A DNA stretch of 64,000 bases, from contig JAGAQJ010000044.1 in the NCBI GenBank assembly GCA_017622845.1, positions 1-64,000 on the forward strand, given 5' to 3'. The position numbers and the translations under genes were made by a program. The notes under the pieces were generated by a model, which did no database searches, was not told where the DNA came from, and saw only the letters and a list, made by a program, of their open reading frames with translations. This DNA is from Lachnospiraceae bacterium (GTDB lineage: Bacteria > Bacillota > Clostridia > Lachnospirales > Lachnospiraceae). Shown here in pieces: positions 1 through 64,000 of this stretch (its first letter is position 1; every line of letters begins with the position of its first letter).

Positions 1-282
1 GGAGGAATTCGCCTATGCCACCTACAACCATGTGCGCCCGCACAGCTATAACGACTACCGCACACCATACCAGGCGCGGACAGCAGCATAAAGAGCGGCA
101 GAAGCAGATTACCTGATTGGGTTGCTTGACTGCCAAAAATCGGAGGTGGCAGGTTTTGTCAATGGCATGGTCGCGCAGCGGTGCGAAGCACCATTGATAA
201 AAGCTAACAGTTCCGATAGCCTCCAGGCAACAATCCAATAAATTTTAGCCACAAGTGTTACAAAAATGCTTGACCACAACAG
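1..282 (+). mobile_element. right end of an IS3-type insertion sequence, cut by the window edge
   Basis: The window opens inside an insertion sequence: the last 29 codons of a DDE integrase-type transposase are followed by about 190 non-coding bases. At about position 283 the sequence becomes clean Rhs coding sequence beginning Phe-Thr-Gln-Glu-Asp-Thr, so I place the IS right end there. The last IS bases read CTTGACCACAACAG. The left end lies outside the window, so inverted repeats and a target duplication could not be checked. The junction inside an rhs reading frame indicates that the IS inserted into, or recombined with, the rhs gene. Confidence 0.6.
2..91 (+). CDS. transposase C-terminus (rve/DDE integrase core), partial
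   Basis: Only the last 29 residues are in the window. They contain the sequence YNHVRPHSYNDYRTP followed by a short alanine-rich tail and a TAA stop. This resembles the C-terminal end of IS3-family OrfB-type transposases, where a Tyr-Asn-His/Glu-x-Arg-Pro-His block follows the last catalytic glutamate. The catalytic residues lie upstream of the window, so activity cannot be judged. It belongs to the IS whose right end is at about 282. Confidence 0.7.
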   Translation, partial: EEFAYATYNHVRPHSYNDYRTPYQARTAA

Positions 283-531
283 TTTACACAGGAAGACACT
301 TACCGCGGTGACGGACTGAACCTGTATGCGTACTGTGCGAATAATCCGGTGTATTATGTGGACCCGAGTGGACATTATCGCCAATGTGTCAAAGACGCTT
401 ATTACCGGATTCGTCAGGAAAACCCAGAAATGTCTGCGCAGGAGGCGTATAACAGGGCTTTGTCAGAGAAAGGCAGAGAAAGACTTACAGATAATTCACC
501 CCAGCCACAAGCTGAGGTGCCAAATGGATAA
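283..531 (+). pseudogene. Rhs core C-terminal fragment (5' end lost at the IS junction)
   Basis: The frame reads FTQEDTYRGDGLNLYAY and then CANNPVYYVDPSGHY. This is the conserved end of the Rhs-associated core domain, immediately before the variable tip (the invariant DPSG marks the core/tip boundary in Rhs and YD-repeat polymorphic toxins). Everything upstream is missing because the IS end abuts it at 283. After DPSG the frame continues into a linker typical of Rhs tips and stops at 529-531. The probable tip domain continues in the +1 frame from 524, so either one base has been lost or the tip is now translated separately. It cannot make a normal Rhs protein. Confidence 0.8.
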
Positions 532-967
532 TAGACTGGGAAATAGTAGTTCTGCGAATAGGCCAAGTGTGCCAATAGCTTCAAGCCCAAATGCTGAGAG
601 TAGGGACAAGAGTGGTAGTTATTCTCACAAACAAAATCTTGATGGATTAAATGAGGTAAGAAAGCATTTAACAAATGATGTTGATGGTCTTGATTTTGAA
701 CCTAATAAAGCTATGATGGGAAAGATTAAAGAAATGCTTTCTAATAACCAAGAATTGACAGGTGCATATAAAGATTTTTATGAGCAAGAATTGACAGAAA
801 GTACGTTGATGAAACAAGGATATGGATACAATGATGCTCATAATATGGCATTGGAAATTCATAATGTTCAACCTCAAGCATTATACTCTCCAGAAATCAT
901 ACAAGAATTTTCTAAATGGTTTAATAAAAGTGATTATGAATACTGGGGAATAACTATAAAAAAATAA
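524..967 (+). CDS. candidate Rhs C-terminal toxin tip, out of frame with the core
   Basis: This frame starts at an ATG that overlaps the stop of the Rhs core frame (ATG 524, TAA 529) and encodes 147 residues. The same frame is also open upstream to 326, so a frameshift anywhere in 326-531 would join core and tip. The protein has a low-complexity Ser/Asn-rich linker (first 40 residues) and then a compact domain of about 95 residues with the landmarks YGYNDAH, HNVQPQALYSPEI and YEYWGI. I do not recognise this domain. Its position right after an Rhs core and just before a small downstream gene (991-1395) argues for a polymorphic toxin tip with its immunity gene. The initiator ATG has only a weak ribosome site. 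Toxicity is inferred from context. Confidence 0.55.
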   Translation: MDNRLGNSSSANRPSVPIASSPNAESRDKSGSYSHKQNLDGLNEVRKHLTNDVDGLDFEPNKAMMGKIKEMLSNNQELTGAYKDFYEQELTESTLMKQGYGYNDAHNMALEIHNVQPQALYSPEIIQEFSKWFNKSDYEYWGITIKK

Positions 968-990
968 GAGAAGTGTAGGAAGGAAAGATT

Positions 991-1395
991 ATGAGAAAAG
1001 AAAATTTTACTGTGAAAAAACTTATAGATTCATTGTATAGCAATGAGATTCAAAAAGCAGATGATGAAGTAATATACTGTGAAATACAATATCAGCGTGA
1101 CAGAAGTAGTTTTGCTGGAGTAGCATTAAAAATTACTAATGAAAAGGATGTTATTCTAGTAAGACAATGCGAAGAAAAAATTATACAGGATGTAAGTAAA
1201 TATGAGAAGGTGTATATAGGATGTGAACAAGATTATATAAATTCTGTAAAGGAGATTTTTTCTTTGGAAAAAAGAGAGTACGGAATAGAAATATTTTTCT
1301 TGGTTTATTCAGATGTGCGTTCAAGTCAAATTATATTTGAGGAATTGATGAAGAATGTAGATAAGTATATAGTCACAATAAGAGGGCAATTTTAA
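991..1395 (+). CDS. candidate immunity protein for the Rhs tip
   Basis: A 134-residue soluble protein with no signal peptide or membrane segment, rich in Lys, Glu and Ile, starting at ATG 991 behind a good GGAAGG ribosome site. It lies 23 bases after the candidate toxin tip, on the same strand, and is followed by a strong terminator at 1423-1473, so the pair forms a closed tip/immunity cassette. Codon and base use are AT-rich compared with the rest of the window, as expected for exchanged cassettes. I do not recognise the family; the immunity role rests on position only. Confidence 0.55.
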   Translation: MRKENFTVKKLIDSLYSNEIQKADDEVIYCEIQYQRDRSSFAGVALKITNEKDVILVRQCEEKIIQDVSKYEKVYIGCEQDYINSVKEIFSLEKREYGIEIFFLVYSDVRSSQIIFEELMKNVDKYIVTIRGQF

Positions 1396-1422
1396 AAGTT
1401 GCTTAAAAAGTAATTGCTTTTC

Positions 1423-1473
1423 AAAAAAATCTATCTCCTACATGTTCATCAAAATGTAGGAGATAGATTTTTT
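1423..1473 (+). terminator. intrinsic terminator, probably bidirectional, after the immunity gene
   Basis: A run of A, then the arm TCTATCTCCTACAT, a 10-base loop, the perfect complementary arm and a run of T. Both sides have the homopolymer tract, so it can stop transcription from the cassette (+) and from the opposite strand. Confidence 0.9.
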
Positions 1474-1536
1474 ATGCTTTACCAGAAGAGAGTATGAATA
1501 GCTGAGGGAAAATGATATTATTGTTTATTTTAGCAA

Positions 1537-2139
1537 TTATATAATTTCTTGCTCAAGAGAAGTCCATTGAAATTGAGTATTTGCATCATACTGTCGGTTA
1601 CTGATTATCAGCTCAGTATCTTCTTTAAGAGGAGCTTTCTGAAAGTAATATCCCTTATTCATAAAATACTGCCCCAGTTTCATCTTCATGATATGTTCGG
1701 CCTCTTTTCTATTGAAAATACTATCTGATTTTGGTGGTGTGCTTCGGCAGTAGTACAAAAATGGATATTCAGCGTTCTGTAGGAAGTCAGCTACTTTCTG
1801 GTGGAAAGGCTGATATTTGTAACCAGTAACAGCACAAGTATGCTCTGAGCCGATGTAAGGAACATCAAGCAGAACTAACTTGTTAGCATCGTCATCATTT
1901 TTTTAGTATGAGAGACAATCCGCTTGCGTAATAACAGCATTCTGCAATTTTAAGTGTGCTGGTATAAATCTGAAGATTCTCTCCATGATTTTACCAGCCC
2001 TTTCTATCATAGCTTTATCGATGCACTGGGTGATAAACATCTTGAAAGTAATTTCAATATTGCAGTCAACTTTGTAATAATTGGATCGTTTCTTGGTATA
2101 ATCAGTGATTGCTTTTTTATATTCAGACAACAAGGGATA
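1537..2139 (-). pseudogene. DNA adenine methylase remnant with internal stop, 5' end truncated
   Basis: Read on the minus strand, one frame runs from about 2139 down to a stop at 1903-1905 (TAA), then continues in the same frame to 1537. The downstream half contains LLDVPYIGSEHTCAVTGY, in which DVPY stands where the catalytic DPPY motif of N6-adenine methyltransferases is expected, followed by FLYYCRSTPPKSD. The upstream half (about 78 residues) is the region that normally precedes that motif. The N-terminus, which would hold the AdoMet site, is replaced by the Rhs fragment at 2140. The nonsense codon and the truncation both mean loss of function. Such solitary methylases are common on conjugative elements, so it is probably debris from one. 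Confidence 0.7.
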
Positions 2140-2346
2140 AGCGGAGTCACCAGCTATACCTATGATGCCCTGAACCAGCTCGCTAAAGTGCAGTACCCGT
2201 TCTACACGGAAGAACTGTACTATGACAAAGCAGGGAACAGAATAAGGCGCATGGCGAAAGGCGTGGAGGAACTTTATCAATACGACCCAGGAAACCGCCT
2301 GACCGGGTACACGAAAGGGGGAGTAGGGGAATGCAAACTATATTAA
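2140..2346 (+). pseudogene. Rhs repeat fragment (internal YD repeats)
   Basis: The frame reads SYTYDALNQLAKVQYPF, then a YYDKAGNRIRR repeat, then ELYQYDPGNRLTGYTKGG. These are consecutive YD/Rhs repeats from the interior of an Rhs protein, upstream in protein order of the core fragment at 283-531. It starts abruptly where the methylase remnant ends and runs on for a few non-Rhs residues to a stop at 2346. The next frame (2331) starts before this stop, so the fragment looks like an Rhs joint spliced onto an orphan downstream gene. Confidence 0.85.
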
Positions 2347-2671
2347 TAGAGCAAATTGATTTTTTAGAAAAACAAAAAAGTTGGTCTTCAAAAATATCAC
2401 AATATGGAAAAGAAGGTGAGACTTGTATAGAATTTTTTTATGAGAAGGGGATACTTATGGAAATTAATTGTAGATTTGATTTACGTTCACTATCAAAGAA
2501 AATGTTAGAAAAATATTAGATTATGTGGAAAAAATTGAAGGAATGATTTTTTATGAGGGTAAAATTTATGCTCCAAAAATTGATGAGATAATAGAATTAA
2601 TGAAAAGTTCTAAAGCAAATAAGTTTTGCCAAAATCCAATGAATTTTCTTGAAGAATTGTCTAATAGCTAG
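2331..2671 (+). pseudogene. orphan immunity-like gene with a frameshift
   Basis: It starts at ATG 2331 behind a GGGGGAGTAGGGGA ribosome site and overlaps the end of the Rhs fragment. The first frame stops at 2517-2519 after 62 residues. The neighbouring frame takes over without a break (ENVRKILDYVEKIEG...) and stops at 2669-2671. Joining the two gives about 113 residues of a soluble, Lys/Glu/Ile-rich protein, the usual style of Rhs orphan immunity genes. The slip lies in the A-rich stretch near 2505-2519. I recognise no family. An alternative is that the two halves are separate tiny genes, which seems less likely. Confidence 0.5.
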
Positions 2672-2929
2672 TTCGTGTTTGTTTAATGTGTAATTGAAAG
2701 AGAAACGGAGATAAACCAGAATATATGAATTTTGGGTATCTTCGTTTTGTTGACCATTTTAAATCTACCAGTTCTAGAAAAATAGAAAATTCATATTGAA
2801 TAGCCATGTGAAAGACAACCATAGCATAAGCACAATCCTGATAATGTTTGTTTAATAAAAGCAAAATTTTCCATCAGGTATATAAGGATTTGTCCGACAT
2901 TTCCACTGCTACTTGCTTGGAATGCTTGA
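2672..2929. other. AT-rich spacer between rhs fragments, no gene recognised
   Basis: About 260 AT-rich bases separate the broken orphan gene from the third Rhs fragment. The minus strand has two short overlapping open frames with odd composition (Cys, Tyr and Ile-rich) and no ribosome site. I recognise nothing in them and treat the stretch as debris. Confidence 0.4.
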
Positions 2930-3212
2930 TATGATAAAGCAGGAAAACTGTTAAAGGATAACAAAACAGAGTACACCTATGATGCTTTCAACCGCACGGA
3001 GAAGGCGGAGACCTTTGATGGTCATGTGCAGATCAACCACTACGACGCGGAGGGACTGCGCCATGAGATGGAGGAAGACGGAAAGATTGTGCAGTTCATC
3101 TTCCGCGGAGATGAGGTAGTGACTGAGGAGAAAGACAGCAATCTAATCCGCTTTATCCGTGGCTATGACCTCATAGCATCGGACACGGAGAACGCAAGGA
3201 TATACTACCAAG
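2930..3212 (+). pseudogene. Rhs repeat fragment (repeats just before the core domain)
   Basis: The frame begins YDKAGKLLKDNKTEYTYDA and runs through a YDAEGLRHEMEEDGK repeat, FIFRGDEVV and FIRGYDLIASDTENARIYY. This is the part of Rhs proteins that directly precedes the core. Normally YY-H-Y-x-x-D-E-x-G-S would follow, but homology ends at about 3210 and a different sequence is joined. In protein order the three Rhs fragments run 2140, 2930, 283, so the locus has been rearranged rather than simply decayed. Confidence 0.85.
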
Positions 3213-3529
3213 AAGATACAGCCGGAGCAGTACGACCCGGAGACAGGCGACGGCGCAGGCTGGGACAAGGCAGGAATGCTGATATAAAGGAAGCAGCCTC
3301 CACCGAGAGTCCGGCGAAAGCCGGAATATGCCTAAACGCGCTAAGAGTACGACCGCAGTGGAAATTGTATCCATATCTGCCTGCCCGAAGGTGGCGAACC
3401 CCTGCATGAGTATGATGCAGTAAATAGGGTTTCCCCCAATAAAAAACATAACGCGATTGCAGCTTGCCGCTCCATAGACTTCCCGAATCATGCTCCGGTA
3501 CCCTCCTAATATTAAACAGGTACCTGCGT
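3213..3529. other. junction sequence between Rhs debris and the XRE regulator
   Basis: After the Rhs fragment the plus strand carries a short frame ending QYDPETGDGAGWDKAGM and a stop near 3286, which looks like the tail of some other protein I cannot name, and then a 31-codon frame at about 3330-3422. Neither has convincing ribosome sites. The sequence is higher in GC than the flanking debris, which suggests another joined fragment. No intact gene is seen. Confidence 0.4.
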
Positions 3530-3781
3530 TCAGCTTTCTTTTCCTTCTATCAGATAGTCGCAGGTAACACCAAAGACGTGGGCGAGGGCACAGATTTCAA
3601 TATCGGTGACATACCGTTTGTTTGTCTCAATTCTGGTAATGACATTTTTATCAATATCGCAGCCGGCAAGCTGGAGCTTGTGGGATAAATCACGCTGGGA
3701 AAGATAGTTTGCTTTTCTTAACTCAATAAGGCGTTTGCTGATAAGATTTTTTTCACCGGAATAAGTTCGTGGCTTAGGCAT
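3530..3781 (-). CDS. XRE-family helix-turn-helix regulator
   Basis: An 83-residue protein that is essentially one HTH_3 domain. The Arg/Lys-rich N-terminus is followed by the recognition region (LRKANYLSQRDLSHKLQLAG and ITRIETNKRYV) and the closing helix ALAHVFGVTCDYLIEG. Its length fits phage- and ICE-type Cro/CI repressors. It starts at ATG 3781 behind an AGAAAGAAGGAG site. It is transcribed divergently from the small gene at 3907, and the 125-base gap between them carries an inverted repeat (3818-3894), so it probably represses its own promoter and its neighbour's. Confidence 0.88.
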   Translation of the reverse strand: MPKPRTYSGEKNLISKRLIELRKANYLSQRDLSHKLQLAGCDIDKNVITRIETNKRYVTDIEICALAHVFGVTCDYLIEGKES

Positions 3782-3817
3782 AAATACTCCTTCTTTCTGT
3801 CAAAATTTGTCGAACGA

Positions 3818-3894
3818 TTTGTCTCACTTTTACAACCTTTATTATTGATTTTAATTGAAATTTATATTAGAATTGGTTGGGAAAATGAGACAAA
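3818..3894. promoter_or_regulatory. candidate operator pair of the XRE regulator
   Basis: TTTGTCTCA at 3818-3826 and its exact complement TGAGACAAA at 3886-3894 flank the divergent intergenic region. The right copy lies between the -10 of the plus-strand promoter (3868-3873) and the ATG at 3907; the left copy lies just upstream of the regulator start. Two distant half-sites could allow looping or independent repression. Binding is inferred. Confidence 0.4.
3845..3873 (+). promoter_or_regulatory. sigma-A promoter for the small gene at 3907
   Basis: TTGATT (3845-3850), 17 bases, TAGAAT (3868-3873). The start codon is 34 bases downstream behind GGAG. Confidence 0.6.
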
Positions 3895-3906
3895 GGAGAA
3901 TTACTT

Positions 3907-4209
3907 ATGCAAAGTGAACTGATTTATCAAGTTATGAATGGAGAAATTGATTTGGACGATATTTCCCTTCCGGAAGAAATTCATGTAACAGATGAGTTTA
4001 GTGACGGCAGAACATGCGGAATGCTGTATGAAAGAGTTTATAATGCAAAAATACGTCTGAACGAAAGACTCGAAAAGGACGAGGATTCCGATGTTGAAGA
4101 AATTATCAGTTGCATGAGCAGCATTTCAAAAATAATGGCAATGAAAATGTATCAGTATGGCATGCTGGTGTACGGCATCACACACAATTTCACGAAAGGA
4201 CATGTCTGA
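3907..4209 (+). CDS. small acidic helical protein, function unknown
   Basis: A 100-residue protein that is strongly acidic in its first half (EIDLDDISLPEE, DEDSDVEE) and predicted mostly helical, ending in MAMKMYQYGMLVYG. It starts at ATG 3907 after an AAAGGAG site. The C-terminal Met-Lys-Met-Tyr-x-Tyr-Gly block recalls small Lachnospiraceae proteins of the DUF6809 kind, but this is a weak impression. It is divergent from an XRE regulator and lies just outside the Rhs/IS debris, so the two may be a remnant of the same mobile element. Confidence 0.7.
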   Translation: MQSELIYQVMNGEIDLDDISLPEEIHVTDEFSDGRTCGMLYERVYNAKIRLNERLEKDEDSDVEEIISCMSSISKIMAMKMYQYGMLVYGITHNFTKGHV

Positions 4210-4250
4210 GATGCCGACTGCCGTACTGAGAACAGAAAAAGGGGACAGTT

Positions 4251-5369
4251 ATGCAAAGCAATCAGTTGGAAAAAATCGTTACACCGCTTCTGGCGTGGTA
4301 TCATGAGAGCAGCCGGAGTCTGCCGTGGAGAGAGAATAAGGACCCTTACCGCATATGGGTATCGGAAATCATGCTGCAGCAGACACGGGTAGAGGCAGTC
4401 ATTCCGTATTTTACGCGTTTTATCGAACGCTGCCCGGACATTGCATCACTGGCAGCATGTGAGGATGAGGAGCTGCTCAAGCTGTGGGAAGGGCTGGGAT
4501 ATTATTCGCGTGCCAGGAATCTCAAAAAAGCGGCGCAGACGATTTGTGAAGTTCATCAGGGCAGGTTTCCGGAAGAATATGATGAGATATTGAAGCTGCC
4601 GGGAATCGGAGCCTATACGGCAGGCGCGATTTCTTCCATAGCTTTTGAAAAAGCTACTCCGGCGGTAGATGGAAATGTGCTGCGTGTAATCACAAGATTA
4701 ACGGAGAACAATCAGGATATTATGGAAACAAAGTTCCGGAAACAGATGACCATGGAACTGGAAAAAATCTATCCGCCAAAAGAAAGAGGCGATTTTACAC
4801 AAAGCTTAATGGAGCTGGGTGCTGTTGTCTGTGTGCCGAATGGGGCGCCCAAATGTGAAGAGTGTCCGGTAAACAGCCTGTGCAGCGCTTACCGCAATCA
4901 TACACAGCTGCAATATCCGGTAAAGAAAAAGAAAGCAGTCCGCAGAGTGGAGGAAAAAACCATACTTTTTCTGAAGCATCAGAACAAAATTGCCCTCTGC
5001 AGGCGTGATAAAAAGGGTATTCTGTCCGGCATGTGGGAATTTCCGAACATGGACGGAACGATGACAGAAGCTCAGATAGCTGAATGGCTTGCAGCGAAAA
5101 GGTTTACAGTGACAGAACTTAATAAACCGGCACACGAAAAGAATCAGCTCAAGCATATTTTTACCCATATTGAGTGGCATATGACATACTGGATTGCAGA
5201 GTGTGAAGCTGTAGAGCAAAGCGACAGCTTTACATGGGTTACACAGGAACAGTTGGAATCGGAGACAGCGCTTCCTACTGCTTTTAAAAAAGTGTATGAA
5301 ACAGCCTTGAAAGAATCCGATATTCTGTTCACGATGGAAAATGCCGCCTGCAGTGAAGAAATCCTTTAA
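4251..5369 (+). CDS. mutY: A/G-specific adenine DNA glycosylase MutY
   Basis: A base-excision repair enzyme that removes adenine mispaired with 8-oxoguanine. The 372 residues show the whole family plan: the catalytic glutamate in SEIMLQQTRV (E39), the helix-hairpin-helix LPGIGAYTAGA (116-126), the essential aspartate in PAVDGNVLR (D140), a [4Fe-4S] cysteine set (C194, C202, C205, C211) and a C-terminal NUDIX-like 8-oxoG recognition domain (about 230-350). The first cysteine spacing here is seven residues rather than the six I know from E. coli MutY. It starts at ATG 4251 after GGGGACAG and overlaps the convergent epimerase gene by four bases. Confidence 0.96.
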   Translation: MQSNQLEKIVTPLLAWYHESSRSLPWRENKDPYRIWVSEIMLQQTRVEAVIPYFTRFIERCPDIASLAACEDEELLKLWEGLGYYSRARNLKKAAQTICEVHQGRFPEEYDEILKLPGIGAYTAGAISSIAFEKATPAVDGNVLRVITRLTENNQDIMETKFRKQMTMELEKIYPPKERGDFTQSLMELGAVVCVPNGAPKCEECPVNSLCSAYRNHTQLQYPVKKKKAVRRVEEKTILFLKHQNKIALCRRDKKGILSGMWEFPNMDGTMTEAQIAEWLAAKRFTVTELNKPAHEKNQLKHIFTHIEWHMTYWIAECEAVEQSDSFTWVTQEQLESETALPTAFKKVYETALKESDILFTMENAACSEEIL

Positions 5370-6262
5370 AGGTTTTCATCAATGAAAGCAAAATACGGTT
5401 TGCGGTTTACAGAATCGGTATTCTGCATATACCATAGATATGCTTCCTGAAGTCCTTCTGCAAGCGGTTTTGTTTCCGGAAGATATTGACGCTGCTTCTG
5501 TACATTCAGGAAATATTCATAATCGTAGAAGCTGAAATACTTTCGCTGCGGAATATCTGCATTTACAGACACAAAGGAGGCTTCTTTTCCGACAGTCCTG
5601 TAGCACAAGGCAGCCCATTCCCTGATGGAAACAGAGGTTTCATTTCCGACGTTAAAAATATGCTGTTGCGGTTCTTTCTCCAAAAGAATATCAATAAAAC
5701 GGCATAAGTCTTCCACATGAAAGAACTGCAGTTTCATTTCTCCGTCTTTTGGAAGATAGAATTTGCGGCTCTTCGCAGCACAATCAAAGACAAACGCCTC
5801 GCGGTATACATTGTTATAGGGTCCATATAAATAAGGAGGACGCAGGATATATGCATTTGAAACACGTTTTGCTAAAGCTGCTTCTGCCTCTGTTTTTCCG
5901 GTTCCATAGGCGCCCCAGAATTGATTCGGACCTAAGGGAGTTTCTTCAGAAAACGGCTGCTGTGCAGATTCGGGGTAAACAGCGCTGGAACTAATCAGGA
6001 TATAATTCCGGAAAGAAACGCCGCTGTCCAGCAGATTGTCCACATCCTTTGACGTATATGCGGTAACATCTATAACCGCATCAAAGACGGAATGTCCCAG
6101 CTGTCCGTCCAGATGGTTCCGGTCGCCTTCTATTAAAGTGACGCCCTTTATCTGCGAGTGGCGGCCGCGGTTTAGGACGAACACCTCATCGCCTCTTTTT
6201 ACGAAATATTCCGCAGTATATTTGCTTACAAAAACAGTTCCCCCGGTAACCAATATTTTCAT
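5366..6262 (-). CDS. NAD-dependent epimerase/dehydratase family protein
   Basis: A 298-residue short-chain (extended SDR) enzyme. It begins MKILVTGGTVFVSKY, the Rossmann glycine motif with Ser where the third Gly is usual, and has the YxxxK catalytic pair in GAYGTGKTEAE (about residue 120). The C-terminal half carries the RPPYLYGPYN substrate loop and FNVGNE. Its length and the TGGTxFVSK start resemble SDRs annotated as mRNA-binding/CSP41-like or reductase-type epimerases. The substrate cannot be read from sequence. It stands alone, convergent with mutY, with a short AT-rich leader upstream. Confidence 0.85.
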   Translation of the reverse strand: MKILVTGGTVFVSKYTAEYFVKRGDEVFVLNRGRHSQIKGVTLIEGDRNHLDGQLGHSVFDAVIDVTAYTSKDVDNLLDSGVSFRNYILISSSAVYPESAQQPFSEETPLGPNQFWGAYGTGKTEAEAALAKRVSNAYILRPPYLYGPYNNVYREAFVFDCAAKSRKFYLPKDGEMKLQFFHVEDLCRFIDILLEKEPQQHIFNVGNETSVSIREWAALCYRTVGKEASFVSVNADIPQRKYFSFYDYEYFLNVQKQRQYLPETKPLAEGLQEAYLWYMQNTDSVNRKPYFAFIDENL

Positions 6263-6441
6263 TACAATTTCACCTCAAGTATTATTAGGCAGCCGTTCTG
6301 CCAATCAGCAGCCGGCACTGCTCATTGCTTTCTATACATCATATCATAATAAATATCTTGCATAAATAGGAAAAAGCATTTATGATATAAAAAATATTGA
6401 AAAAAGCTGTTGAAAACTTTTATTACGAGAGGAGCAGGGAT

Positions 6442-7071
6442 ATGGATAATATCAAAAGAAGGGATGCGCAGCTTCCTTATATTTCAGACGAAAAGGTATT
6501 TGAAGAGCAGAAAAGAGCGAGGCGTCTGACGCAGGAGCTGAATACGGCAGACAGAGCTGATTTTGGGAAAATAGCAGACATTGTAAGGGAACTGCTTGGA
6601 AAATCCGAGGGAGCGATGATTAATCCGCCGTTTTACTGTGATTATGGCAGTCATATTGAGGTAGGGAAAAACTTTTTTGCAAATTACAACTGTACGATTC
6701 TGGATGTGGCGAGGGTTGTGATTGGCGATAACTGTATGCTGGCGCCGAATGTAGCAATATATACCGCAGGCCATCCGGTACACCCCGATACACGCAATAC
6801 CATGTATGAATATGGCATAGAGGTGACAATCGGCGATAATGTCTGGATTGGAGGCAATTCGGTTATTTGTCCGGGGGTACATATCGGAAATAACTGTGTC
6901 ATTGGGGCAGGAAGCGTTGTGACAAAGGACATTCCCGACTGGAGTATTGCGGCAGGAAATCCATGCAAAGTCATCAGGGCAATTACAGAGGCAGATAGGA
7001 AGCTGTATTTTAAGAACATGGAATTTGATGAGGAAGCATGGGCGCATGTTTTGGAAATACAGGGAAGATGA
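6442..7071 (+). CDS. maltose/galactoside O-acetyltransferase family (left-handed beta-helix)
   Basis: A 209-residue acetyl-CoA-dependent O-acetyltransferase of the Maa/LacA/NodL type. An N-terminal Mac domain (residues 1-55) precedes hexapeptide repeats (IEVGKN, VVIGDN, VTIGDN, VHIGNN, CVIGAGSVVTKDIP). The catalytic histidine is in YTAGHPVHP (about 113), and the C-terminal AAGNPCKVIR is typical. I chose ATG 6442 because GAGAGGAGCAGGGA precedes it; an upstream TTG at 6397 has no site. It ends into a hairpin shared with the convergent MFS gene. The acceptor is probably a sugar; specificity is not visible. Confidence 0.9.
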   Translation: MDNIKRRDAQLPYISDEKVFEEQKRARRLTQELNTADRADFGKIADIVRELLGKSEGAMINPPFYCDYGSHIEVGKNFFANYNCTILDVARVVIGDNCMLAPNVAIYTAGHPVHPDTRNTMYEYGIEVTIGDNVWIGGNSVICPGVHIGNNCVIGAGSVVTKDIPDWSIAAGNPCKVIRAITEADRKLYFKNMEFDEEAWAHVLEIQGR

Positions 7072-7073
7072 AA

Positions 7074-7109
7074 AACAGCCAAAGAGGAACAATATCCCCT
7101 TTGGCTGTT
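7074..7109. terminator. bidirectional terminator between the acetyltransferase and MFS genes
   Basis: AACAGCCAAAG pairs with CTTTGGCTGTT around an AGGAACAATATCCC loop region. It sits exactly between two convergent stop codons. Confidence 0.8.
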
Positions 7110-7121
7110 AATCTGTATATT

Positions 7122-8390
7122 TTATTTTGATTCTTCAAGCAGCCATATATATTTAATTTTCCGAAAGACTAAGCAAACAAGGACACCCAAAATGCCTAGG
7201 ATAAAAAACAGCATAGCTGCTCCGGAGCCTTTTCCATAACCGAAAAGCAATGTTAAAACATGCCCTTGGGAAAATTTCGCCATAAATGGTTCAAACACTT
7301 GATCAACCAGCAAACCGCCTGCAAAATACCCTAAAGGAATCGTGAAAAATTGAAGTGAATTTCTCGTCGAATAGACACGTCCCTGCATTTGTGCGGGAAT
7401 TTTAGAGCGAAACAGGACATCCATATTTGCATTCATCAGCGGAATACAAATCCAGCCTAAAACAGCGCCAATGCACCATACAAGCGGTATTTTGCCAAAT
7501 GCCAGCATAAAATTCTCTGTGCTCATGGATAGAAGAAGGCAGTTGCAGATCACCCTGACACGGCTTTTGGGTGCAGGCATAAGTGTCGCCAGAACGCTTC
7601 CTGCAAGTGTTGTAATCCCTACGCAGGCGTTGACAATACCAAGCGCCGTCTCGCCGCCATTCTGATGTGACAGAACCATGGCAGGAAGGGCAGCATCATA
7701 GATGGAAGCAATAAAATTGATTGCCGCTAAAAATAAAATCAGCCATAAAATTCCCTTGTTTGTACGAAGATACGAAAGTCCGTCTTTTGCCGATTGCAGA
7801 ATATTTTCTTTATTTTCGTCAGTCTGCTCTGTCTTGGGAATTTTGATAAAAAGCAGCAGTACCCAAAAAGCCACCAGAAAAGTAAACAGATCAAAAAAGA
7901 TTACAGCCTCAATCCCTGCAAATGCTGCAAACGAAGTTGCAAAAACGGGTGTTAAAATTGTGATAAGCGAGTTTGAAAAAGACCGCATACCACTTGTTTT
8001 CTGATAATATTTTTCCGGAGTCAGCAGTGTTGCCGCAACATCGGAAGCAGGCTGCTGAATCGTGTTCATCAAACCATTCAACGCGTTGAGCGTATACAGG
8101 TGCCATACTTCCAGGCTGTCTGTTTTGAGCAGAACAAGCACAAGAACCGTACATACTGCCGCAAAGCTGTCACATACCAGCATAATGAGCTTTTTATTCC
8201 ATCGGTCACTGATTGCCCCTGCAAAAATACTCATCAGCACATAGGGCATATAAGAGCAGATGCTAAGCATCGCAGTGCTCAAAGCAGAGCCGCTTTTGCT
8301 ATACAGCCAGATTACCAATGAAAAGCTGGTCATTGAACTGCCGAGTGAAGAAAAAGACTGTGTTATCCATAATATAAAAAATGTTTTCAT
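7122..8390 (-). CDS. MFS efflux transporter, Mef/multidrug type
   Basis: A 422-residue, 12-helix major facilitator. It begins MKTFFILWITQSFSSLGSSM, which matches the first helix of the Mef(A)/enterobactin-exporter-like branch (FxxLWxGQxxSxxGS), and has the loop 2-3 motif GAISDRWNKKLIM. The central loop (about 190-210) is charged. The end FRKIKYIWLLEESK is cytoplasmic. Proton-driven drug export is the family role; the substrate is unknown. It starts at ATG 8390 after AAGGAGC. The leader upstream contains a long inverted repeat with a 13-codon frame (8425-8497), reminiscent of attenuated resistance genes. Confidence 0.88.
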   Translation of the reverse strand: MKTFFILWITQSFSSLGSSMTSFSLVIWLYSKSGSALSTAMLSICSYMPYVLMSIFAGAISDRWNKKLIMLVCDSFAAVCTVLVLVLLKTDSLEVWHLYTLNALNGLMNTIQQPASDVAATLLTPEKYYQKTSGMRSFSNSLITILTPVFATSFAAFAGIEAVIFFDLFTFLVAFWVLLLFIKIPKTEQTDENKENILQSAKDGLSYLRTNKGILWLILFLAAINFIASIYDAALPAMVLSHQNGGETALGIVNACVGITTLAGSVLATLMPAPKSRVRVICNCLLLSMSTENFMLAFGKIPLVWCIGAVLGWICIPLMNANMDVLFRSKIPAQMQGRVYSTRNSLQFFTIPLGYFAGGLLVDQVFEPFMAKFSQGHVLTLLFGYGKGSGAAMLFFILGILGVLVCLVFRKIKYIWLLEESK

Positions 8391-8424
8391 AAACCTTGCT
8401 CCTTTTTGATTTTATTATTCAAAA

Positions 8425-8497
8425 ATGCAAGGTTTGACGGATTTAATGTAATATTTTATCGTTTGTTCTCCATGCAAATCCGCCGAATACCTTGCAT
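8425..8497 (-). promoter_or_regulatory. inverted-repeat leader with a 13-codon frame upstream of the MFS pump
   Basis: On the minus strand, ATGCAAGGTATTCGGCGGATTT (8497-8476) can pair with a near-complement at 8444-8425. Inside the leader, ATG 8495-8497 opens a frame Met-Gln-Gly-Ile-Arg-Arg-Ile-Cys-Met-Glu-Asn-Lys-Arg that stops at 8456. The second arm ends about 35 bases before the pump start codon. This is the arrangement of translational or transcriptional attenuators of macrolide efflux genes, but the small frame has no clear Shine-Dalgarno, so the leader peptide is tentative. Confidence 0.4.
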
Positions 8498-8606
8498 GGA
8501 GCGTTGTCAATACAAAGAAGCACTGCTCTCATCCTTTCAATATATTTTTTCTCATTATAAAGCTTTTTGGGGATTATGTCTACTGTAGTTTTCAGTATCC
8601 GTATTG

Positions 8607-8728
8607 CCCCTGTACACTGACGCTGTCATCGCATAAGAAAATTCGCATTTGGAGTCCAATCGCCTGTCACAGCATAGGACTGCCGACCTTCGTCCCGGCT
8701 AAAATGCTCCATAAGGCTGAATTGTGAC
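8607..8728 (+). repeat. dispersed intergenic element, copy A (internally deleted)
   Basis: It contains CCCTGTACACTGACGCTGTC, then jumps to the right arm (AAAATTCGCATTTGGAGTCC ... GCATAGGACTGCC ... CCTTCGTCC) and the right end GGCTGAATTGTGAC (8715-8728). Compared with copy B at 25050 it lacks about 265 central bases. The right end is 27 bases before the -35 of the HD gene's promoter. Upstream, 8498-8606 holds nothing else recognisable. Confidence 0.85.
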
Positions 8729-8755
8729 TGAAACTGAAGGCAGTAGTGGTTTATG

Positions 8756-8784
8756 TTGAGGACGATGCAATAATATGATAAAAT
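8756..8784 (+). promoter_or_regulatory. sigma-A promoter of the HD-domain gene
   Basis: TTGAGG (8756-8761), 17 bases, TAAAAT (8779-8784), with repeat copy A ending 27 bases upstream. Confidence 0.6.
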
Positions 8785-8856
8785 AAGTGTCAGCAAGCGG
8801 GAACAGACAAGGTCTGCTCATCACGGGCGGCGTAATGACTGTAAAGGAGGAACATT

Positions 8857-9393
8857 ATGGAAAAATATTCACAGCGATTGGATTCTGTTTATCAGAGTAT
8901 GATCATGTATGATGCAAATGACCCAAAAAGAATACAGCATTTTGTGAAGGTGCACAGCTTTGCAAGGCTAATCGGACATATGGAGCAGCTGTCAGACGAG
9001 CAGCTTATGATATTGGAAGCAGCCGCATATGTACATGATATTGGAATCAAACAGGCAGAGCATATCTATGGAAACTGCAGTGGAAAATATCAGGAGGAGC
9101 TTGGACCGGAGCAGGCAGAAAAAATGTTAAAGGCATGCGGCTTTGAAGCGGAACAGATAAAAAGAGTATCCTATCTGGTAGGACATCATCACACCTATAC
9201 CAATATAGACGGAATAGATTATCAGATTTTAGTGGAGGCGGATTTCCTTGTGAACCTGTACGAGGATGCAAGTCCTATGGAAGCAGTTGTGCATGCGTAC
9301 AAAAGCATTTTTAAGACAGAAGCCGGAAAAAAGATTTGCCGTACGATGTTCGGAATTGGGCAGGAAGTAAATGGAGGTTCTAATGAAAAATAA
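8857..9393 (+). CDS. HD-domain phosphohydrolase
   Basis: A 178-residue cytosolic protein with a single HD domain: H in HFVKVHSFARLIG, the HD pair in AAAYVHDIGIK (about residues 65-75), HH in VGHHHTYTN (about 108-115), and the distal Asp in LVEADFLVNL. Metal-dependent phosphohydrolase activity on nucleotides is the family norm; the substrate is unknown. It starts at ATG 8857 after GGAGG. Its last 11 bases overlap the start of the lipoprotein gene, so the two are translationally coupled. Confidence 0.88.
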   Translation: MEKYSQRLDSVYQSMIMYDANDPKRIQHFVKVHSFARLIGHMEQLSDEQLMILEAAAYVHDIGIKQAEHIYGNCSGKYQEELGPEQAEKMLKACGFEAEQIKRVSYLVGHHHTYTNIDGIDYQILVEADFLVNLYEDASPMEAVVHAYKSIFKTEAGKKICRTMFGIGQEVNGGSNEK

Positions 9394-10276
9394 AATAGTT
9401 ATGAATATAATGCTGCTTGCACTGACGGCATTCTGTACCATCGGATGCAGCAAGAGTGAGGAGCCGACAGAGATTGTGACACTGGATTTGCAGCCGCAGT
9501 CAGAGGTGGGCGGCAATGCTTCCACAGAGCCGGAAGCTTTAGAACCTCAAACAGAAAACGCACCGCAGGAGACTTTTGTTTCTGTTCAGGTGGAAAATCC
9601 AGGCTGGGATTATTACTGTGCCAAGGAGGGCATGACAATGGAGGAACAGTCGGTACATCTGGAAAAGCTGTCAGAAACAGCGAATGGAATCAGCAGCGCT
9701 GAGGAATGGATTGCCGCAAATCAACTGGATTTTCAAAAAATGCCGTATTCCGATGAGATGTACACTTACAGTACCTATGGATATAATGCCTCTGATACTT
9801 ATGAACTGCAATTGCAGGAACTTTTCGGTGACAGAAGAACGATTACCCTTGACTTTTCAGATTATAATTATGCAGACGACTTCGTGGAATCAGAACGGGA
9901 TTTTGTCTTTCAGCGGATTATTTGGGCAAAGGCAGAGGAGGGTATCCTGTATGCTGCAACAGGTCATTATACTTATGCAGCGTCTTCCCCGCATAATGCA
10001 TACATCACAGCGATTGATTTGGAGGATTATCATATAATCTGGAAAACAGAGCCGCTCACCTGTAATTCGCTCAGCTTTGAGGTGATTGATGATGCGATTG
10101 TATGCGGATATGGCTTTACGAGTGAGGATGATTATCTCTATATTCTTGACAGGAAAACAGGATTAAGGCAGGAGGAAATACCGCTCAAAACTGCGGCGGA
10201 GTATATCTTCCAAAAAGATGGCATCCTTTATGTAAAGACATATGATACAGATTATACTTTTAAAATCAGCAGGTAA
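9383..10276 (+). CDS. lipoprotein of unknown function, possible beta-propeller
   Basis: A 297-residue exported lipoprotein. The signal peptide has a hydrophobic core and lipobox TIGC (C22), followed by a low-complexity acidic linker (24-60). The C-terminal 150 residues have repeated hydrophobic strands with Tyr/Asp turns (GILYAATGHYTY, IVCGYGF, DYLYILDRKTG), which suggests PQQ/WD-like propeller blades. That is an inference from pattern. ATG 9383 is chosen because GGAGG at 9373 precedes it. It overlaps the HD gene by 11 bases. Confidence 0.75.
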   Translation: MKNKIVMNIMLLALTAFCTIGCSKSEEPTEIVTLDLQPQSEVGGNASTEPEALEPQTENAPQETFVSVQVENPGWDYYCAKEGMTMEEQSVHLEKLSETANGISSAEEWIAANQLDFQKMPYSDEMYTYSTYGYNASDTYELQLQELFGDRRTITLDFSDYNYADDFVESERDFVFQRIIWAKAEEGILYAATGHYTYAASSPHNAYITAIDLEDYHIIWKTEPLTCNSLSFEVIDDAIVCGYGFTSEDDYLYILDRKTGLRQEEIPLKTAAEYIFQKDGILYVKTYDTDYTFKISR

Positions 10277-10486
10277 TATACAATAGAAAAAGCGACTGCA
10301 TGACAACAAAGTCATCAAGGCGTTTTGACATTTTTTCTTGCTATATCCGCGAACTAAGCGTATGATAAGAAAGGAATTAGATGCAACTTACTATGAAAAG
10401 AAAGGATACTTTCATAGCATAGGCAGTGATGCGGTTTGATGAACAGCAGGTGCCTGCATGATATGAGTTTATGTTGGAGTGATACG

Positions 10487-11434
10487 ATGGGAAAAAATAT
10501 ATTGGAATATAATTCAATGCGCAAAAAAGTTTCGGAAAAGAAACTGTTTGAAAAAGAAGTCGAGGAAAAGTTAGGAAGAAATGATGACTGCTGGTGCAAA
10601 AGCGGCAAAAAATATAAAAAGTGCCATTGTGCTTTTGACGAGAAGCTTGAGGAATACAGGCTGAAAGGAATACTGGTGCCGCCAAGACGCATCATTAAGA
10701 ACCCTGAGCAGATACAGGGGATTCGTGAAAGTGCAAAGATTAATATTGCGATACTGGACTATATTGACACACACATTCAGGTCGGAATTTCGACACAGGA
10801 GATTGATGACTGGGTAAGCAGTATCACCAAAAAGCACAATGCCATAGCCGCGCCGCTCAATTATGAGGGCTTTCCTAAAAGTGTCTGCACCTCTGTAAAT
10901 AATGTCGTGTGCCATGGAATTCCCTCAAAGGAGGAAATACTGAAAGAGGGCGATATTATCAATGTGGATGTTTCGACAATCTATAACGGCTATTTTTCAG
11001 ACTCCTCCAGAATGTACTGCATTGGAGAAGTGTCGGCAGAGAAAAAGCGGCTGGTAGATATCACAAAGCAAAGTCTGGAGGTCGGACTGCAATATGTCCA
11101 GCCCTGGAGAAAAATAGGAGATATGGGTGCGGCGATTCATGAATTTGCCATGGAAAACGGCTATTCCGTTGTCAGGGAAATCGGCGGACATGGTGTAGGA
11201 CTGGAATTTCACGAAGACCCATGGGTAAGCTATGTATGCCCAAAGGACACTGGTATGCTGCTGGTTCCGGGAATGATTTTTACAATCGAACCAATGATTA
11301 ATATGGGAAAAGAGGATATCTACATCTCAGATGAGGACGGGTGGACCGTATACACAGACGACGGACTTCCCTCCGCGCAGTGGGAGATACAGGTGCTTGT
11401 CACAGACGAAGGATATGAGATTATTTCCTATTAA
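10487..11434 (+). CDS. map: type I methionyl aminopeptidase with N-terminal SEC-C zinc motif
   Basis: It removes the initiator methionine from new proteins. The 315 residues have an N-terminal SEC-C metal motif (GRNDDCWCKSGKKYKKCHC, about 28-46) that may dock the enzyme to ribosomes, then the pita-bread catalytic domain. The five metal ligands are visible: the two Asp in NVDVSTIYNGYFSDSSR, His in GGHGVGLEFHED, Glu in FTIEPMIN and Glu in QWEIQVLV. I chose ATG 10487 after GGAGTG; earlier in-frame ATGs lack a site. The spacer before it (10277-10486) contains a small hairpin near 10392-10420 and nothing else clear. Confidence 0.93.
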   Translation: MGKNILEYNSMRKKVSEKKLFEKEVEEKLGRNDDCWCKSGKKYKKCHCAFDEKLEEYRLKGILVPPRRIIKNPEQIQGIRESAKINIAILDYIDTHIQVGISTQEIDDWVSSITKKHNAIAAPLNYEGFPKSVCTSVNNVVCHGIPSKEEILKEGDIINVDVSTIYNGYFSDSSRMYCIGEVSAEKKRLVDITKQSLEVGLQYVQPWRKIGDMGAAIHEFAMENGYSVVREIGGHGVGLEFHEDPWVSYVCPKDTGMLLVPGMIFTIEPMINMGKEDIYISDEDGWTVYTDDGLPSAQWEIQVLVTDEGYEIISY

Positions 11435-11440
11435 AATCAT

Positions 11441-11472
11441 AAAATGACATGTTCTTGCAGCATGTCATTTTA
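11441..11472 (+). terminator. intrinsic terminator of map
   Basis: AAAATGACATG pairs perfectly with CATGTCATTTT across a nine-base loop, seven bases after the map stop codon. The A and T tracts make it potentially bidirectional. Confidence 0.85.
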
Positions 11473-11476
11473 AGTT

Positions 11477-11543
11477 GTAATGAATATCCGGACGAAAACT
11501 TCCTTCGCCCCGGCTAAAATAATGCATAAGGCTGAACTGTTTC
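11477..11543 (+). repeat. dispersed intergenic element, copy E (minimal, both ends only)
   Basis: The left end (GTAATG ... TCCGGACGAAAAC) is joined directly to the right end (TTCCTTCG ... ATGCATAAGGCTGAACTGTTTC), giving a 67-base near-palindrome without the interior of the long copies. Its right end is 29 bases upstream of the -35 at 11573. The gap holds CCCTGTACACTGATG, a motif also found inside copies A and B. Confidence 0.75.
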
Positions 11544-11572
11544 CCCTGTACACTGATGTTTGCCTGTTTTGA

Positions 11573-11601
11573 TTGACATATCAGTGAAAACAGTGTATGA
11601 T
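11573..11601 (+). promoter_or_regulatory. sigma-A promoter of the NusG-II / Gx transporter group
   Basis: TTGACA (11573-11578), 17 bases, TATGAT (11596-11601): near-perfect consensus. Confidence 0.8.
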
Positions 11602-11647
11602 AAGTGATAGAATAAATGTTCGATAATAAAGAAAGTGAATTACTAGT

Positions 11648-12019
11648 ATGCTCCAAAGAAAAGACAGAATTTTAATCATAATCATTGTAATCATAGCGGC
11701 CTTATCCGCCGCATTGACAGCGTTAACGCGCAATAGCGCAGGCGAGCTTCTGCGCATCACAATTGACGGAGAACTGTATGGCGAATACCGTCTGTCGGAA
11801 AGCCGGACGATTACGATTCATCAGGAACTCGGGCAGAATGAAATTGTGATTGAAAACAACACTGCATATATGAAAGAGGCGGACTGCCCTGACAGGTATT
11901 GTATGGACTATCAGCCGATATCAAGAGGAAATGAGACAATCATATGCCTGCCGCACAAGCTTGTGGCGGAGGTAATTGGAGCTTCTGACGGGCAGCAGCC
12001 CGATGTGATTGTGCAATAA
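11648..12019 (+). CDS. NusG domain II-containing membrane-anchored protein
   Basis: A 123-residue protein with one N-terminal membrane helix (about 8-27) and an extracytoplasmic domain of the NusG-II type, ending with the conserved CPDRYCM ... IICLPHKLVAEVIG pattern. In related Firmicutes this protein is encoded next to a Gx transporter family gene, as here (12115). The two cysteines in CPDRYC are typical of the family. The molecular role is not established. It starts at ATG 11648 under a strong promoter; the ribosome site is modest (AAAGAAAGTG). Confidence 0.88.
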   Translation: MLQRKDRILIIIIVIIAALSAALTALTRNSAGELLRITIDGELYGEYRLSESRTITIHQELGQNEIVIENNTAYMKEADCPDRYCMDYQPISRGNETIICLPHKLVAEVIGASDGQQPDVIVQ

Positions 12020-12114
12020 TAATATTTACAGCAGCAGTTTTGCGGCAATAGCTATTCTTAGTACTGATTATTGAAGAACAGGTTATTTTCTTAGAAAGGA
12101 TAAGAATTGATATC

Positions 12115-12603
12115 ATGGCAAAAAAAGCAGCTTATAGTGCCATGCTTACGGCATTGGCAATGATATTTGGATATGTTGAGGTGTTGATTCCCTTTAGCTT
12201 CGGGATACCGGGAATTAAGCTTGGGCTTGCCAATCTCGTAATTGTGCTGGCATTATATATGCTTCCGGCATCTCAGGCATTATTGATACAAGTGGCAAGG
12301 ATTGTGCTGATTTCCTTTTTGTTTGGAAATATGTCCATGATGCTGTACAGTCTTGCCGGCGGCTTGCTGAGCTTCTGTGTGATGAGCCTCCTCAGAAGAA
12401 TACAGGGATTTTCTGTTATAGGAGTCAGTATAGCAGGAGGAGTCAGCCATAATATCGGCCAGCTTATTGTGGCAATGCTGGTGGTGAAGAATCTGAAGCT
12501 TACATATTACCTTCCTGCATTGCTTATTGCAGGACTTGTCACAGGAGCGCTGATTGGGCTGCTGACACAGAAGATCAAACCGGTTCTTGAAAAGAGTTAC
12601 TGA
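12115..12603 (+). CDS. Gx transporter family membrane protein (HepS/component-I-like)
   Basis: A 162-residue protein with about five membrane helices. It begins AYSAMLTALAMIFGYVE and has the family signature FGIPGIKLGLANLVIVLAL. It belongs to the Gx family, often annotated as heptaprenyl diphosphate synthase component I, and resembles ECF substrate-binding (S) subunits in topology. The ligand is unknown; a polyprenyl or flavin-linked role is sometimes inferred from context. It follows the NusG-II gene by 95 bases, and its end overlaps the upstream reading region of the acyltransferase gene. Confidence 0.85.
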   Translation: MAKKAAYSAMLTALAMIFGYVEVLIPFSFGIPGIKLGLANLVIVLALYMLPASQALLIQVARIVLISFLFGNMSMMLYSLAGGLLSFCVMSLLRRIQGFSVIGVSIAGGVSHNIGQLIVAMLVVKNLKLTYYLPALLIAGLVTGALIGLLTQKIKPVLEKSY

Positions 12604-12631
12604 TAGCAGGTTGGAAAGGCTTGGCTGTATT

Positions 12632-13621
12632 ATGAAGAAAAGATTTTACAAATTCGACAACCTGAAAGCCATACTGATTTTTCTGGTAGTGTTTGGCCAT
12701 TTCTTGGAGCTTGTGGAGGGGCACAGGCTTTTATACCTTACCATCTATTCGTTTCATATGCCTTTGTTTTTGTTTATATCAGGGTATTTTGCACGCTTTA
12801 ACAGGAAGAACGTTTGGTCTAAAATGATTTACCCGTATGCAGCATTTCAAATGTTATACACTTTTTTTGAGAAGTATTTGTTAGGAACAGAGAGCCTGCA
12901 GCTTACCTTCGTAAAGCCAAGATGGATTTTGTGGTATCTGTTTGCATTGATGGTGTATCATCTGATGCTTCCTCTTTTTGACACCAGGTCTGTTAGAGCA
13001 CAATATATGATTGTGGCAGGAACAGTGCTGGTTGGACTGTTGGCAGGTTATGATAAAAGGCTTGGATATGATTTTTCGGCAGCAAGGATTTTTACATTTA
13101 TGCCCTTTTTCCTGTCGGGCTATTATCTGTCCCAAAATAAAGTTTTTTCAAAAAGACTGCCGGTTTCTAAAACTGCATACATCATACTGTTCTTCCTTTC
13201 CGCTTTTCTGATAGCAATCATGATAAAGGTACTAAGTATGAGCTTTATTACAAAAAAGATGCTGTATGGCTCTTACTCATATGAAGCAGCCGGATATACT
13301 GTTCAGATAAAGCTGCTGCTGTATGCTTTCGCAGGGATATGGATTGCTGTATTTGTGATGCTGATGCCGGACAAACGGATACCTGTACTGTCAGCAACAG
13401 GACGCTTTACAATGCCGGTTTTCCTGCTGCATGGTTTTGCGGTGAAGCTTACAGGCATGTATTATGACAGCATCGGAGAAAAGCTGCCGTTTGCATCGGC
13501 GCTGGCACTCAGCCTGTTTATGGTAGCTTTGCTTGGAAACCGCTTCACAGATAAGGTGTTTCGCATACTATTTACAGGAGAGCTGCTGTGCAGAAGAAGT
13601 GCAGGGCACGCGCAGGATTAA
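12632..13621 (+). CDS. acyltransferase family 3 membrane protein
   Basis: A 329-residue integral membrane protein with about ten helices, of the Acyl_transf_3/OafA class that acetylates cell-surface sugars. The N-terminus has the hallmark FDNLKAILIFLVVFGHFLE, with the catalytic-type histidine in GHF (about 21). SFHMPLFLFISGYF follows (about 44-57), and WILWYLFALMVYHLMLP matches the W-x-L family block. The substrate is unknown. Start ATG 12632 follows TTGGAAAGG. The gene is 28 bases after the Gx transporter and runs up to dinB with 17 bases between. Confidence 0.87.
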   Translation: MKKRFYKFDNLKAILIFLVVFGHFLELVEGHRLLYLTIYSFHMPLFLFISGYFARFNRKNVWSKMIYPYAAFQMLYTFFEKYLLGTESLQLTFVKPRWILWYLFALMVYHLMLPLFDTRSVRAQYMIVAGTVLVGLLAGYDKRLGYDFSAARIFTFMPFFLSGYYLSQNKVFSKRLPVSKTAYIILFFLSAFLIAIMIKVLSMSFITKKMLYGSYSYEAAGYTVQIKLLLYAFAGIWIAVFVMLMPDKRIPVLSATGRFTMPVFLLHGFAVKLTGMYYDSIGEKLPFASALALSLFMVALLGNRFTDKVFRILFTGELLCRRSAGHAQD

Positions 13622-13638
13622 TCAGGAGGAGATGCATT

Positions 13639-14892
13639 ATGCCGGAGGAAAGAGTGATTTTTCATATCGATGTAAACAGCGCTTTTTTGTCATGGGAGGC
13701 AGTAGAACGGCTTAAGCATCCCGAAGAATTTCCGGAAATAACAGTTGACCTGCGGACAATTCCGTCGGCAGTGGGCGGTGACAGGTCGAAGCGCCATGGC
13801 ATCATACTGGCAAAATCCATTCCAGCCAAGAAATATAAGGTACGAACAGGAGAACCAATCACTGATGCGCTGAAAAAATGTCCGAATCTTGTTCTGGTGC
13901 CTGCAAGACATGCAGTATATACACAATATTCCAAAGCTTTTATCGCAATCCTGGAACGGTATTCCGATACGATTGAGCAATGCAGCATTGATGAGTGCTT
14001 TATCGACATGACAGGGACGCAAAAGCTGTTTGGTCCTCCGGTGGAGGCCGCTGAACGCATTAAAGATGAGATTTACCGGGAGCTTGGTTTTACCGTAAAT
14101 GTAGGGATATCCACAAACAAGCTGCTTGCAAAGATGGCAAGCGATTTTAAAAAGCCGAATCTGGTGCACACACTGTTTCCGAATGAGATACCGGATAAGA
14201 TGTGGAAGCTTCCGGTGGGAGACTTGTTTCTTGTGGGCAAATCCACGCAGAACACGCTTCATACGCTTGGAATCCGTACAATTGGCGAGCTTGCAAAATC
14301 CGATCCGCAGATATTGCGCGGCGCGCTGAAAAAACAGGGTGAGGTTATCTGGAAGTTTGCAAACGGTGAAGGCGTATCGGTGGTAGAGCCTGAACCGGCG
14401 GACAATAAAAGCTATGGAAACGCTACGACAATTGCTTTTGACGTGACCGATGAATCTACAGCCAACATGGTTTTGATGTCGCTGGCAGAGACGGTAGGCA
14501 GGAGACTAAGGCGCGATGAGGCAAAAGCGGAGGTTGTGGCAGTGAATATCCGATACAGCGATTTGTCAAGAACCTCACATCAGTGCGAGCTGCCGCATGC
14601 GACCAATATTACCAATGAGATTTATGAGACTGCGTGCCGACTGTTCGAGGAGCTGTGGGATGGCAGGTCGGTCAGGCTGCTTGGAATCCAGACAAGCCAC
14701 ATCAGGAGGTCAGATGACGGCAGGCAGATGTCGCTTTTTGATAATGGAAACTATGAAAAGCTGGAGAAGCTTGATAAGGCGATGGACAGCATCAGGGAAA
14801 AATACGGTTCCAATGCCGTACAGCGTGCGTCCTTCTTAAATCAGAACCAAATCGATTCCTCGCCGGGAAAGGCGAAGCATTTTGGAAAATGA
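13639..14892 (+). CDS. dinB: Y-family DNA polymerase IV
   Basis: A translesion polymerase of 417 residues. The palm motif I is FHIDVNSAFLSWEA (about 8-21). The steric gate and fingers are followed by QCSIDECFIDMTGT (about 114-127), which carries the catalytic Asp-Glu pair. HhH-like motifs (VGKSTQNTLHTLGI) and the little-finger domain (about 250-360) follow. The C-terminal QMSLFDNGNYEKLEKLDKA contains a QxSLF beta-clamp binding motif. ATG 13639 has an excellent CAGGAGGAG site. No LexA box was identified upstream, and it appears co-transcribed with the acyltransferase gene. Confidence 0.95.
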   Translation: MPEERVIFHIDVNSAFLSWEAVERLKHPEEFPEITVDLRTIPSAVGGDRSKRHGIILAKSIPAKKYKVRTGEPITDALKKCPNLVLVPARHAVYTQYSKAFIAILERYSDTIEQCSIDECFIDMTGTQKLFGPPVEAAERIKDEIYRELGFTVNVGISTNKLLAKMASDFKKPNLVHTLFPNEIPDKMWKLPVGDLFLVGKSTQNTLHTLGIRTIGELAKSDPQILRGALKKQGEVIWKFANGEGVSVVEPEPADNKSYGNATTIAFDVTDESTANMVLMSLAETVGRRLRRDEAKAEVVAVNIRYSDLSRTSHQCELPHATNITNEIYETACRLFEELWDGRSVRLLGIQTSHIRRSDDGRQMSLFDNGNYEKLEKLDKAMDSIREKYGSNAVQRASFLNQNQIDSSPGKAKHFGK

Positions 14893-14929
14893 AACAATCG
14901 GCACTTTCCGGATGAAAGTGCCGATTGTT
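14893..14929. terminator. bidirectional terminator after dinB
   Basis: AACAATCGGCACTTTC and GAAAGTGCCGATTGTT form a perfect 16-base stem around a 5-base loop, directly after the dinB stop. Confidence 0.85.
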
Positions 14930-14992
14930 CCGCCCGGTTGGAATACAGGCAGATAAGAAACAGCAATTGAGAATAGCAATTGATAGGAATGA

Positions 14993-17083
14993 TTAATTTA
15001 TCTTATTTAATACAAAATCATCTACAGTACCCCAGCCATTTGCATTGCACTTGATGCGCACGCCGATTTTAAGCGTTCCGTCTGTCACCTGAATATCCGA
15101 TACGTCTGGCTCCTGCCAGTTCGCATAGCCCTGTGCGGTAAAAGCATCAGAGTATTCCGTGCCGTCTGATGATACTGCATAAAGCTCCATGACAGCATCC
15201 TCGTTGATATCTCCGCCCTGGAAGTACGCTTTTAAGCTGTATGTGCCGGAATCTAAGCCTGTAATTTCCTGTTCAATGGCAAAATCCATGTCTGATTCTG
15301 ACCAGAAGTGGAAAGCATACTCGCCGCTGTGTGCATCAGCCTCTTTCTGCTGGAAATCAGTCGGATTTGCGTCTCCTTCATAGGAGGCATTCCACATAGA
15401 AGTATCAGAGTCCTCAAAGCCCGGGTTGAGCACATAGTTTAACAAATCAACGGTTACTGTACAGCTGACTTCATTAGGAGTATCGGATTCAGCGTTTTCA
15501 TCTAACAGTCTTCCCCAGATTTCATAGGTTCCTGCCTTTGAAGTGTCGATATTGGATGTCTGCTCCTCATACCATTCGACAGGAACAGAAGTATTGTAAG
15601 CTCTGTTGTTGTAGACAACGTCTACCTCTTCGGGAAGGGAAAGCTCCTCATCGACATTGCAGACTACATTTACGGCAGGTATGAAATCAACCTTAAGCTC
15701 TGCATTGGTGCCGTATTTTAACCATTTATAAGTATTCAGGGAAGCAAGCGGCATGCCGTCAGTGCTGAATAATGCCTGATTATCCCAGGAACAGCCGCCA
15801 TAATACAGTCCGGCATCATCAGGGTCATAGTCGGCAGCGTAGCTGCTTGCCCAGCCAGAGCCAAACTCCTCCCAGACAGGACTGTTGTCGGCATTGACGT
15901 CACCGACGGTAATCCATGCGCCTTCCCAGTAAAATACGCCGAGTGCGCCGGCTTCATCAGCAGCAGCGCATACATCGCGGAGTGCGGCGGACTGGCTCTG
16001 CACAGTTGCAGCATAGGCAGCGATTAAGTCATCTTCTCCGACGCTGTTTCCGGAGCCGTCAGTATCTTCTGTCGTGTAGCAGTAAGCGGTCTCTGCAACA
16101 AGGGTTTCCTTGCCGTATTTGTCCTGAATATTAGCCATGACCTTCTGAAGGCTTTCAAAGGTTCCGTGCCAGTAAGGATAGTAGGACAAGGCGAAGATGT
16201 CATAATCTACCTGAAAAGAAGAAAGCTTGTACAGGATGGAATCGATTTTGTCAAAGTCATTTGCATCTGTGTAGTGAAGGGCAACCTTGATTTCTTTTCC
16301 ATAGCTTTCTGAAACCTCACGTACAGCCTTGCTTCCTGCATTCATAAGCTGTGCGACATTCGGAAACTGCGTTTCGCCGGCCATTCCGTTATTCGTCTCA
16401 TTTCCGACCTGTACCATGCATACATTGACGCCGGCATCTAAAAGCTGTGTCAGGCTGTCCCTGGTATATTCATACAGTGCATTGGTCTTTTCCTCGAGAG
16501 ACATACCCTCCCATGCTTTCGGTGCATGCTGTCTCTTAGGGTCAGCCCAGAAGTCGGAATAATGGAAATCGATGCAGACCTTCATGCCGTTATCGGAAGC
16601 ACGCTTGCCAAGCTCAATCGCTGTCGGAAGATCGTTGTTTCCGCCGCCATAGCCGTTGCCGTCTTCATCATAGGGGTCATTCCACACGCGGATACGTGCA
16701 TAGTTTACGCCTGCCTGTGCCATTGTAGTAAATACGTCCTGCTCCACGCCGTCTGCATTGTAGTATTTTACGCCGCTTTTTTCCTCAACAAGTATGGAAG
16801 AGACGTCCATTCCCCTGATAAAATCATCGGAGATGTCAGGAATCGGCTCCACATAAATATCAGCATCTTCCGCAGCAGTCGGAAGAGGGTATAAAGAAGC
16901 CTCAGGTGTCTCATTTTCAGATACAGTGTCAGCTTCCGTATCAACTTCGGAAGTGACAGCTTCGGCAGTCTCCGCAGAGATGGTCTGGGCAGGAGCAGTA
17001 TCAGTGCCTGAACCGCAGCCTGCTAAAGTGCCGGAAGCCAATGACAGGGTCATCAGCAGCACCATTAATTTTTTTCGTTTCAT
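14993..17083 (-). CDS. secreted arabinogalactan endo-beta-1,4-galactanase (GH53), lipoprotein
   Basis: It cleaves beta-1,4-galactan of pectin side chains at the cell surface. The 696 residues start with a lipoprotein signal (LAGC, C23) and an acidic linker (30-85). The GH53 barrel (about 88-440) has the proton donor in VQVGNETNNG (E229) and the nucleophile in VAETAYCYTT (E331). An Ig-like Big_4 segment (about 460-550: VCNVDEELSLP ... AGTYEIWGRL) and a C-terminal jelly-roll carbohydrate-binding module (about 555-690, starting NPGFEDSDTSMW) follow. ATG 17083 has GGGAGG. The gene stands alone, divergent from the DJ-1 gene. A gut or plant-polysaccharide lifestyle fits. Confidence 0.95.
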   Translation of the reverse strand: MKRKKLMVLLMTLSLASGTLAGCGSGTDTAPAQTISAETAEAVTSEVDTEADTVSENETPEASLYPLPTAAEDADIYVEPIPDISDDFIRGMDVSSILVEEKSGVKYYNADGVEQDVFTTMAQAGVNYARIRVWNDPYDEDGNGYGGGNNDLPTAIELGKRASDNGMKVCIDFHYSDFWADPKRQHAPKAWEGMSLEEKTNALYEYTRDSLTQLLDAGVNVCMVQVGNETNNGMAGETQFPNVAQLMNAGSKAVREVSESYGKEIKVALHYTDANDFDKIDSILYKLSSFQVDYDIFALSYYPYWHGTFESLQKVMANIQDKYGKETLVAETAYCYTTEDTDGSGNSVGEDDLIAAYAATVQSQSAALRDVCAAADEAGALGVFYWEGAWITVGDVNADNSPVWEEFGSGWASSYAADYDPDDAGLYYGGCSWDNQALFSTDGMPLASLNTYKWLKYGTNAELKVDFIPAVNVVCNVDEELSLPEEVDVVYNNRAYNTSVPVEWYEEQTSNIDTSKAGTYEIWGRLLDENAESDTPNEVSCTVTVDLLNYVLNPGFEDSDTSMWNASYEGDANPTDFQQKEADAHSGEYAFHFWSESDMDFAIEQEITGLDSGTYSLKAYFQGGDINEDAVMELYAVSSDGTEYSDAFTAQGYANWQEPDVSDIQVTDGTLKIGVRIKCNANGWGTVDDFVLNKIN

Positions 17084-17314
17084 AGTAACCTCCCATTAGA
17101 TGTCCTGTTAGTTTCAATATATGGACATGTTTCATTTGTATGTCTATTATAACATAGGTAAATAATAAAAAATTATCAATTTTAATAACAAAAGACGCAA
17201 ATTCTTTCACAATTTGTACAAAATGTGGTAAAATGAAATTATAAGTCAAGAGAATGATTCAGGATACCTGTTTTATCTCAGTATCAATGAAAGTATGAAA
17301 GGAAGTATCAGATT

Positions 17315-17866
17315 ATGAAAAGAGCAGCAATATTTTTTGCAGCAGGATATGAAGAAATTGAGGCGCTGACCGTAGTGGACTTGCTCCGCCGAGCAGGAAT
17401 CGAGGCGGTCTGCGTGGCAACCGACAATGAAAAGTATGTGACAGGAGCACATAAGATATCCGTGGAAATGGATGCGGGAATTGATGAGATTGATTTCGAC
17501 AGCTTTGATATCCTTGTCTGCCCGGGAGGAATGCCGGGAACCAGAAATCTTGAGGCATGTGAAAAGCTCACGTCTCAGCTTCGAAGCTTTTATGAAAACG
17601 GGAAGCTGATTGCAGCAATCTGTGCAGCTCCGAGTATTTTCGGACACATGGGACTGCTTGAAGGCAGGAAAGCGTGTATTTTCCCGGGAATGGAGGCAGA
17701 GCTGAAAGGCGCTGAAGTAATGTATGATAAGGCGGTAAAGGCAGAAAATATTATTACAAGCCGCGGCATGGGAACAGCAATCGCTTTCGGACTTGAAATC
17801 ATCGCTGCGCTTCTTGACAGGGAGACTGCTGACAGGCTTGGGGAGAAGATTGTATATACCGTCTAA
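17315..17866 (+). CDS. DJ-1/PfpI family protein (YajL-like)
   Basis: A 183-residue cytosolic protein. The sequence opens AIFFAAGYEEIEALTVVDLL, with the conserved glutamate near residue 17, and has the nucleophile-elbow cysteine in IAAICAAPSIFGHMG (about C104). TSRGMGTAIAFGLEII (about 150-165) is the closing signature of DJ-1 proteins. Proposed family roles include oxidative-stress chaperone or deglycase. It starts at ATG 17315 after GAAAGGAAG, and the che-like operon promoter begins six bases after its stop. Confidence 0.92.
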   Translation: MKRAAIFFAAGYEEIEALTVVDLLRRAGIEAVCVATDNEKYVTGAHKISVEMDAGIDEIDFDSFDILVCPGGMPGTRNLEACEKLTSQLRSFYENGKLIAAICAAPSIFGHMGLLEGRKACIFPGMEAELKGAEVMYDKAVKAENIITSRGMGTAIAFGLEIIAALLDRETADRLGEKIVYTV

Positions 17867-17871
17867 ATATT

Positions 17872-17900
17872 TTGACAATAGTCAGCCCGGATGCTATAAT
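17872..17900 (+). promoter_or_regulatory. consensus sigma-A promoter of the che-like operon
   Basis: TTGACA (17872-17877), 17 bases, TATAAT (17895-17900): both hexamers perfect. The leader to the cheR ATG is about 75 bases. Confidence 0.9.
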
Positions 17901-17976
17901 TATCTTTATTAGTGCGTGAAATGTCGGAATAAACTGATAAATTAACACAAATCTATTAAAGAGCAGGTTTTTCAAA

Positions 17977-18780
17977 ATGATAACGGAGCAGGAATTTCAA
18001 AGAATTGTGAGCTATGTTAAGCGCAAGTCAGGTATCAATTTAAGTGAAAAGAAGGTTTTGGTTCAGGGAAGGCTTGATAATTATATGCAGCGAAACGGGT
18101 ACAGCTCGTACCATGAGTTTATGGATTTGGTGGAGAAGTTTCCCAATGGGCCGGAGGCAGAAGATTTGCTGAATTCTCTCACAACAAACCACACATATTT
18201 CTGGAGGGAATCCGATCAATTTTTATATTTAAAGCAGCAGGTGTTTCCCGAACTGAAAAGGCATACCGAGAACACAAAGGACTGGCGTATATGGTGCGCT
18301 GCATCGTCGACAGGCGAGGAGCCGTATACGCTTGCAATGCTTTGCATGGATTTTCTGGGATTGGAATATCCGGAATGGGACACCACAATACTTGCTACGG
18401 ATATCGATACAAAGGTTCTTGAGAAGGCAGTAAGAGGGGTTTATGCGAAAAATTCCGTGGAACAGCTTCCGCAGCAGTATGTACGCAGGTTTTTCAGACC
18501 CGTTAATCAGGAACAGTATCAGGTGAAAGAGGAACTGAAAAAGCAGGTGTTGTTCCGGCAGTTTAACCTGATGAACCAGCTTCCGTTCAGAAAGCCGCTG
18601 CATGTGGTCTTTATCAGAAACGTTATGATTTATTTTGATGAAAAGACGAAGGAAAAGCTGTTGGAAAACATTTATGAGAAAATGGCTCCCGGAGGTTATC
18701 TTTTTATCGGTTCGACAGAGTCGATGAGTCAGAGCAATACCAGATTCCGGTATGTCAGACCCTCCATATACAGAAAGTGA
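17977..18780 (+). CDS. cheR: CheR-type protein-glutamate methyltransferase
   Basis: A 267-residue methyltransferase that would methylate glutamates of chemoreceptors. An N-terminal all-helical domain (1-70) precedes the AdoMet domain: LTTNHTYFWRE (CheR signature, about 68), WCAASSTGEEPYTLAML (AdoMet loop, about 107-123), LATDIDTKVLEKA and IRNVMIYFD (about 211). The classic CRNV reads IRNV here. The protein lacks a C-terminal receptor-tether insertion region. It is the first gene of a tight operon (15 bases to cheB). Confidence 0.92.
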   Translation: MITEQEFQRIVSYVKRKSGINLSEKKVLVQGRLDNYMQRNGYSSYHEFMDLVEKFPNGPEAEDLLNSLTTNHTYFWRESDQFLYLKQQVFPELKRHTENTKDWRIWCAASSTGEEPYTLAMLCMDFLGLEYPEWDTTILATDIDTKVLEKAVRGVYAKNSVEQLPQQYVRRFFRPVNQEQYQVKEELKKQVLFRQFNLMNQLPFRKPLHVVFIRNVMIYFDEKTKEKLLENIYEKMAPGGYLFIGSTESMSQSNTRFRYVRPSIYRK

Positions 18781-18795
18781 TATGGGAGGGAGAAT

Positions 18796-19842
18796 ATGGG
18801 AAAGTTAAAGGTACTATTGGTGGCGGGAACCTTTGATATGAGCAGAATGCTCAGGAGAATTCTTGAGACGGATGCTGATATTGAAATTGCGGCTGAGGCG
18901 AATAATGCTTATACTGCAAGGGATAAAATTATAGAATGTGAACCGGACGTGATGCTTTTGTGCCATGAGCTGCCGAGAATGTCAGGAATTTTGTTTTTGA
19001 GAAAGCTGATGCCGCAGCGCCGGATTCCGACGCTCATGATAGCGCCGCCTCAGAATGAGGAGGCAGCATATCATGCCGGAGCAAAGGATTTTATAGCCTG
19101 CGGAGAAGATATCCATACGCTTGAGGAGGAACATATCTGTCAGCGGTTAAAAAAGCTGGCAGGTTCAGGGTGGATTACTGCAGGGCAGAGACCCGTGCAG
19201 AAGCCCGGTCAAAGGTCGGGGCAGAAGCCGTTGGGATTTGTGAAAGAGCCGCAGGGAAGACCTCATATCATAGCCATGGGTGCTTCGACGGGAGGCACGG
19301 AGGCAACCGCCCAGGTTATCAGAGGGCTGAAGAGGAATATACCGGGGGTCGTTATTGTCCAGCATATGCCGGAGGGATTTACACAGATGTATGCCCAGCG
19401 TCTTGACAGCGAGGGTGAGGTAACGGTAAAAGAAGCAAAATCCGGAGATGTGGTTATGCCGGGGCAGGTTTTGCTGGCACCGGGAGATAAGCAGATGCGT
19501 ATCGTGAAGGTAAACGGCGTATATCAGGTGGAATGCAGGCATGGTTCCAAGGTAAGCGGTCATTGTCCGTCGGTTGATGTGCTTTTTGAGTCTGTGGCGC
19601 GTGTCGCAGGACAGGACGCCATAGGGGTACTGATGACAGGGATGGGAAGCGACGGTGCAAAAGGGCTTTTAGCGATGAGAAAGGCAGGAGCGCGCACCAT
19701 AGGGCAGGATGAGAAATCCTGTATCGTGTATGGAATGCCCAAGGTGGCATATGAGCTTGGCGCTGTGGAGTGGCAGGTTCCGCTGGATCAGATTGCTTCA
19801 AAGATATATTATCTGCTGGATAAAGGCAGTAAAAATAAGTAA
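18796..19842 (+). CDS. cheB: CheB-type glutamate methylesterase with degenerate receiver domain
   Basis: A 348-residue two-domain protein. The C-terminal methylesterase has an intact triad at the same numbers as E. coli CheB: S164 (MGASTGGTEA), H190 (VIVQHMPEG) and D286 (TGMGSDGAKG). The N-terminal receiver-like domain keeps its fold pattern but has lost the chemistry: the acidic pair is Ala10-Gly11, the phospho-acceptor position is Cys56 (LLCHELPRMSG) and the conserved Lys is absent. It should therefore be unable to accept phosphate, so demethylation may be constitutive or controlled by binding. A Gln/Lys/Pro-rich linker (130-150) joins the domains. Confidence 0.92.
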   Translation: MGKLKVLLVAGTFDMSRMLRRILETDADIEIAAEANNAYTARDKIIECEPDVMLLCHELPRMSGILFLRKLMPQRRIPTLMIAPPQNEEAAYHAGAKDFIACGEDIHTLEEEHICQRLKKLAGSGWITAGQRPVQKPGQRSGQKPLGFVKEPQGRPHIIAMGASTGGTEATAQVIRGLKRNIPGVVIVQHMPEGFTQMYAQRLDSEGEVTVKEAKSGDVVMPGQVLLAPGDKQMRIVKVNGVYQVECRHGSKVSGHCPSVDVLFESVARVAGQDAIGVLMTGMGSDGAKGLLAMRKAGARTIGQDEKSCIVYGMPKVAYELGAVEWQVPLDQIASKIYYLLDKGSKNK

Positions 19843-19863
19843 CAGATAAACAGGAGGCGCAAA

Positions 19864-20256
19864 ATGAGAATATTAATAGCAGAAGACGATTTCGCCAGCA
19901 GAAAGGTGATTCTTAAATTTTTGTCGCAATACGGCGAATGTGACGTAACAGTTGACGGTATGGAGGCAATCGATGCGTTCATGATGGCGCTGGAAGAGGA
20001 CGCCCCGTATGACCTCATATGCCTTGATGTGATGATGCCGATTATGGATGGGTATCAGGCACTCAAAAATATCCGCGATATTGAAAAGGAACACAATATA
20101 CCTGCGGAAAAGCAGACAAAGATTATCATGACGACAGCACTGAATGAGGAGAAAAATGTCAAGAAGGCTTTTGAGCTGGGCTGTACGATTTACTGCGCGA
20201 AGCCGATTGACATGGAAAAGCTTAGAAGTACACTTGAGAAACTCGGACTGATTTAA
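19864..20256 (+). CDS. CheY-like single-domain response regulator
   Basis: A 130-residue stand-alone receiver. All key residues are present: acidic pair Asp8-Asp9 (ILIAEDDF), phospho-acceptor D55 (CLDVMMPIMDG), Thr in IIMTTALNE (about 91) and Lys113 (CAKPID). It has no output domain, so it acts by protein contact or as a phosphate sink. The receiver is intact here while the adjacent CheB receiver is dead, so this is a likely phospho-output of the operon. ATG 19864 follows AGGAGGCGC. Confidence 0.92.
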   Translation: MRILIAEDDFASRKVILKFLSQYGECDVTVDGMEAIDAFMMALEEDAPYDLICLDVMMPIMDGYQALKNIRDIEKEHNIPAEKQTKIIMTTALNEEKNVKKAFELGCTIYCAKPIDMEKLRSTLEKLGLI

Positions 20257-20323
20257 ATATATCCGGCGAACGGCAGGTATCGCAGGATGTCTGTTTTGAC
20301 AGGACAAAGGGGGAAGGGCTTGC

Positions 20324-20839
20324 ATGGAAGAAAATTTAGAAGAGATTGAGCTTGAGGAGAAGGAAGATATCAGGCAGGGAAAATATATGACCTTTCAGAT
20401 AGGGACGGATGTGTTCGGCATTGAGCTTAAGTATGTAAACGAAATCATACAGATGCAGCCGGTAGCGCCGATTCCTGAGGTAGAGCACTTTATAAAGGGT
20501 TTGATTAATCTGAGGGGCAAAATCATACCTGTGATTGACGTGGCAGACAGATTTGGAAGGGAACCATTTGAGTACAATGACCGGACCTGCATTATTGTGA
20601 TTGATGTGAAGAATGTGGTGGTGGGATTAATTGTCGAAACGATTTCAGAGGTGGTATCCATAGAGGAAGAGAACATACTGCCTCCGCCCAACACTTCAAA
20701 AGGCTTAGTGCAGGGAAAATTTATCTGCGGAATAGGAAAAGTCGGCGATACCGTTAAGCTTTTGCTTGACCCGGTGAAGCTTTTGAGTGACGATTCACTT
20801 GACTTTACAGATAAGCAGGAAGATGAAGAGGAAGAATAG
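20324..20839 (+). CDS. cheW: CheW-type coupling protein
   Basis: A 171-residue CheW-domain protein that normally couples chemoreceptors to CheA. An acidic N-terminal extension (1-18) precedes the domain (YMTFQIGTDVFGIELKYVNE, VAPIPEVEHFIKGLINLRG, IIPVIDVADRFG). An acidic tail (DFTDKQEDEEEE) ends the protein, which is unusual for CheW. No CheA is in the operon; the kinase downstream has no CheW-like P5 domain, so the partner is either that PAS kinase or a CheA elsewhere. The stop abuts the next gene's ATG directly. Confidence 0.92.
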   Translation: MEENLEEIELEEKEDIRQGKYMTFQIGTDVFGIELKYVNEIIQMQPVAPIPEVEHFIKGLINLRGKIIPVIDVADRFGREPFEYNDRTCIIVIDVKNVVVGLIVETISEVVSIEEENILPPPNTSKGLVQGKFICGIGKVGDTVKLLLDPVKLLSDDSLDFTDKQEDEEEE

Positions 20840-22300
20840 ATGCCAAAAAATCGGGAAGAATTTTTTTACTTCATATTAAATAACAGCCAGGAGTGCATTA
20901 TCCGATATGACAATCATGGAAGCATTGATTACTGCAATGACAGGCTTCTGAACTTTACAGGCTACAGTGCAGGCGAGCTGATCGGTGCGTATATCGGAGA
21001 ACTCTTTTTGAATGTCTTTGAAATCGTTAACAACCGCATTCAGCTTGCCGCTGAGTTTCAGGATATGGAAGTGATTGAAACAGTCCTTTACAGAAAGAAT
21101 AAGACGTGCTTTCCGGTGGAGATTAAGGTGGTATCAAGAAATTTTGACGGCGTGGAAGTGAACATCTGTACGGCGGTTGACATGACGCGGTATAAGGAAA
21201 GCATTCGAAAGGTTGAGGAAACCACAGTACAGATGCAGGAGTCCATGAAAGCAAGAGATGCATTTGTCGCAAATGTCACGCATGAGCTGCGCACGCCGGT
21301 GAATGGAATAAAGGGACATGCCGAGCTCTTATTGGAGCAGGAACAGGATTTTGAAAAATCCAATTATATGAAGATGATTCTTGACTGCTGCTCCACGATG
21401 GAGGGCATTATCAACAATATTCTGGATTTTTCCAAGCTTGAGGCAGGAAAGTTTCAGCTTGATGAAAAACCGTTTTCTTTTTATGCGCTCATGTCAAAGC
21501 TGGAAAAAATGTTTACAATGCTCACGATGAGAAAGGGACTGCGCTTTACCTTAAACATGGCGCCGGAAATTCCGGACAGAGTGATAGGCGATGAGCTTCG
21601 CCTGACGCAGATATTAAATAATCTGGTTTCTAATGCAGTAAAGTTTACAGAGCAGGGGTATGTCGGAATTGAAGTCACCCTGAATACCAGGATTAATGAT
21701 GAGGTAGAGCTGTTTTTTGTGGTTGTGGATACCGGAATCGGACTTTCGACGGAGGATAAAGATAAGCTGTTCAAGAGCTTTTCCCAGGTTGATGCTTCTA
21801 TTACCAGGAAATACGGCGGAACCGGACTTGGACTGTCGATTACAAAAGAGCTTGTAGGCATGATGCACGGCAAGGTCTGGGCAGACGGAGAGAAGGGAAA
21901 GGGCTCCAGTTTTTCCTTCACGGTAAGATTAAAACAAGAACAGACACAGGAAAATGCTTCTCAGGATTCAGCATTAAGGACGTGGAAGTCGTTCGGCAGC
22001 CTCAATAAGATAGCCGGAGAGCAGGATTTAATGCATGAGCTTGGAAGCGACATTAATGTACGCGAGCTGAAGAAATGCTTTGAAAAGCTTAATATCAGCA
22101 TGGACATGGATAACTGGCAGAAGGCTGAAAGCTTTGCCGCGAACCTGAAACAGTTGATGAGCGGAGGCTCAAAGGAGCTTCAAAGGGCAGTATTCCGTAT
22201 GGAAATGGCAATTCGAAAGTCTGACTGCGACAAGGCAAGGGAAAATGCGCGGAAAGTAAAGGAACTGCTGCAGCTTGAAATTAAGGATTTGGAGTTGTGA
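20840..22300 (+). CDS. PAS-domain sensor histidine kinase with degenerate Hpt-like tail
   Basis: A 486-residue soluble kinase with no membrane segments. A PAS domain (about 10-115: IIRYDNHGSIDYCNDRLLNF) and a short coiled coil lead to HisKA with H148 (VTHELRTPVNG). The ATPase follows, with N box NNLVSNAVKFTEQG, G1 DTGIGLS and G2 GGTGLGLSI (about 215-365). The last 100 residues are helical and resemble an Hpt bundle, but with no His at the expected spot. It takes the place of CheA in the operon and starts at the base after the cheW stop. Its likely partners are the receivers at 19864 and 22302. Confidence 0.9.
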   Translation: MPKNREEFFYFILNNSQECIIRYDNHGSIDYCNDRLLNFTGYSAGELIGAYIGELFLNVFEIVNNRIQLAAEFQDMEVIETVLYRKNKTCFPVEIKVVSRNFDGVEVNICTAVDMTRYKESIRKVEETTVQMQESMKARDAFVANVTHELRTPVNGIKGHAELLLEQEQDFEKSNYMKMILDCCSTMEGIINNILDFSKLEAGKFQLDEKPFSFYALMSKLEKMFTMLTMRKGLRFTLNMAPEIPDRVIGDELRLTQILNNLVSNAVKFTEQGYVGIEVTLNTRINDEVELFFVVVDTGIGLSTEDKDKLFKSFSQVDASITRKYGGTGLGLSITKELVGMMHGKVWADGEKGKGSSFSFTVRLKQEQTQENASQDSALRTWKSFGSLNKIAGEQDLMHELGSDINVRELKKCFEKLNISMDMDNWQKAESFAANLKQLMSGGSKELQRAVFRMEMAIRKSDCDKARENARKVKELLQLEIKDLEL

Positions 22301-22301
22301 T

Positions 22302-23390
22302 ATGGACAATACACTGCATAATAACAATGATATCAGGATACTTGTTGTCGATGACGTCGAAGTCAATCTGATTATTCTTGAGGAAATTATCAAAAATATG
22401 GGATATCATCCGATTCTTGCACAGAGCGTGAAGGAAGCGCTGCAGATTTTGGAGGAGAGTGATATCCTTCCAAGAGTGATTTTGTCAGATATTTCCATGC
22501 CTGATGTGGACGGATTTACCTTTTGCTCTATGCTGAAAAAGGATTTATATACAAAGGACATTCCGGTTATTTTCATATCGGCAATGGATACCGCATCGGA
22601 CCTGAGTAAAGGCTTCGAGCTGGGAGCGGTTGATTACATACCAAAGCCGTTTGACAAGACGGAGGTTGAGATGCGTATCTCAACACATCTTAAACTGTAC
22701 TCCATGCAGAAGGATTTGGAGGAAAATAACAGACAGCTGAGCATTGTCGTGGCGCGTCAGATGGAAAAGCTTCGAATTGAGCAGAAAAATATTATGACAG
22801 CGCTTGCGAGGCTTGTGGAGAGCAAGGAAAATGTGTCAGGCACACATTATCGGAATATCCTGTACAATAGCCGGATTCTTGCTGAGGGCATGCAGCTTTC
22901 GCCAAAGTTTGAAGATGAGGTGACAGACGACTTTATTGATACAATTGAGTCCAGTGCAGGACTTCATGATATTGGCAAACTGATGATACCGGATGCTATT
23001 CTGCTCAAGAATGCCCCTCTGAATAAGGAAGAGCGAAAGATCATGTGCACACATGCCGAGCTTGGCGCCAAGACGCTGATGGACATTTACGATGGTGTTG
23101 AGAAAAATGATTTTATCGAAATGGCAATTGACATTGCATGGTATCATCATGAGTGCTGGGACGGCTCCGGCTATCCAAAGGGATTAAAAGGGAAGGAAAT
23201 ACCGCTGTCCGCCCGAATTGTAAAGGTCGTGGATGTATTCGATGCGATGATCAATGAAAGGCGTTATAAGGAGCGGATTCCGCTGGAGCAGACATTGGAA
23301 TATATGCAGAAGAAAGCAGGAACTGTTTTTGATCCCGATATCATACGCGTATTTATGAGAATTTACCGGAATTTCAGTGGAATTGAATAA
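22302..23390 (+). CDS. RpfG-type response regulator (receiver plus HD-GYP)
   Basis: A 362-residue regulator. The receiver (10-130) is intact (ILVVDDVE, D63 in LSDISMPDVDG, K115 in YIPKPFD). A coiled coil (about 132-165) joins it to an HD-GYP domain with HDIGK (222-226), HHECWDGSGYP (about 282-292, containing the GYP triplet) and VVDVFDA. HD-GYP proteins hydrolyse cyclic di-GMP, so the operon probably ends in control of that messenger; activity is inferred from intact motifs. ATG 22302 overlaps the kinase stop region behind GGAG. Some HD-GYP proteins only bind the ligand. Confidence 0.92.
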   Translation: MDNTLHNNNDIRILVVDDVEVNLIILEEIIKNMGYHPILAQSVKEALQILEESDILPRVILSDISMPDVDGFTFCSMLKKDLYTKDIPVIFISAMDTASDLSKGFELGAVDYIPKPFDKTEVEMRISTHLKLYSMQKDLEENNRQLSIVVARQMEKLRIEQKNIMTALARLVESKENVSGTHYRNILYNSRILAEGMQLSPKFEDEVTDDFIDTIESSAGLHDIGKLMIPDAILLKNAPLNKEERKIMCTHAELGAKTLMDIYDGVEKNDFIEMAIDIAWYHHECWDGSGYPKGLKGKEIPLSARIVKVVDVFDAMINERRYKERIPLEQTLEYMQKKAGTVFDPDIIRVFMRIYRNFSGIE

Positions 23391-23550
23391 AAAATAAATG
23401 TTATAAAATTTACAGTTTAGTAAAAATATACCACTCATAAAACTTTTCGCTCCGTTAATACTAGGATTAAGATAAGCGACAAAAAGCTTGTCTTTGAAAA
23501 TAGATAATGAAAGAAAGAAAACAAAAAATGATTAACGGAGGTAGAAAATT

Positions 23551-23754
23551 ATGTCATCACAGAGCAGATCAAACAGAGTAGAGGTTCCGGAAGCAAAGGC
23601 AGGATTAGACCGTTTCAAGACTGAGGTAGCATCAGAGCTTGGCGTGAACTTAAAGGAGGGCTACAACGGAGACCTCACATCACGCGAGGCTGGAAGCATC
23701 GGCGGTGAGATGGTAAGAAGAATGGTTAAGAGCTACGAGGAGTCTCTTAAATAA
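23551..23754 (+). CDS. alpha/beta-type small acid-soluble spore protein
   Basis: A 67-residue DNA-coating spore protein. It shows both family signatures: the germination-protease site region FKTEVASELGV (cleavage typically between Glu and Val/Ile/Leu) and the C-terminal GEMVRRMVKSYEE. It shows that the organism makes spores. GGAGG precedes ATG 23551. A sigma-G promoter is expected in 23395-23530; CATAAAAC near 23437 is a possible -10, but I could not find a convincing -35. It is monocistronic, with a terminator at 23787. Confidence 0.96.
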   Translation: MSSQSRSNRVEVPEAKAGLDRFKTEVASELGVNLKEGYNGDLTSREAGSIGGEMVRRMVKSYEESLK

Positions 23755-23786
23755 ATAAGGGCAGCTAAGGACAGCGCCAAAGACAC

Positions 23787-23822
23787 AAAAAGAGATGCGG
23801 TTTTCATACTGCATCTCTTTTC
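23787..23822 (+). terminator. intrinsic terminator of the SASP gene
   Basis: AAAAGAGATGC pairs perfectly with GCATCTCTTTT around a 13-base loop, followed by a T-rich run. Confidence 0.88.
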
Positions 23823-23888
23823 TTCTGTGCTGTATGTACAGCTATTATTCTGTTTTAAGTTATCTGCAATTCTATAAATGAGAATTTT

Positions 23889-24422
23889 TTACATGTTATC
23901 ATTTAATTTGGCATATACATATGTATCTTTCCAAATTGCTTTTTCAGTTTCATCTTTCCAGAAATAGACATTTTTTCTAAAATGGGCTTCACGCTGAAAT
24001 CCTAACGCTTCAAGTAATTTCCATGAGTTCTTATTATTGGGGTCACACTCTGCATATATCCTATGTATGCCATTTGAAAATGCCTGTTGAATTAAAGCTT
24101 TGCAGCTCTCAGCAGCATAACCATTTCCCCAATAATTTCGATTAAATACATATCCTATTTCCAGTGCTTCAAAATCACGCTTTCCCATATATACATTTCC
24201 AATCATCTTATGGGAATTTCTCAATTCAACAGCAATCATTTCATCTGTACCTATGCGCCATTCAAGATTTTCTTTTGCTTCATCAAATGTTAGTGGCTTA
24301 TATGGTTCGTATTTCACCACTTCTTTATCAGATAAATATTCAAATAAGTCCTGTATATCTTCTTTTATGTATCTTCTTAAAATTAATCTTTCTGATTCTG
24401 CGACAATTATTTTGTTTTCCAT
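23889..24422 (-). CDS. GNAT N-acetyltransferase, RimJ/RimL type
   Basis: A 177-residue acetyl-CoA-dependent acetyltransferase. The start (SERLILRRYIKEDIQDLFEY) is the RimJ/RimL family opening. The acetyl-CoA loop is GYVFNRNYWGNGYAAESCKA (about 90-109), and the C-terminal part has NKNSWKLLEALGF followed by FRKNVYFWKD. Members acetylate ribosomal protein N-termini, aminoglycosides or other amines; the target is unknown here. It starts at ATG 24422 after AAGGAGAG and is AT-richer than the neighbouring core genes, consistent with acquisition. Confidence 0.9.
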   Translation of the reverse strand: MENKIIVAESERLILRRYIKEDIQDLFEYLSDKEVVKYEPYKPLTFDEAKENLEWRIGTDEMIAVELRNSHKMIGNVYMGKRDFEALEIGYVFNRNYWGNGYAAESCKALIQQAFSNGIHRIYAECDPNNKNSWKLLEALGFQREAHFRKNVYFWKDETEKAIWKDTYVYAKLNDNM

Positions 24423-24684
24423 GTCATTCTCTCCTTATTCTGCATAAATCAATTTAATTTGTAAAGCTTTATCTTTTCAGCTACTTCCGACAAAAGCGTT
24501 TCCCATGTGAGGGAGAATTTGTATTCGATATGCTCCTTGTATTGTTTTGTGCAAGTTATAGAAATTTCCCTTTCCTCCACATGAAAATGTAATTCTTATT
24601 ATGCTTCTGACAAAGATAACGCTTCTGTGAAATAGTATAATCTATATTGGTGTTGATAGGGGAACACGTTTCATTTATAATAAA

Positions 24685-24715
24685 AGATGTGCCACATTTT
24701 TAACATGGCACATCT
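24685..24715 (-). terminator. terminator of the degenerate regulator gene
   Basis: On the minus strand AGATGTGCCA and TGGCACATCT form a perfect 10-base stem followed by TTTTATT. It follows the remnant at 24747-24963. The rest of 24423-25049 holds no intact gene. Confidence 0.75.
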
Positions 24716-24746
24716 CTTGATTATAAATTCTTTGTTTTTTCCTGTC

Positions 24747-24963
24747 TTATAATTCTTTGAATACTTTTTTCTGCAAGAAAATAAAAGAATCAACGTTTCG
24801 TCCCGTCTTCTTAGGTTCCGATTTAGGGATATAGATAATCTGACCATCTACATAGCACTGTATCTGCTTAATTATCTCTATTGGCAATGCATCTTTTGCA
24901 CATGAACTATTACTTTTTCAATTTTTGCAATAGCTCATGCTATGCAGCTTTTGTTCTACTCAT
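24747..24963 (-). pseudogene. degenerate CD3324-family (Mor-like HTH) gene
   Basis: The minus strand reads ALPIEIIKQIQCYVDGQII then YIPKSEPKK and ends KKVFKEL. This matches the pattern of small Mor-like DNA-binding proteins of Clostridia (LP-x-E-L-L-E-x-I-Q-x-Y-V-x-G-x-x-I-Y-I-P-x), which are about 90 residues long. The apparent start (ATG 24963) runs into a stop after seven codons and is out of frame with the body, so the gene is frameshifted. It still has a clear terminator. I am fairly but not fully sure of the family. Confidence 0.5.
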
Positions 24964-25049
24964 AAATCAATCCTGCCTTTCCTGTGTTAAAAAGTATTAT
25001 ATATTTAAAGGCAGTTAAAATCAATGCTCGATTTGTTTGCTTTTCTGCA

Positions 25050-25446
25050 TTTACTCTTGTACACTGACGCTGTCATCGTATAAAGAAATATTGCCATTCT
25101 CCGCCGGGCAGTCTGCAGGATACTATCTGCCGTTTTCTGCTCATTGAAACCGTAAAACGGAACAGTTGTCAGTACACAGAAAGGCGACAGTCCTATGCCG
25201 GAACAGGCTGGCGGAGAATGCTGACATTTTCTTATGGGTGATTCAATACATCAGCGAAAATCCGCACGGACGCGGATTTAGGACGAAACGCGTCCATGGA
25301 CGGCGCGTAGAGTCCGGTCGCGGACGCATTCAAAGACTTTGGCATCACCCATTAGAAAATTCGCATTTGGAGTCCAATCGCCTGTCACGGCATAGGACTG
25401 CCGCCCTTCGTCCTGACTAAAATAATCCATAAGGCTGAACTGTTAC
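25050..25446 (+). repeat. dispersed intergenic element, copy B (long, left end missing)
   Basis: About 397 bases with the full hairpin. The left arm (GGCGACAGTCCTATGCCGG ... TTTTCTTATGGGTGATTC, about 25183-25244) pairs with the right arm (GGCATCACCCATTAG ... GCATAGGACTGCCGCCC, about 25340-25410). The loop contains smaller stems (AAATCCGC/GCGGATTT and the palindrome CGTCCATGGACG). The right end GGCTGAACTGTTAC is at 25433-25446. An open frame of 84 codons crosses it but follows the hairpin and is not treated as a gene. It lies upstream of the tig promoter. Confidence 0.9.
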
Positions 25447-25499
25447 CTTTTTTTGCGCTATTTTATAAATTCAGTCTTTTTTTTTTGAGAAGGCTATGC

Positions 25500-25505
25500 T
25501 ATAAT
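25500..25505 (+). promoter_or_regulatory. -10 of the tig promoter
   Basis: TATAAT preceded by GC, with a weak all-T -35 at 25477-25482 (17-base spacing). Repeat copy B ends 30 bases before that -35. Confidence 0.55.
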
Positions 25506-25670
25506 TTTAAAATGACTGTATACTAATCGTATACTGTATCAGAAAACATATCTATGACAGACAGACGGCTGATTCATATGGATATCTGTATGTATCATTT
25601 TGGCAGATGCCGGACGGGTGCATACTGAAAAAAGAGAAATCGCGTGATATGCAAGGAGGAAATGAAACAA

Positions 25671-26957
25671 ATGAGTTTACAGGTAGAAAAGTTAGAAGGA
25701 AATATGGCTAAGCTTATAATAGAAGCAACAGCAGAGGAATTTGAGGAAGCTGTCGAGAAAGCTTATCAGAAGAATAAGAGCAAGTTAAGCGTTCCGGGAT
25801 TCCGCAAGGGCAAGGTTCCCCGCAAGATGGTGGAACAAATGTACGGAAAGGAAATTTTCTTTGAGGACGCAGCAAATATTGTTATTCCTTCAGCTTATGC
25901 CAAAGCTGTAGATGAGTGTACAGAGGAAATCGTATCACAGCCTACAATAGATGTTGTACAGATGGAAGCAGGAAAGCCGTTTATTTTCAGTGCTGAGGTT
26001 GCATTGAAGCCTGAGGTGACTCTTGGCAGGTATAAGGGTATCGAGGTTGAGAAGGCAGATACAACCGTAACAGATGAGGAAGTTGATGCTGCAATTGACA
26101 GAGAGAGAGAGAACAACGCAAGAACAATCTCTATCGAAGACAGAGCTGTGAAAGACGGCGATATGACAGTACTTGACTTTGAAGGATTTGTTGACGGCGC
26201 TGCTTTCGAGGGCGGAAAGGGCGAGAACTATCCGTTGACAATCGGCTCCAACACATTTATCCCTGGATTTGAGGAGCAGTTAGTCGGCGCTGAGCTCAAC
26301 AAGGAAGTAGAAGTAAATGTAACCTTCCCTGAGGATTATCAGGCAGCCGAGCTTGCCGGAAAGCCTGCTGTATTTAAGTGCACAATCAAGGAGATTAAAG
26401 AGAAGCAGCTGCCGGAGCTTGATGATGAGTTTGCAAGCGAGGTATCTGAGTTTGATACATTAGCAGAGTATAAGGAAGACGTTAAGAAAAACCTTGCAGA
26501 GAAGAAGGAAGCAGATGCTAAGAGCGAGAAGGAAGATAAGGTTGTGGATGCGATTATCGCTGATGCAAAGATGGATATTCCTGAGGCTATGATTGCGACA
26601 CAGCAGCGCCAGATGGCAGATGATTTTGCACAGAGAATCCAGATGCAGGGCATTTCTATTGACCAGTATTTCCAGTTTACGGGACTTACAAGAGAGGCTT
26701 TCTTAGAGCAGATGAAGCCGCAGGCTGAAAAGAGAATCAAGTCAAGACTTGTGCTTGAGGCAGTAGCAAAGGCAGAGAACATGGAAGCAGGCGAAGAGGA
26801 GTACAAGGCTGAGATTAAGAGAATGGCTGAGGCTTATCAGATGGAAGAGGATAAGCTCACAGAGATGATTGGCGAATTTGAGCAGAAGGCAATCAAGGAA
26901 GATATTTGTATCAAGAAGGCAGTAGACTTTGTAACAGAGAATGCTGTAGAGAAATAG
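25671..26957 (+). CDS. tig: trigger factor, ribosome-associated chaperone and prolyl isomerase
   Basis: It binds the ribosome exit tunnel and folds nascent chains. The 428 residues show the N-terminal ribosome-binding domain with the signature SVPGFRKGKVPRKMVEQMYG (about 40-59), the FKBP-type isomerase domain (about 150-240: GDMTVLDFEGFVDG, FIPGFEEQLVGAE) and the helical C-terminal cradle. ATG 25671 is best because AGGAGG lies 11 bases upstream; ATG 25662 is only two bases from it. It precedes clpP-clpX-lon-engB, the classical Firmicute order, but a palindrome and a promoter separate it from clpP. Confidence 0.96.
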   Translation: MSLQVEKLEGNMAKLIIEATAEEFEEAVEKAYQKNKSKLSVPGFRKGKVPRKMVEQMYGKEIFFEDAANIVIPSAYAKAVDECTEEIVSQPTIDVVQMEAGKPFIFSAEVALKPEVTLGRYKGIEVEKADTTVTDEEVDAAIDRERENNARTISIEDRAVKDGDMTVLDFEGFVDGAAFEGGKGENYPLTIGSNTFIPGFEEQLVGAELNKEVEVNVTFPEDYQAAELAGKPAVFKCTIKEIKEKQLPELDDEFASEVSEFDTLAEYKEDVKKNLAEKKEADAKSEKEDKVVDAIIADAKMDIPEAMIATQQRQMADDFAQRIQMQGISIDQYFQFTGLTREAFLEQMKPQAEKRIKSRLVLEAVAKAENMEAGEEEYKAEIKRMAEAYQMEEDKLTEMIGEFEQKAIKEDICIKKAVDFVTENAVEK

Positions 26958-27019
26958 AGGAAGCAAAGGCAGTGTTCCTGCATAGCCGGACGGAAACAGG
27001 AAAATATTAAAAAAGTATA

Positions 27020-27048
27020 ATAATTGTGCAGAATATTTGCACAATTAT
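27020..27048. promoter_or_regulatory. palindrome between tig and clpP overlapping the clpP -35
   Basis: ATAATTGTGCA and TGCACAATTAT form a perfect 11-base inverted repeat with a 7-base gap. It could be the tig terminator, but no T run follows, and the right arm contains the -35 (TTGCAC) of the clpP promoter, so an operator is at least as likely. It is not a CtsR box (no GGTCAAA repeats). Confidence 0.6.
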
Positions 27049-27065
27049 GATATCTGCGTTATACT
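27037..27065 (+). promoter_or_regulatory. sigma-A promoter of clpP
   Basis: TTGCAC (27037-27042), 17 bases, TATACT (27060-27065). The -35 lies in the right arm of the palindrome at 27020-27048. Confidence 0.7.
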
Positions 27066-27173
27066 AAATATTATGTACTATAAAAGTAATTATTTGAACA
27101 CTCATTTTCCGCATGGCGCTGTGTGATGCCTGTTCGAGGTGAGTGTCCGGTATATGAATTGGAGGTATATGCC

Positions 27174-27776
27174 ATGAGTTTAGTTCCATATGTCATTGAG
27201 CAAACGAGCCGTGGGGAGCGTTCGTATGATATTTATTCAAGGCTTTTAAAAGAGCGTATCATCTTTTTAGGTGAAGAAGTTAATGAGACAACAGCAAGTC
27301 TCACGGTAGCACAATTGTTATTCCTGGAGGCTGAGGACCCTGACAAGGATATTCAGCTTTATATCAACAGTCCGGGAGGCTCTGTTACCGCAGGCATGGC
27401 AATCTATGATACAATGCGTTATATCAAGTGCGATGTGTCTACCATCTGTATCGGTATGGCAGCAAGCATGGGCGCATTTCTGCTTGCAGGCGGCACGAAG
27501 GGTAAGAGACTTGCGCTTCCCAATGCGGAGATTATGATTCATCAGCCGCTTGGCGGAGCACAGGGGCAGGCAACAGAGATTGAGATTGCTGCCAAACATA
27601 TTCTGCGTACAAAGCAGAAGTTAAACACGATTCTGGCGGAAAACTGCGGTCAGCCGTATGATGTTATCGCTGCGGATACAGAGCGTGACAATTGGAAGTC
27701 CGCAGAGGAAGCGATGCAGTATGGTCTGATTGACAGGGTAATCACTGACAGAGCGGATGTCAAAGAGGCAAAATAA
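27174..27776 (+). CDS. clpP: ATP-dependent Clp protease proteolytic subunit
   Basis: The 200-residue serine protease subunit that forms the 14-mer degraded-protein chamber with ClpX or ClpC. The sequence starts [20 protein letters not shown]. The catalytic serine lies in [14 protein letters not shown] (about S98), the histidine in [10 protein letters not shown] (about H123) and the aspartate in the ITDRADV region (about 172-178). The [12 protein letters not shown] start and GGAGG before ATG 27174 fix the start; upstream in-frame ATGs lack sites. clpX follows 39 bases later. Confidence 0.97.
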
Positions 27777-27815
27777 TTTGGATTCAATCTATTTATGTGT
27801 AAAGGGAGAAAAGGG

Positions 27816-29084
27816 ATGGCTGGAAAAAGCACTGAGGGAAAGGTAAGATGTTCTTTCTGTAATAAAACACAGGATCAGGTCAGAAAGCTGATAGCAGGTC
27901 CTTCCGGTGTTTATATCTGCGACGAGTGTGTAGACATCTGTGCTGATATTATTGAAGAGGAATATGAAGATGAGCAGGTTGAGGGCGGCATCGATATTAA
28001 CCTCTTAAAGCCTGTTGAAATCAAGGAGTTTCTTGATGAGTACGTTATCGGACAAGAGGAGGCTAAGAAGGTATTATCAGTAGCGGTATACAATCATTAT
28101 AAACGCGTCATGGCCGAAAAGGACCTTGATGTGGAGTTACAAAAAAGCAATATCATAATGATAGGACCGACAGGTTCGGGAAAAACATACTTGGCACAGA
28201 CGCTTGCCAAGATCATAAACGTTCCCTTTGCGATAGCAGATGCCACCACGCTTACAGAAGCCGGTTATGTGGGAGAGGATGTTGAAAATATCCTGTTAAA
28301 GCTGATACAGGCGGCAGATTATGATATAGAGCGTGCCCAGTATGGCATTATATATATTGATGAGATTGATAAGATTACCAAGAAAAGTGAAAATGTTTCC
28401 ATCACCAGAGATGTTTCCGGTGAAGGTGTACAGCAGGCATTGTTAAAGATTGTGGAAGGTACTGTGGCAAGCGTACCGCCGCAGGGAGGCAGGAAGCATC
28501 CGCATCAGGAATTGATACAGATTGATACGACTAATATTCTGTTTATCTGCGGAGGCGCTTTTGACGGACTTGACAAGATTGTCGAGAACAGGCTTGACCG
28601 CAAATCAATCGGATTTAACAAGGATATTGCTGACAAGACTGTCAGGGATATCGGAGCCGTATTCAAGGAGGTTACGCCTCAGGATTTGACAAAATACGGA
28701 CTGATTCCGGAGTTTGTCGGCAGAGTACCGATTAATGTGTCTCTTGAGGGTCTTGATAAGGAAGCGCTTATACGGATTCTTAAGGAGCCCAAGAGCGCTC
28801 TGATTAAACAGTATCAGAAGCTCTTTGAGTTTGATGGCGTGAGACTCAGCTTTGAACCTGATGCGATTGATGCCATTGCGGAGAAGGCACTTGAGAGAAA
28901 GACAGGAGCAAGAGGTCTGCGTTCCATCATGGAAAATATTATGATGGACGTTATGTATGAGATTCCTTCTGATGACACTATTGAGAGCTGCATTATTACG
29001 AAGGAAGCAGTGGAAGGAACAAGCCAGCCTTTTATCGTACATCGTGAAGCAGCACGGAGTGAACGGGAGAAAAAGGCGAGATAA
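27816..29084 (+). CDS. clpX: ClpX unfoldase, ATP-binding subunit of the ClpXP protease
   Basis: A 422-residue AAA+ unfoldase. The N-terminal zinc domain has [11 protein letters not shown] and CDECVDIC (about 12-45). Walker A is [15 protein letters not shown] (about 117) and Walker B is IIYIDEIDK (about 180). The IGF-type loop that docks on ClpP reads KSIGFNKD (IGF, about 267). The C-terminal lid has [14 protein letters not shown]. Start ATG 27816 follows GGGAG. It is co-directional with clpP, and a hairpin at 29101 separates it from lon. Confidence 0.97.
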
Positions 29085-29100
29085 ATAAATGGATATGGAG

Positions 29101-29123
29101 CGCCGCCTTTTCATAAGGCGGCG
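29101..29123 (+). terminator. GC-rich hairpin between clpX and lon
   Basis: CGCCGCCTT and AAGGCGGCG form a perfect stem with a 5-base loop, followed by TATTATTATA. The weak T tract suggests partial termination or mRNA processing rather than a full stop. Confidence 0.65.
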
Positions 29124-29149
29124 TATTATTATATGAGAGGATTTTACAG

Positions 29150-31537
29150 ATGGAGCAAATTACTGCAGCTTTACCCTTAGTAGCATTAAGAGGGTTAACG
29201 GTAGTGCCGAATATGATTATACATTTTGACCTGAGCAGGGATATGTCAAAAAGGGCAGTGGAGCAGGCACTCAATGAAAATCAAAAAATACTGCTTGTAC
29301 CGCAGGTAAACGCGGACGAGGAAAAACCGGATATAGAATCCTTATATAAGGTGTGTACACTGGCAAATATTAAGCAGGTTACCAAGCTGCCCGGCAATAT
29401 TGACAGAGTGATGGTGGAGGGTGTGTCAAGAGCACGCATCATCAGTCTCGATGACAATGACGGACAGTATTTCAGTGCAGTCTATGAAGAAATAAACGAT
29501 AAAGAAAATCATCTTGAACCTTACGAGGAAGAGGCGCTGATACGCACGCTTAAGGAAGTATTTGACACCTATGTCAAATTTTACCCCAAGGTTGGCAAGA
29601 GCCTGGGGAAATATTTTCAAGAGGAAAACAGTCTGGCATTCCTGATGAACCAGGTGATGATTAATACGCCGTTTACATATGACCAGAAGCAAAAAATATT
29701 GGAAATTGAGGATATATCCGAGCAGTGCGAAGAACTAGTGACGCTTATCATGAATGAGGCGCAGATTGCAGCAATCCGCACACAACTGGCAATTAAGGTC
29801 AGAGAGAAAATAGACAAGAACCAAAAGGCATATATCCTGCGTGAACAGCTTGATTATATACACGAGGAGCTTGGCGATACTGATCCGTCCTCCGATGTGA
29901 AGCATTTTGAGGAGGCTCTTGAGACGCTGAAGGCAGATGCCGAAGTAAAGGAAAAGATTAAAAAGGAAATTGCGAGATTAAAAGCGGTGGCGGGCGCAAG
30001 CTCTGAGAGCGCGGTGGAACGGGGCTATATCGAAACACTTTTGGAGCTTCCATGGAATAAGGCTTCAAAGGATAACAACGATATTAACAGGGCAGAGGAA
30101 ATCTTAGACAGAGACCACTATGGACTTGAGAAGGTAAAGGAGCGCATTATCGAATATCTGGCAGTGCGCAGTCTCACCAGCAAGGGAGAGGCGCCGATTT
30201 TGTGTCTGGTGGGACCGCCGGGAACGGGTAAGACTTCGATTGCGAAGTCGATTGCTGAGGCGCTTAACAAGAAATATGTAAGAATCTGTCTTGGCGGCGT
30301 GCGTGATGAGGCAGAAATCCGGGGACACAGAAGAACCTATATTGGCGCGATGCCCGGACGGATTGCAAACGGACTGAAACAGGCAGGTGTTTGCAATCCG
30401 CTGATGCTGTTGGATGAAATTGACAAAGTCAGCAGCGATTATAAGGGGGATACCTCCTCGGCGCTGCTGGAGGTTCTTGATCCGGAACAGAATTGCCATT
30501 TCAGGGACCATTATATCGAACTTCCGCTTGATTTGTCGAAGGTACTGTTTATAGCGACTGCAAATGATGCAGGCAATATTCCAAAACCCCTGCTTGACCG
30601 TATGGACATTATAGAGGTTACAAGTTATACTGCCAATGAGAAATTCCACATTGCCAGAGAACATTTGTGGCAGAAGCAGCTTAAGAAAAACGGACTGAAG
30701 GAAACACAGCTTACAATCAGCGACAATGCGGTTAAGGAAATTATCGCCAGATACACAAGAGAGGCAGGCGTGCGGAATCTTGAGAGAAAGCTTGGAACAG
30801 TGTGCAGAAAAGCAGCGCTTGAGATTTTAAAAAGCACAACAGGGAATACTAAGAAAAAAGTGCAGGATAAATGCATCAGGGTCAACAGCAAACGTCTTGA
30901 AAAGTATCTCGGAAAGCCTGCTTATAGTGTGGATATGGCAAATGAAAAGGACGATATCGGGATTGTCAGGGGGCTTGCCTGGACAAGTGTAGGCGGTGAT
31001 ACACTTCAGATAGAAGTAAATATCATGCCCGGCAAGGGTGAGATTGAGCTTACCGGTAAGCTTGGAGATGTGATGAAGGAGTCGGCAATGACCGGACTCA
31101 GCTATATCAGGTCGATTGCGTCGAAATATAAGGTTTCACCTGAATTTTTTAAGAAAAATGATTTTCATATTCATATTCCGGAGGGAGCGGTGCCAAAGGA
31201 CGGTCCTTCCGCGGGCATTACGATGGCAACGGCTGTGCTGTCGGCTGTCACCAATACGCCGGTAAAAGCTAAGGTGGCGATGACCGGTGAGATTACGTTG
31301 CGAGGACGCGTTCTTCCGATTGGAGGCTTAAAGGAAAAGCTTTTGGCAGCGAAAGCGGCAGGAATCACCACAGTGCTTGTGCCTGCCAAAAATGAAAAAG
31401 ATGTGGCGGAAATTTCAAACGAGATTAAATCCGGCATGGAAATCTGCTTCGTGGAATCCATGGATGAAGTCATACCGCTTGCCTTTGCGCAGGAAATCAA
31501 AGCATCAACTAAGAACAATCAGCAGGAGAAAGAATGA
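29150..31537 (+). CDS. lon: Lon endopeptidase (ATP-dependent serine protease La)
   Basis: A 795-residue LonA. The N-terminal substrate domain (1-200: LPLVALRGLTVVPNMIIHFD) and coiled coil are followed by the AAA+ module with Walker A GPPGTGKTSIAKSIA (about 352) and Walker B PLMLLDEIDK. The C-terminal protease has the catalytic Ser-Lys dyad: Ser in PKDGPSAGITMA (about 687), Lys in the VKAKVAMTGEI to LKEKLLAAK region. Start ATG 29150 follows GAGAGGA. The stop abuts the engB ATG. Confidence 0.97.
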   Translation: MEQITAALPLVALRGLTVVPNMIIHFDLSRDMSKRAVEQALNENQKILLVPQVNADEEKPDIESLYKVCTLANIKQVTKLPGNIDRVMVEGVSRARIISLDDNDGQYFSAVYEEINDKENHLEPYEEEALIRTLKEVFDTYVKFYPKVGKSLGKYFQEENSLAFLMNQVMINTPFTYDQKQKILEIEDISEQCEELVTLIMNEAQIAAIRTQLAIKVREKIDKNQKAYILREQLDYIHEELGDTDPSSDVKHFEEALETLKADAEVKEKIKKEIARLKAVAGASSESAVERGYIETLLELPWNKASKDNNDINRAEEILDRDHYGLEKVKERIIEYLAVRSLTSKGEAPILCLVGPPGTGKTSIAKSIAEALNKKYVRICLGGVRDEAEIRGHRRTYIGAMPGRIANGLKQAGVCNPLMLLDEIDKVSSDYKGDTSSALLEVLDPEQNCHFRDHYIELPLDLSKVLFIATANDAGNIPKPLLDRMDIIEVTSYTANEKFHIAREHLWQKQLKKNGLKETQLTISDNAVKEIIARYTREAGVRNLERKLGTVCRKAALEILKSTTGNTKKKVQDKCIRVNSKRLEKYLGKPAYSVDMANEKDDIGIVRGLAWTSVGGDTLQIEVNIMPGKGEIELTGKLGDVMKESAMTGLSYIRSIASKYKVSPEFFKKNDFHIHIPEGAVPKDGPSAGITMATAVLSAVTNTPVKAKVAMTGEITLRGRVLPIGGLKEKLLAAKAAGITTVLVPAKNEKDVAEISNEIKSGMEICFVESMDEVIPLAFAQEIKASTKNNQQEKE

Positions 31538-32140
31538 ATGGTTATTAAAAATGTAAGCTTGGAGACCGTCATCGGCGTGACAAGCAAAATTCCCCAAAAC
31601 AGCATGATGGAAATTGCTTTTGCAGGAAAAAGCAATGTCGGAAAATCATCCCTAATCAATGCTCTGATGAACCGTAAGTCGCTGGCACGGACAAGTGCAC
31701 AGCCGGGAAAGACACAGACGATAAATTTTTATAATATCAACAATGAACTTTACTTTGTCGATTTGCCTGGATACGGCTACGCGAAGGTCAGCCTGCAGGA
31801 AAAGGAAAAATGGGGAAAGATGGTAGAGAAGTACCTTCGTCAATCAAAGGTTTTGAAAGCAGTATTTCTGCTGATTGACATCAGGCATGACCCGTCTGCA
31901 AATGACAGACAGATGTATGAATGGATTTTGTCCAACGGCTTTCATCCGATTATCATAGCGACGAAGGCGGATAAGATTAACCGCAGCCAGCTTCAAAAGC
32001 AGATTAAGGCAATCAGACAGGGACTTGAGGTAGAAAAGGATACGGTTATTATTCCTTTTTCAGCCCAGACCAAACAGGGACGGGATGAGATATATGAACT
32101 GATTGACAGCATGATGGAGCAGACAGAAGGAGAAAACTGA
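31538..32140 (+). CDS. engB: ribosome-biogenesis GTP-binding protein EngB/YsxC
   Basis: A 200-residue essential-type GTPase for large-subunit assembly. G1 is AGKSNVGKSSLINAL (about 29-43), the switch region is RTSAQPGKTQTINFY, G3 is DLPGYGYAKV and G4 is TKADK (about 145). It starts one base after the lon stop and shares one base with the next gene's ATG, so lon-engB-permease are tightly coupled. The lon-engB order is conserved across Firmicutes. Confidence 0.96.
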   Translation: MVIKNVSLETVIGVTSKIPQNSMMEIAFAGKSNVGKSSLINALMNRKSLARTSAQPGKTQTINFYNINNELYFVDLPGYGYAKVSLQEKEKWGKMVEKYLRQSKVLKAVFLLIDIRHDPSANDRQMYEWILSNGFHPIIIATKADKINRSQLQKQIKAIRQGLEVEKDTVIIPFSAQTKQGRDEIYELIDSMMEQTEGEN

Positions 32141-33309
32141 TGATGGAAGGGAAAAGTGCAGGAAACAACAATCTTAAGTATGTGGTCAATTTATTGGTTT
32201 CTTTGCTGATACTGCTGCTTTGTATCTTTTTAGTGCCAAGATTCCTTGTGTTTTTTATGCCCTTTGTGATTGGCTGGATTATATCCTGTATCGCAAATCC
32301 GTTGGTAGTGTTTCTGGAGAGAAAATTAAAAATCAGGCGGAAAGCAGGAACTGTTGTCGTGATTGTATGTGTTATCGCAGCAGTAATAGGGATTGGCTAT
32401 GGCGTCGGAATCATTCTTTTCAGGCAGATATCAGGTTTTATTGGTGAAGTTCCTGAAATGTGGCAGAATGTCCAGCAGGATTTTGACAAGCTTGGAAGGG
32501 TAATCAATCAATTTTTAGGTACGAAGGCGCCAAAGCTTACAGATGCTATGAACAACTTAGGGAATACCATCGGAGAAATGATAGCAAATCTCCCGAAGAG
32601 TCTTGATTTCAGCACCTTTGAGGGAATGGGAAGCATGGTCGGAAGCATTGCAAGCATGATTATTTCTGTAATCATGTGCATAATGTCAGCGTATTTCTTT
32701 ATTGCAGACAGGGAATGGGTCAGCAGCTTTATGAACCGATATTTGCCCAAGAGTGTTTCCCACAAATACGATGTGTTTGTTTCCAGCATCAAGCAGGCGG
32801 TCGGAGGGTATTTTAAGGCACAGTTCCGCATAGAAGTGTGGATGTATGTCCTTCTGCTTGCAGGCTTTACGGTTATGCAGGTACGATATGGCCTGCTGAT
32901 AGCGCTGCTGGTGGCATTTTTGGATTTCCTGCCCTTCTTTGGTACGGGAATCGTGCTGATCCCCTGGGCGCTTGTGACATTGATTGGCGGAAATTATCTC
33001 AGGGCAGTCGGCTTTTTGATTATATGGGGAGCAGGACAGTTGTTCCGGCAATTGATTCAGCCCAAAATTATGGGGGATTCCATTGGCATGGAACCAATTC
33101 CCACACTTTTCCTGCTGTTTGTCGGATATCGAGTTGCCGGAGTAGGCGGAATGTTGATTGCGGTGCCGCTTGGCATTATTATAGTCAACATGAATGAGGC
33201 AGGCTTCTTTGACACACCAAAATACAGCTTCAGAATACTGCTTAGGAATTTGAACAGTTACAGACGGCTGAGTGAAGAAGAAATTAACGAAGTTGATAAA
33301 AAGTCATAA
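32140..33309 (+). CDS. AI-2E family transporter, YtvI-like sporulation membrane protein
   Basis: A 389-residue membrane protein with about eight helices and a large soluble loop after helix 3 (about 105-150). The C-terminal family signature is visible: FLDFLPFFGTGIVLIPWALV, then the LIWGAGQLFRQLIQPKIMG stretch and IPTLFLLFVGYRVAGVGGM. In sporeformers the YtvI branch is made during sporulation; other members export peptides or ions. Its ATG overlaps the engB stop. Specific function is not readable. Confidence 0.85.
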   Translation: MMEGKSAGNNNLKYVVNLLVSLLILLLCIFLVPRFLVFFMPFVIGWIISCIANPLVVFLERKLKIRRKAGTVVVIVCVIAAVIGIGYGVGIILFRQISGFIGEVPEMWQNVQQDFDKLGRVINQFLGTKAPKLTDAMNNLGNTIGEMIANLPKSLDFSTFEGMGSMVGSIASMIISVIMCIMSAYFFIADREWVSSFMNRYLPKSVSHKYDVFVSSIKQAVGGYFKAQFRIEVWMYVLLLAGFTVMQVRYGLLIALLVAFLDFLPFFGTGIVLIPWALVTLIGGNYLRAVGFLIIWGAGQLFRQLIQPKIMGDSIGMEPIPTLFLLFVGYRVAGVGGMLIAVPLGIIIVNMNEAGFFDTPKYSFRILLRNLNSYRRLSEEEINEVDKKS

Positions 33310-33344
33310 TATATCAAAGGTTTGGAGGCTGTCACGGCGAAGGT

Positions 33345-34085
33345 ATGAGAAATTTTAAGATAATAGTACAGTACGAAGGCACGCGTTATCAAGGCTGGCA
33401 GCGCCAGGATTCAACAGGAAATACGATACAGGGAAAGCTGGAAGCGATTCTTGCAAAGATGACAGGGCTTGATTTTGTGCAGGTGGACGGTTCAGGGCGT
33501 ACTGATTCCGGTGTACATGCGCTCGGTCAGACTGCCAATTTCAAGATTGATACAGACTGGTCCAAGGAACAGGTGATGGATTATATCAATCAGTATCTTC
33601 CGGAGGATATCGGTGTCATATCAATCAGTGAGATGCCGGAGCGCTTTCACAGCAGGCTGAATGCAAAAGGAAAAACATACCGTTACCGGATATGGAATTC
33701 CAGCCTGCCCTGTGTGTTTGAACGCAGATATGTTTATGAAATGCCCGAACAGCTTGATGTGGACGCTATGAGAGCTGCCGCTGCATATTTTGTGGGGAAG
33801 CATGATTTTAAAGCCTTTACTTCCAATAAAAAAAGCAAAAAGTCAACTATAAGAACGATTGATGCAATTGATATTGAAAGAAACGGCAGTGAGTTGACAC
33901 TTACCTATAGTGGTGACGGATTTCTATACCACATGGTAAGAATCCTGACAGGCACACTGATAGAAGTCGGCAAGGGAGAGAGAAGCCCGGAGTCGGTACA
34001 GAAGCTTCTGGAGTCCGGAACCAGAGAACAGTCGGGCGCGCTTGCGCCGGCAAAAGGCTTATGTCTGGTAGAGGTCAGATATTAA
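33345..34085 (+). CDS. truA: tRNA pseudouridine(38-40) synthase TruA
   Basis: A 246-residue enzyme that isomerises uridines 38-40 in the tRNA anticodon stem. The catalytic aspartate is in DGSGRTDSGVHALGQ (about D53). FHSRLNAKGKTYRYRIW (about 106-122) and FLYHMVRILTGTLIEVG (about 196-212) are the other conserved blocks. ATG 33345 follows GGAGG at some distance. It is the last gene of the clpP-to-truA run and converges on the TetR gene. Confidence 0.95.
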   Translation: MRNFKIIVQYEGTRYQGWQRQDSTGNTIQGKLEAILAKMTGLDFVQVDGSGRTDSGVHALGQTANFKIDTDWSKEQVMDYINQYLPEDIGVISISEMPERFHSRLNAKGKTYRYRIWNSSLPCVFERRYVYEMPEQLDVDAMRAAAAYFVGKHDFKAFTSNKKSKKSTIRTIDAIDIERNGSELTLTYSGDGFLYHMVRILTGTLIEVGKGERSPESVQKLLESGTREQSGALAPAKGLCLVEVRY

Positions 34086-34106
34086 AAATACAGAACAAAG
34101 AAGTTA

Positions 34107-34706
34107 TTATTCACATTCCAGGATTGTAAGAACCGTCTCAACGACAATTGTACGCATTTGAGAATAATTGAGTCCCTCATGTTTATGAAAAATCAGTTCA
34201 TGACAGAGGGATTCTATCATATTATAGATAATATGCGTCTTTTCAAGGAGATTATCTGATGAAAAGCCAGCCTTGATTAGAAAAGCCTCCAAGTCCTTTG
34301 TCGTGCGCATTTCAAACTGAAGCATAATATGAGCCACATCATCATTTGTCATGACCAGAGACTCAATTTCTTTGTGAGCATTGATAAAAAGCCGATGCCC
34401 TTCAATCAGTGAATCAATGATAGTATTCAGGCTTTCTTTTATATTCAAAGGAAATGTGAACTGATCGTACACAGGGACAAGCATTTTATTTCCGTACAGC
34501 TCAAGACCTGCGATAAAAATATCATGCTTGTCCTTAAAATAGCTGTATATGATACCAGTAGATACACCTGCTGCCTTTGCGATATCAGATGTTGTTGTTT
34601 TCTGATAGCCGTTTTCACACATCAGCTGGAAACCAACCTCAATAATTCTATTTTTCTTTTCAATAGAACGCTTTTGCTGCGGTTCTCTTGTCTTTGAATT
34701 TTCCAT
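34107..34706 (-). CDS. TetR/AcrR-family regulator, probable repressor of the export operon
   Basis: A 199-residue regulator. The DNA-binding domain is RIIEVGFQLMCENGYQKTTT then SDIAKAAGVSTGIIYSYFKD (about 20-66), typical of TetR. The C-terminal helical ligand domain has no recognisable family. ATG 34706 follows GGGGGA; the longer frame upstream lacks a site. It lies beside, and divergent from, the MacAB-type operon (35516-40018), though 120 bases of its own leader and repeat copy C intervene. A palindrome near that operon's promoter (35418) is the likely target. Confidence 0.88.
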   Translation of the reverse strand: MENSKTREPQQKRSIEKKNRIIEVGFQLMCENGYQKTTTSDIAKAAGVSTGIIYSYFKDKHDIFIAGLELYGNKMLVPVYDQFTFPLNIKESLNTIIDSLIEGHRLFINAHKEIESLVMTNDDVAHIMLQFEMRTTKDLEAFLIKAGFSSDNLLEKTHIIYNMIESLCHELIFHKHEGLNYSQMRTIVVETVLTILECE

Positions 34707-34827
34707 AGTAATCCCCCATGCTGTCAGAGTTTTGCGGAGTCGGGCTGACACCCGCTATGCAATATATAATATTTTACCTTATTTATCATGAATTTTAAAG
34801 TTTTTTATCATATGGGAGTAATAGTTT

Positions 34828-35403
34828 GTAACAGTTTAGCCTTTTATGTATTCCTGTCCGGACGAAAACGGCAAATAGTATCCCTCCGGCTGCCATTGGT
34901 TTCGAATGGGAATTTCCTAATACGATGAATCAAGGTTTTCTAATGAGGACGGAGCCGGCTCGAGTCGGCGTCCATGCCTCCGTCTCGCCTAAATTTGCTT
35001 CCGTGCAAATTTACTCCTGTTGCATGTATCATCGTATAAGGAAATATCACCATTCTCCACCAGCCAGCATACAGGATACTATCTGCCGTTTTCTGTTTAT
35101 TGAAACCGTAAAATCGAACAGTTGTCAGTACACAGAAGGGCGGCAGTCCTATGCCGGAACAGGCTGGCGGAGAATGCTGACATTTTCTTATGGGTGATTC
35201 AATACATCAGCGAAAATCCGCACGGACGCGGATTTAGGGCGAAACGCGTCCATGGACGGCGCGTAGAGTCCGGTCGCGGACATATTTTCAAAGACTTTGG
35301 CATCACCCATTAGAAAATTCGCATTTGGAGTCCAATCGTCTGTACCGGCATAGGACTGCCAACCTTCGTCCTGATTAAAATATCCATATGGCTGAATTGC
35401 TGC
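34828..35403 (+). repeat. dispersed intergenic element, copy C (complete, 576 bases)
   Basis: The only copy with both ends and the full interior: left end GTAACAGTTTAGCC (34828), TCCGGACGAAAACGGCAAATAG, a 120-base left segment shared with copy D, the giant hairpin (arms about 35139-35203 and 35300-35370), and right end GGCTGAATTGCTGC (35390-35403). The ends are inverted repeats of each other with a few mismatches. No clear target duplication is visible. Open frames inside follow the palindrome and are not called genes. Confidence 0.9.
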
Positions 35404-35417
35404 AGAACCACAATAAG

Positions 35418-35439
35418 AATATGAATAAAGTTTCATATT
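35418..35439. promoter_or_regulatory. candidate TetR operator
   Basis: AATATGAA and TTCATATT form an inverted repeat with a 6-base centre, three bases before the -35 at 35443. It suits a TetR-type dimer and could be bound by the product of 34107-34706. Confidence 0.5.
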
Positions 35440-35442
35440 TAG

Positions 35443-35471
35443 TTGACAAAGCCTCCGAAAGGTCATATGAT
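35443..35471 (+). promoter_or_regulatory. consensus sigma-A promoter of the export operon
   Basis: TTGACA (35443-35448), 17 bases, TATGAT (35466-35471). Confidence 0.85.
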
Positions 35472-35515
35472 GTGAATGTGAAAATTTATTCATATTTTGA
35501 AATGAGGAGGGTCAT

Positions 35516-36955
35516 ATGCAAAGAAAGAAAATTTTTTATATTTTGGGAGCGGCGGCTGTGTGCGCAGCGCTTGTGGGAACGACGGCTTTTGCCAATATAG
35601 GAGGTATCAAAGTGCAGACTGCTGTGGTGGAGAGCGGCAGCATCACGCAGACCATTGAGGCGGAAGGGCACGTGGAGAGTGAGGAGGTAAAGACCTATTA
35701 TGCTAAGGTTTCTGCACCGATTGCATTCTTTGATGTGGAAGCAGGCGATTTGGTGCAGAAGGGAGAACTGATCATCACTTATGACACACAAGACCTTGAC
35801 AGGAACGTGGAGCAGGCAAGACTGCAGGCAGAGGCGCTTGAAGCAGGCTATCATGGGAATGCGGCACAGGCAAGTGAACTTCAAAATGCATATAATGAGG
35901 CGGCAGCATTAGATGAATCGTACAGACAGGCATATGAGGCGGCACTTACAAATGTCAATGACCTTCAATACAATATCGAGGTTGTGGCAGATGCAGTTGA
36001 AGATAAGAAAAAGGCGCTGGATATTAAAATTGCGGAATTACAGGTAAAAATTGCCGCTAAAAATGCAGCAGCGGCAGATGACAGTTATGAGCCTGAGGAG
36101 AGAAATGATTTTCAGGTGGAAGCAGCTCAATTACAGATAGAGCTTGCAAGGCTGCAGAAGGAGGAGCTTGAGCTTCAGGATGTGGGGGCAGAGCCGATTC
36201 AGAACAGATATTTCGAGGAAGCACAGATGTATTTAAGTGAGCTGTCTGTGCAGAGAAGCTCTTTACAGCAAGAGATGCTGAGTACAAAGCATGCCGCCAT
36301 GAATGCTTCACAGCTAAAACAGCTTGCGCAAAATGCACAGCTTGCAGATACAACGCTTACATGGAATGAACAGGAGGCAGAAAAGGCAAAGGAGGGGGTG
36401 ACGACAGAGTTTTCCGGTGTCATCAGTGATATCCTTGTTGCGGAGGGCGCATATGTCTCAGAAGGAAGTCCGTTATTCACCATAAAAGATATTGAGAACG
36501 TAAAAGCCGTTGTGGAGGTTACAAGCTATGAAATGGCAGATGTGGAGCTTGGACAAAAAGCATCTGTAAAAATAGGTGCAGACACCTATGAGGGAGAGGT
36601 GTCTAAAATCCGTATGGAGACAGTGACGGACGCTCAAAATAACGCCAAGCTTCAAGTGGAAATTCATATCAACAATCCTGATGGCAAAATTTATCTGGGA
36701 ACAGATACAGATGCCGTTATCGAGACAGGCACAAGCAAAGATGCCATACTGATACCGAACACAGCACTGTATGCAGATGACCAGGGGGATTACTGCTATC
36801 TAATCGAAAACGGAGTGATAGCAAAGAGGTACCTTGTCTGCGGGCTTGAAAGCGGAAGCTGTACGGAGGTTGCGGAAGGCTTGCAAGCAGGGGAACAGGT
36901 TATTACAGATGCCATGACAGATGATAATATCGGCAAAAAAGTTTCGGTAAAATAG
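35516..36955 (+). CDS. membrane-fusion/adaptor protein of a MacAB-type exporter
   Basis: A 479-residue HlyD/MacA-like adaptor. An N-terminal membrane anchor or signal (7-26) leads to a split biotinyl-lipoyl domain (AEGHVESEEVKTYYAKVSAP and GVISDILVAEGAYVSEGSPL), which encloses a long coiled coil (about 95-285, Gln/Glu/Ala-rich). Beta-barrel and membrane-proximal domains follow (ILIPNTALYADDQGDYCYLI). In Gram-positives such adaptors work with an ABC ATPase and FtsX-like permease, encoded next. GAGGAGG precedes ATG 35516. The coiled coil is long for a MacA. Confidence 0.92.
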   Translation: MQRKKIFYILGAAAVCAALVGTTAFANIGGIKVQTAVVESGSITQTIEAEGHVESEEVKTYYAKVSAPIAFFDVEAGDLVQKGELIITYDTQDLDRNVEQARLQAEALEAGYHGNAAQASELQNAYNEAAALDESYRQAYEAALTNVNDLQYNIEVVADAVEDKKKALDIKIAELQVKIAAKNAAAADDSYEPEERNDFQVEAAQLQIELARLQKEELELQDVGAEPIQNRYFEEAQMYLSELSVQRSSLQQEMLSTKHAAMNASQLKQLAQNAQLADTTLTWNEQEAEKAKEGVTTEFSGVISDILVAEGAYVSEGSPLFTIKDIENVKAVVEVTSYEMADVELGQKASVKIGADTYEGEVSKIRMETVTDAQNNAKLQVEIHINNPDGKIYLGTDTDAVIETGTSKDAILIPNTALYADDQGDYCYLIENGVIAKRYLVCGLESGSCTEVAEGLQAGEQVITDAMTDDNIGKKVSVK

Positions 36956-36992
36956 GCAGTCGCATCAGAAAAAGCGGAGTGGAGGCATGGTA

Positions 36993-37712
36993 ATGACAGA
37001 GCGGACAGAAAATGTTTTTATTGAATTTCAAGGCGTCAGTAAGGAATACGGTACAGCTGACCGTGTATTTTATGCATTAAAAGATGCCAGTTTTACGATT
37101 CATCAGGGTGAGATGGTGGTAATCTTAGGACCGAGTGGAGCGGGGAAAAGCACTCTGCTGAATCTGCTTGGAGGGATGGACACGGCAACACGTGGGACAA
37201 TTGTGTCTTGCGGAGAGGAAATCAGCAGCTATAATGATAATCAGCTCACAGGCTACAGGGCGCGCAATGTAGCGGTTGTATTCCAGTTTTACAACCTGAT
37301 TCCCACACTGACAGCCTACGAGAATGTGGCGCTGATGAAAGATATCGTAAATGATACGATGGACCCAAGGGAGGCGCTTGCACAGGTAGGTCTTTCGGAG
37401 CATATGCATCAGTTTCCGGCGCAGATGTCGGGCGGCGAGCAGCAGCGCACATCCATAGCAAGGGCAATTGCCAAGAATCCAAAGCTGCTGCTCTGTGATG
37501 AGCCGACCGGAGCGCTTGACACCAACACAGGACGGGAGGTGCTCGAGCTTCTGGTGCGTATGAGCCGCGAGGAGAAAAAGACCGTTGTCATGGTAACGCA
37601 CAACAGCTTTTTTGCGGATATTGCGGATAAGGTGATTCGGGTAAAAAATGGTGGAATTGAGTCTGTTACCATCAATGAACATCCGAAGGACGCAAGTGGG
37701 GTGAGCTGGTAA
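36993..37712 (+). CDS. ABC transporter ATP-binding protein, MacB/LolD type
   Basis: A 239-residue ATPase. Walker A is GPSGAGKSTLLNLLGG (about 46), the Q-loop lies in VVFQFYNLIPTLTAYENV, the signature is MSGGEQQRTSIARAIA (about 140), Walker B is LLLCDEPTGALD (about 160) and the switch His is in VVMVTHN. The GALD after Walker B marks the MacB/LolD/FtsE subfamily of lipoprotein or peptide exporters. I chose ATG 36993, seven bases after GGAGG; ATG 36987 is too close. Its stop overlaps the permease ATG by one base. Confidence 0.95.
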   Translation: MTERTENVFIEFQGVSKEYGTADRVFYALKDASFTIHQGEMVVILGPSGAGKSTLLNLLGGMDTATRGTIVSCGEEISSYNDNQLTGYRARNVAVVFQFYNLIPTLTAYENVALMKDIVNDTMDPREALAQVGLSEHMHQFPAQMSGGEQQRTSIARAIAKNPKLLLCDEPTGALDTNTGREVLELLVRMSREEKKTVVMVTHNSFFADIADKVIRVKNGGIESVTINEHPKDASGVSW

Positions 37713-40018
37713 TGTTAAAGAGAAAGCTTTTAAGAGATTTATGGCAGAACAGGACGCAGTTTATATCTATTTTTCTGATGGCTTTCCTGGGATTGTTCGT
37801 ATTTGCAGGGATTGATGCGGAGAGCAATGGAATCGGGCTTTCCACAGACGCATATTATCAGGCTACTAATGTGGCAGATGCATGGGTAGTGGGAAACGGT
37901 TTTTCGGAGTCCGAGGTAAAGAAGCTCGTGAACTTGGAAGAAATTGAATCAGTTGACAGAAAGATTGTCATACAGGGAAAAGCAAAAACAAAAGATGGAG
38001 ACGAGCTTGACATGGAATTAAATTTTCTTGAGTCGATGCAGAGCTCATACCCATATCTTATAGAAGGAGAGCCTTTCTCAACGGAAAAAAAGGGAATCTG
38101 GCTGGAACAGAACTTTGCGGAGGCAAGGGGATACCACGTCGGTGATATCATACGTCTCAAATACGAAAATATAGAGTTTGCGGAGCAAATCAAGGGAATT
38201 ATCATTCATCCCGAATACATATTTTATACATTAGACAGCGACAGCATGATGCCAAATTATGGAGATTACGGCTACGGTTTTCTCTCAAAGCTGGAATATC
38301 CCATGCAGGAGTCGCTGGCCTACAACCGTCTTGTTATCGGACAGAATCAGGAAAGCGTGAAGGATATGGACAGCATCACCTTCAAGGAGCTTGTGAAGTC
38401 AACACTTGACCGTGAGGAGCTGGTGGTGATGGAGCAGTCACAAAACCTGGGAATCGACAGCATTGCAAATGAGCAGAGCCAGCATGCAGCGATGGGCATT
38501 ATTTTTTCAGCGGTATTTCTGGTGATTGCGGTTATGGGAATCGTAACGACGATGAACAGAATGACCTCGAATCAGCGTATTCAGATTGGTACGTTAAAGG
38601 CGCTTGGATTTTCGAAAGCAAGGATTACATGGCACTATGTTTCCTATGGCATTGTGATAAGTGCCGCAGGCAGCATTTTAGGGGCAGTTCTTGGAAAACT
38701 GCTGCTTCCGTCGCTGTTCTTGCCGAGCATGAGTGCATATTATATCCTTCCGGAGTGGAAAACAGGAATGTCCAATCAATCTTATGGTGCTATTATCCTC
38801 TCCATTCTCGTATCAAGTATCGTAAGCTTTTTGTCTTGCCGGAAAGAGCTTCGGGATATGCCTGCCATTACCTTAAAACCTGCTGCTCCAAAGAATCTCA
38901 GGCACAGCCTTTTGGAAAAAAGCAGACTGTGGCTGTCGCTTCGGTTTTCAACACAGTGGAATATCAGGGATATTCTGAGAAATAAAGCAAGGAGCATTAT
39001 GGGAATTGCAGGCGTTGCAGGCTGTACGATGCTTTTAGTATGTGCTTTTGGCTGTAAGGATTGCTGTGACGAGATGGTGGTATGGCAGTACGGACAGCTT
39101 AATACTGCTCAATATAAAGTGATGTTTTCACAGAGCACATCAAACCTGAAAAAGCGCGAATACAGCCAGCAGTTCAAGGGACAGCTTGTGCAGGAGGGAA
39201 GCTGTGAGTTTCGGACAGCCGGCAGGGTAAAGACAGGAAATGTTACTGTAATAGATACCGGAAATTATATTCATTATCAGGACTTTGACGGCAATGAGAT
39301 TGCACCGCCCTCAAAAGGAATTGCCATGTCCTATAAGCTTGCAAGCGTGCTTGGGCTTGAGGAGGGAGATTTTGTAGAGTGGCATATTGTCGGAGAGAAG
39401 GACTGGGAAAAGAGCCGCATCACAATGTTGTATCGTACACCTGTAGGTCAGGGCATCACGCTTTCAAGGGAGGAGTTTGCGGCACTGCATTATCAATTTG
39501 CACCGACCTGCCTGAACACCAATATGTCCATACCGGATTACATCAAGGACAGTGATGAGATATCCGGTGTCATCAGTCTGGAACAGCTCAAAAAGGATCT
39601 TGATGAAAATATGGAGATGATGAATATTATGGTGGGTGTGCTGATACTGGCAGCAGTGCTCCTGGGTATCATTGTGCTGTATAATATGGGCGTGCTGTCC
39701 TTTTTGGAGAAGACAAGGGAGGTGGCGACGCTCAAGGTACTTGGTTTTTCGTCAGGACGTATTCGAAGGATACTGCGCCAGCAAAATAACTGGATTACAG
39801 TGATTGGCATCGTAATGGGGCTGATGCTGGGCTACTTCCTTTTAGACGGCATCATGCAGACTATGACGGAGGACCAGGATATGCCCACTGTCATCTATAC
39901 GCTTTCATATGTGTATTCCATTATCGGTACATGGGTGGTATCAACAGGAGTCAATACGGTGCTTTCAGCAAAGGTTAAGACAATTTGCATGGTCGATGCG
40001 CTTAAGGGGGTTGAATAA
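37712..40018 (+). CDS. FtsX-like ABC permease, duplicated type
   Basis: A 768-residue permease with two FtsX halves: one helix at about 16-33, a large extracellular domain (35-255), three helices (about 260-385), a cytoplasmic linker, a second helix (about 430), another extracellular domain (450-635) and three more helices (about 640-760). The LKALGFSKARITWHY and LKVLGFSSGRIRRIL repeats are the FtsX coupling motifs that contact the ATPase. With the adaptor and ATPase it forms a peptide- or drug-type exporter. The last codons run straight into repeat copy D, so the 3' end may have been trimmed by that insertion. Confidence 0.92.
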   Translation: MLKRKLLRDLWQNRTQFISIFLMAFLGLFVFAGIDAESNGIGLSTDAYYQATNVADAWVVGNGFSESEVKKLVNLEEIESVDRKIVIQGKAKTKDGDELDMELNFLESMQSSYPYLIEGEPFSTEKKGIWLEQNFAEARGYHVGDIIRLKYENIEFAEQIKGIIIHPEYIFYTLDSDSMMPNYGDYGYGFLSKLEYPMQESLAYNRLVIGQNQESVKDMDSITFKELVKSTLDREELVVMEQSQNLGIDSIANEQSQHAAMGIIFSAVFLVIAVMGIVTTMNRMTSNQRIQIGTLKALGFSKARITWHYVSYGIVISAAGSILGAVLGKLLLPSLFLPSMSAYYILPEWKTGMSNQSYGAIILSILVSSIVSFLSCRKELRDMPAITLKPAAPKNLRHSLLEKSRLWLSLRFSTQWNIRDILRNKARSIMGIAGVAGCTMLLVCAFGCKDCCDEMVVWQYGQLNTAQYKVMFSQSTSNLKKREYSQQFKGQLVQEGSCEFRTAGRVKTGNVTVIDTGNYIHYQDFDGNEIAPPSKGIAMSYKLASVLGLEEGDFVEWHIVGEKDWEKSRITMLYRTPVGQGITLSREEFAALHYQFAPTCLNTNMSIPDYIKDSDEISGVISLEQLKKDLDENMEMMNIMVGVLILAAVLLGIIVLYNMGVLSFLEKTREVATLKVLGFSSGRIRRILRQQNNWITVIGIVMGLMLGYFLLDGIMQTMTEDQDMPTVIYTLSYVYSIIGTWVVSTGVNTVLSAKVKTICMVDALKGVE

Positions 40019-40021
40019 GAG

Positions 40022-40450
40022 TTATGCATTCCTATCCGGACGAAAACTGCAGATAGTATCCCTCTGGCTGCCATTGGTTACGAATGGGAATTTCCTAATA
40101 CGATGAATCAAGGCTTTCTAATGAGGACTTAAGCCGGTTCGAGTCGGCGTCCATGCGTAAAGCCGGACAGTTGTCAGTACACAGAAGGGCGGCAGTCGTA
40201 TGCCGGAACAGGCTGGCGGAGAATGCTGATATTTTCTTATGGGTGATTCGATACATCAGCGAAAATCCGCACGGACGCGGATTTAGGACGAAACGCGTCT
40301 ATGGACGGCGCGCAGAGTCCGGTCGCGGACGCATTCAAAAACTTTCGCATCACCCATTAGAAAATTCGCATTCGGAGTCCAACCGCCTGTACCGGCATAC
40401 GACTGCCGCCCTTCGTCCTAATAAAATAGTCCATACGGCTGAACGGTAAC
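40022..40450 (+). repeat. dispersed intergenic element, copy D (left terminus lost)
   Basis: It starts within four bases of the permease stop at TTATGCATTCCTATCCGGAC, so about 14 terminal bases are missing. It shares the left segment with copy C, then about 110 bases are deleted. The giant hairpin has arms at about 40179-40250 and 40344-40413, and the right end GGCTGAACGGTAAC is at 40437-40450. Relative to copies B and C the left arm has AGTCGTATG and the right arm CATACGACT, a paired C-G to G-C change that keeps the stem. Confidence 0.9.
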
Positions 40451-40478
40451 ACATTCTCACTTTTTTGCAGTGAATAAC

Positions 40479-40508
40479 TTTACAAAAGCATGATAATTAT
40501 ATTACAAT
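40479..40508 (+). promoter_or_regulatory. sigma-A promoter of glnS
   Basis: TTTACA (40479-40484), 18 bases, TACAAT (40503-40508). The right end of repeat copy D is 28 bases upstream. No T-box leader fits in the remaining 64 bases. Confidence 0.5.
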
Positions 40509-40572
40509 ATAAGATATTTAATTCAGATATTGAAAAATATGCAGTACAATTTTGTGATGAGGAGTTAGGATA

Positions 40573-42300
40573 ATGAGTGACGCAGAAAAAAACACAGCGG
40601 AAGCCTTGAACGAAACATCAAAGGAAGCTTCCGGTGAAGAAAAAGAAGTAATTTCAAGAAACTTTATTGAGCAGATTATCGATAAGGACTTAGCAGAGGG
40701 TGTGTATGATACGGTCCATACACGTTTCCCACCGGAACCAAACGGTTATCTTCATATCGGTCATGCCAAGGCAATCCTTGTAAATTATGGGATAGCCAAG
40801 GAGTATGGCGGAAAGTTCAATATGCGTTTTGACGATACCAATCCTACCAAGGAGGATATTGAATTCGTAGAGTCTATTAAGGCAGACGTACAGTGGCTTG
40901 GCGCGGATTGGGAGGACAGGCTTTTCTTTGCCTCTGATTATTTTGACCAGATGTACGAGTGCGCGGTAAAGCTTATCAAAAAGGGCAAAGCATATGTGTC
41001 TGATCTGACAGCGGACCAGATTAAGGAATACAGAGGTTCCTTTACGGAGCCGGGAAAGGAAGACCCGGGCAGAGGCCGTTCTGTTGAGGAGAACTTACAG
41101 CTTTTTGAGGATATGAAAAATGGCAGATATGCCGACGGAGAGAAGGTGCTTCGTGCACGCATTGATATGACTTCACCGAACATCAACATGAGAGACCCCG
41201 TTATCTATCGTGTGGCGCACATGACGCATCATAATACAGGGGACAAGTGGTGTATTTATCCGATGTATGATTTTGCCCACCCGATTGAGGACGCGATAGA
41301 GGGCATTACACATTCTATCTGTACATTGGAGTTTGAGGACCACAGACCCTTGTATGATTGGGTTGTCAGAGAGCTTGAGTTCCCGAATCCGCCCAAACAG
41401 ATTGAGCAGGCAAAAATGTATCTGACCAATGTCGTGACAGGCAAGCGGTACATTAAGAAGCTTGTGCAGGACGGCATCGTAGATGGATGGGATGACCCAA
41501 GGCTTGTGTCCATTGCAGCGCTTAGAAGACGCGGCTTTACACCGGAGTCCATCAGAAAATTTGTGGAGCTCTGCGGTGTGAGCAAGGCAAATTCCTCTAC
41601 AGATTATGCAATGCTTGAGTACTGTATTCGCGAGGACTTAAAGCTCAAGAAGCCGAGAATGATGGCAGCGCTTGACCCGGTGAAGCTTGTGATTGATAAT
41701 TATCCGGAAGGAGAGACAGAGTACCTTGAGGTGCCCAATAACCTTGAGAATGAGTCGCTTGGCTCAAGACAGGTTCCTTTCTGCCGGGAGCTTTATATAG
41801 ACAGAGATGACTTTATGGAGGAGCCGCCTAAGAAATATTTCCGTCTTTTCCCGGGCAATGAGGTACGTCTCATGAGCGCATATTTTGTAAAATGCGTCGG
41901 CTATGAGAAGGACGGGAACGGTAAGGTGACTGTAGTTCACTGTACGTATGACCCTGAAACAAAGCAGGGCAGCGGCTTTACCGGAAGAAAGGTCAAAGGA
42001 ACGATTCACTGGGTACCTGCACCGTATGCGGTGAAGGCAGAGGTAAGACTCTATGAGAATCTGATTGATGAGGAAAAAGGAGTATATAATGAAGATGGCT
42101 CTCTGAACCTCAATCCAAATTCTCTTACTGTATTAAAGGAATGTTATGTGGAGCCGGCACTTAAAGACGCAAAGCCATATGACAGCTTCCAGTTTGTAAG
42201 ACAGGGCTTCTTCAATGTGGACAGCAAAGATTCAAAGCCTGATGCGCTTGTGTTTAACAGAATCGTATCGTTAAAGAGTTCTTTTGTACTGCCGAAATAG
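40573..42300 (+). CDS. glnS: glutamine--tRNA ligase
   Basis: A 575-residue class I synthetase that charges tRNA-Gln directly. After a 28-residue acidic N-terminal extension come [18 protein letters not shown] (HIGH at 61-64), [10 protein letters not shown], the GlnRS-specific [20 protein letters not shown] (Gln pocket, about 229-248) and [19 protein letters not shown]. The KMSKS-equivalent loop reads [12 protein letters not shown] rather than the MSKRK familiar from E. coli. C-terminal anticodon beta-barrels follow. Many Firmicutes lack GlnRS and use GatCAB, so its presence is notable. Confidence 0.96.
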
Positions 42301-42410
42301 TTTTGGCGGACGGGAGATTTCATTCGGAAACTTGCTTATTTATAATGAAATGTCATAATAAAGCATACAGCTATTTAGGAACACGAATAATATCGAAAGG
42401 CAGGATTAGC

Positions 42411-43073
42411 ATGAACTACAAATGTCTGATATTAGACCATGACGACACTGTGGTTAACAGTACGGCAACCATACATTATCCGGCATTTCTGGAGGCGCTG
42501 AAGCTCTTAAGACCGGGCACGACGATATCGCTTGATGATTACTTTCGGGAAAACTTTGACCCGGGCTTTGTGCCTTATTGTGTAGAGAAGCTTGGCATGA
42601 CAGATGAGGAGCTGGAGATAGAGGTAAACTGCTGGCGGAATTATGTCTCCGGTCATACTGCCAAGGCATATGACGGAATCAGGGAGATTATTGAGCGGCA
42701 AAAGGCAGAGGGCGGCATTGTCTGTGTGATATCGCACTCCTACGACTTCAATATCAGAAAGGATTATGAAGCAAACAAGCTGCCCATGCCGGATATGATT
42801 TTCGGGTGGGAGTGTCCGCCGGAACAGAGAAAGCCAAGTCCCTTTGCATTGGACATGATATCGCAAAAATACGATTTGAAGCCCGAAGAAATGGTTATGG
42901 TCGACGACTTAAAGCCCGGCTATGACATGGCAAAAGCATATGGAGTGCCGTTTGTCGGAGCAGGCTGGTCGAATGATATTCCTGAAATCAGGGATTTTAT
43001 GAAAAAGAACAGTGATTTTTATTTCACGAAGGTTTCAGAGCTTGCAGAATTTTTGTTTGCATGCCGGACTTGA
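42411..43073 (+). CDS. HAD-superfamily hydrolase
   Basis: A 220-residue phosphatase-like protein. Motif I is LILDHDDTVVNS (the DxD-type motif reads DHDDT, nucleophile about D9), motif II is VCVISHS (Ser/Thr position) and motif IV is MVMVDDLKPGYDMA. A helical cap lies between (about 20-95). The first Asp of HAD motif I (DxDxT) is followed by His-Asp, so the catalytic pair is Asp-x-Asp as required. The substrate is unknown. ATG 42411 is preferred (AAAGGCAGG upstream); the frame extends further without a site. Confidence 0.85.
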   Translation: MNYKCLILDHDDTVVNSTATIHYPAFLEALKLLRPGTTISLDDYFRENFDPGFVPYCVEKLGMTDEELEIEVNCWRNYVSGHTAKAYDGIREIIERQKAEGGIVCVISHSYDFNIRKDYEANKLPMPDMIFGWECPPEQRKPSPFALDMISQKYDLKPEEMVMVDDLKPGYDMAKAYGVPFVGAGWSNDIPEIRDFMKKNSDFYFTKVSELAEFLFACRT

Positions 43074-43163
43074 GCCATGCCGAACCACTTCCTGGCGGCT
43101 TGAGCCTCATCAGCCGCTGCGCTTTCTTGCGAGGTTTGCAGCAGGCGCAAACCTCTGGGATGT

Positions 43164-43198
43164 AAAAAACCACGCACTTTTCTTCGTGCGTGGTTTTT
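43164..43198 (+). terminator. intrinsic terminator after the HAD gene
   Basis: AAAAACCACGCAC pairs with GTGCGTGGTTTTT. Two further hairpins precede it in 43105-43155 (GGCGGCT/AGCCGCT and GAGGTTTGC/GCAAACCTC), giving three in a row between the HAD stop and this site. Confidence 0.88.
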
Positions 43199-43229
43199 AA
43201 TTCATGGGAATGCTGTCATATTTTTAGAA

Positions 43230-43811
43230 TTATTGTTCAGAATCGTTGAAAAATTCCTCTGTAGTGTCTTTTGTCTCCGCAGAATCAGAGTAGGTTACAG
43301 AAACAGATGCATTTTCAGGAGCTCTGTCATTTTCGGCAGAATCCGCTGTGGAAGCAGGCGTACTGTCATCTGAGGAGGGGGCGGAAGCAGGCGTATCAGT
43401 ATCCGAAGCAGGTGCAGCAGACATATCCATCTGTGTGTAGACAGGCTCGGAAGCAGATGTTGTCATTCCGCCGATAAATTCCTTTGCTTTGTCAATTTTT
43501 TCAGCCACATTGAACTGTTCAATCTTTTCCTTGGTCTTATCCAGTGTTTCGATTACCTTTTCCCCAATAATTTCTTTGGCATTGTCGATATCAAGGGATA
43601 CATAAGGACGGTTCCTGCTGCCGGCATTGTTACCTGTACCGGAAGAGAAATCCTCATTTTCAAGGTCCTCATCGAAATCGTCAAAATCCTCAAAGTCATC
43701 GGACTCATCGTCCGGAGTGCCTGCTTTATTTTGAAGAAAATAATAGGTTCCTGCAGCTGCAGCACCGGCAAGAGCGCTGAATAATACAAGTTTGCCAAAT
43801 TTCTTAGCCAT
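43230..43811 (-). CDS. membrane-anchored acidic protein, function unknown
   Basis: A 193-residue protein. A short positive N-terminus and one hydrophobic segment (about 6-24, LVLFSALAGAAAAGTYYFL) resemble the YtxH type of anchor. An extremely acidic stretch follows (about 33-55, Asp/Glu/Phe), then an amphipathic helix region (about 75-110, DNAKEIIGEKVIETLDKTK) and a Ser/Thr/Ala/Pro-rich disordered tail. ATG 43811 follows AAAGGAGA. It is convergent with the HAD gene and divergent from the TetR gene at 44069. I recognise no family. Confidence 0.8.
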   Translation of the reverse strand: MAKKFGKLVLFSALAGAAAAGTYYFLQNKAGTPDDESDDFEDFDDFDEDLENEDFSSGTGNNAGSRNRPYVSLDIDNAKEIIGEKVIETLDKTKEKIEQFNVAEKIDKAKEFIGGMTTSASEPVYTQMDMSAAPASDTDTPASAPSSDDSTPASTADSAENDRAPENASVSVTYSDSAETKDTTEEFFNDSEQ

Positions 43812-44068
43812 TAGTGGTTCTCCTTTCCTGTTGCAGTTGAATTCATTTCGTTTCAAAAAATATAGTTTTATTTTAATACTATTTTATGGAAATGAAAAGA
43901 GAATATGTGAATTTTTATAAATCCGTAATATTTCTGCTACTTGAATCCTTCCTGCAGGTATGTTACTATAATATCGACTGATAAAGTCAATTGGTGTGCG
44001 GTCTGAGGGTATCCGGAAAATAAATATCAGCCGGACAGTACACTGGTGGCAGTGAATCGGAGGTACAA

Positions 44069-44707
44069 ATGAACGAGAAATTTTTTGACCTTGCAAGAGA
44101 GAAGCAGGACCGCATGATAAACGGTGCGATGGAAGTGTTTGCGAAGAACGGCTACAAGCATGCCAGTACAGATGATATGGTAAAGGCAGCAGGAATCAGC
44201 AAGGGACTTCTGTTTCATTACTTTGGCTCTAAGGAAGGCATCTATGTTTTTTTATATGACTATTGTGTCAAATATATGCTTCTGGAGCTGTCCACGGTTG
44301 TAGATGAAAAGGAAACGGACTATTTTGAGCTGATTAAGCAGATTGCGCTTGCTAAGACAAAAGCAGGAAGAAGTTATCCCTGCCTTACAATGTTTCTTGA
44401 GGAAGCGGCGCATGAGACAGAGCAGGATATTGTGGCAAAGACAGCAGAGTCAAGGCGGATTTATGATGAGCATATGGAAGCGCTTATCAAATCTGCTGAG
44501 ATAGAAAGCGTTTCTGACAAAACAAGGCGTGAGCGCATTAAGAAGCTGCTGGATTATACGATCAGCAGCATTATCAGGGAAAAGACCAGGGAGAAAGCAA
44601 ATTCCGAAGCCGTGTACAGGGAGATTAAGGCATATATTGAGCTGGTCAAAGAGATGGCATGCAATCTCCCTGAATCTAAAAAAGAGGAATCAGGCTTTTT
44701 GGCGTAG
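44069..44707 (+). CDS. TetR/AcrR-family regulator
   Basis: A 212-residue regulator. The HTH domain reads RMINGAMEVFAKNGYKHAST then DDMVKAAGISKGLLFHYFGS (about 13-55), strongly TetR. The ligand domain is all-helical. ATG 44069 follows CGGAGG. Neighbours are the acidic anchored protein (divergent) and the Cys/His-rich DUF6062-like gene (convergent, six bases apart at the stops). No transporter is adjacent, so its target is not obvious. Confidence 0.9.
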   Translation: MNEKFFDLAREKQDRMINGAMEVFAKNGYKHASTDDMVKAAGISKGLLFHYFGSKEGIYVFLYDYCVKYMLLELSTVVDEKETDYFELIKQIALAKTKAGRSYPCLTMFLEEAAHETEQDIVAKTAESRRIYDEHMEALIKSAEIESVSDKTRRERIKKLLDYTISSIIREKTREKANSEAVYREIKAYIELVKEMACNLPESKKEESGFLA

Positions 44708-44712
44708 GATTT

Positions 44713-45474
44713 CTATTTCTTTTGCTGATATACCGGGGCGGCAGGATAGCCGCCCTTTAGCTTCTGCATGCCGCGCTGTATGGCATCCTTTGAATTTTTC
44801 CAGTCTGCATCAGCATTTCTGTAATCAAATTTCTCTACCATCCAGCTTACGTCCTCCTCAAGGCGTTTGAGATTTGCCTCCATTAAAGGGAATACCATGG
44901 CAAAAAAATCATCACATTGTTTTGCAGACAGCTTTTCCGCTGCGCTTTGGCACAAATCTCCGAAATGAACCAGACAAAAGCCCTTGCTCTTTTCCAGTTT
45001 TTTCACAAAGTCAGCATCTTTTTTGTACATATAGAAAAAAGTGTCAAGGTATCTGGCATAGGTGTCCTCATATTGCCTGCAGATGTAGCAGGAACGCTGT
45101 TTCTCATAAGTCCATGCAGTCATCGTGTTGTTGATTTCCTTTGAGCGTTTCAGGCGGTCCACAAAGGAAAGCTTCGCCGGCTTAAACCTTTTCACTTCAT
45201 TTGCAAATTCCTCATTTATTTTTTTGAAATGTGTCTTTAAAATCCATGCGTTGCCGAGCGTGTTTCCGTACTGATACATTTTGAGAAAATGATATCGGCA
45301 GAAGCCTTCCCTGTCAGTCAGGTCACGGATATCGCTTTCCATGTAAGATGAGCCGGAACCAAGGGTAAAATCTAATAAATCCTGCTCAAGCTTCTGCTCG
45401 ATAAAACAGAAGGGACATTCATCATTGGCGGCAAGTGCGTCATTCAGCGGAATTGTATAAAGCTGTTCTTTCAT
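44713..45474 (-). CDS. DUF6062-like Cys/His-rich protein
   Basis: A 253-residue soluble protein. It contains repeated metal-site-like pairs: CPFCFIEQ (about 20), GFCRYHFLKMY (about 57), SCYICRQYEDTYARYLD (about 128) and GFCLVHFGDL (about 165). Each CxxC plus FCxxHF pair could form a Cys3His zinc or iron site, so two sites are plausible. The arrangement matches the DUF6062 proteins found in Lachnospiraceae and relatives, whose function is unknown. ATG 45474 starts the frame. It overlaps nothing and converges on the TetR gene. Confidence 0.8.
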   Translation of the reverse strand: MKEQLYTIPLNDALAANDECPFCFIEQKLEQDLLDFTLGSGSSYMESDIRDLTDREGFCRYHFLKMYQYGNTLGNAWILKTHFKKINEEFANEVKRFKPAKLSFVDRLKRSKEINNTMTAWTYEKQRSCYICRQYEDTYARYLDTFFYMYKKDADFVKKLEKSKGFCLVHFGDLCQSAAEKLSAKQCDDFFAMVFPLMEANLKRLEEDVSWMVEKFDYRNADADWKNSKDAIQRGMQKLKGGYPAAPVYQQKK

Positions 45475-45780
45475 GTTTGTATTCTCCTATGATTTTGATT
45501 CTCTTACTTTACAGAAGTACCTTTTTGCTGCATATTACCGGAACAAGGGAGACGGTAATCTTTCTGAATTGATTGTAACATAATTACTGGCGGAACACTA
45601 TTGCCAAAAATAAATTAATTTGATAAAAATGTATATCATTGTCAAAAAATATGTTACTATATTAGTGAATATATATAAGCAGGGAATGATTTCTGAGAAC
45701 AGAACGGCTCAGGACAGGACATGCGCACGGACTGCCGGCAAAAAGGGCAGAAAATGAGAACAAAGGGAGGAAGCAGTTAC
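45475..45780. other. divergent spacer between the DUF6062-like and chemoreceptor genes
   Basis: About 300 AT-rich bases that must hold both promoters. Several TTGATA, TTGTCA and TATATT-like words occur around 45618-45680, but none makes a properly spaced pair that I would defend. No hairpin or repeat was seen. Confidence 0.4.
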
Positions 45781-47151
45781 ATGTTTGGCCAAAAGAGGGT
45801 ACAGCAGGACAGAGCGATTGATACACAGGCAAAAACACAGGCGTTGGCCGATATTTCCAAGGATGCACAGGAGTTTGTCAAGGCGGCAAGCACTCTCAGC
45901 AGTTTCGGAGTGGAGATGAATTTCACTTCAAATAAAATTTTGAAATATGCACAACAGATGGGGGAGCTTAGCGAAGAAAACAGGGCGATGACCGGTGAAA
46001 CAGAATCAAAGATGGATGAGGTTGACCAGACAGTGGAGACAGCTTCCAATGTTTTGAAGCAGCTGCACAGCAACACCAATGAGCTTGTGAACTATAACAA
46101 CGAAAGCGCAGAGCTTCTGAATGAGGTGAATGTATTTAAAAATCAGGTGATGGAGGACAGCCGCCTGATGGAGGAGCAGGTGGAGGAGCTTGTAAAGCTT
46201 GCAAATGAAGTTGACAAATTTGTGGAAAGTGTGCAGAGCATCGCAAACCAGACGAACCTTCTGGCGCTCAATGCTTCCATAGAGGCGGCAAGGGCAGGAG
46301 AACACGGAAAAGGCTTTGCTGTTGTGGCAGAGGAAATCAGAGGGCTGTCAGACGAGACGAAACAAAATCTCGTAGGTATGAGGAGCTTCTTAAACAGCAT
46401 TAAAGAGACAGCCCATTCCAGCAAAACGAGTATTGAGGAGTCAGTGAAGTCCACTGGCAGTATGAGCGAGAAGATTGATCTGGTAAAAAATGCGATGGAT
46501 AAAAATACCGAAATGCTTGCTGCAGTGTCGCAGGAGGTTGCATCAGTAGACGACATGATTGTAGGCATCAAGGATTCCACTGCCCGTATGAAACAGGTGA
46601 TGCAGCAGAACAGTGAGGGCGCCCATAATATTACCTTAAAAACACAGTCCGTGACACAGAGGGCGGAGGCGAATGTACGCTGCGCGGAGCAGATTGAGAA
46701 GATAGACAACGAGCTTACAAGAATATCACAGAATTTTTTTGCAGAGCTTGGACGAGGCGGTGAAGTCATCAGCACAGACGAAGTAAAGGTTATTCTTGAA
46801 AATGCAAAAAATGCTCATATAGCCTGGCTTGAAAAGTTAAAGGCAATGGCAGCGCAGATGAAAGAACAGCCTTTGCAGACCAATTCAGACAGATGTGCAT
46901 TTGGACACTATTATCTGGTGCTGGAAGTAAAGAATCCGAAAATCCGGAATGAATGGAAGCAGATTGGCTCGCTTCATTCTGCTTTTCACAAGACCGGAGA
47001 TGCAGTCATCAAAGCCATAGAGAAGAAGGATGCGCAGTCGGCAGCACAAATGTGCCGTGAAGCGGAAGAAATGTCCCAAAAGCTGATTGCAGCGATTGAT
47101 ACAGTGAAAAGAAAGCTTGATGAACTGAAAGCTTTAGAGGAAACATTATAG
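45781..47151 (+). CDS. soluble methyl-accepting chemotaxis protein with C-terminal CZB zinc domain
   Basis: A 456-residue cytoplasmic chemoreceptor without membrane helices or an N-terminal sensor domain. The signalling hairpin tip is complete ([20 protein letters not shown], then [15 protein letters not shown]; about 155-195), within a long coiled coil. The C-terminal 120 residues form a CZB domain: His in NAHIAWL, Cys in DRCAFGHYY, and HxxxH in LHSAFHKTG, the zinc/hypochlorite-sensing set. ATG 45781 follows GGGAGG. A natural client of the CheR/CheB/CheW operon at 17977-23390, though 22 kb away. Confidence 0.93.
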
Positions 47152-47182
47152 AAGAAACATTATAATAGATGGAGGTGGAATT

Positions 47183-48094
47183 ATGAGCAAATTTTTAGTA
47201 GCAGGTTTTGTGCAGATGGAGACAATCGTGAAGGTTGATGCGCTGCCGCTTCCTTACAAGCAGTTTGAGAGCATTCCAGAGAGCGTTAACACAAGCATCG
47301 GCGGTGCGGGCTTTAATGAAGCGATGGCTCTTCGATGGCTTGGCAACGATATTGACTTCATGAGCATGGTTGCAAGGAATATGTCAAAGCGTCAGATAGA
47401 TGCGTACCTCAAGATTAATGATGTAAATCTGAGCACGGATTTTGTGCTTCCGCTTCTTGACGGAATGCCTACCTCCGTGATTCTTTACTGCAAAGGGATA
47501 AAGCAGACGTTTGAGGATGTGAAGGACATCAGGCATGTGCCGTATGATTTGGAACTGTTCGAGCGTCAGATACAGGACAAGGATATGGTGCTGATATCAA
47601 ACTGTAATTTCTGCCGTCCTGTGATAAGCCTTGCAAAAAAATATCATAAGCCTCTGGCGCTTAATGTGCGGAGCATGAGAGCTGAAAAAATAGCATACAA
47701 GGAAGACTTTCTGGCAGCAGCGGATATTCTTTATATCAGCGATGATGATCTGGAATGTGATCCGTATGACTGCATTAAGGAATGCAGGGATAAATATGAT
47801 CCTGAGATTATTATTATGGGAATCGGTGCGAAGGGTGTGATTCTTTATACAAAAGAGGACAACAGCGTGCTTGAATACAAGCCCGTAAAGACCAATGAGA
47901 TTGTCAATACAGTAGGAGCGGGAAATGCATTGTTTTCTGCGTTTCTGCACTATTATACCAAGACAAAGGACGCAAAGGAATCCATTAAAAATGCTCTTTT
48001 GTTTGCATCCTACAAGATTGGTTTTGTAGGAACCTCCAATGGATTTATGACAGAGGATCAGATTGAACAGTGGAAAGCGCTGATATGGCAGTAA
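47183..48094 (+). CDS. PfkB-family carbohydrate kinase with altered catalytic motif
   Basis: A 303-residue ribokinase-like protein. The substrate motif reads TSIGGAGFNEAMALRWLG (about 37-54) and the C-terminal signature VNTVGAGNALFSAF (about 241-254). In the family the second motif is D-T-x-G-A-G-D, where the last Asp is the catalytic base; here it is Asn248, and the leading Asp is Asn242. The protein may be a weak kinase, a binding protein, or use another base. ATG 47183 follows GGAGG. It is 31 bases after the chemoreceptor gene and ends in a terminator. Confidence 0.85.
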   Translation: MSKFLVAGFVQMETIVKVDALPLPYKQFESIPESVNTSIGGAGFNEAMALRWLGNDIDFMSMVARNMSKRQIDAYLKINDVNLSTDFVLPLLDGMPTSVILYCKGIKQTFEDVKDIRHVPYDLELFERQIQDKDMVLISNCNFCRPVISLAKKYHKPLALNVRSMRAEKIAYKEDFLAAADILYISDDDLECDPYDCIKECRDKYDPEIIIMGIGAKGVILYTKEDNSVLEYKPVKTNEIVNTVGAGNALFSAFLHYYTKTKDAKESIKNALLFASYKIGFVGTSNGFMTEDQIEQWKALIWQ

Positions 48095-48138
48095 ACTGCC
48101 TGTGTCCGATGAAGGAAGCAGACGGAGTGTATGTACAT

Positions 48139-48177
48139 AAAAACGGTTCATTTCTTAATCAGAGATGAACCGCTTTT
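48139..48177. terminator. bidirectional terminator after the PfkB gene
   Basis: AAAACGGTTCATTTC pairs with GAGATGAACCGCTTTT (one G-T and one offset). It lies between convergent stops at 48094 and 48193. Confidence 0.82.
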
Positions 48178-48192
48178 CATATATTTTTATAT

Positions 48193-48900
48193 TTATTCTT
48201 CCATATAGATATATCTGAGAAATTCAATGGCATTGTCAAGGCTGTCAGAGTTTACAAGGAATCCAAGGATAGGTTCTTTGTCCACATAATAATAATATTG
48301 ATTCAGCTTCGGCGAGTCTGTGACATAGATTCCGACAGGAGTAAGCTCGTCGTTTTCTCCAAGCTTTGCATAGTAGAGCTTGTCTTCAAACTTTGCAAGC
48401 AGATCATCAGGAAGCACTGCCGTGATATCATGGAAGCATTCGCTTCGTGAGAAATAGTCGATTGTATCGGCATCGCCTACGATTATGTCAAGTTCGCCGG
48501 TAGATATGACAGCCATGGATTTTTCCAGCCCCATATACGCATCGTAGTCAGAGCCGTCCGGCGAGTAATTCATGGTTGCATCAATGTACGCTTCATGTTC
48601 CTTTGTATCAAGCCCCAGATGTTCCACAAACCCGTCAAGCAGCTCGGTGCTGGACGAATCTCCCGTGTCATTAAAGAAAAATGCCGCAAATGCCGTGTCT
48701 GAGGGAGCCGTCAGCATGGTGTACGCCAGATATCCGATAAAGACGGCAGTAAGGACAACTACAATAGTAGTTTTTAAATAATATTCTTTGAAATATGCCG
48801 CTTTATCCTTGAGCGGTGCATCTTTTAACTTTGCATTCTGTTCCCGGATTTCATCATGCATCGAATTATTTTTATCGCGGTTTTTATTATAAACTTCCAT
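48193..48900 (-). CDS. single-pass membrane protein with extracytoplasmic domain, unknown
   Basis: A 235-residue protein: a charged cytoplasmic N-terminus (1-40, Lys/Asp/Asn-rich), one membrane helix (about 44-64, TTIVVVLTAVFIGYLAYTML) and an outer domain of about 165 residues. The outer domain has an ELDIIVGDADTIDYFSRSEC segment and KLYYAKLGENDELTPVGIYV, reminiscent of periplasmic solute-binding folds in which an internal Asp/Thr pocket is common. ATG 48900 follows GGAGGTACAGGC. I do not recognise the family. It is divergent from 49100. Confidence 0.75.
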   Translation of the reverse strand: MEVYNKNRDKNNSMHDEIREQNAKLKDAPLKDKAAYFKEYYLKTTIVVVLTAVFIGYLAYTMLTAPSDTAFAAFFFNDTGDSSSTELLDGFVEHLGLDTKEHEAYIDATMNYSPDGSDYDAYMGLEKSMAVISTGELDIIVGDADTIDYFSRSECFHDITAVLPDDLLAKFEDKLYYAKLGENDELTPVGIYVTDSPKLNQYYYYVDKEPILGFLVNSDSLDNAIEFLRYIYMEE

Positions 48901-49099
48901 GCCTGTACCTCCATTGGACATTCAAAAATTATAATGAAAGTCTTCATTTTTATAGTAAACATGATATATGCAAAACCGGCTGCATGTCAATCAGGCATAC
49001 TATTAATTTTTTCTAAATCTTGAATATTGTGTTGATTTGTTCTAATATATTGTATAAAGTATATTTAATACTATTATGGGACAAGGAAGGAATCAAATT

Positions 49100-49600
49100 A
49101 TGAACGAAAGCTATAAGGAATTACTGGTTAAAAAGGAGCGCGGGGCTAAAGAGTCCGCTATCAGGGTGGTATGCATCATTCCTACAGTTCTGCTCGCGTT
49201 TCTGACACTTCTTACAGGAGCGATATACTTTTTCATTGCAGTTATTGCGCTTGGTATTCTTGATTATTTCGTATTTCAATGGACAGATATCGAGTATGAA
49301 TACCTGTACCTTGACAAGGAAATTTCAGTGGACAAGATTATGGCTAAGACAAGAAGAAAGAGAGTGATTACCCTTGATGTGAATAAAATCGAGCTTATGG
49401 CTCCCGAGAAATCATATCAGCTCGACTCGTACAGAAACCGCCAGACAAAGGTAACGGACCTGAGCGCCGGACATGATCTGCCGGATCAGAAGCTTTACTG
49501 GGTATTTTATGAGGGAAATCAGAAATTTTTGATGAATCTTACAGAAGATTTTGCCAAGACAATTAAGGGAATTGCACCAAGGAAAGTATTTACCGATTAA
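49100..49600 (+). CDS. DUF6106-like membrane protein
   Basis: A 166-residue protein with two adjacent membrane helices (about 22-44 and 45-64) and a cytoplasmic C-terminal domain of about 100 residues (DIEYEYLYLDKEISVDKIMA, then KRKRVITLDVNKIELMAP-like strands), which looks like a PH-type or bacterial PH (bPH) fold. This layout matches small Lachnospiraceae proteins annotated DUF6106. ATG 49100 follows AAGGAAGG. Repeat copy F begins immediately after its stop. Confidence 0.75.
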   Translation: MNESYKELLVKKERGAKESAIRVVCIIPTVLLAFLTLLTGAIYFFIAVIALGILDYFVFQWTDIEYEYLYLDKEISVDKIMAKTRRKRVITLDVNKIELMAPEKSYQLDSYRNRQTKVTDLSAGHDLPDQKLYWVFYEGNQKFLMNLTEDFAKTIKGIAPRKVFTD

Positions 49601-49725
49601 GCTGCTGCCCTTCCGTGCACTGACAACTGTTCCATTTTATGATTTCAATGAACAGAAAACGGCAGCCGGAGGGATGTGATCTGCCGTTTTCGTCCGGGTA
49701 GAAATGCAAAAAGGCTGAAGGTTAC
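49601..49725 (+). repeat. dispersed intergenic element, copy F (short, rearranged)
   Basis: It begins at the base after the upstream stop codon. It contains GACAACTGTTCCATTTTATG and CAATGAACAGAAAACGGCAG, which is the reverse complement of a block inside copies B and C, then CTGCCGTTTTCGTCCGG and the terminal GGCTGAAGGTTAC (49713-49725). The interior hairpin arms are missing. The right end is 28 bases from the guaB -35. Confidence 0.8.
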
Positions 49726-49753
49726 CTTTGTTATGAATCGGGCAGTATAGTGC

Positions 49754-51282
<1,529 letters not shown>

Positions 51283-51307
51283 TCCGTCATTTTAGTAAGT
51301 GATAAGG

Positions 51308-51340
51308 AACGCTGTCACAATGTAGTGGCAGCGTTTGTTT
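51308..51340 (+). terminator. intrinsic terminator of guaB
   Basis: AACGCTGTCAC pairs with GTGGCAGCGTT (one G-T pair), followed by TGTTTT. Confidence 0.8.
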
Positions 51341-51385
51341 TATGCGCAGTCCCGTGCATGGGAAAAGGAGGACCGGTACACACAG

Positions 51386-51868
51386 ATGTTTTACAAAAAG
51401 TACCGTTTATATGATGAAGGGATGGAAATTATGATTCCATCCGGTTTTAAGCCGGCAGATTATTTTGGCGTATCACAATATAGCTGGACCGCAGAGGACA
51501 AAAGGGTTGTAATTCATGTTGCAAGAGGCGGCGCGGATTTGGCAGCAGATGAGCTTAACAAGAGGCTGAATGAATACTATAAAGGCTTTCACAGGGATAT
51601 CACATGTTTTGAATGCACGCATATTGCAAAGCGCAGCGTAAGCGGACAGGCATTCGGCGAAATTCGGTATTTGTCCCATATGATGGGATACTGCTTCTAC
51701 AATATTTTTCTGCTGGGAAGTTATGAAGGCAGGGAATTGATTGTTACACTGCAATGTCTGGCTCATGATAGAACTGCCAATGCCCATATATTTGAAAATA
51801 TATCAGACTCGTTAAGACTGCTGCGAAGACAAGAGAACGATACGGAGGATGGCAGACATGCTGGTTAA
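51386..51868 (+). CDS. small protein of unknown function, partner of the FHA protein
   Basis: A 160-residue soluble protein. The strands and order (LYDEGMEIMIPSGFKPAD, then YSWTAEDKRVVIHVARGGAD, a helix, and ELIVTLQCLAHD followed by a helix FENISDSLRLL) resemble the Mog1/PsbP-like fold of YbaY- or DUF1795-type proteins; this is inferred from pattern only. The ribosome site GGAGG is 14 bases from ATG 51386, rather far. Its last 11 bases overlap the FHA gene start, so the two are coupled. Confidence 0.7.
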   Translation: MFYKKYRLYDEGMEIMIPSGFKPADYFGVSQYSWTAEDKRVVIHVARGGADLAADELNKRLNEYYKGFHRDITCFECTHIAKRSVSGQAFGEIRYLSHMMGYCFYNIFLLGSYEGRELIVTLQCLAHDRTANAHIFENISDSLRLLRRQENDTEDGRHAG

Positions 51869-52772
51869 GGCGAAGGAACGGCAGATTTCCTTTTTGTTTC
51901 AGGAGTCTGACCCGTTTTTTGAGATTGGTTTAAGAATCCTTGAGCAGGAACGGATTGCGCAGATGCTTCCATACAGGAGAAAACAGCAAAACGGCAGGGA
52001 AAAGCTGATATTTGAGGCGAGGAATGAGCATACAGTTCTGCTTGCGGAGGCGATATCCGGTTTTTTGGAGAATGATATTGTTGATTTGCTCTATGAGATG
52101 ATTTATCTCAATAAAAAAGTAGAGGAAAATGGTTTCCTGAAAAAAGAATGCATCTGGTATCAATATGATAACATTTACTATGACAAAGAGAAACGAAGCA
52201 TTATGGTGGCGATTCTTCCGATTACAGGAGCATTCCGGTATGCAGACAATATTAGCTGGTACAACTGTTTTGAGGAAACGATGCTTAAGCTTGCATCATA
52301 TCTTCCCTCGAAGAAGGCGGAGCGTGTCAGAAAGCTTGCGATGATGCTGAAGGCAGGAAAGATGGAGCAGGAGGAAGCGCTTGATGAGATTAACAGGCTG
52401 GGATGCAGCGTATCTGGTATTTTGTCGGGGAACCTGAACGCTCAAAAAAATGTGATACTGAAGCTTCTCTATAGCGGAAGAAACGGCAGAATAGAGTTTC
52501 AGGTTGAGGACAGGGACTTTATGATTGGAAGGAATGCCGAAGCTGCCGACGGTGTGATTCCCACAGAATTTTCAAGGGCAGTCAGCAGAAAGCATTGTCT
52601 GATTACCAGCATGAACGGTAAATATTTTGTTCAGGATTTAAAAAGTGTGAATCATACGCTGGTAAACGGCATTATGATACCGCCGTATGAGCTTATGGAG
52701 CTGGAGAACAATGATATTTTGAGCGTGGCGGATATTGAGTTCCGAGTCCTCAAAATGGCCAGAGATTCATAA
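51858..52772 (+). CDS. FHA-domain protein with DUF6382-like N-terminus
   Basis: A 304-residue cytosolic protein. Residues 1-165 are a mixed alpha/beta domain of the kind annotated DUF6382. Residues about 215-300 are a forkhead-associated domain with FMIGRNAEAADGVI, SRAVSRKHCLI and VNHTLVNGIMIPP (Gly-Arg, Ser-Arg-x-His and Asn-Gly hallmarks for phosphothreonine binding). In Firmicutes such proteins often sit near serine/threonine kinases, type VII secretion or pilus genes; none is here. ATG 51858 lies nine bases after GGAGG, better than ATG 51849. It overlaps the upstream gene. Confidence 0.85.
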   Translation: MLVKAKERQISFLFQESDPFFEIGLRILEQERIAQMLPYRRKQQNGREKLIFEARNEHTVLLAEAISGFLENDIVDLLYEMIYLNKKVEENGFLKKECIWYQYDNIYYDKEKRSIMVAILPITGAFRYADNISWYNCFEETMLKLASYLPSKKAERVRKLAMMLKAGKMEQEEALDEINRLGCSVSGILSGNLNAQKNVILKLLYSGRNGRIEFQVEDRDFMIGRNAEAADGVIPTEFSRAVSRKHCLITSMNGKYFVQDLKSVNHTLVNGIMIPPYELMELENNDILSVADIEFRVLKMARDS

Positions 52773-52849
52773 ACGACATTGATAGAAATACAATTTTAAT
52801 TTTACCTGCAGCTTTACAGCTGCATTTTAGAAAGGACATGGTAATAAAA

Positions 52850-53422
52850 ATGAAAGACACAGTAGAAATCAGATGGCATGGACGCGGCGGACAGGGAGCA
52901 AAGACTGCTGCACTTCTGCTGGCAGACGTGGCATTCAAAACAGGAAAATATGTGCAGGGATTTCCGGAATATGGTCCGGAAAGAATGGGTGCGCCGATTA
53001 CTGCATACAATCGTATCAGCAGCAGCCCGATTACAGTCCACTCTAATATCTATGAGCCTGATTATGTGGTCGTTGTGGACGAGAGCCTTTTGGAGAGCAT
53101 TGATGTGACAAAAGGATTAAATCCCAAGGGTGCAGTAATTGTTAATTCTGCGCGCAGTAAGGAGGAGATAGCAGCACACCTTCACGGCTACCAGGGGGCA
53201 GTGTACACTGTCGATGCAAAGAGCATATCCATAAAGGCGCTGGGAAAGAATTATCCGAATTCGCCTATGCTTGCGGCAGTGGTGGCAGTGTCGAAGGTTA
53301 TGGACAAGGATGCATTTCTTACTGAGATGAAGGCTTCCTTCCGGCATAAATTTGCAAAGAAACCTGAGGTAATTGACGGAAATATGATGGCGCTGGAGCT
53401 TGCATTTGCAGAGGCGCAGTAA
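52850..53422 (+). CDS. porG: 2-oxoacid:ferredoxin oxidoreductase gamma subunit (PorG)
   Basis: A 190-residue subunit. The N-terminus VEIRWHGRGGQGAKTAALLL (about 5-24) is the family signature, followed by GFPEYGPERMGAPITAYNR. It completes a four-polypeptide enzyme with the next genes (order gamma, delta, alpha, beta). I chose ATG 52850 because AAAGGA lies 13 bases upstream; ATG 52838 is one base away from that site. The stop lies 55 bases before porD. Confidence 0.93.
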   Translation: MKDTVEIRWHGRGGQGAKTAALLLADVAFKTGKYVQGFPEYGPERMGAPITAYNRISSSPITVHSNIYEPDYVVVVDESLLESIDVTKGLNPKGAVIVNSARSKEEIAAHLHGYQGAVYTVDAKSISIKALGKNYPNSPMLAAVVAVSKVMDKDAFLTEMKASFRHKFAKKPEVIDGNMMALELAFAEAQ

Positions 53423-53477
53423 GCCGGCGATAAATTTTGACAGCTTTTACATCAGATGTTGATATAGGAGAGAAACA

Positions 53478-53786
53478 ATGGCAAACGAAAAAATATATGA
53501 CAGAATCAATGAAAAAAGTCCATGGCAGGACATCACAGAGGGAAATAAAATATTTGAGGCGGCAACATCAAGAGAATTCTGTACAGGTGAGTGGCGGACG
53601 GCTACGCCTGTCTGGGATCGTGAAAAATGCAAGCAGTGTCTTTTGTGCACGCCTGTCTGTCCGGACGTATCGATTCCGGTAACAGCAGGAAAGAGAGAAG
53701 AATTTGACTATGATCACTGTAAGGGATGCGGCATTTGTGCTAAGGTCTGTCCGTTCGGTGCAATCAGTATGAAGGAGGGAAAATAA
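53478..53786 (+). CDS. porD: 2-oxoacid:ferredoxin oxidoreductase delta subunit, 2[4Fe-4S] (PorD)
   Basis: A 102-residue ferredoxin-like subunit that carries electrons from the active site to ferredoxin. Both clusters are intact: CKQCLLCTPVCP and CKGCGICAKVCP (about 54-65 and 80-91). The N-terminal 45 residues match the PorD tail that packs on the alpha subunit. It starts at ATG 53478 after AGGAGAG, and its stop abuts the porA ATG. Confidence 0.95.
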   Translation: MANEKIYDRINEKSPWQDITEGNKIFEAATSREFCTGEWRTATPVWDREKCKQCLLCTPVCPDVSIPVTAGKREEFDYDHCKGCGICAKVCPFGAISMKEGK

Positions 53787-55013
53787 ATGGCAGTCAGAGA
53801 ACGTTTATCAGGAAATGAAGCAGTAGCATATGCTATTAAGCAGATTAATCCGGATGTGATGCCGGCTTTCCCGATTACACCGTCAACGGAGATTCCTCAG
53901 TATGTGGCAAATTACATCGCAAACGGTGAGATTGATACGGAATTTATCCATGTGGAGAGTGAGCATAGTGCGATGAGCGCAACCATCGGAGCATCGGCAG
54001 CAGGCGCCAGGGCGCTTACGGCGACCTCCTCATGCGGCATGGCTTTGATGTGGGAGGAGCTTTATATTGCTGCTTCTGACAGGCTTCCGATTGTACTTGC
54101 GCTGGTAAACAGAGCGCTTACAGGCCCGATTAATATCAATGCGGACCATTCCGACAGTATGGGTGCGAGAGACACCGGATGGATACAGATTTATGCAGAG
54201 TCCAATCAAGAGGTATATGATAATTTTATACAGGCATTTCCGATAGCAGAAGATAAGAGCGTCCATCTTCCGGTGATGATTTGTCAGGACGGCTTCATTA
54301 CCAGTCACGGCGTAGAGAACATTCTTCTTGTGGAAGATGACAAGGTGAAGGAATTTGTCGGTGAATATGAACCGGAGCACTATCTACTCAATCCGGCAGA
54401 GAAGATGGCAGTTGGTCCTTATGCAGTGTCCAACTATTATATGGAGACAAAACGCGGACAGAGACAGGCAATGCTGAATGCAAAGCAGGTAATTCTGGAA
54501 GTGGCAGCGAAATTTGAGGAGATGACAGGCCGCAGATATGGCTTTTTTGAGGAGTACCAGATGGAGGATGCAGAGTATGCAGTCGTCATTATCGGTTCTG
54601 CAGCAGGTACTTGTAAGGCTGCCATTGATGAGATTCGAAATACAACCGGCAAAAAAGTCGGTCTTATCAAAATCAGAGTGTTCAGACCATTTCCTGAGGA
54701 GGAGCTTGCCAAAGCGCTTTCTAAGGTAAAGGCAGCAGCCATTATGGACAGAAGCGAGATGTTTGCAGCCACAAGCGGACCGCTTGGCGCAGAGGTGCGT
54801 GCAGCAATGTATCAGGCGCACTGCGAGGCTGAGGTTGTCAATTATTTCTATGGACTTGGCGGCAGAGATATTACAGTTTCTGACTTTATGACTGTTTATG
54901 ACAATCTCGAAACAATGGCTAAGACGCATGTCGTGACAGGAATGTACGATTACATAGGATTGCGCAGCGGGCAGTCAGAGGAGGTAATGCCTCCGAAGAA
55001 TATGGAGGTTTAA
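53787..55013 (+). CDS. porA: 2-oxoacid:ferredoxin oxidoreductase alpha subunit (PorA)
   Basis: A 408-residue subunit. The sequence opens SGNEAVAYAIKQINPDVMPA with AFPITPSTEIPQYV (about 30-43), the domain I motif that binds substrate carboxylate and shields thiamine diphosphate. HVESEHSAMSATIGASAAGA is the second signature. It ends one codon gap before porB. Pyruvate is the likely substrate because the gene order and sequence match the four-subunit POR class; a 2-ketoisovalerate enzyme cannot be excluded. Confidence 0.93.
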   Translation: MAVRERLSGNEAVAYAIKQINPDVMPAFPITPSTEIPQYVANYIANGEIDTEFIHVESEHSAMSATIGASAAGARALTATSSCGMALMWEELYIAASDRLPIVLALVNRALTGPININADHSDSMGARDTGWIQIYAESNQEVYDNFIQAFPIAEDKSVHLPVMICQDGFITSHGVENILLVEDDKVKEFVGEYEPEHYLLNPAEKMAVGPYAVSNYYMETKRGQRQAMLNAKQVILEVAAKFEEMTGRRYGFFEEYQMEDAEYAVVIIGSAAGTCKAAIDEIRNTTGKKVGLIKIRVFRPFPEEELAKALSKVKAAAIMDRSEMFAATSGPLGAEVRAAMYQAHCEAEVVNYFYGLGGRDITVSDFMTVYDNLETMAKTHVVTGMYDYIGLRSGQSEEVMPPKNMEV

Positions 55014-55017
55014 GAGC

Positions 55018-55956
55018 ATGGAACAGACAACATATAATTTTAAAGAAGTAATGAGTAAGCCGGAGCGTCTTGCTCCGGGACACAGAATGTGCGCCGGCTG
55101 CGGCGGTACAATCACAGTCCGCACAGTGCTCAGAGCGCTTGAGGAGGGCGATAGGGCAGTGATCGGCAATGCAACAGGCTGTCTTGAGGTATCTTCCTTC
55201 ATGTATCCGTACACGGCTTATGAGGACAGTTATATTCACAATGCATTTGAGAATGCGGGAGCGACGCTGTCAGGTGTTGAGACTGCTTATAACGTGCTTA
55301 AGAAAAAGGGAAAAATCAAAGATAATTTTAAATTCATTACGTTCGGCGGAGACGGCGGTACATATGATATCGGTTTCCAGTCGCTTTCCGGAGCGATGGA
55401 GCGCGGACATGATATGGTATATGTATGCTATGACAATGGCGCCTACATGAATACAGGCACACAGCGTTCGTCTGCGACTCCGCAGTATGCCGACACGACA
55501 ACGACTCCGGCCGGAAAGGTATCTGCCGGAAAGGTGCAGGTGAGAAAAGACTTGGCTGCGATTATAGCAGAGCATCATGTGCCGTATGTCGGGCAGAGTA
55601 CCTTTACATCAAACTTTAAGGATTTGTATACCAAGGCGCAGAAGGCGATTTATACGCCGGGACCGGCATTCCTGAATGTTATGTCTCCATGTCCGCGAGG
55701 ATGGGGATATGAGCCAAGTGAGATGATGAGCATTTGCAAGATGGCAGTGGAAACCTGCTACTGGCCCTTATATGAAGTGATAGACGGCAAGTGGATTTTG
55801 AATTACGAGCCGAAGAATAAGATGCCGATTGAGGAGTTTTTAAAGCCTCAGAGACGTTTCAGGCATTTATTTAAAAAAGAAAATGAAGCATTGATTGGAA
55901 AATTTCAGGAAGAAATTGATAAGAGATGGGAAGAACTGAAGAATAAGTGCAATTAA
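55018..55956 (+). CDS. porB: 2-oxoacid:ferredoxin oxidoreductase beta subunit (PorB)
   Basis: A 312-residue subunit carrying the thiamine diphosphate site (FGGDGGTYDIGFQSLSGA, then YVCYDNGAYMNTGTQRS; about 106-145) and one [4Fe-4S] cluster (CAGCGGT about 23, with a further Cys in GNATGCLEV and NVMSPCPRGW). Together with porG, porD and porA it oxidises pyruvate to acetyl-CoA and reduced ferredoxin, central to anaerobic fermentation. The stop is followed by a perfect terminator. Confidence 0.95.
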   Translation: MEQTTYNFKEVMSKPERLAPGHRMCAGCGGTITVRTVLRALEEGDRAVIGNATGCLEVSSFMYPYTAYEDSYIHNAFENAGATLSGVETAYNVLKKKGKIKDNFKFITFGGDGGTYDIGFQSLSGAMERGHDMVYVCYDNGAYMNTGTQRSSATPQYADTTTTPAGKVSAGKVQVRKDLAAIIAEHHVPYVGQSTFTSNFKDLYTKAQKAIYTPGPAFLNVMSPCPRGWGYEPSEMMSICKMAVETCYWPLYEVIDGKWILNYEPKNKMPIEEFLKPQRRFRHLFKKENEALIGKFQEEIDKRWEELKNKCN

Positions 55957-55981
55957 CACCTCTGCAATTAACACTGTAATG

Positions 55982-56016
55982 AAAAATCGGACAGTTTTCA
56001 AAACTGTCCGATTTTT
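55982..56016. terminator. bidirectional terminator of the por operon
   Basis: AAAAATCGGACAGTTTT and AAAACTGTCCGATTTTT form a perfect 17-base stem with a single-base centre; it also closes the convergent gene at 56015. Confidence 0.92.
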
Positions 56017-56635
56017 AAGATTGCTCGCAAAACTGCTGCTCAGACTGCCTGCGGATTTCCTCGATTTCAGCCTGTTTTTTCGCCTCGTCTTCTGCAGCCT
56101 CTCTCAAAAGCCTTTCATAAATTTCATTTGCTTCCTTTATAATTTCTGTCTGCTCCGGCGGACTCAGGATATCACTGCTCCCGGTGAAATTATTTTTTTT
56201 TTCGTCAAAGACCAAAGAGCTGTTTTGACTATAAGACGCATCTGTGGAAGGAAGACCTCCTGACAGAAGGGAATCCACAGTATTTTGATTGCTGGATGTA
56301 TTCATAATAGCATCAAGTGCTGCCTGCGTATCCGCATCTACAGGCTTTTGACCATATAGACCGGAGTACGAGCCGGTTGCTGCATTATATGCAGACATAT
56401 CAGCCTGACTGATTTCGGGCAGGCTTGGGGCTTCTTCCAATGCGAGCTGTTTTGCTTCTTCTTCAAGGCGGAGCGCTTCCTCTTCCTCGGCTTTTGAGGG
56501 CCAGATTCGGAATACCTCGGGATTATACAGTACTAACCACCACTTTATCACATGTGGATAATATTTTTTCAGAAAATAAGCTGTGGCAGGATCCATCATG
56601 TTACACACCATCTTTCCAAACATATTTCTCTTCAT
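56015..56635 (-). CDS. hypothetical acidic coiled-coil protein
   Basis: A 206-residue soluble protein. The N-terminal 45 residues (MDPATAYFLKKYYPHVIKWW) are hydrophobic and positively charged. Residues about 48-75 form a Glu/Ala-rich helix (KAEEEEALRLEEEAKQLALE). A Ser/Asn-rich middle (75-150) and a C-terminal charged helix (about 165-205, EANEIYERLLREAAEDEAKK) follow. The layout suggests a membrane-associated adaptor. I recognise no family. Its stop overlaps the por terminator, and no convincing ribosome site precedes ATG 56635. Confidence 0.65.
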   Translation of the reverse strand: MKRNMFGKMVCNMMDPATAYFLKKYYPHVIKWWLVLYNPEVFRIWPSKAEEEEALRLEEEAKQLALEEAPSLPEISQADMSAYNAATGSYSGLYGQKPVDADTQAALDAIMNTSSNQNTVDSLLSGGLPSTDASYSQNSSLVFDEKKNNFTGSSDILSPPEQTEIIKEANEIYERLLREAAEDEAKKQAEIEEIRRQSEQQFCEQS

Positions 56636-56724
56636 TTGAAGCTTTTCGATGCAGCTGTGTCAAACAGCCATTACTATTTTATCACATATTCTGCAAAATC
56701 GGTAGAATAAATGTGAAAAAATTT

Positions 56725-56811
56725 GTAACAGTTCAGTTTTTTATGCTTTTATATCCAGACGAAAACGGCAGCTCGTATTTCCTTGGCTGCCATTGGTTTC
56801 TGAACTGTCAT
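56725..56811 (+). repeat. dispersed intergenic element, copy G (short)
   Basis: The left end GTAACAGTTCAG (56725-56736) is followed by ATCCAGACGAAAACGGCAG and TGGCTGCCATTGG, then the right end CTGAACTGTCAT (56800-56811), the inverse of the left. It lacks the giant hairpin. The right end is 57 bases upstream of the clpB -35, farther than in the other copies. Confidence 0.75.
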
Positions 56812-56868
56812 GACCGGGGTAAGGTCTATAAAAAACAAATAAAAATTGTAATAAAAGTATAAACTAAA

Positions 56869-56896
56869 TTGACAAATAAAAAGACTGTGTTATATT
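56869..56896 (+). promoter_or_regulatory. sigma-A promoter of clpB
   Basis: TTGACA (56869-56874), 16 bases, TATATT (56891-56896). No CIRCE and no CtsR box (paired GGTCAAA) is visible between here and the ATG. Confidence 0.6.
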
Positions 56897-56970
56897 AAAT
56901 ATAGAACAGATAAAACAAAATGCAGAAGCAGATGTTTTATTTGAGTTTTGAAAAAGTGAGGAGGAAGATT

Positions 56971-59559
56971 ATGAATATTCAGAAGTTTACACAGAAGTCC
57001 ATTGAAGCAGTTAATAGCTGTGAGAAGCTTGCTATGGAATATGGCAATCAGGAGCTTGAGCAGGAGCACCTTCTCTATGCGCTTCTGACCCTTGATGACA
57101 GTCTGATTCTAAAGCTGATAGAGAAAATGGAAATCAATAAGGATTATTTTGTTGACAGAGTACGCAAGGCGCTTGAGAAGCGTGTCAAGGTACAGGGAGG
57201 ACAGCCCTACGTAGGTCAGTATCTTAATAAAGTCTTGATTAGTGCTGAGGACGAGGCAAAGCGCATGGGAGACGAATATGTGTCTGTCGAGCATCTGTTT
57301 CTGTCAATGCTTCAGTCGCCGAACAAAGAAATCAAAGAGATTTTCCGGGAGTATGGCATTACAAGAGAACGTTTTTTAAAGGCACTGTCAGAGGTAAGAG
57401 GCAATCAGCGCGTAACGAGCGACAATCCGGAGGCAACCTACGATACATTGGAAAAATACGGACAGGATTTGGTAGAAAAAGCAAGAAACCAGAAGCTTGA
57501 TCCGGTAATCGGCAGAGATAACGAAATCCGAAACATCATACGTATTCTTTCAAGAAAGACTAAGAACAATCCGGTGCTGATTGGCGAGCCTGGCGTTGGT
57601 AAGACCGCAGTTGTTGAGGGACTGGCACAGCGTATTGTGCGCGGAGATGTGCCGCAGGGACTTAAGGATAAAAAAGTATTTTCCCTTGATATGGGCGCAC
57701 TGGTGGCAGGTGCCAAGTACAGGGGCGAATTTGAGGAAAGACTGAAGGCGGTTCTGGAAGATGTCAAAAACAGTGATGGTCAGATTATCCTGTTTATTGA
57801 TGAGCTTCATACCATTGTGGGAGCAGGCAAGACAGAAGGAGCAATGGATGCCGGAAATATGCTCAAGCCAATGCTTGCAAGAGGTGAACTTCACTGTATC
57901 GGCGCAACAACGCTTGATGAGTACAGACAGTATATTGAAAAGGACCCTGCACTTGAGCGGCGTTTTCAGCCGGTTATGGTAGCGGAGCCTACGGTGGAAG
58001 ACACGATAAGCATTCTTAGAGGCCTGAAGGAGCGTTACGAGGTATTCCACGGCGTTAAAATCATGGACAATGCGCTTGTCAGCGCAGCAGTGCTTTCCAA
58101 CCGTTATATTACAGACCGTTTTCTGCCGGATAAAGCAATCGACCTTGTAGATGAGGCATGTGCTATGATTAAGACCGAGCTTGATTCCCTTCCTGCAGAG
58201 CTTGACGAGCTTCAGAGGAAAATCATGCAGATGGAGATTGAAGTTGCGGCTCTTAAAAAAGAGGAAGACCGGCTGAGCGCGGAACGCCTTGAGAACCTGC
58301 AGGCAGAGCTTGCAGAGCAAAAGGCAGAGTTTAATAACCGAAAGGCGCAGTGGGACAACGAAAAAGCATGTGTCGAGAAGCTTTCCAAATTGAGAGAGGA
58401 TATCGAGGATTTGAACAACCAGATTCAGATTGCCCAGCGCGAGGGAAATCTGGAGAAAGCAGCAGAGCTAAGTTATGGGAAGCTGCCAGAGCTGAAAAAG
58501 CAGCTTGAACTGGAGGAGGAGCATGTCAATGCAAGAGAAATGTCTCTCGTGCATGAGAGTGTGTCTGACGACGAGATAGCAAAGATTATATCACGCTGGA
58601 CGGGAATCCCGGTGTCGAAGCTCAATGAAAGCGAGCGGAACAAGACCCTCCATCTTGATGAGGAGCTTCATAAGCGCGTGATTGGGCAGGATGAGGGTGT
58701 TACCAAGGTGACAGAGGCAATTATCCGTTCCAAGGCAGGAATCAAGGACCCGGATAAGCCGATTGGCTCCTTCCTGTTCCTCGGACCTACCGGTGTCGGC
58801 AAGACCGAGCTTGCAAAGGCGCTTGCAGCATCGCTTTTTGATGATGAGTCCAATATGGTGCGTATTGATATGAGTGAGTACATGGAGAAACATTCTGTGT
58901 CACGGTTAATCGGAGCGCCTCCCGGATATGTCGGCTATGATGAGGGCGGTCAGCTTACAGAGGCAGTACGCAGAAAGCCGTATAGTGTTGTATTGTTTGA
59001 TGAGGTTGAGAAGGCGCATCCGGACGTATTTAACATTCTTCTGCAGGTGCTTGATGACGGCCGTATCACGGATTCACAAGGACGTACAGTGGATTTTAAG
59101 AATACCATTCTGATTATGACCTCAAATATCGGTGCCCAGTATCTTCTTGATGGGATTGACAGTGACGGTAATATCGGGCAGTCGGCGCAGGATATGGTAA
59201 TGGGAGAGCTGAGAGCACATTTCAGACCGGAATTTTTGAACAGATTAGATGAAACAATTATGTTCAAGCCGCTTACGAAAGAGAATATCGGAGGAATCAT
59301 CAGTCTGATTCTTGCAGACATCAATAAGCGTCTTGCCGATAAGGAGCTAAGCATAGAGATTTCTGACAGGGCACAGCGCTTTATTGCAGAAAACGGATAT
59401 GATCCGGTATATGGTGCAAGACCGCTCAAAAGGTATATCCAGAAGCATGTAGAGACACTGGCTGCAAAGCTGATACTGGCAGATAAGGTCAAGGCAGGCG
59501 ATACGATTCTGATTGATTTAAACAGCACAGAAAGCGAACTTCTGGCAGTTACGAAATAA
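56971..59559 (+). CDS. clpB: ClpB disaggregase (Hsp104 family)
   Basis: An 862-residue two-ring AAA+ chaperone that rescues aggregated proteins with DnaK. The N-domain (1-145) is followed by AAA1 with [12 protein letters not shown] (about 205-216) and [10 protein letters not shown]. The middle coiled-coil domain (about 400-520, [20 protein letters not shown]) distinguishes ClpB from ClpC. AAA2 has [15 protein letters not shown] (about 602-616) and [14 protein letters not shown]. The MIGF-type ClpP-docking loop is absent, as expected. ATG 56971 follows GAGGAGG. It is monocistronic. Confidence 0.96.
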
Positions 59560-59575
59560 AATCAAAGAATAATAA

Positions 59576-59620
59576 AAAAGAACCATAAACACAGCCAATA
59601 CGATGTTTATGGTTCTTTTT
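59576..59620. terminator. bidirectional terminator after clpB
   Basis: AAAAGAACCATAAACA pairs with TGTTTATGGTTCTTTT; it lies between the convergent clpB and SGNH genes. Confidence 0.88.
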
Positions 59621-59656
59621 ATGTACACCGGTACACAAAGGAAGGGCTGCCCGGAG

Positions 59657-60607
59657 CTAACGGATAATCACTGCATGCTGCAGCAAAAAGTCCTTCCACA
59701 ACGGATAATATTGGGCCTTGATATGCACCTGATCCCATGTGTAATCAGCAACCAATGCGCCGTCATCGCAAAGGCTGCTCTCATTGATGTCAATGTAAAA
59801 AATATTTTTCTGGTTGGCGAGCGTTGCAATCAGTTTATTCCTTTCCAGAAGGCTTTCATTTGTGACACCTGCGTTTTCATCGGATTTTAGCTTTGTGACA
59901 AGCAGATTTGCCTGAATAAAGATTAAAGCATCGGGCTGCAGGCTTTGAATGTCGTTGACGACGTCGCGATAGTGCTCATAAAAGTATTCCGGTGTTCCGG
60001 TGCCGCATTCGTTGATGCCTACCATCAGATAAATCTTTCCAAACTGCTTCTCGGCAAGTACATCATGTACAGAGGTTTTACGGTTCTCGTACATGACCTT
60101 GGGTTTATCATAATCATATATGGTAAGGGAAGTCCTGCATAAAAAGGTAGCGCCCTCTATCCCTGCATACTGACTGATGCCTACGGTACGGGAATCACCG
60201 ATAAAGCAGGCATCAGAGAAATAATCGTCCGTCGCAGTAGTAAAACTGTATAGCTCAGACTTGGCTGATGCTTTCGACGCAGCGGCAGGGCTTTGTATTG
60301 TTTCGTCAATGATAGAGGCGATGGAAAGTCCGGACAAGCCGTCTGTCTGCCGGGACAGAGATGATGCCGCAGACTCAGCCGGGATACTTAGGTTGCTGAC
60401 CGCATAATCAGTGCCGAAGCCGGAAAAATCAGTCAAAAATAGTTGATCGTGCAAACCCTGCATGGCGGATGCCAAAGGCGGAGATGCAGGCGTATAGTTT
60501 TGCTCCTTGTGATAATACTGCGTATTCCAATAATTTCCAAGAATGCTGCATAGTAACGCTGACAATATTATCAGAAAGGACAATAGATAGCATTTCTTGT
60601 CTTTCAT
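59657..60607 (-). CDS. membrane-anchored SGNH/GDSL hydrolase
   Basis: A 316-residue exported protein. The N-terminal membrane anchor (7-25) and a Ser/Ala-rich linker (30-125) lead to an SGNH domain: block I FIGDSRTVGISQY (S139), block III MVGINECGTG (the usual GxND reads GINE) and block V DQVHIKAQYY (Asp-x-x-His, about 294). It is downstream of an MBOAT gene on the same strand (about 32 bases apart), the usual pairing of an acetyl-transferring membrane protein with an extracellular SGNH partner that acetylates wall or exopolysaccharide. Confidence 0.88.
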   Translation of the reverse strand: MKDKKCYLLSFLIILSALLCSILGNYWNTQYYHKEQNYTPASPPLASAMQGLHDQLFLTDFSGFGTDYAVSNLSIPAESAASSLSRQTDGLSGLSIASIIDETIQSPAAASKASAKSELYSFTTATDDYFSDACFIGDSRTVGISQYAGIEGATFLCRTSLTIYDYDKPKVMYENRKTSVHDVLAEKQFGKIYLMVGINECGTGTPEYFYEHYRDVVNDIQSLQPDALIFIQANLLVTKLKSDENAGVTNESLLERNKLIATLANQKNIFYIDINESSLCDDGALVADYTWDQVHIKAQYYPLWKDFLLQHAVIIR

Positions 60608-60638
60608 ATAAGAACAGACCTCCGGTCATAAAACAATA

Positions 60639-62057
60639 TCAGAATCTAAAATATAAAAACGGGTTGTTGATTCCGATGGATAAATAGTAAACAGAACACC
60701 AAAAAATAACAAATGCGATAAGAATGCCGGAAACCTTGTCACGTATTTTGCCGAAAAGCTTTTCAGGATAATGGGTGGAAAACAAAATACTTGCTATAAG
60801 CAGGGGAGCATATGTAGTCAAAAGCTTCGTAAAATCATTAAAATCTGTATTGGTGCCTATGCCAAAAACAGGAAACAGCTTTGAGAGATATATTCCAAGC
60901 TCGGAAAAATCACTGATTGCAAAAATGGTCCAGCTTATCAGGATATAAAAAATCATGTAAGTGTGTGAGAACAGCTTTGCAAAAAGATTGTCCGCATTCA
61001 GCCATTTTAGTGTTATATTTTTTTCAATAACCAGCAATATAAAAATGAAAATTCCCCATAGGATAAAATTCCATGCCGCACCATGCCAGAACCCGACCAG
61101 GAACCATACGACAAACAGGTTGCCAATCGTGCGGAGCCTTCCCTTGCGGTTGCCGCCAAGCGGAATGTATACATATTCCTTAAACCAAGTGCCAAGTGTA
61201 ATATGCCATCTGCGCCAGAAATCCGTGACGCTGCGCGCCATATAAGGGTGCCGGAAGTTTACGGGCATCCGGAAGCCAAGCATCTCCCCCAGACCGACTG
61301 CCATCATGGAATAGCCGCAAAAGTCAAAATAAAGCTGCATGGAATATGCAAACGCTCCCAGCCATGCAAGCGGAGTGGAAATACTTTCGTAGCCGATTGT
61401 GCAGACTTCATTCCAAAGAGTGCCGATACGGTTGGCGATAATTACCTTATAGCCAAGTCCTACGATAAAGGTTTTCAGACCATTGTCAAGATTGCTGATG
61501 CCGATTGTACGCTCCTTTAAGGCATCGCGGATATCTGCGTATACAACAATAGGACCTGCGATAAGCTGAGGAAACATGCAAAGATAAGCACCGAGGTTTA
61601 CAAAGGATTCGTCAGCATCTATTTTTTCAAGATATACGTCTATGATATATGATACAATCTGGAAGGTATAGAAGCTGATGCCAAGCGGCAGCGAGAGGTT
61701 CAGCGTGTAAAAACGCCAGTGAATACCCAAAAGCCGGAGCGCCGCATTGATATTTTCTATAAAAAAATTTGTATATTTAAAAAACAGCAGAAAACCGAAA
61801 TTATATAAAAGCGCCAGCAGCAGAAAAAATTTTTTCTCGAATTTCCTGCCCTTAAAACGTGCAATGCCCCGTCCGATAAAGAAATTTACCGCGATGGAGC
61901 AAAGCATCAGAAAAAGGTAGTACGGCTCACCAAAGCTGTAGAATACCAGACTTCCGAGAAAAAGCAGAAGATTTCTGTTTTTGGGTGGGAATATGTAATA
62001 TAAAACCAAAAAAACCGGTAAAAATACAAATATGAATGAAAGGCTGCTAAAAACCAT
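60639..62057 (-). CDS. MBOAT-family O-acyltransferase (AlgI/DltB-like)
   Basis: A 472-residue membrane acyltransferase with about ten helices. It opens MVFSSLSFIFVFLPVFLVLY, the AlgI-type start. YFDFCGYSMMAVGLGEMLGF, NFRHPYMARSVTDFWRRWHI, and FKEYVYIPLGGNRKG are the conserved blocks, and the catalytic His is in FWHGAAWNFILWG (about 325). It moves acetyl groups across the membrane to a polysaccharide, with the SGNH protein downstream. I chose ATG 62057 after TGGAGGCAC; the longer frame has no site. Confidence 0.92.
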   Translation of the reverse strand: MVFSSLSFIFVFLPVFLVLYYIFPPKNRNLLLFLGSLVFYSFGEPYYLFLMLCSIAVNFFIGRGIARFKGRKFEKKFFLLLALLYNFGFLLFFKYTNFFIENINAALRLLGIHWRFYTLNLSLPLGISFYTFQIVSYIIDVYLEKIDADESFVNLGAYLCMFPQLIAGPIVVYADIRDALKERTIGISNLDNGLKTFIVGLGYKVIIANRIGTLWNEVCTIGYESISTPLAWLGAFAYSMQLYFDFCGYSMMAVGLGEMLGFRMPVNFRHPYMARSVTDFWRRWHITLGTWFKEYVYIPLGGNRKGRLRTIGNLFVVWFLVGFWHGAAWNFILWGIFIFILLVIEKNITLKWLNADNLFAKLFSHTYMIFYILISWTIFAISDFSELGIYLSKLFPVFGIGTNTDFNDFTKLLTTYAPLLIASILFSTHYPEKLFGKIRDKVSGILIAFVIFWCSVYYLSIGINNPFLYFRF

Positions 62058-62518
62058 GAAGTGCCTCCATGAATCATGATATAGGTTACAAAACTTCCGC
62101 ACAAAGATATGTGCTGCCTTAATAAAAGTGATATTTGATAAATTATGCAACCGTACTAAATATTATAACAAAAGCTTATAGATAATTCCACAAAATTATC
62201 GGAATTTTTTTGTACAAATAATACAGTTAATTCCATAAAAAATATAGTGTTTTTAAACATTTATCAAGTTCGGCGGTGCTTGTTCTGACATCATTCCATT
62301 TATTGTAAAAGAAACTGAGGGTATATGCAGTGAAAATAAATTTTATTGCGTCACATAGGATAAATGTGCTACAGTTGAAATGAAACAGAAAGAAATACAG
62401 CGTTAAGGTATATGGGAGAAATGCTTTTTCCGGATAAAAGGAAGATCAGGATATATCACGTGGATTATGAGAGAGAGAAAATTCTGCAGAATGAAGATTA
62501 GGAAGGTATGACAGCAGC
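62058..62518. other. divergent spacer between MBOAT and PpiC-type genes
   Basis: About 460 AT-rich bases that must hold two divergent promoters. A 29-codon frame (Met-Gly-Glu-Met-Leu-Phe ..., about 62412-62501) with a modest ribosome site lies just before the PpiC gene, and is probably chance or a leader. No repeat copy or stable hairpin was seen. Confidence 0.4.
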
Positions 62519-63694
62519 ATGAGGTATGATAACGTAAAAAAAACAATAAATGAGAAAAAAATAAATCAAATGATTCATAAAAAAAGTATATATGGTAAGA
62601 GCATAATTAGGAGGAGCAGTAACAGAACAGACATCAGCAGAAAAATCATAAAATTGTCAGCCGCTTTGATGTCCGCAGTTCTTTTGATAACGGGATGCGG
62701 GGCAGGGACAAACAATGCCGGGAATACAAAGGTGGTGCTTACAACAGGATTTGGCAGGGACGAGGTGTTCCGTATCGACAAGGCGTCCTGCAGGCTGCCG
62801 GAGATTATGGTATATCTGACAAATACGAAGAACCAGTATGAGAAAACGCTTGGAAGCCGGATATGGGAAGCCTCCTACAACGGCGAAACACTGGAGGAAA
62901 ATATTAAAGAGACAGTGCTTGCGCGGCTTGCACGGATTAAGGCTATGAACCTGCTTGCCGAAAGATATGAGATCGTGTTATCCGGTGAGGAGCTTGACAA
63001 TGCTGCAAAGGCGGCAAAACTTTATTATGAGTCGCTCAATGACAAGGAACGGGAGCTGCTGGGAGCGGACGAGAAGCTTTTGTGCGCCATGTATGAGGAG
63101 TATGCGCTGTCTGCAAAGGTATATGAATATCTGATTGCCGATATCAATCCTGAGATTAGCGATGATGAGGCAAGAACCATTACAGTGCAGTGTATCCTGA
63201 TAAAGACCTATTCGTTAAATGAAGCAGGAGAGCAGGTGCCTTATTCGGCTTTGGCAAAAGAGGAAGCATATCAGCGTGCGTCGGAGGCGCTCAGACGCGC
63301 GCAGGAAGGAGAGGATTTTTCCAGCCTGACTGCAGAGTACAATGAGGACAGCAATTCGATGTATTCTTTTGGAAAGGGCACGATGGATGCTGCTTTTGAG
63401 GAGGCGGCATTTAACCTTGGAACAGATGAAATCAGCGGTATAGTGGAGTCTGCGTACGGCTATCATATCATCAAGTGCATCAGTACCTTTGACAGAGACG
63501 AGACAGACCGGAATAAGCTCAAAATCGTGGAACAGCGCAGAAAAGAAGTTTTTAATGAGGAATACTCGGGGTTCGTAGAGGGACTTGCCAGAAATATCAA
63601 TGAAAAATTGTGGAGTACGGTAGGATTTATAGAAGATGCAGAGGTAACGACGAGCAGCTTTTTTGAGATTTATCATGAGGTATTTTCTTCATAA
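62519..63694 (+). CDS. PpiC-type (parvulin/PrsA-like) peptidyl-prolyl isomerase lipoprotein
   Basis: A 391-residue exported foldase-like lipoprotein. The lipobox LITGC (C60) closes a hydrophobic core (about 43-59), but about 42 basic residues precede it, unusually long. The SurA/PrsA-like N-domain (80-205) is followed by a parvulin domain (about 215-320: ITVQCILIKTY, FSSLTAEYNEDSN, FGKGTMDAAFEEAAFNLG, SAYGYHIIKCI). ATG 62519 follows GGAAGG; no better internal start is supported by a ribosome site, although AGGAGG occurs at about 62610 without an ATG. Confidence 0.85.
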   Translation: MRYDNVKKTINEKKINQMIHKKSIYGKSIIRRSSNRTDISRKIIKLSAALMSAVLLITGCGAGTNNAGNTKVVLTTGFGRDEVFRIDKASCRLPEIMVYLTNTKNQYEKTLGSRIWEASYNGETLEENIKETVLARLARIKAMNLLAERYEIVLSGEELDNAAKAAKLYYESLNDKERELLGADEKLLCAMYEEYALSAKVYEYLIADINPEISDDEARTITVQCILIKTYSLNEAGEQVPYSALAKEEAYQRASEALRRAQEGEDFSSLTAEYNEDSNSMYSFGKGTMDAAFEEAAFNLGTDEISGIVESAYGYHIIKCISTFDRDETDRNKLKIVEQRRKEVFNEEYSGFVEGLARNINEKLWSTVGFIEDAEVTTSSFFEIYHEVFSS

Positions 63695-63736
63695 AACAAA
63701 TAAAAAATTAAGGAAGTATAAACAAATTATTAATTA

Positions 63737-63763
63737 TTAGCACTCAACCAAATTGAGTGCTAA
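63737..63763. promoter_or_regulatory. perfect CIRCE operator (HrcA site) upstream of htpG
   Basis: TTAGCACTC, nine bases, GAGTGCTAA: the full consensus inverted repeat. It lies upstream of the visible -35 at 63771, and 107 bases before the htpG ATG. HrcA repression of htpG is the expected outcome. Confidence 0.95.
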
Positions 63764-63770
63764 TTTTGTC

Positions 63771-63799
63771 TTGACTTTTATAATTCAGGGTATTAAACT
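63771..63799 (+). promoter_or_regulatory. sigma-A-like promoter of htpG
   Basis: TTGACT (63771-63776), 17 bases, TAAACT (63794-63799). It sits downstream of the CIRCE, not overlapping it, so a second promoter upstream may exist. Confidence 0.45.
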
Positions 63800-63869
63800 A
63801 TCTATCAGACAGGAAATAAATACCTGATATCAATTATGTAAACAGACATGAGAAAGGAATGTGATTTTT

Positions 63870-64000
63870 ATGGCAGAGAAGCGCGGAAGCTTGTCAATCA
63901 ACAGCGATAATATTTTCCCAATTATTAAGAAGTGGTTGTATTCAGACCACGATATATTTTACAGAGAGCTGATTTCAAACGGCTGTGATGCAATCACGAA
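63870..64000 (+). CDS. htpG: molecular chaperone HtpG (Hsp90), N-terminal part
   Basis: The first 43 residues of Hsp90 are in the window; the gene continues past the end. The start [20 protein letters not shown] is followed by [18 protein letters not shown] (about 24-41), the conserved first helix of the GHKL ATPase that contains the catalytic Glu and the Asn of the ATP lid (here [11 protein letters not shown]). ATG 63870 follows AAAGGAAT. A perfect CIRCE lies upstream. Confidence 0.92.

Follow-up and report, generated by a model that had tools for sequence, protein, structure and literature searches.

The DNA analysed here comes from a gut Lachnospiraceae bacterium (GCA_017622845.1, contig JAGAQJ010000044.1, positions 1 to 64,000, forward strand), and this whole stretch of 64,000 nt, called the window below, carries seven copies of a repeated element, A to G, spread across 8607..56811 (Table 1). 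Each copy stands upstream of a gene, and matches to the Rfam family TwoAYGGAY (RF01731) lie inside three of the seven, so that the first-pass annotation was wrong to call the body of the element undescribed.

Table 1. Element copies, their RNAs and neighbouring promoter-like sites in the window; mismatches refer to the 14-base end
Feature	Coordinates	Strand	Description	Gene context or promoter position
Copy A	8607..8728	+	Central piece and right end 8715-8728 (2 mismatches); RNA core deleted; left limit by eye	Upstream of HD-domain gene; -35 starts 27 bases outside end
Copy B	11484..11543	+	Ends-only remnant, end 11530-11543 (1 mismatch); left limit by eye	Upstream of NusG domain II gene; TTGACA starts 29 bases outside end
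Copy C	25073..25446	+	Right-half element, end 25433-25446 (0 mismatches); one TwoAYGGAY RNA	Upstream of tig
TwoAYGGAY RNA (RF01731) of copy C	25209..25375	+	92.4 bits	
Copy D	34828..35403	+	Full-length, 576 bp, ends 34828-34841 (1 mismatch) and 35390-35403 (3 mismatches); fold z-score -12.15	Upstream of HlyD-type secretion gene
Left TwoAYGGAY RNA of copy D	34897..35062	-	100.8 bits; reads leftward	
Right TwoAYGGAY RNA of copy D	35165..35333	+	87.6 bits; reads rightward	
Promoter-like site past copy D	35443..35471	+	TTGACA-17-TATGAT	39 bases from end
Copy E	40022..40450	+	Left 14-base end missing; right end 40437-40450 (2 mismatches); one TwoAYGGAY RNA	Upstream of glnS; -35 starts 28 bases outside end
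TwoAYGGAY RNA (RF01731) of copy E	40214..40380	+	89.9 bits	
Copy F	49601..49725	-	Central piece and left-type end, reversed; limits and orientation by eye	Upstream of guaB
guaB promoter	49754..49782	+	TTGACA-17-TATAAT	28 bases outside copy F
Copy G	56725..56811	+	Short remnant: left end 56725-56738 (2 mismatches) and degraded right end	Upstream of presumed clpB
Copy G promoter			TTGACA	57 bases outside end; register outlier

An ungapped search of the window for the 14-base end with up to 3 mismatches returned 8 matches against a shuffle mean of 3.6, and 2 of 100 shuffles also reached 8, a count that is modestly above chance for the window alone. One further match, at 62619 (3 mismatches), lies outside the seven copies, and the end of copy F, which carries a one-base deletion and was missed by this search, was read by eye. 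All seven copies claimed by the first-pass annotation are thus present, most of them degraded, with both ends recognisable in copy D only and no clear case of an 8-bp duplication among them; ten more near-full-length copies are 87-92% identical to copy D. The seven distances from element end to -35 hexamer that had been listed were reproduced as a set (27, 29, 39, 28, 28 and 57 bases, and 30 for tig), with letters and genes ordered differently from the A to G used here. The tig value depends on a TATAAT, preceded by TG and kept in relatives, which begins 53 bases from the end of copy C and would place the -35 at 30 bases if a 17-base spacer is assumed; the best -35 site chosen by the script lies at 38 bases. 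The promoter-like site past copy D lies roughly one turn of the helix further out than the main register. Two copies had been described as starting within four bases of an upstream stop codon, and these are the glnS copy (homology from 40022, stop 40018) and the guaB copy (from about 49601, stop at 49600, partly by eye). The statement that all right ends face the gene tells little for a symmetric element; judged by their bodies, again by eye, copy F is reversed (-) and the other copies turn their canonical right end to the promoter.

Across the genome, ends with at most two mismatches number 419, compared with 28 for a reversed-pattern control, and a scan of the genome contigs with a 29-base pattern gave 0 matches. 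In the 80 stretches of the own genome that were read, chosen because an exact end (among the first 100, on contigs C1-C53) or an RF01731 match with a high score lies in them, the ends GTAACAGTTCAGCC form terminal inverted repeats on 41 two-ended copies. Perfect 8-bp target duplications flank 18 of these 41 copies and duplications with at most one mismatch flank 26, while shuffled partners give a mean of 0.77 and a maximum of 4 over 200 shuffles; flank identity drops outside the 8 duplicated positions, and the remaining 15 of 41 lack a duplication at this threshold. Similarly, 8-bp duplications were found in 7 of 13, 13 of 14 and 6 of 10 two-ended copies from relatives (in G010 and G032, 20 regions each were taken in listing order, from 41 and 43 exact ends), and the exact end is present in 33 of 38 genomes of the genus, the own genome included. 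The duplications show that the repeat, a non-autonomous, MITE-like element, has transposed; chance repeats are ruled out by the genome-wide end count, the duplications and the register statistics given below. A copy in G032 is absent at the matching place in the own genome, the junction itself lying in poorly conserved DNA; of the four junction-spanning matches behind this comparison, one fell in the own-genome region already compared, and among the remaining three, two gave unreadable alignments. The cysG-like synteny, examined as a candidate empty site, yielded no usable case.

The distance between element end and promoter was measured against sigma-70-like sites, which are sequence predictions and not mapped transcription starts. 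A -35 hexamer begins 28-30 bases outside the end in 53 of the 155 own-genome ends read from the 419 (2.6 expected, unfiltered), and in relatives this register holds for 32 of 109 ends (1.3 expected), one own-genome end having been dropped. In the own genome, offsets of 28, 29, 30 and 31 bases account for 21, 31, 8 and 4 sites, and offsets of 32, 33 and 34 for 0, 1 and 0. Where an end faces the 5' end of a gene within 400 bp (n=83), the best site is promoter-like in 71 cases and starts at 27-30 bases in 39 of these 71. The genome-wide preference for a distance that the first-pass annotation proposed to look for is therefore present among the 155 ends, and, relative to predicted promoters, the register is real and genome-wide, being found in the own genome and at loci of 29 other genomes. 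Among 78 two-ended copies, a register promoter stands at one end in 46, at both ends in 1 and at neither in 31. It is mostly the canonical right end that faces the promoter, in 12 long copies against 2 and 19 short copies against 7, or 31 of 40 overall (31 to 9, two-sided p = 0.0007), with orientation assigned through shared 11-mers, an assignment that is weak for the shortest copies. The bodies of two-ended copies in relatives are of an unrelated 137-bp type in 22 of 37 cases, and because these copies keep the same register, the register belongs to the ends, i.e., to the transposase.

At guaB and tig the promoters came first. The guaB promoter is recognisable in 29 relatives, in which the element is absent from the 330 bp read upstream, and upstream DNA of tig (up to 700 bp) contains no element end in 28 of 28 relatives; the promoters of both loci are conserved in these element-free relatives. 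The idea that the element is the source of the promoter was rejected, both hexamers lying outside the element at register copies. The first-pass annotation had offered insertion targeted to promoter-bound DNA as one of two explanations; the data support targeting to a constant place ahead of predicted promoters, where polymerase would presumably be bound at the moment of insertion.

Several features point to the IS66 family as the parent of these elements. The ends GTAACAGTTCAGCC begin with GTAA and are associated with 8-bp duplications as in the IS66 family, both properties having been measured on an IS66 element of the relative G040, in which neither the 20-base GTAA repeats nor the 8-bp duplication contain a mismatch. 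In another relative (G033), a 441-bp element with both ends contains the C-terminus of an IS66 transposase (PF03050; 25.2 bits, cut-off 23.1). A TTGACA with a poor -10 stands 29 bases beyond the right end of this element, which lacks an 8-bp duplication. A third relative (G015) has one exact end, 51 bp from which begin transposase remnants homologous to those of G033, with only this one end, no register promoter and no Pfam score. The GTAA ends, the duplications and the two decayed transposase derivatives thus point to an IS66-type parent; IS66 was the only transposase type searched for, and the remnants that accompany these ends belong to it. In contrast to the IS66 family itself, no IS66 transposase was found in the elements or elsewhere in the own genome (0 matches to PF03050; assembly completeness 95.3%). 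The loci examined in relatives likewise yielded no IS66 element that is intact and has GTAACAGTTCAGCC ends.

Fixed-distance insertion upstream of sigma-A promoters has been described by Guerillot et al. (2014; PMC3942029) for TnGBS/ISLre2 (p-MULT 3) and ISKra4-group (p-MULT 4) elements, which resemble the present elements in this behaviour, in duplications of 8-9 bp and, in the case of p-MULT 3, in a single orientation that those authors ascribe to the asymmetry of the two ends. A non-autonomous element of Mutator-like origin (p-MULT 3 or ISKra4-type) would account for these similarities, but we consider it unlikely, as in the published cases 13-17 bp separate the inverted repeat from the -35 (p-MULT 3 peak at 16) compared with 28-30 and a peak of 29 here, and as IS66 transposase remnants accompany these ends in two relatives. 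TnGBS/ISLre2 and ISKra4 elements encode Mutator-type transposases; the elements studied here are small and non-autonomous. In a literature search limited to titles and abstract openings, promoter-register insertion by IS66-type elements was not reported. Promoter-register insertion is thus already known, and what is new here is the variant at 29 bases on elements with ends like those of IS66.

Full-length copies contain two divergent TwoAYGGAY RNAs, and RF01731 has at least 102 matches in the own genome, at least 101 of them above the cut-off and four in the window (150 of 187 candidates scored, so that the counts are possibly low), with a top score of 106.8 bits against a gathering score of 43. 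Two-sided compensatory changes in 24 of 31 pairs across 33 sequences indicate that TwoAYGGAY is a genuine structured RNA, alike in sequence and structure to the published family. It was described as a family of unknown function (Weinberg et al., 2010; PMC2864571), and its GGA-bearing loops were proposed to fit CsrA in a passage of PMC4333381. The TwoAYGGAY literature passages, including that of PMC2864571, treat it as an RNA family only and make no mention of a mobile element, whereas here it is the repeated cargo of a transposed element, arranged in divergent pairs. As a separate observation, the same ends carry a second structured body of 137 nt across the genus.

A regulatory role in cis, with TwoAYGGAY acting as a leader or module for the downstream gene, for example under CsrA control, would fit the covariation, the CsrA-compatible loops and the CsrA gene found in 12 of 12 RF01731-bearing genomes, and is nonetheless improbable. 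Of 24 genomes of the same genus that lack the RNA, 21 have CsrA as well (Fisher p = 0.54, not significant), mean copy numbers being 3.0 against 1.5 (one-sided p = 0.06), in a survey scoring at most 38 RF01731 candidates per genome, which may undercount. Its place upstream of the -35 keeps the RNA out of the leader of the downstream mRNA, and a cis-acting leader was rejected. Among the 53 TwoAYGGAY units in the stretches read, left-half RNAs oppose the gene on their 5' side in 22 of 29 cases, and read-through from the upstream gene was discarded as a general rule of expression since these RNAs are mostly antisense to it; right-half RNAs are unbiased (9 of 19). No internal promoter common to the six full-length copies tested was found; around element position 183, a weak site on the plus strand recurs in four of the six (L071, L080, L066 and L123). 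The boundary or regulatory module selected in place, which the first-pass annotation offered as its other explanation of the spacing, is not supported as its cause, the same register being kept with an unrelated 137-bp body in other species.

Random transposition followed by selective removal of insertions in genes, promoters and UP elements, the element possibly acting as an insulator, is very improbable: it agrees with the 148 of 155 own-genome ends that lie outside genes called with a home-made, window-trained hexamer score, with the closeness of ends to the 3' ends of genes that they face (median 31.5 bp, n=52) and with the harm that insertion closer than about -60 could do to a promoter, but it predicts a lower bound where the offsets form a peak, at a position identical for unrelated bodies and other species. 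Selection may still affect orientation and which copies persist.

Taken together, the elements are probably IS66-type, MITE-like elements guided to a fixed site upstream of sigma-A promoters. A transposase supplied in trans would recognise the shared ends and insert the element with an 8-bp duplication, steered so that its last base falls 29 (±1) bases upstream of the -35 hexamer, near -65 from the transcription start and with the canonical right end mostly facing the promoter. The guide would be the upstream edge of the promoter-bound RNA polymerase holoenzyme and not a DNA sequence, and the bodies would be interchangeable cargo, consisting of a divergent TwoAYGGAY pair, a single TwoAYGGAY, the 137-bp structured body or little beyond the ends. 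Landing upstream of a promoter spares genes and promoters, and the large number of copies may be due to this. A tentative extension is that this polymerase-steered system spreads structured RNAs to about -65, with TwoAYGGAY, at about a hundred copies per genome, as a selfish passenger and putative mobile CsrA sponge or transposon control element; the two CsrA-type loops predicted per TwoAYGGAY could belong to such a sponge.

Correia elements, ERIC and similar bacterial MITEs are small, high-copy, intergenic sequences with inverted ends and internal deletion forms, and insertion in a promoter register precise to a single base is not known for them. A second system at 29 rather than 16 bases would mean, if true, that promoter tethering has more than one origin, and comparing the two distances offers a way to ask what part of the polymerase the elements read. 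TwoAYGGAY gains a biological setting, in this lineage, as cargo of a many-copy mobile element, and the ends could flag promoters 29 bases ahead of them, an aid to promoter prediction in uncultured gut Lachnospiraceae.

The association between RNA and ends varies among relatives. Ends adjoin TwoAYGGAY units in G030 and G008 (L032 and L044; 1 and 2 mismatches), and the proposal that all relatives share them was rejected, with none at up to 2 mismatches beside the units read in G009, G011, G017, G019, G020, G026 and G029; in L128 a stray end match lies more than 600 bp from the RNAs. When 30 entries from these relatives were scanned for inverted ends of any kind flanked by an 8-bp duplication, no convincing case emerged. 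Repeats of 204-206 bp in L141, L142 and L144 have palindromic flanks that look like outer-stem extensions of the RNA, and G011 has a different recurrent end.

All seven inverted-end elements that the first-pass annotation had reported in the window are present at their places, and their distances to the -35 of the predicted sigma-70-like promoters agree with those reported, given a reading of the tig promoter from its conserved TATAAT. The distance from the element end to the -35 is 27 bases for the HD-domain gene, 29 for the NusG-II gene, 39 for the HlyD-type gene, 28 for both glnS and guaB, and 57 for clpB (genes named by Pfam matches, with clpB alone keeping its earlier name). At tig, the best-scoring site found by script lies 38 bases from the element end, and a TATAAT with a preceding TG, kept in relatives, starts at 53, which places the -35 at 30 assuming a 17-base spacer; with tig read as 30, five of the seven copies stand 27–30 bases from the -35. 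The same assembly was sampled in 80 stretches around listed places plus the window, yielding 155 ends at ≤2 mismatches, 148 of them outside called genes. Among 147 intergenic ends with a called neighbor, 95 face the 5' end of a gene and 52 face a 3' end. The best site is promoter-like in 71 of the 83 ends facing a 5' end within 400 bp, with the -35 starting at 27, 28, 29, and 30 bases in 2, 12, 20, and 5 ends, respectively, and the remaining 32 at scattered offsets. Without any gene filter, and counting sites scoring at least 9 against an expectation from other offsets in the same flanks, 53/155 ends have a predicted site at 28–30 bases (2.6 expected), and so do 32/109 ends in relatives (1.3 expected); sites in the own genome at offsets 28, 29, 30, 31, and 32 number 21, 31, 8, 4, and 0. 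Predicted sites at 27–30 bases were likewise found in 9/23 cases in relative G010, 6/17 in relative G032, and 15/30 loci from 30 genomes (own genome among them). The promoter register is real, strong, and mechanistically informative, and of the two explanations previously offered, insertion targeted to promoter-bound DNA or a boundary/regulatory module selected in place, the targeted-insertion one is borne out. With the -35 hexamer placed at -35 to -30 of the predicted promoters, the last base of the element falls near -65 and an 8-bp duplicated target at about -64 to -57; given the extent of the polymerase footprint, the insertion point would lie at about its upstream edge. Predicted promoters 39–40 bases from the element end (window 35443-35471 and four own-genome sites at offset 40) are possibly a weak second class, about one helical turn farther out.

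The repeat is a transposed mobile element. An 8-bp flank duplication, which is direct evidence of transposition, is perfect in 18 of the 41 two-ended copies of the own genome (54–652 bp), has ≤1 mismatch in 26, and falls short of that in 15, while 200 shuffles of flank partners gave a mean of 0.77 and a maximum of 4 such matches at ≤1 mismatch; flank identity falls at the first base beyond the 8 on both sides. At L116:1868-2147, where two 136-bp copies stand in tandem, each of the three junctions shows TGACAAGC as its 8-bp target, as if one site had been used twice. Own-genome contigs C9, C34, C40, C44, and C69 start inside elements; the repeat thus interrupts the assembly, and its copies are probably undercounted. 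Judged from sequence comparison, the predicted promoters preceded the insertions, as an empty-site comparison bore out for guaB and tig. The guaB promoter is recognizable in 29 relatives that are element-free in the 330 bp upstream, in many of which the upstream gene stops a few bases before the -35, and the tig promoter is recognizable in 28 relatives (80 loci examined) with no element end in the upstream DNA read, at most 700 bp. The own genome lacks the element at the place matching one copy in G032, though the junction lies in poorly conserved sequence. By eye, one relative (L233, G030:C194) has its own small GTAAC...GTTAC element in the guaB leader, between promoter and start codon.

The register comes from the ends, because it is the same despite different bodies and species. 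The exact end occurs in 33/38 genomes of the genus, own included, with zero control matches across genus genomes. An unrelated body of the 137-bp type is found in 22/37 two-ended copies from relatives, spanning several species of the genus, and in 8/10 own-genome copies of 120–160 bp. Its hairpins comprise 34 predicted pairs with two-sided changes in 6 (24 copies), the elements in the five loci scanned had no Rfam match at E≤0.5, and it is a candidate for a new family of structured RNAs or MITEs. Own genome (41) and relatives (37) together gave 78 two-ended copies, of which 46 have a register promoter at a single end, 1 at both, and 31 at neither; the canonical right end points towards the predicted promoter in 31 of the 40 copies with callable orientation. 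At L086:207-1292, an ORF resembling, by sequence reading, glycyl-tRNA synthetase is preceded by three features in series: a 136-bp element, then a Clostridiales-1 RNA at 359-514, and then a T-box at 623-862.

Coordinates of RNAs in copy D and of example elements with the 137-bp-type body
Feature	Position	Strand	Source
TwoAYGGAY RNA in copy D	34897-35062	minus	Rfam
TwoAYGGAY RNA in copy D	35165-35333	plus	Rfam
137-bp-type element	L258:1061-1197		
137-bp-type element	L264:1054-1190		
137-bp-type element	L086:207-342		

Another body is the TwoAYGGAY RNA (RF01731), an orphan RNA already known, whose place as mobile cargo is new. Rfam finds four in the window, two of them divergent and back to back in copy D, a full-length element of 576 bp; ten more near-full-length copies have 87–92% identity to it, and other copies match only its left or right half. 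The own genome has 102 matches, 101 above the cut-off, and 14 control genomes have none. An alignment of 33 RNAs from the own and eight related genomes contains 31 predicted pairs, 24 with two-sided compensatory changes. In G011, a different recurrent end, CTCGACAAACCCGAA or near, lies 42–61 nt beyond the units (L128, L129, L139, and L140), and exact TCGACAAACCCG follows 4/8 units; from these ends, several element families may carry the RNA. A role as leader of the downstream gene is rejected since the RNA lies 5' of the predicted promoter. Of the left-half units, 22/29 run against their 5' neighbor gene, right-half units are unbiased (9/19), and no promoter common to the six full-length copies tested was found. 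A 2010 listing gives it as a probable RNA that is probably neither cis-regulatory nor a riboswitch (PMC2864571), and a later paper proposes that it sequesters CsrA (PMC4333381). CsrA is present in 12/12 RNA-bearing genomes vs. 21/24 genomes of the same genus that lack the RNA (p = 0.54), with a csrA copy number of 3.0 vs. 1.5 (one-sided p = 0.06), a pattern compatible with a putative CsrA sponge. The only CsrA match in the own genome is a short, divergent 62-aa frame (L364:2502-2687) just upstream of a flagellin-like ORF (flagellin by sequence reading); G017, G020, and G029 have 5, 8, and 7 matches, mostly of the same divergent kind.

An IS66 parentage of the elements is likely, resting on shared hallmarks and relics. 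IS66 transposases occur in 20 of the 60 genomes searched, and none was found in the own genome. The IS66 element of G040 has perfect 20-base repeats starting GTAA and a perfect 8-bp duplication, and the present elements share GTAA-initial ends and an 8-bp duplication. G033 has a 441-bp element whose two ends match at 1 and 0 mismatches but which lacks the 8-bp duplication. It carries a C-terminal piece of IS66 transposase (PF03050, 25.2 bits vs. a cut-off of 23.1), and a TTGACA with only a poor -10 after it starts 29 bases beyond the right end of the element. In G015, 51 bp from one exact end lacking a register promoter, frameshifted remnants homologous to the G033 piece were found, unscored by Pfam; no intact transposase-bearing element with these ends was found among the loci examined. 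TnGBS/ISLre2 and part of ISKra4 behave alike in inserting at a fixed distance before the -35, there 13–17 bp, with 8–9 bp duplications and, for TnGBS/ISLre2, in a single orientation (PMC3942029). The present distance is ∼13 bp greater, and the transposase remnants differ from those transposases. Titles and abstract openings, from a search mostly outside subscription journals, report no promoter-specific insertion by IS66. What is new is the register at 29 bases, together with IS66-like ends and the mobile TwoAYGGAY cargo. At L404:1-390 (G030:C145), TwoAYGGAY-type sequence directly adjoins an IS66 transposase remnant, possibly as a composite or as a chance neighbor.
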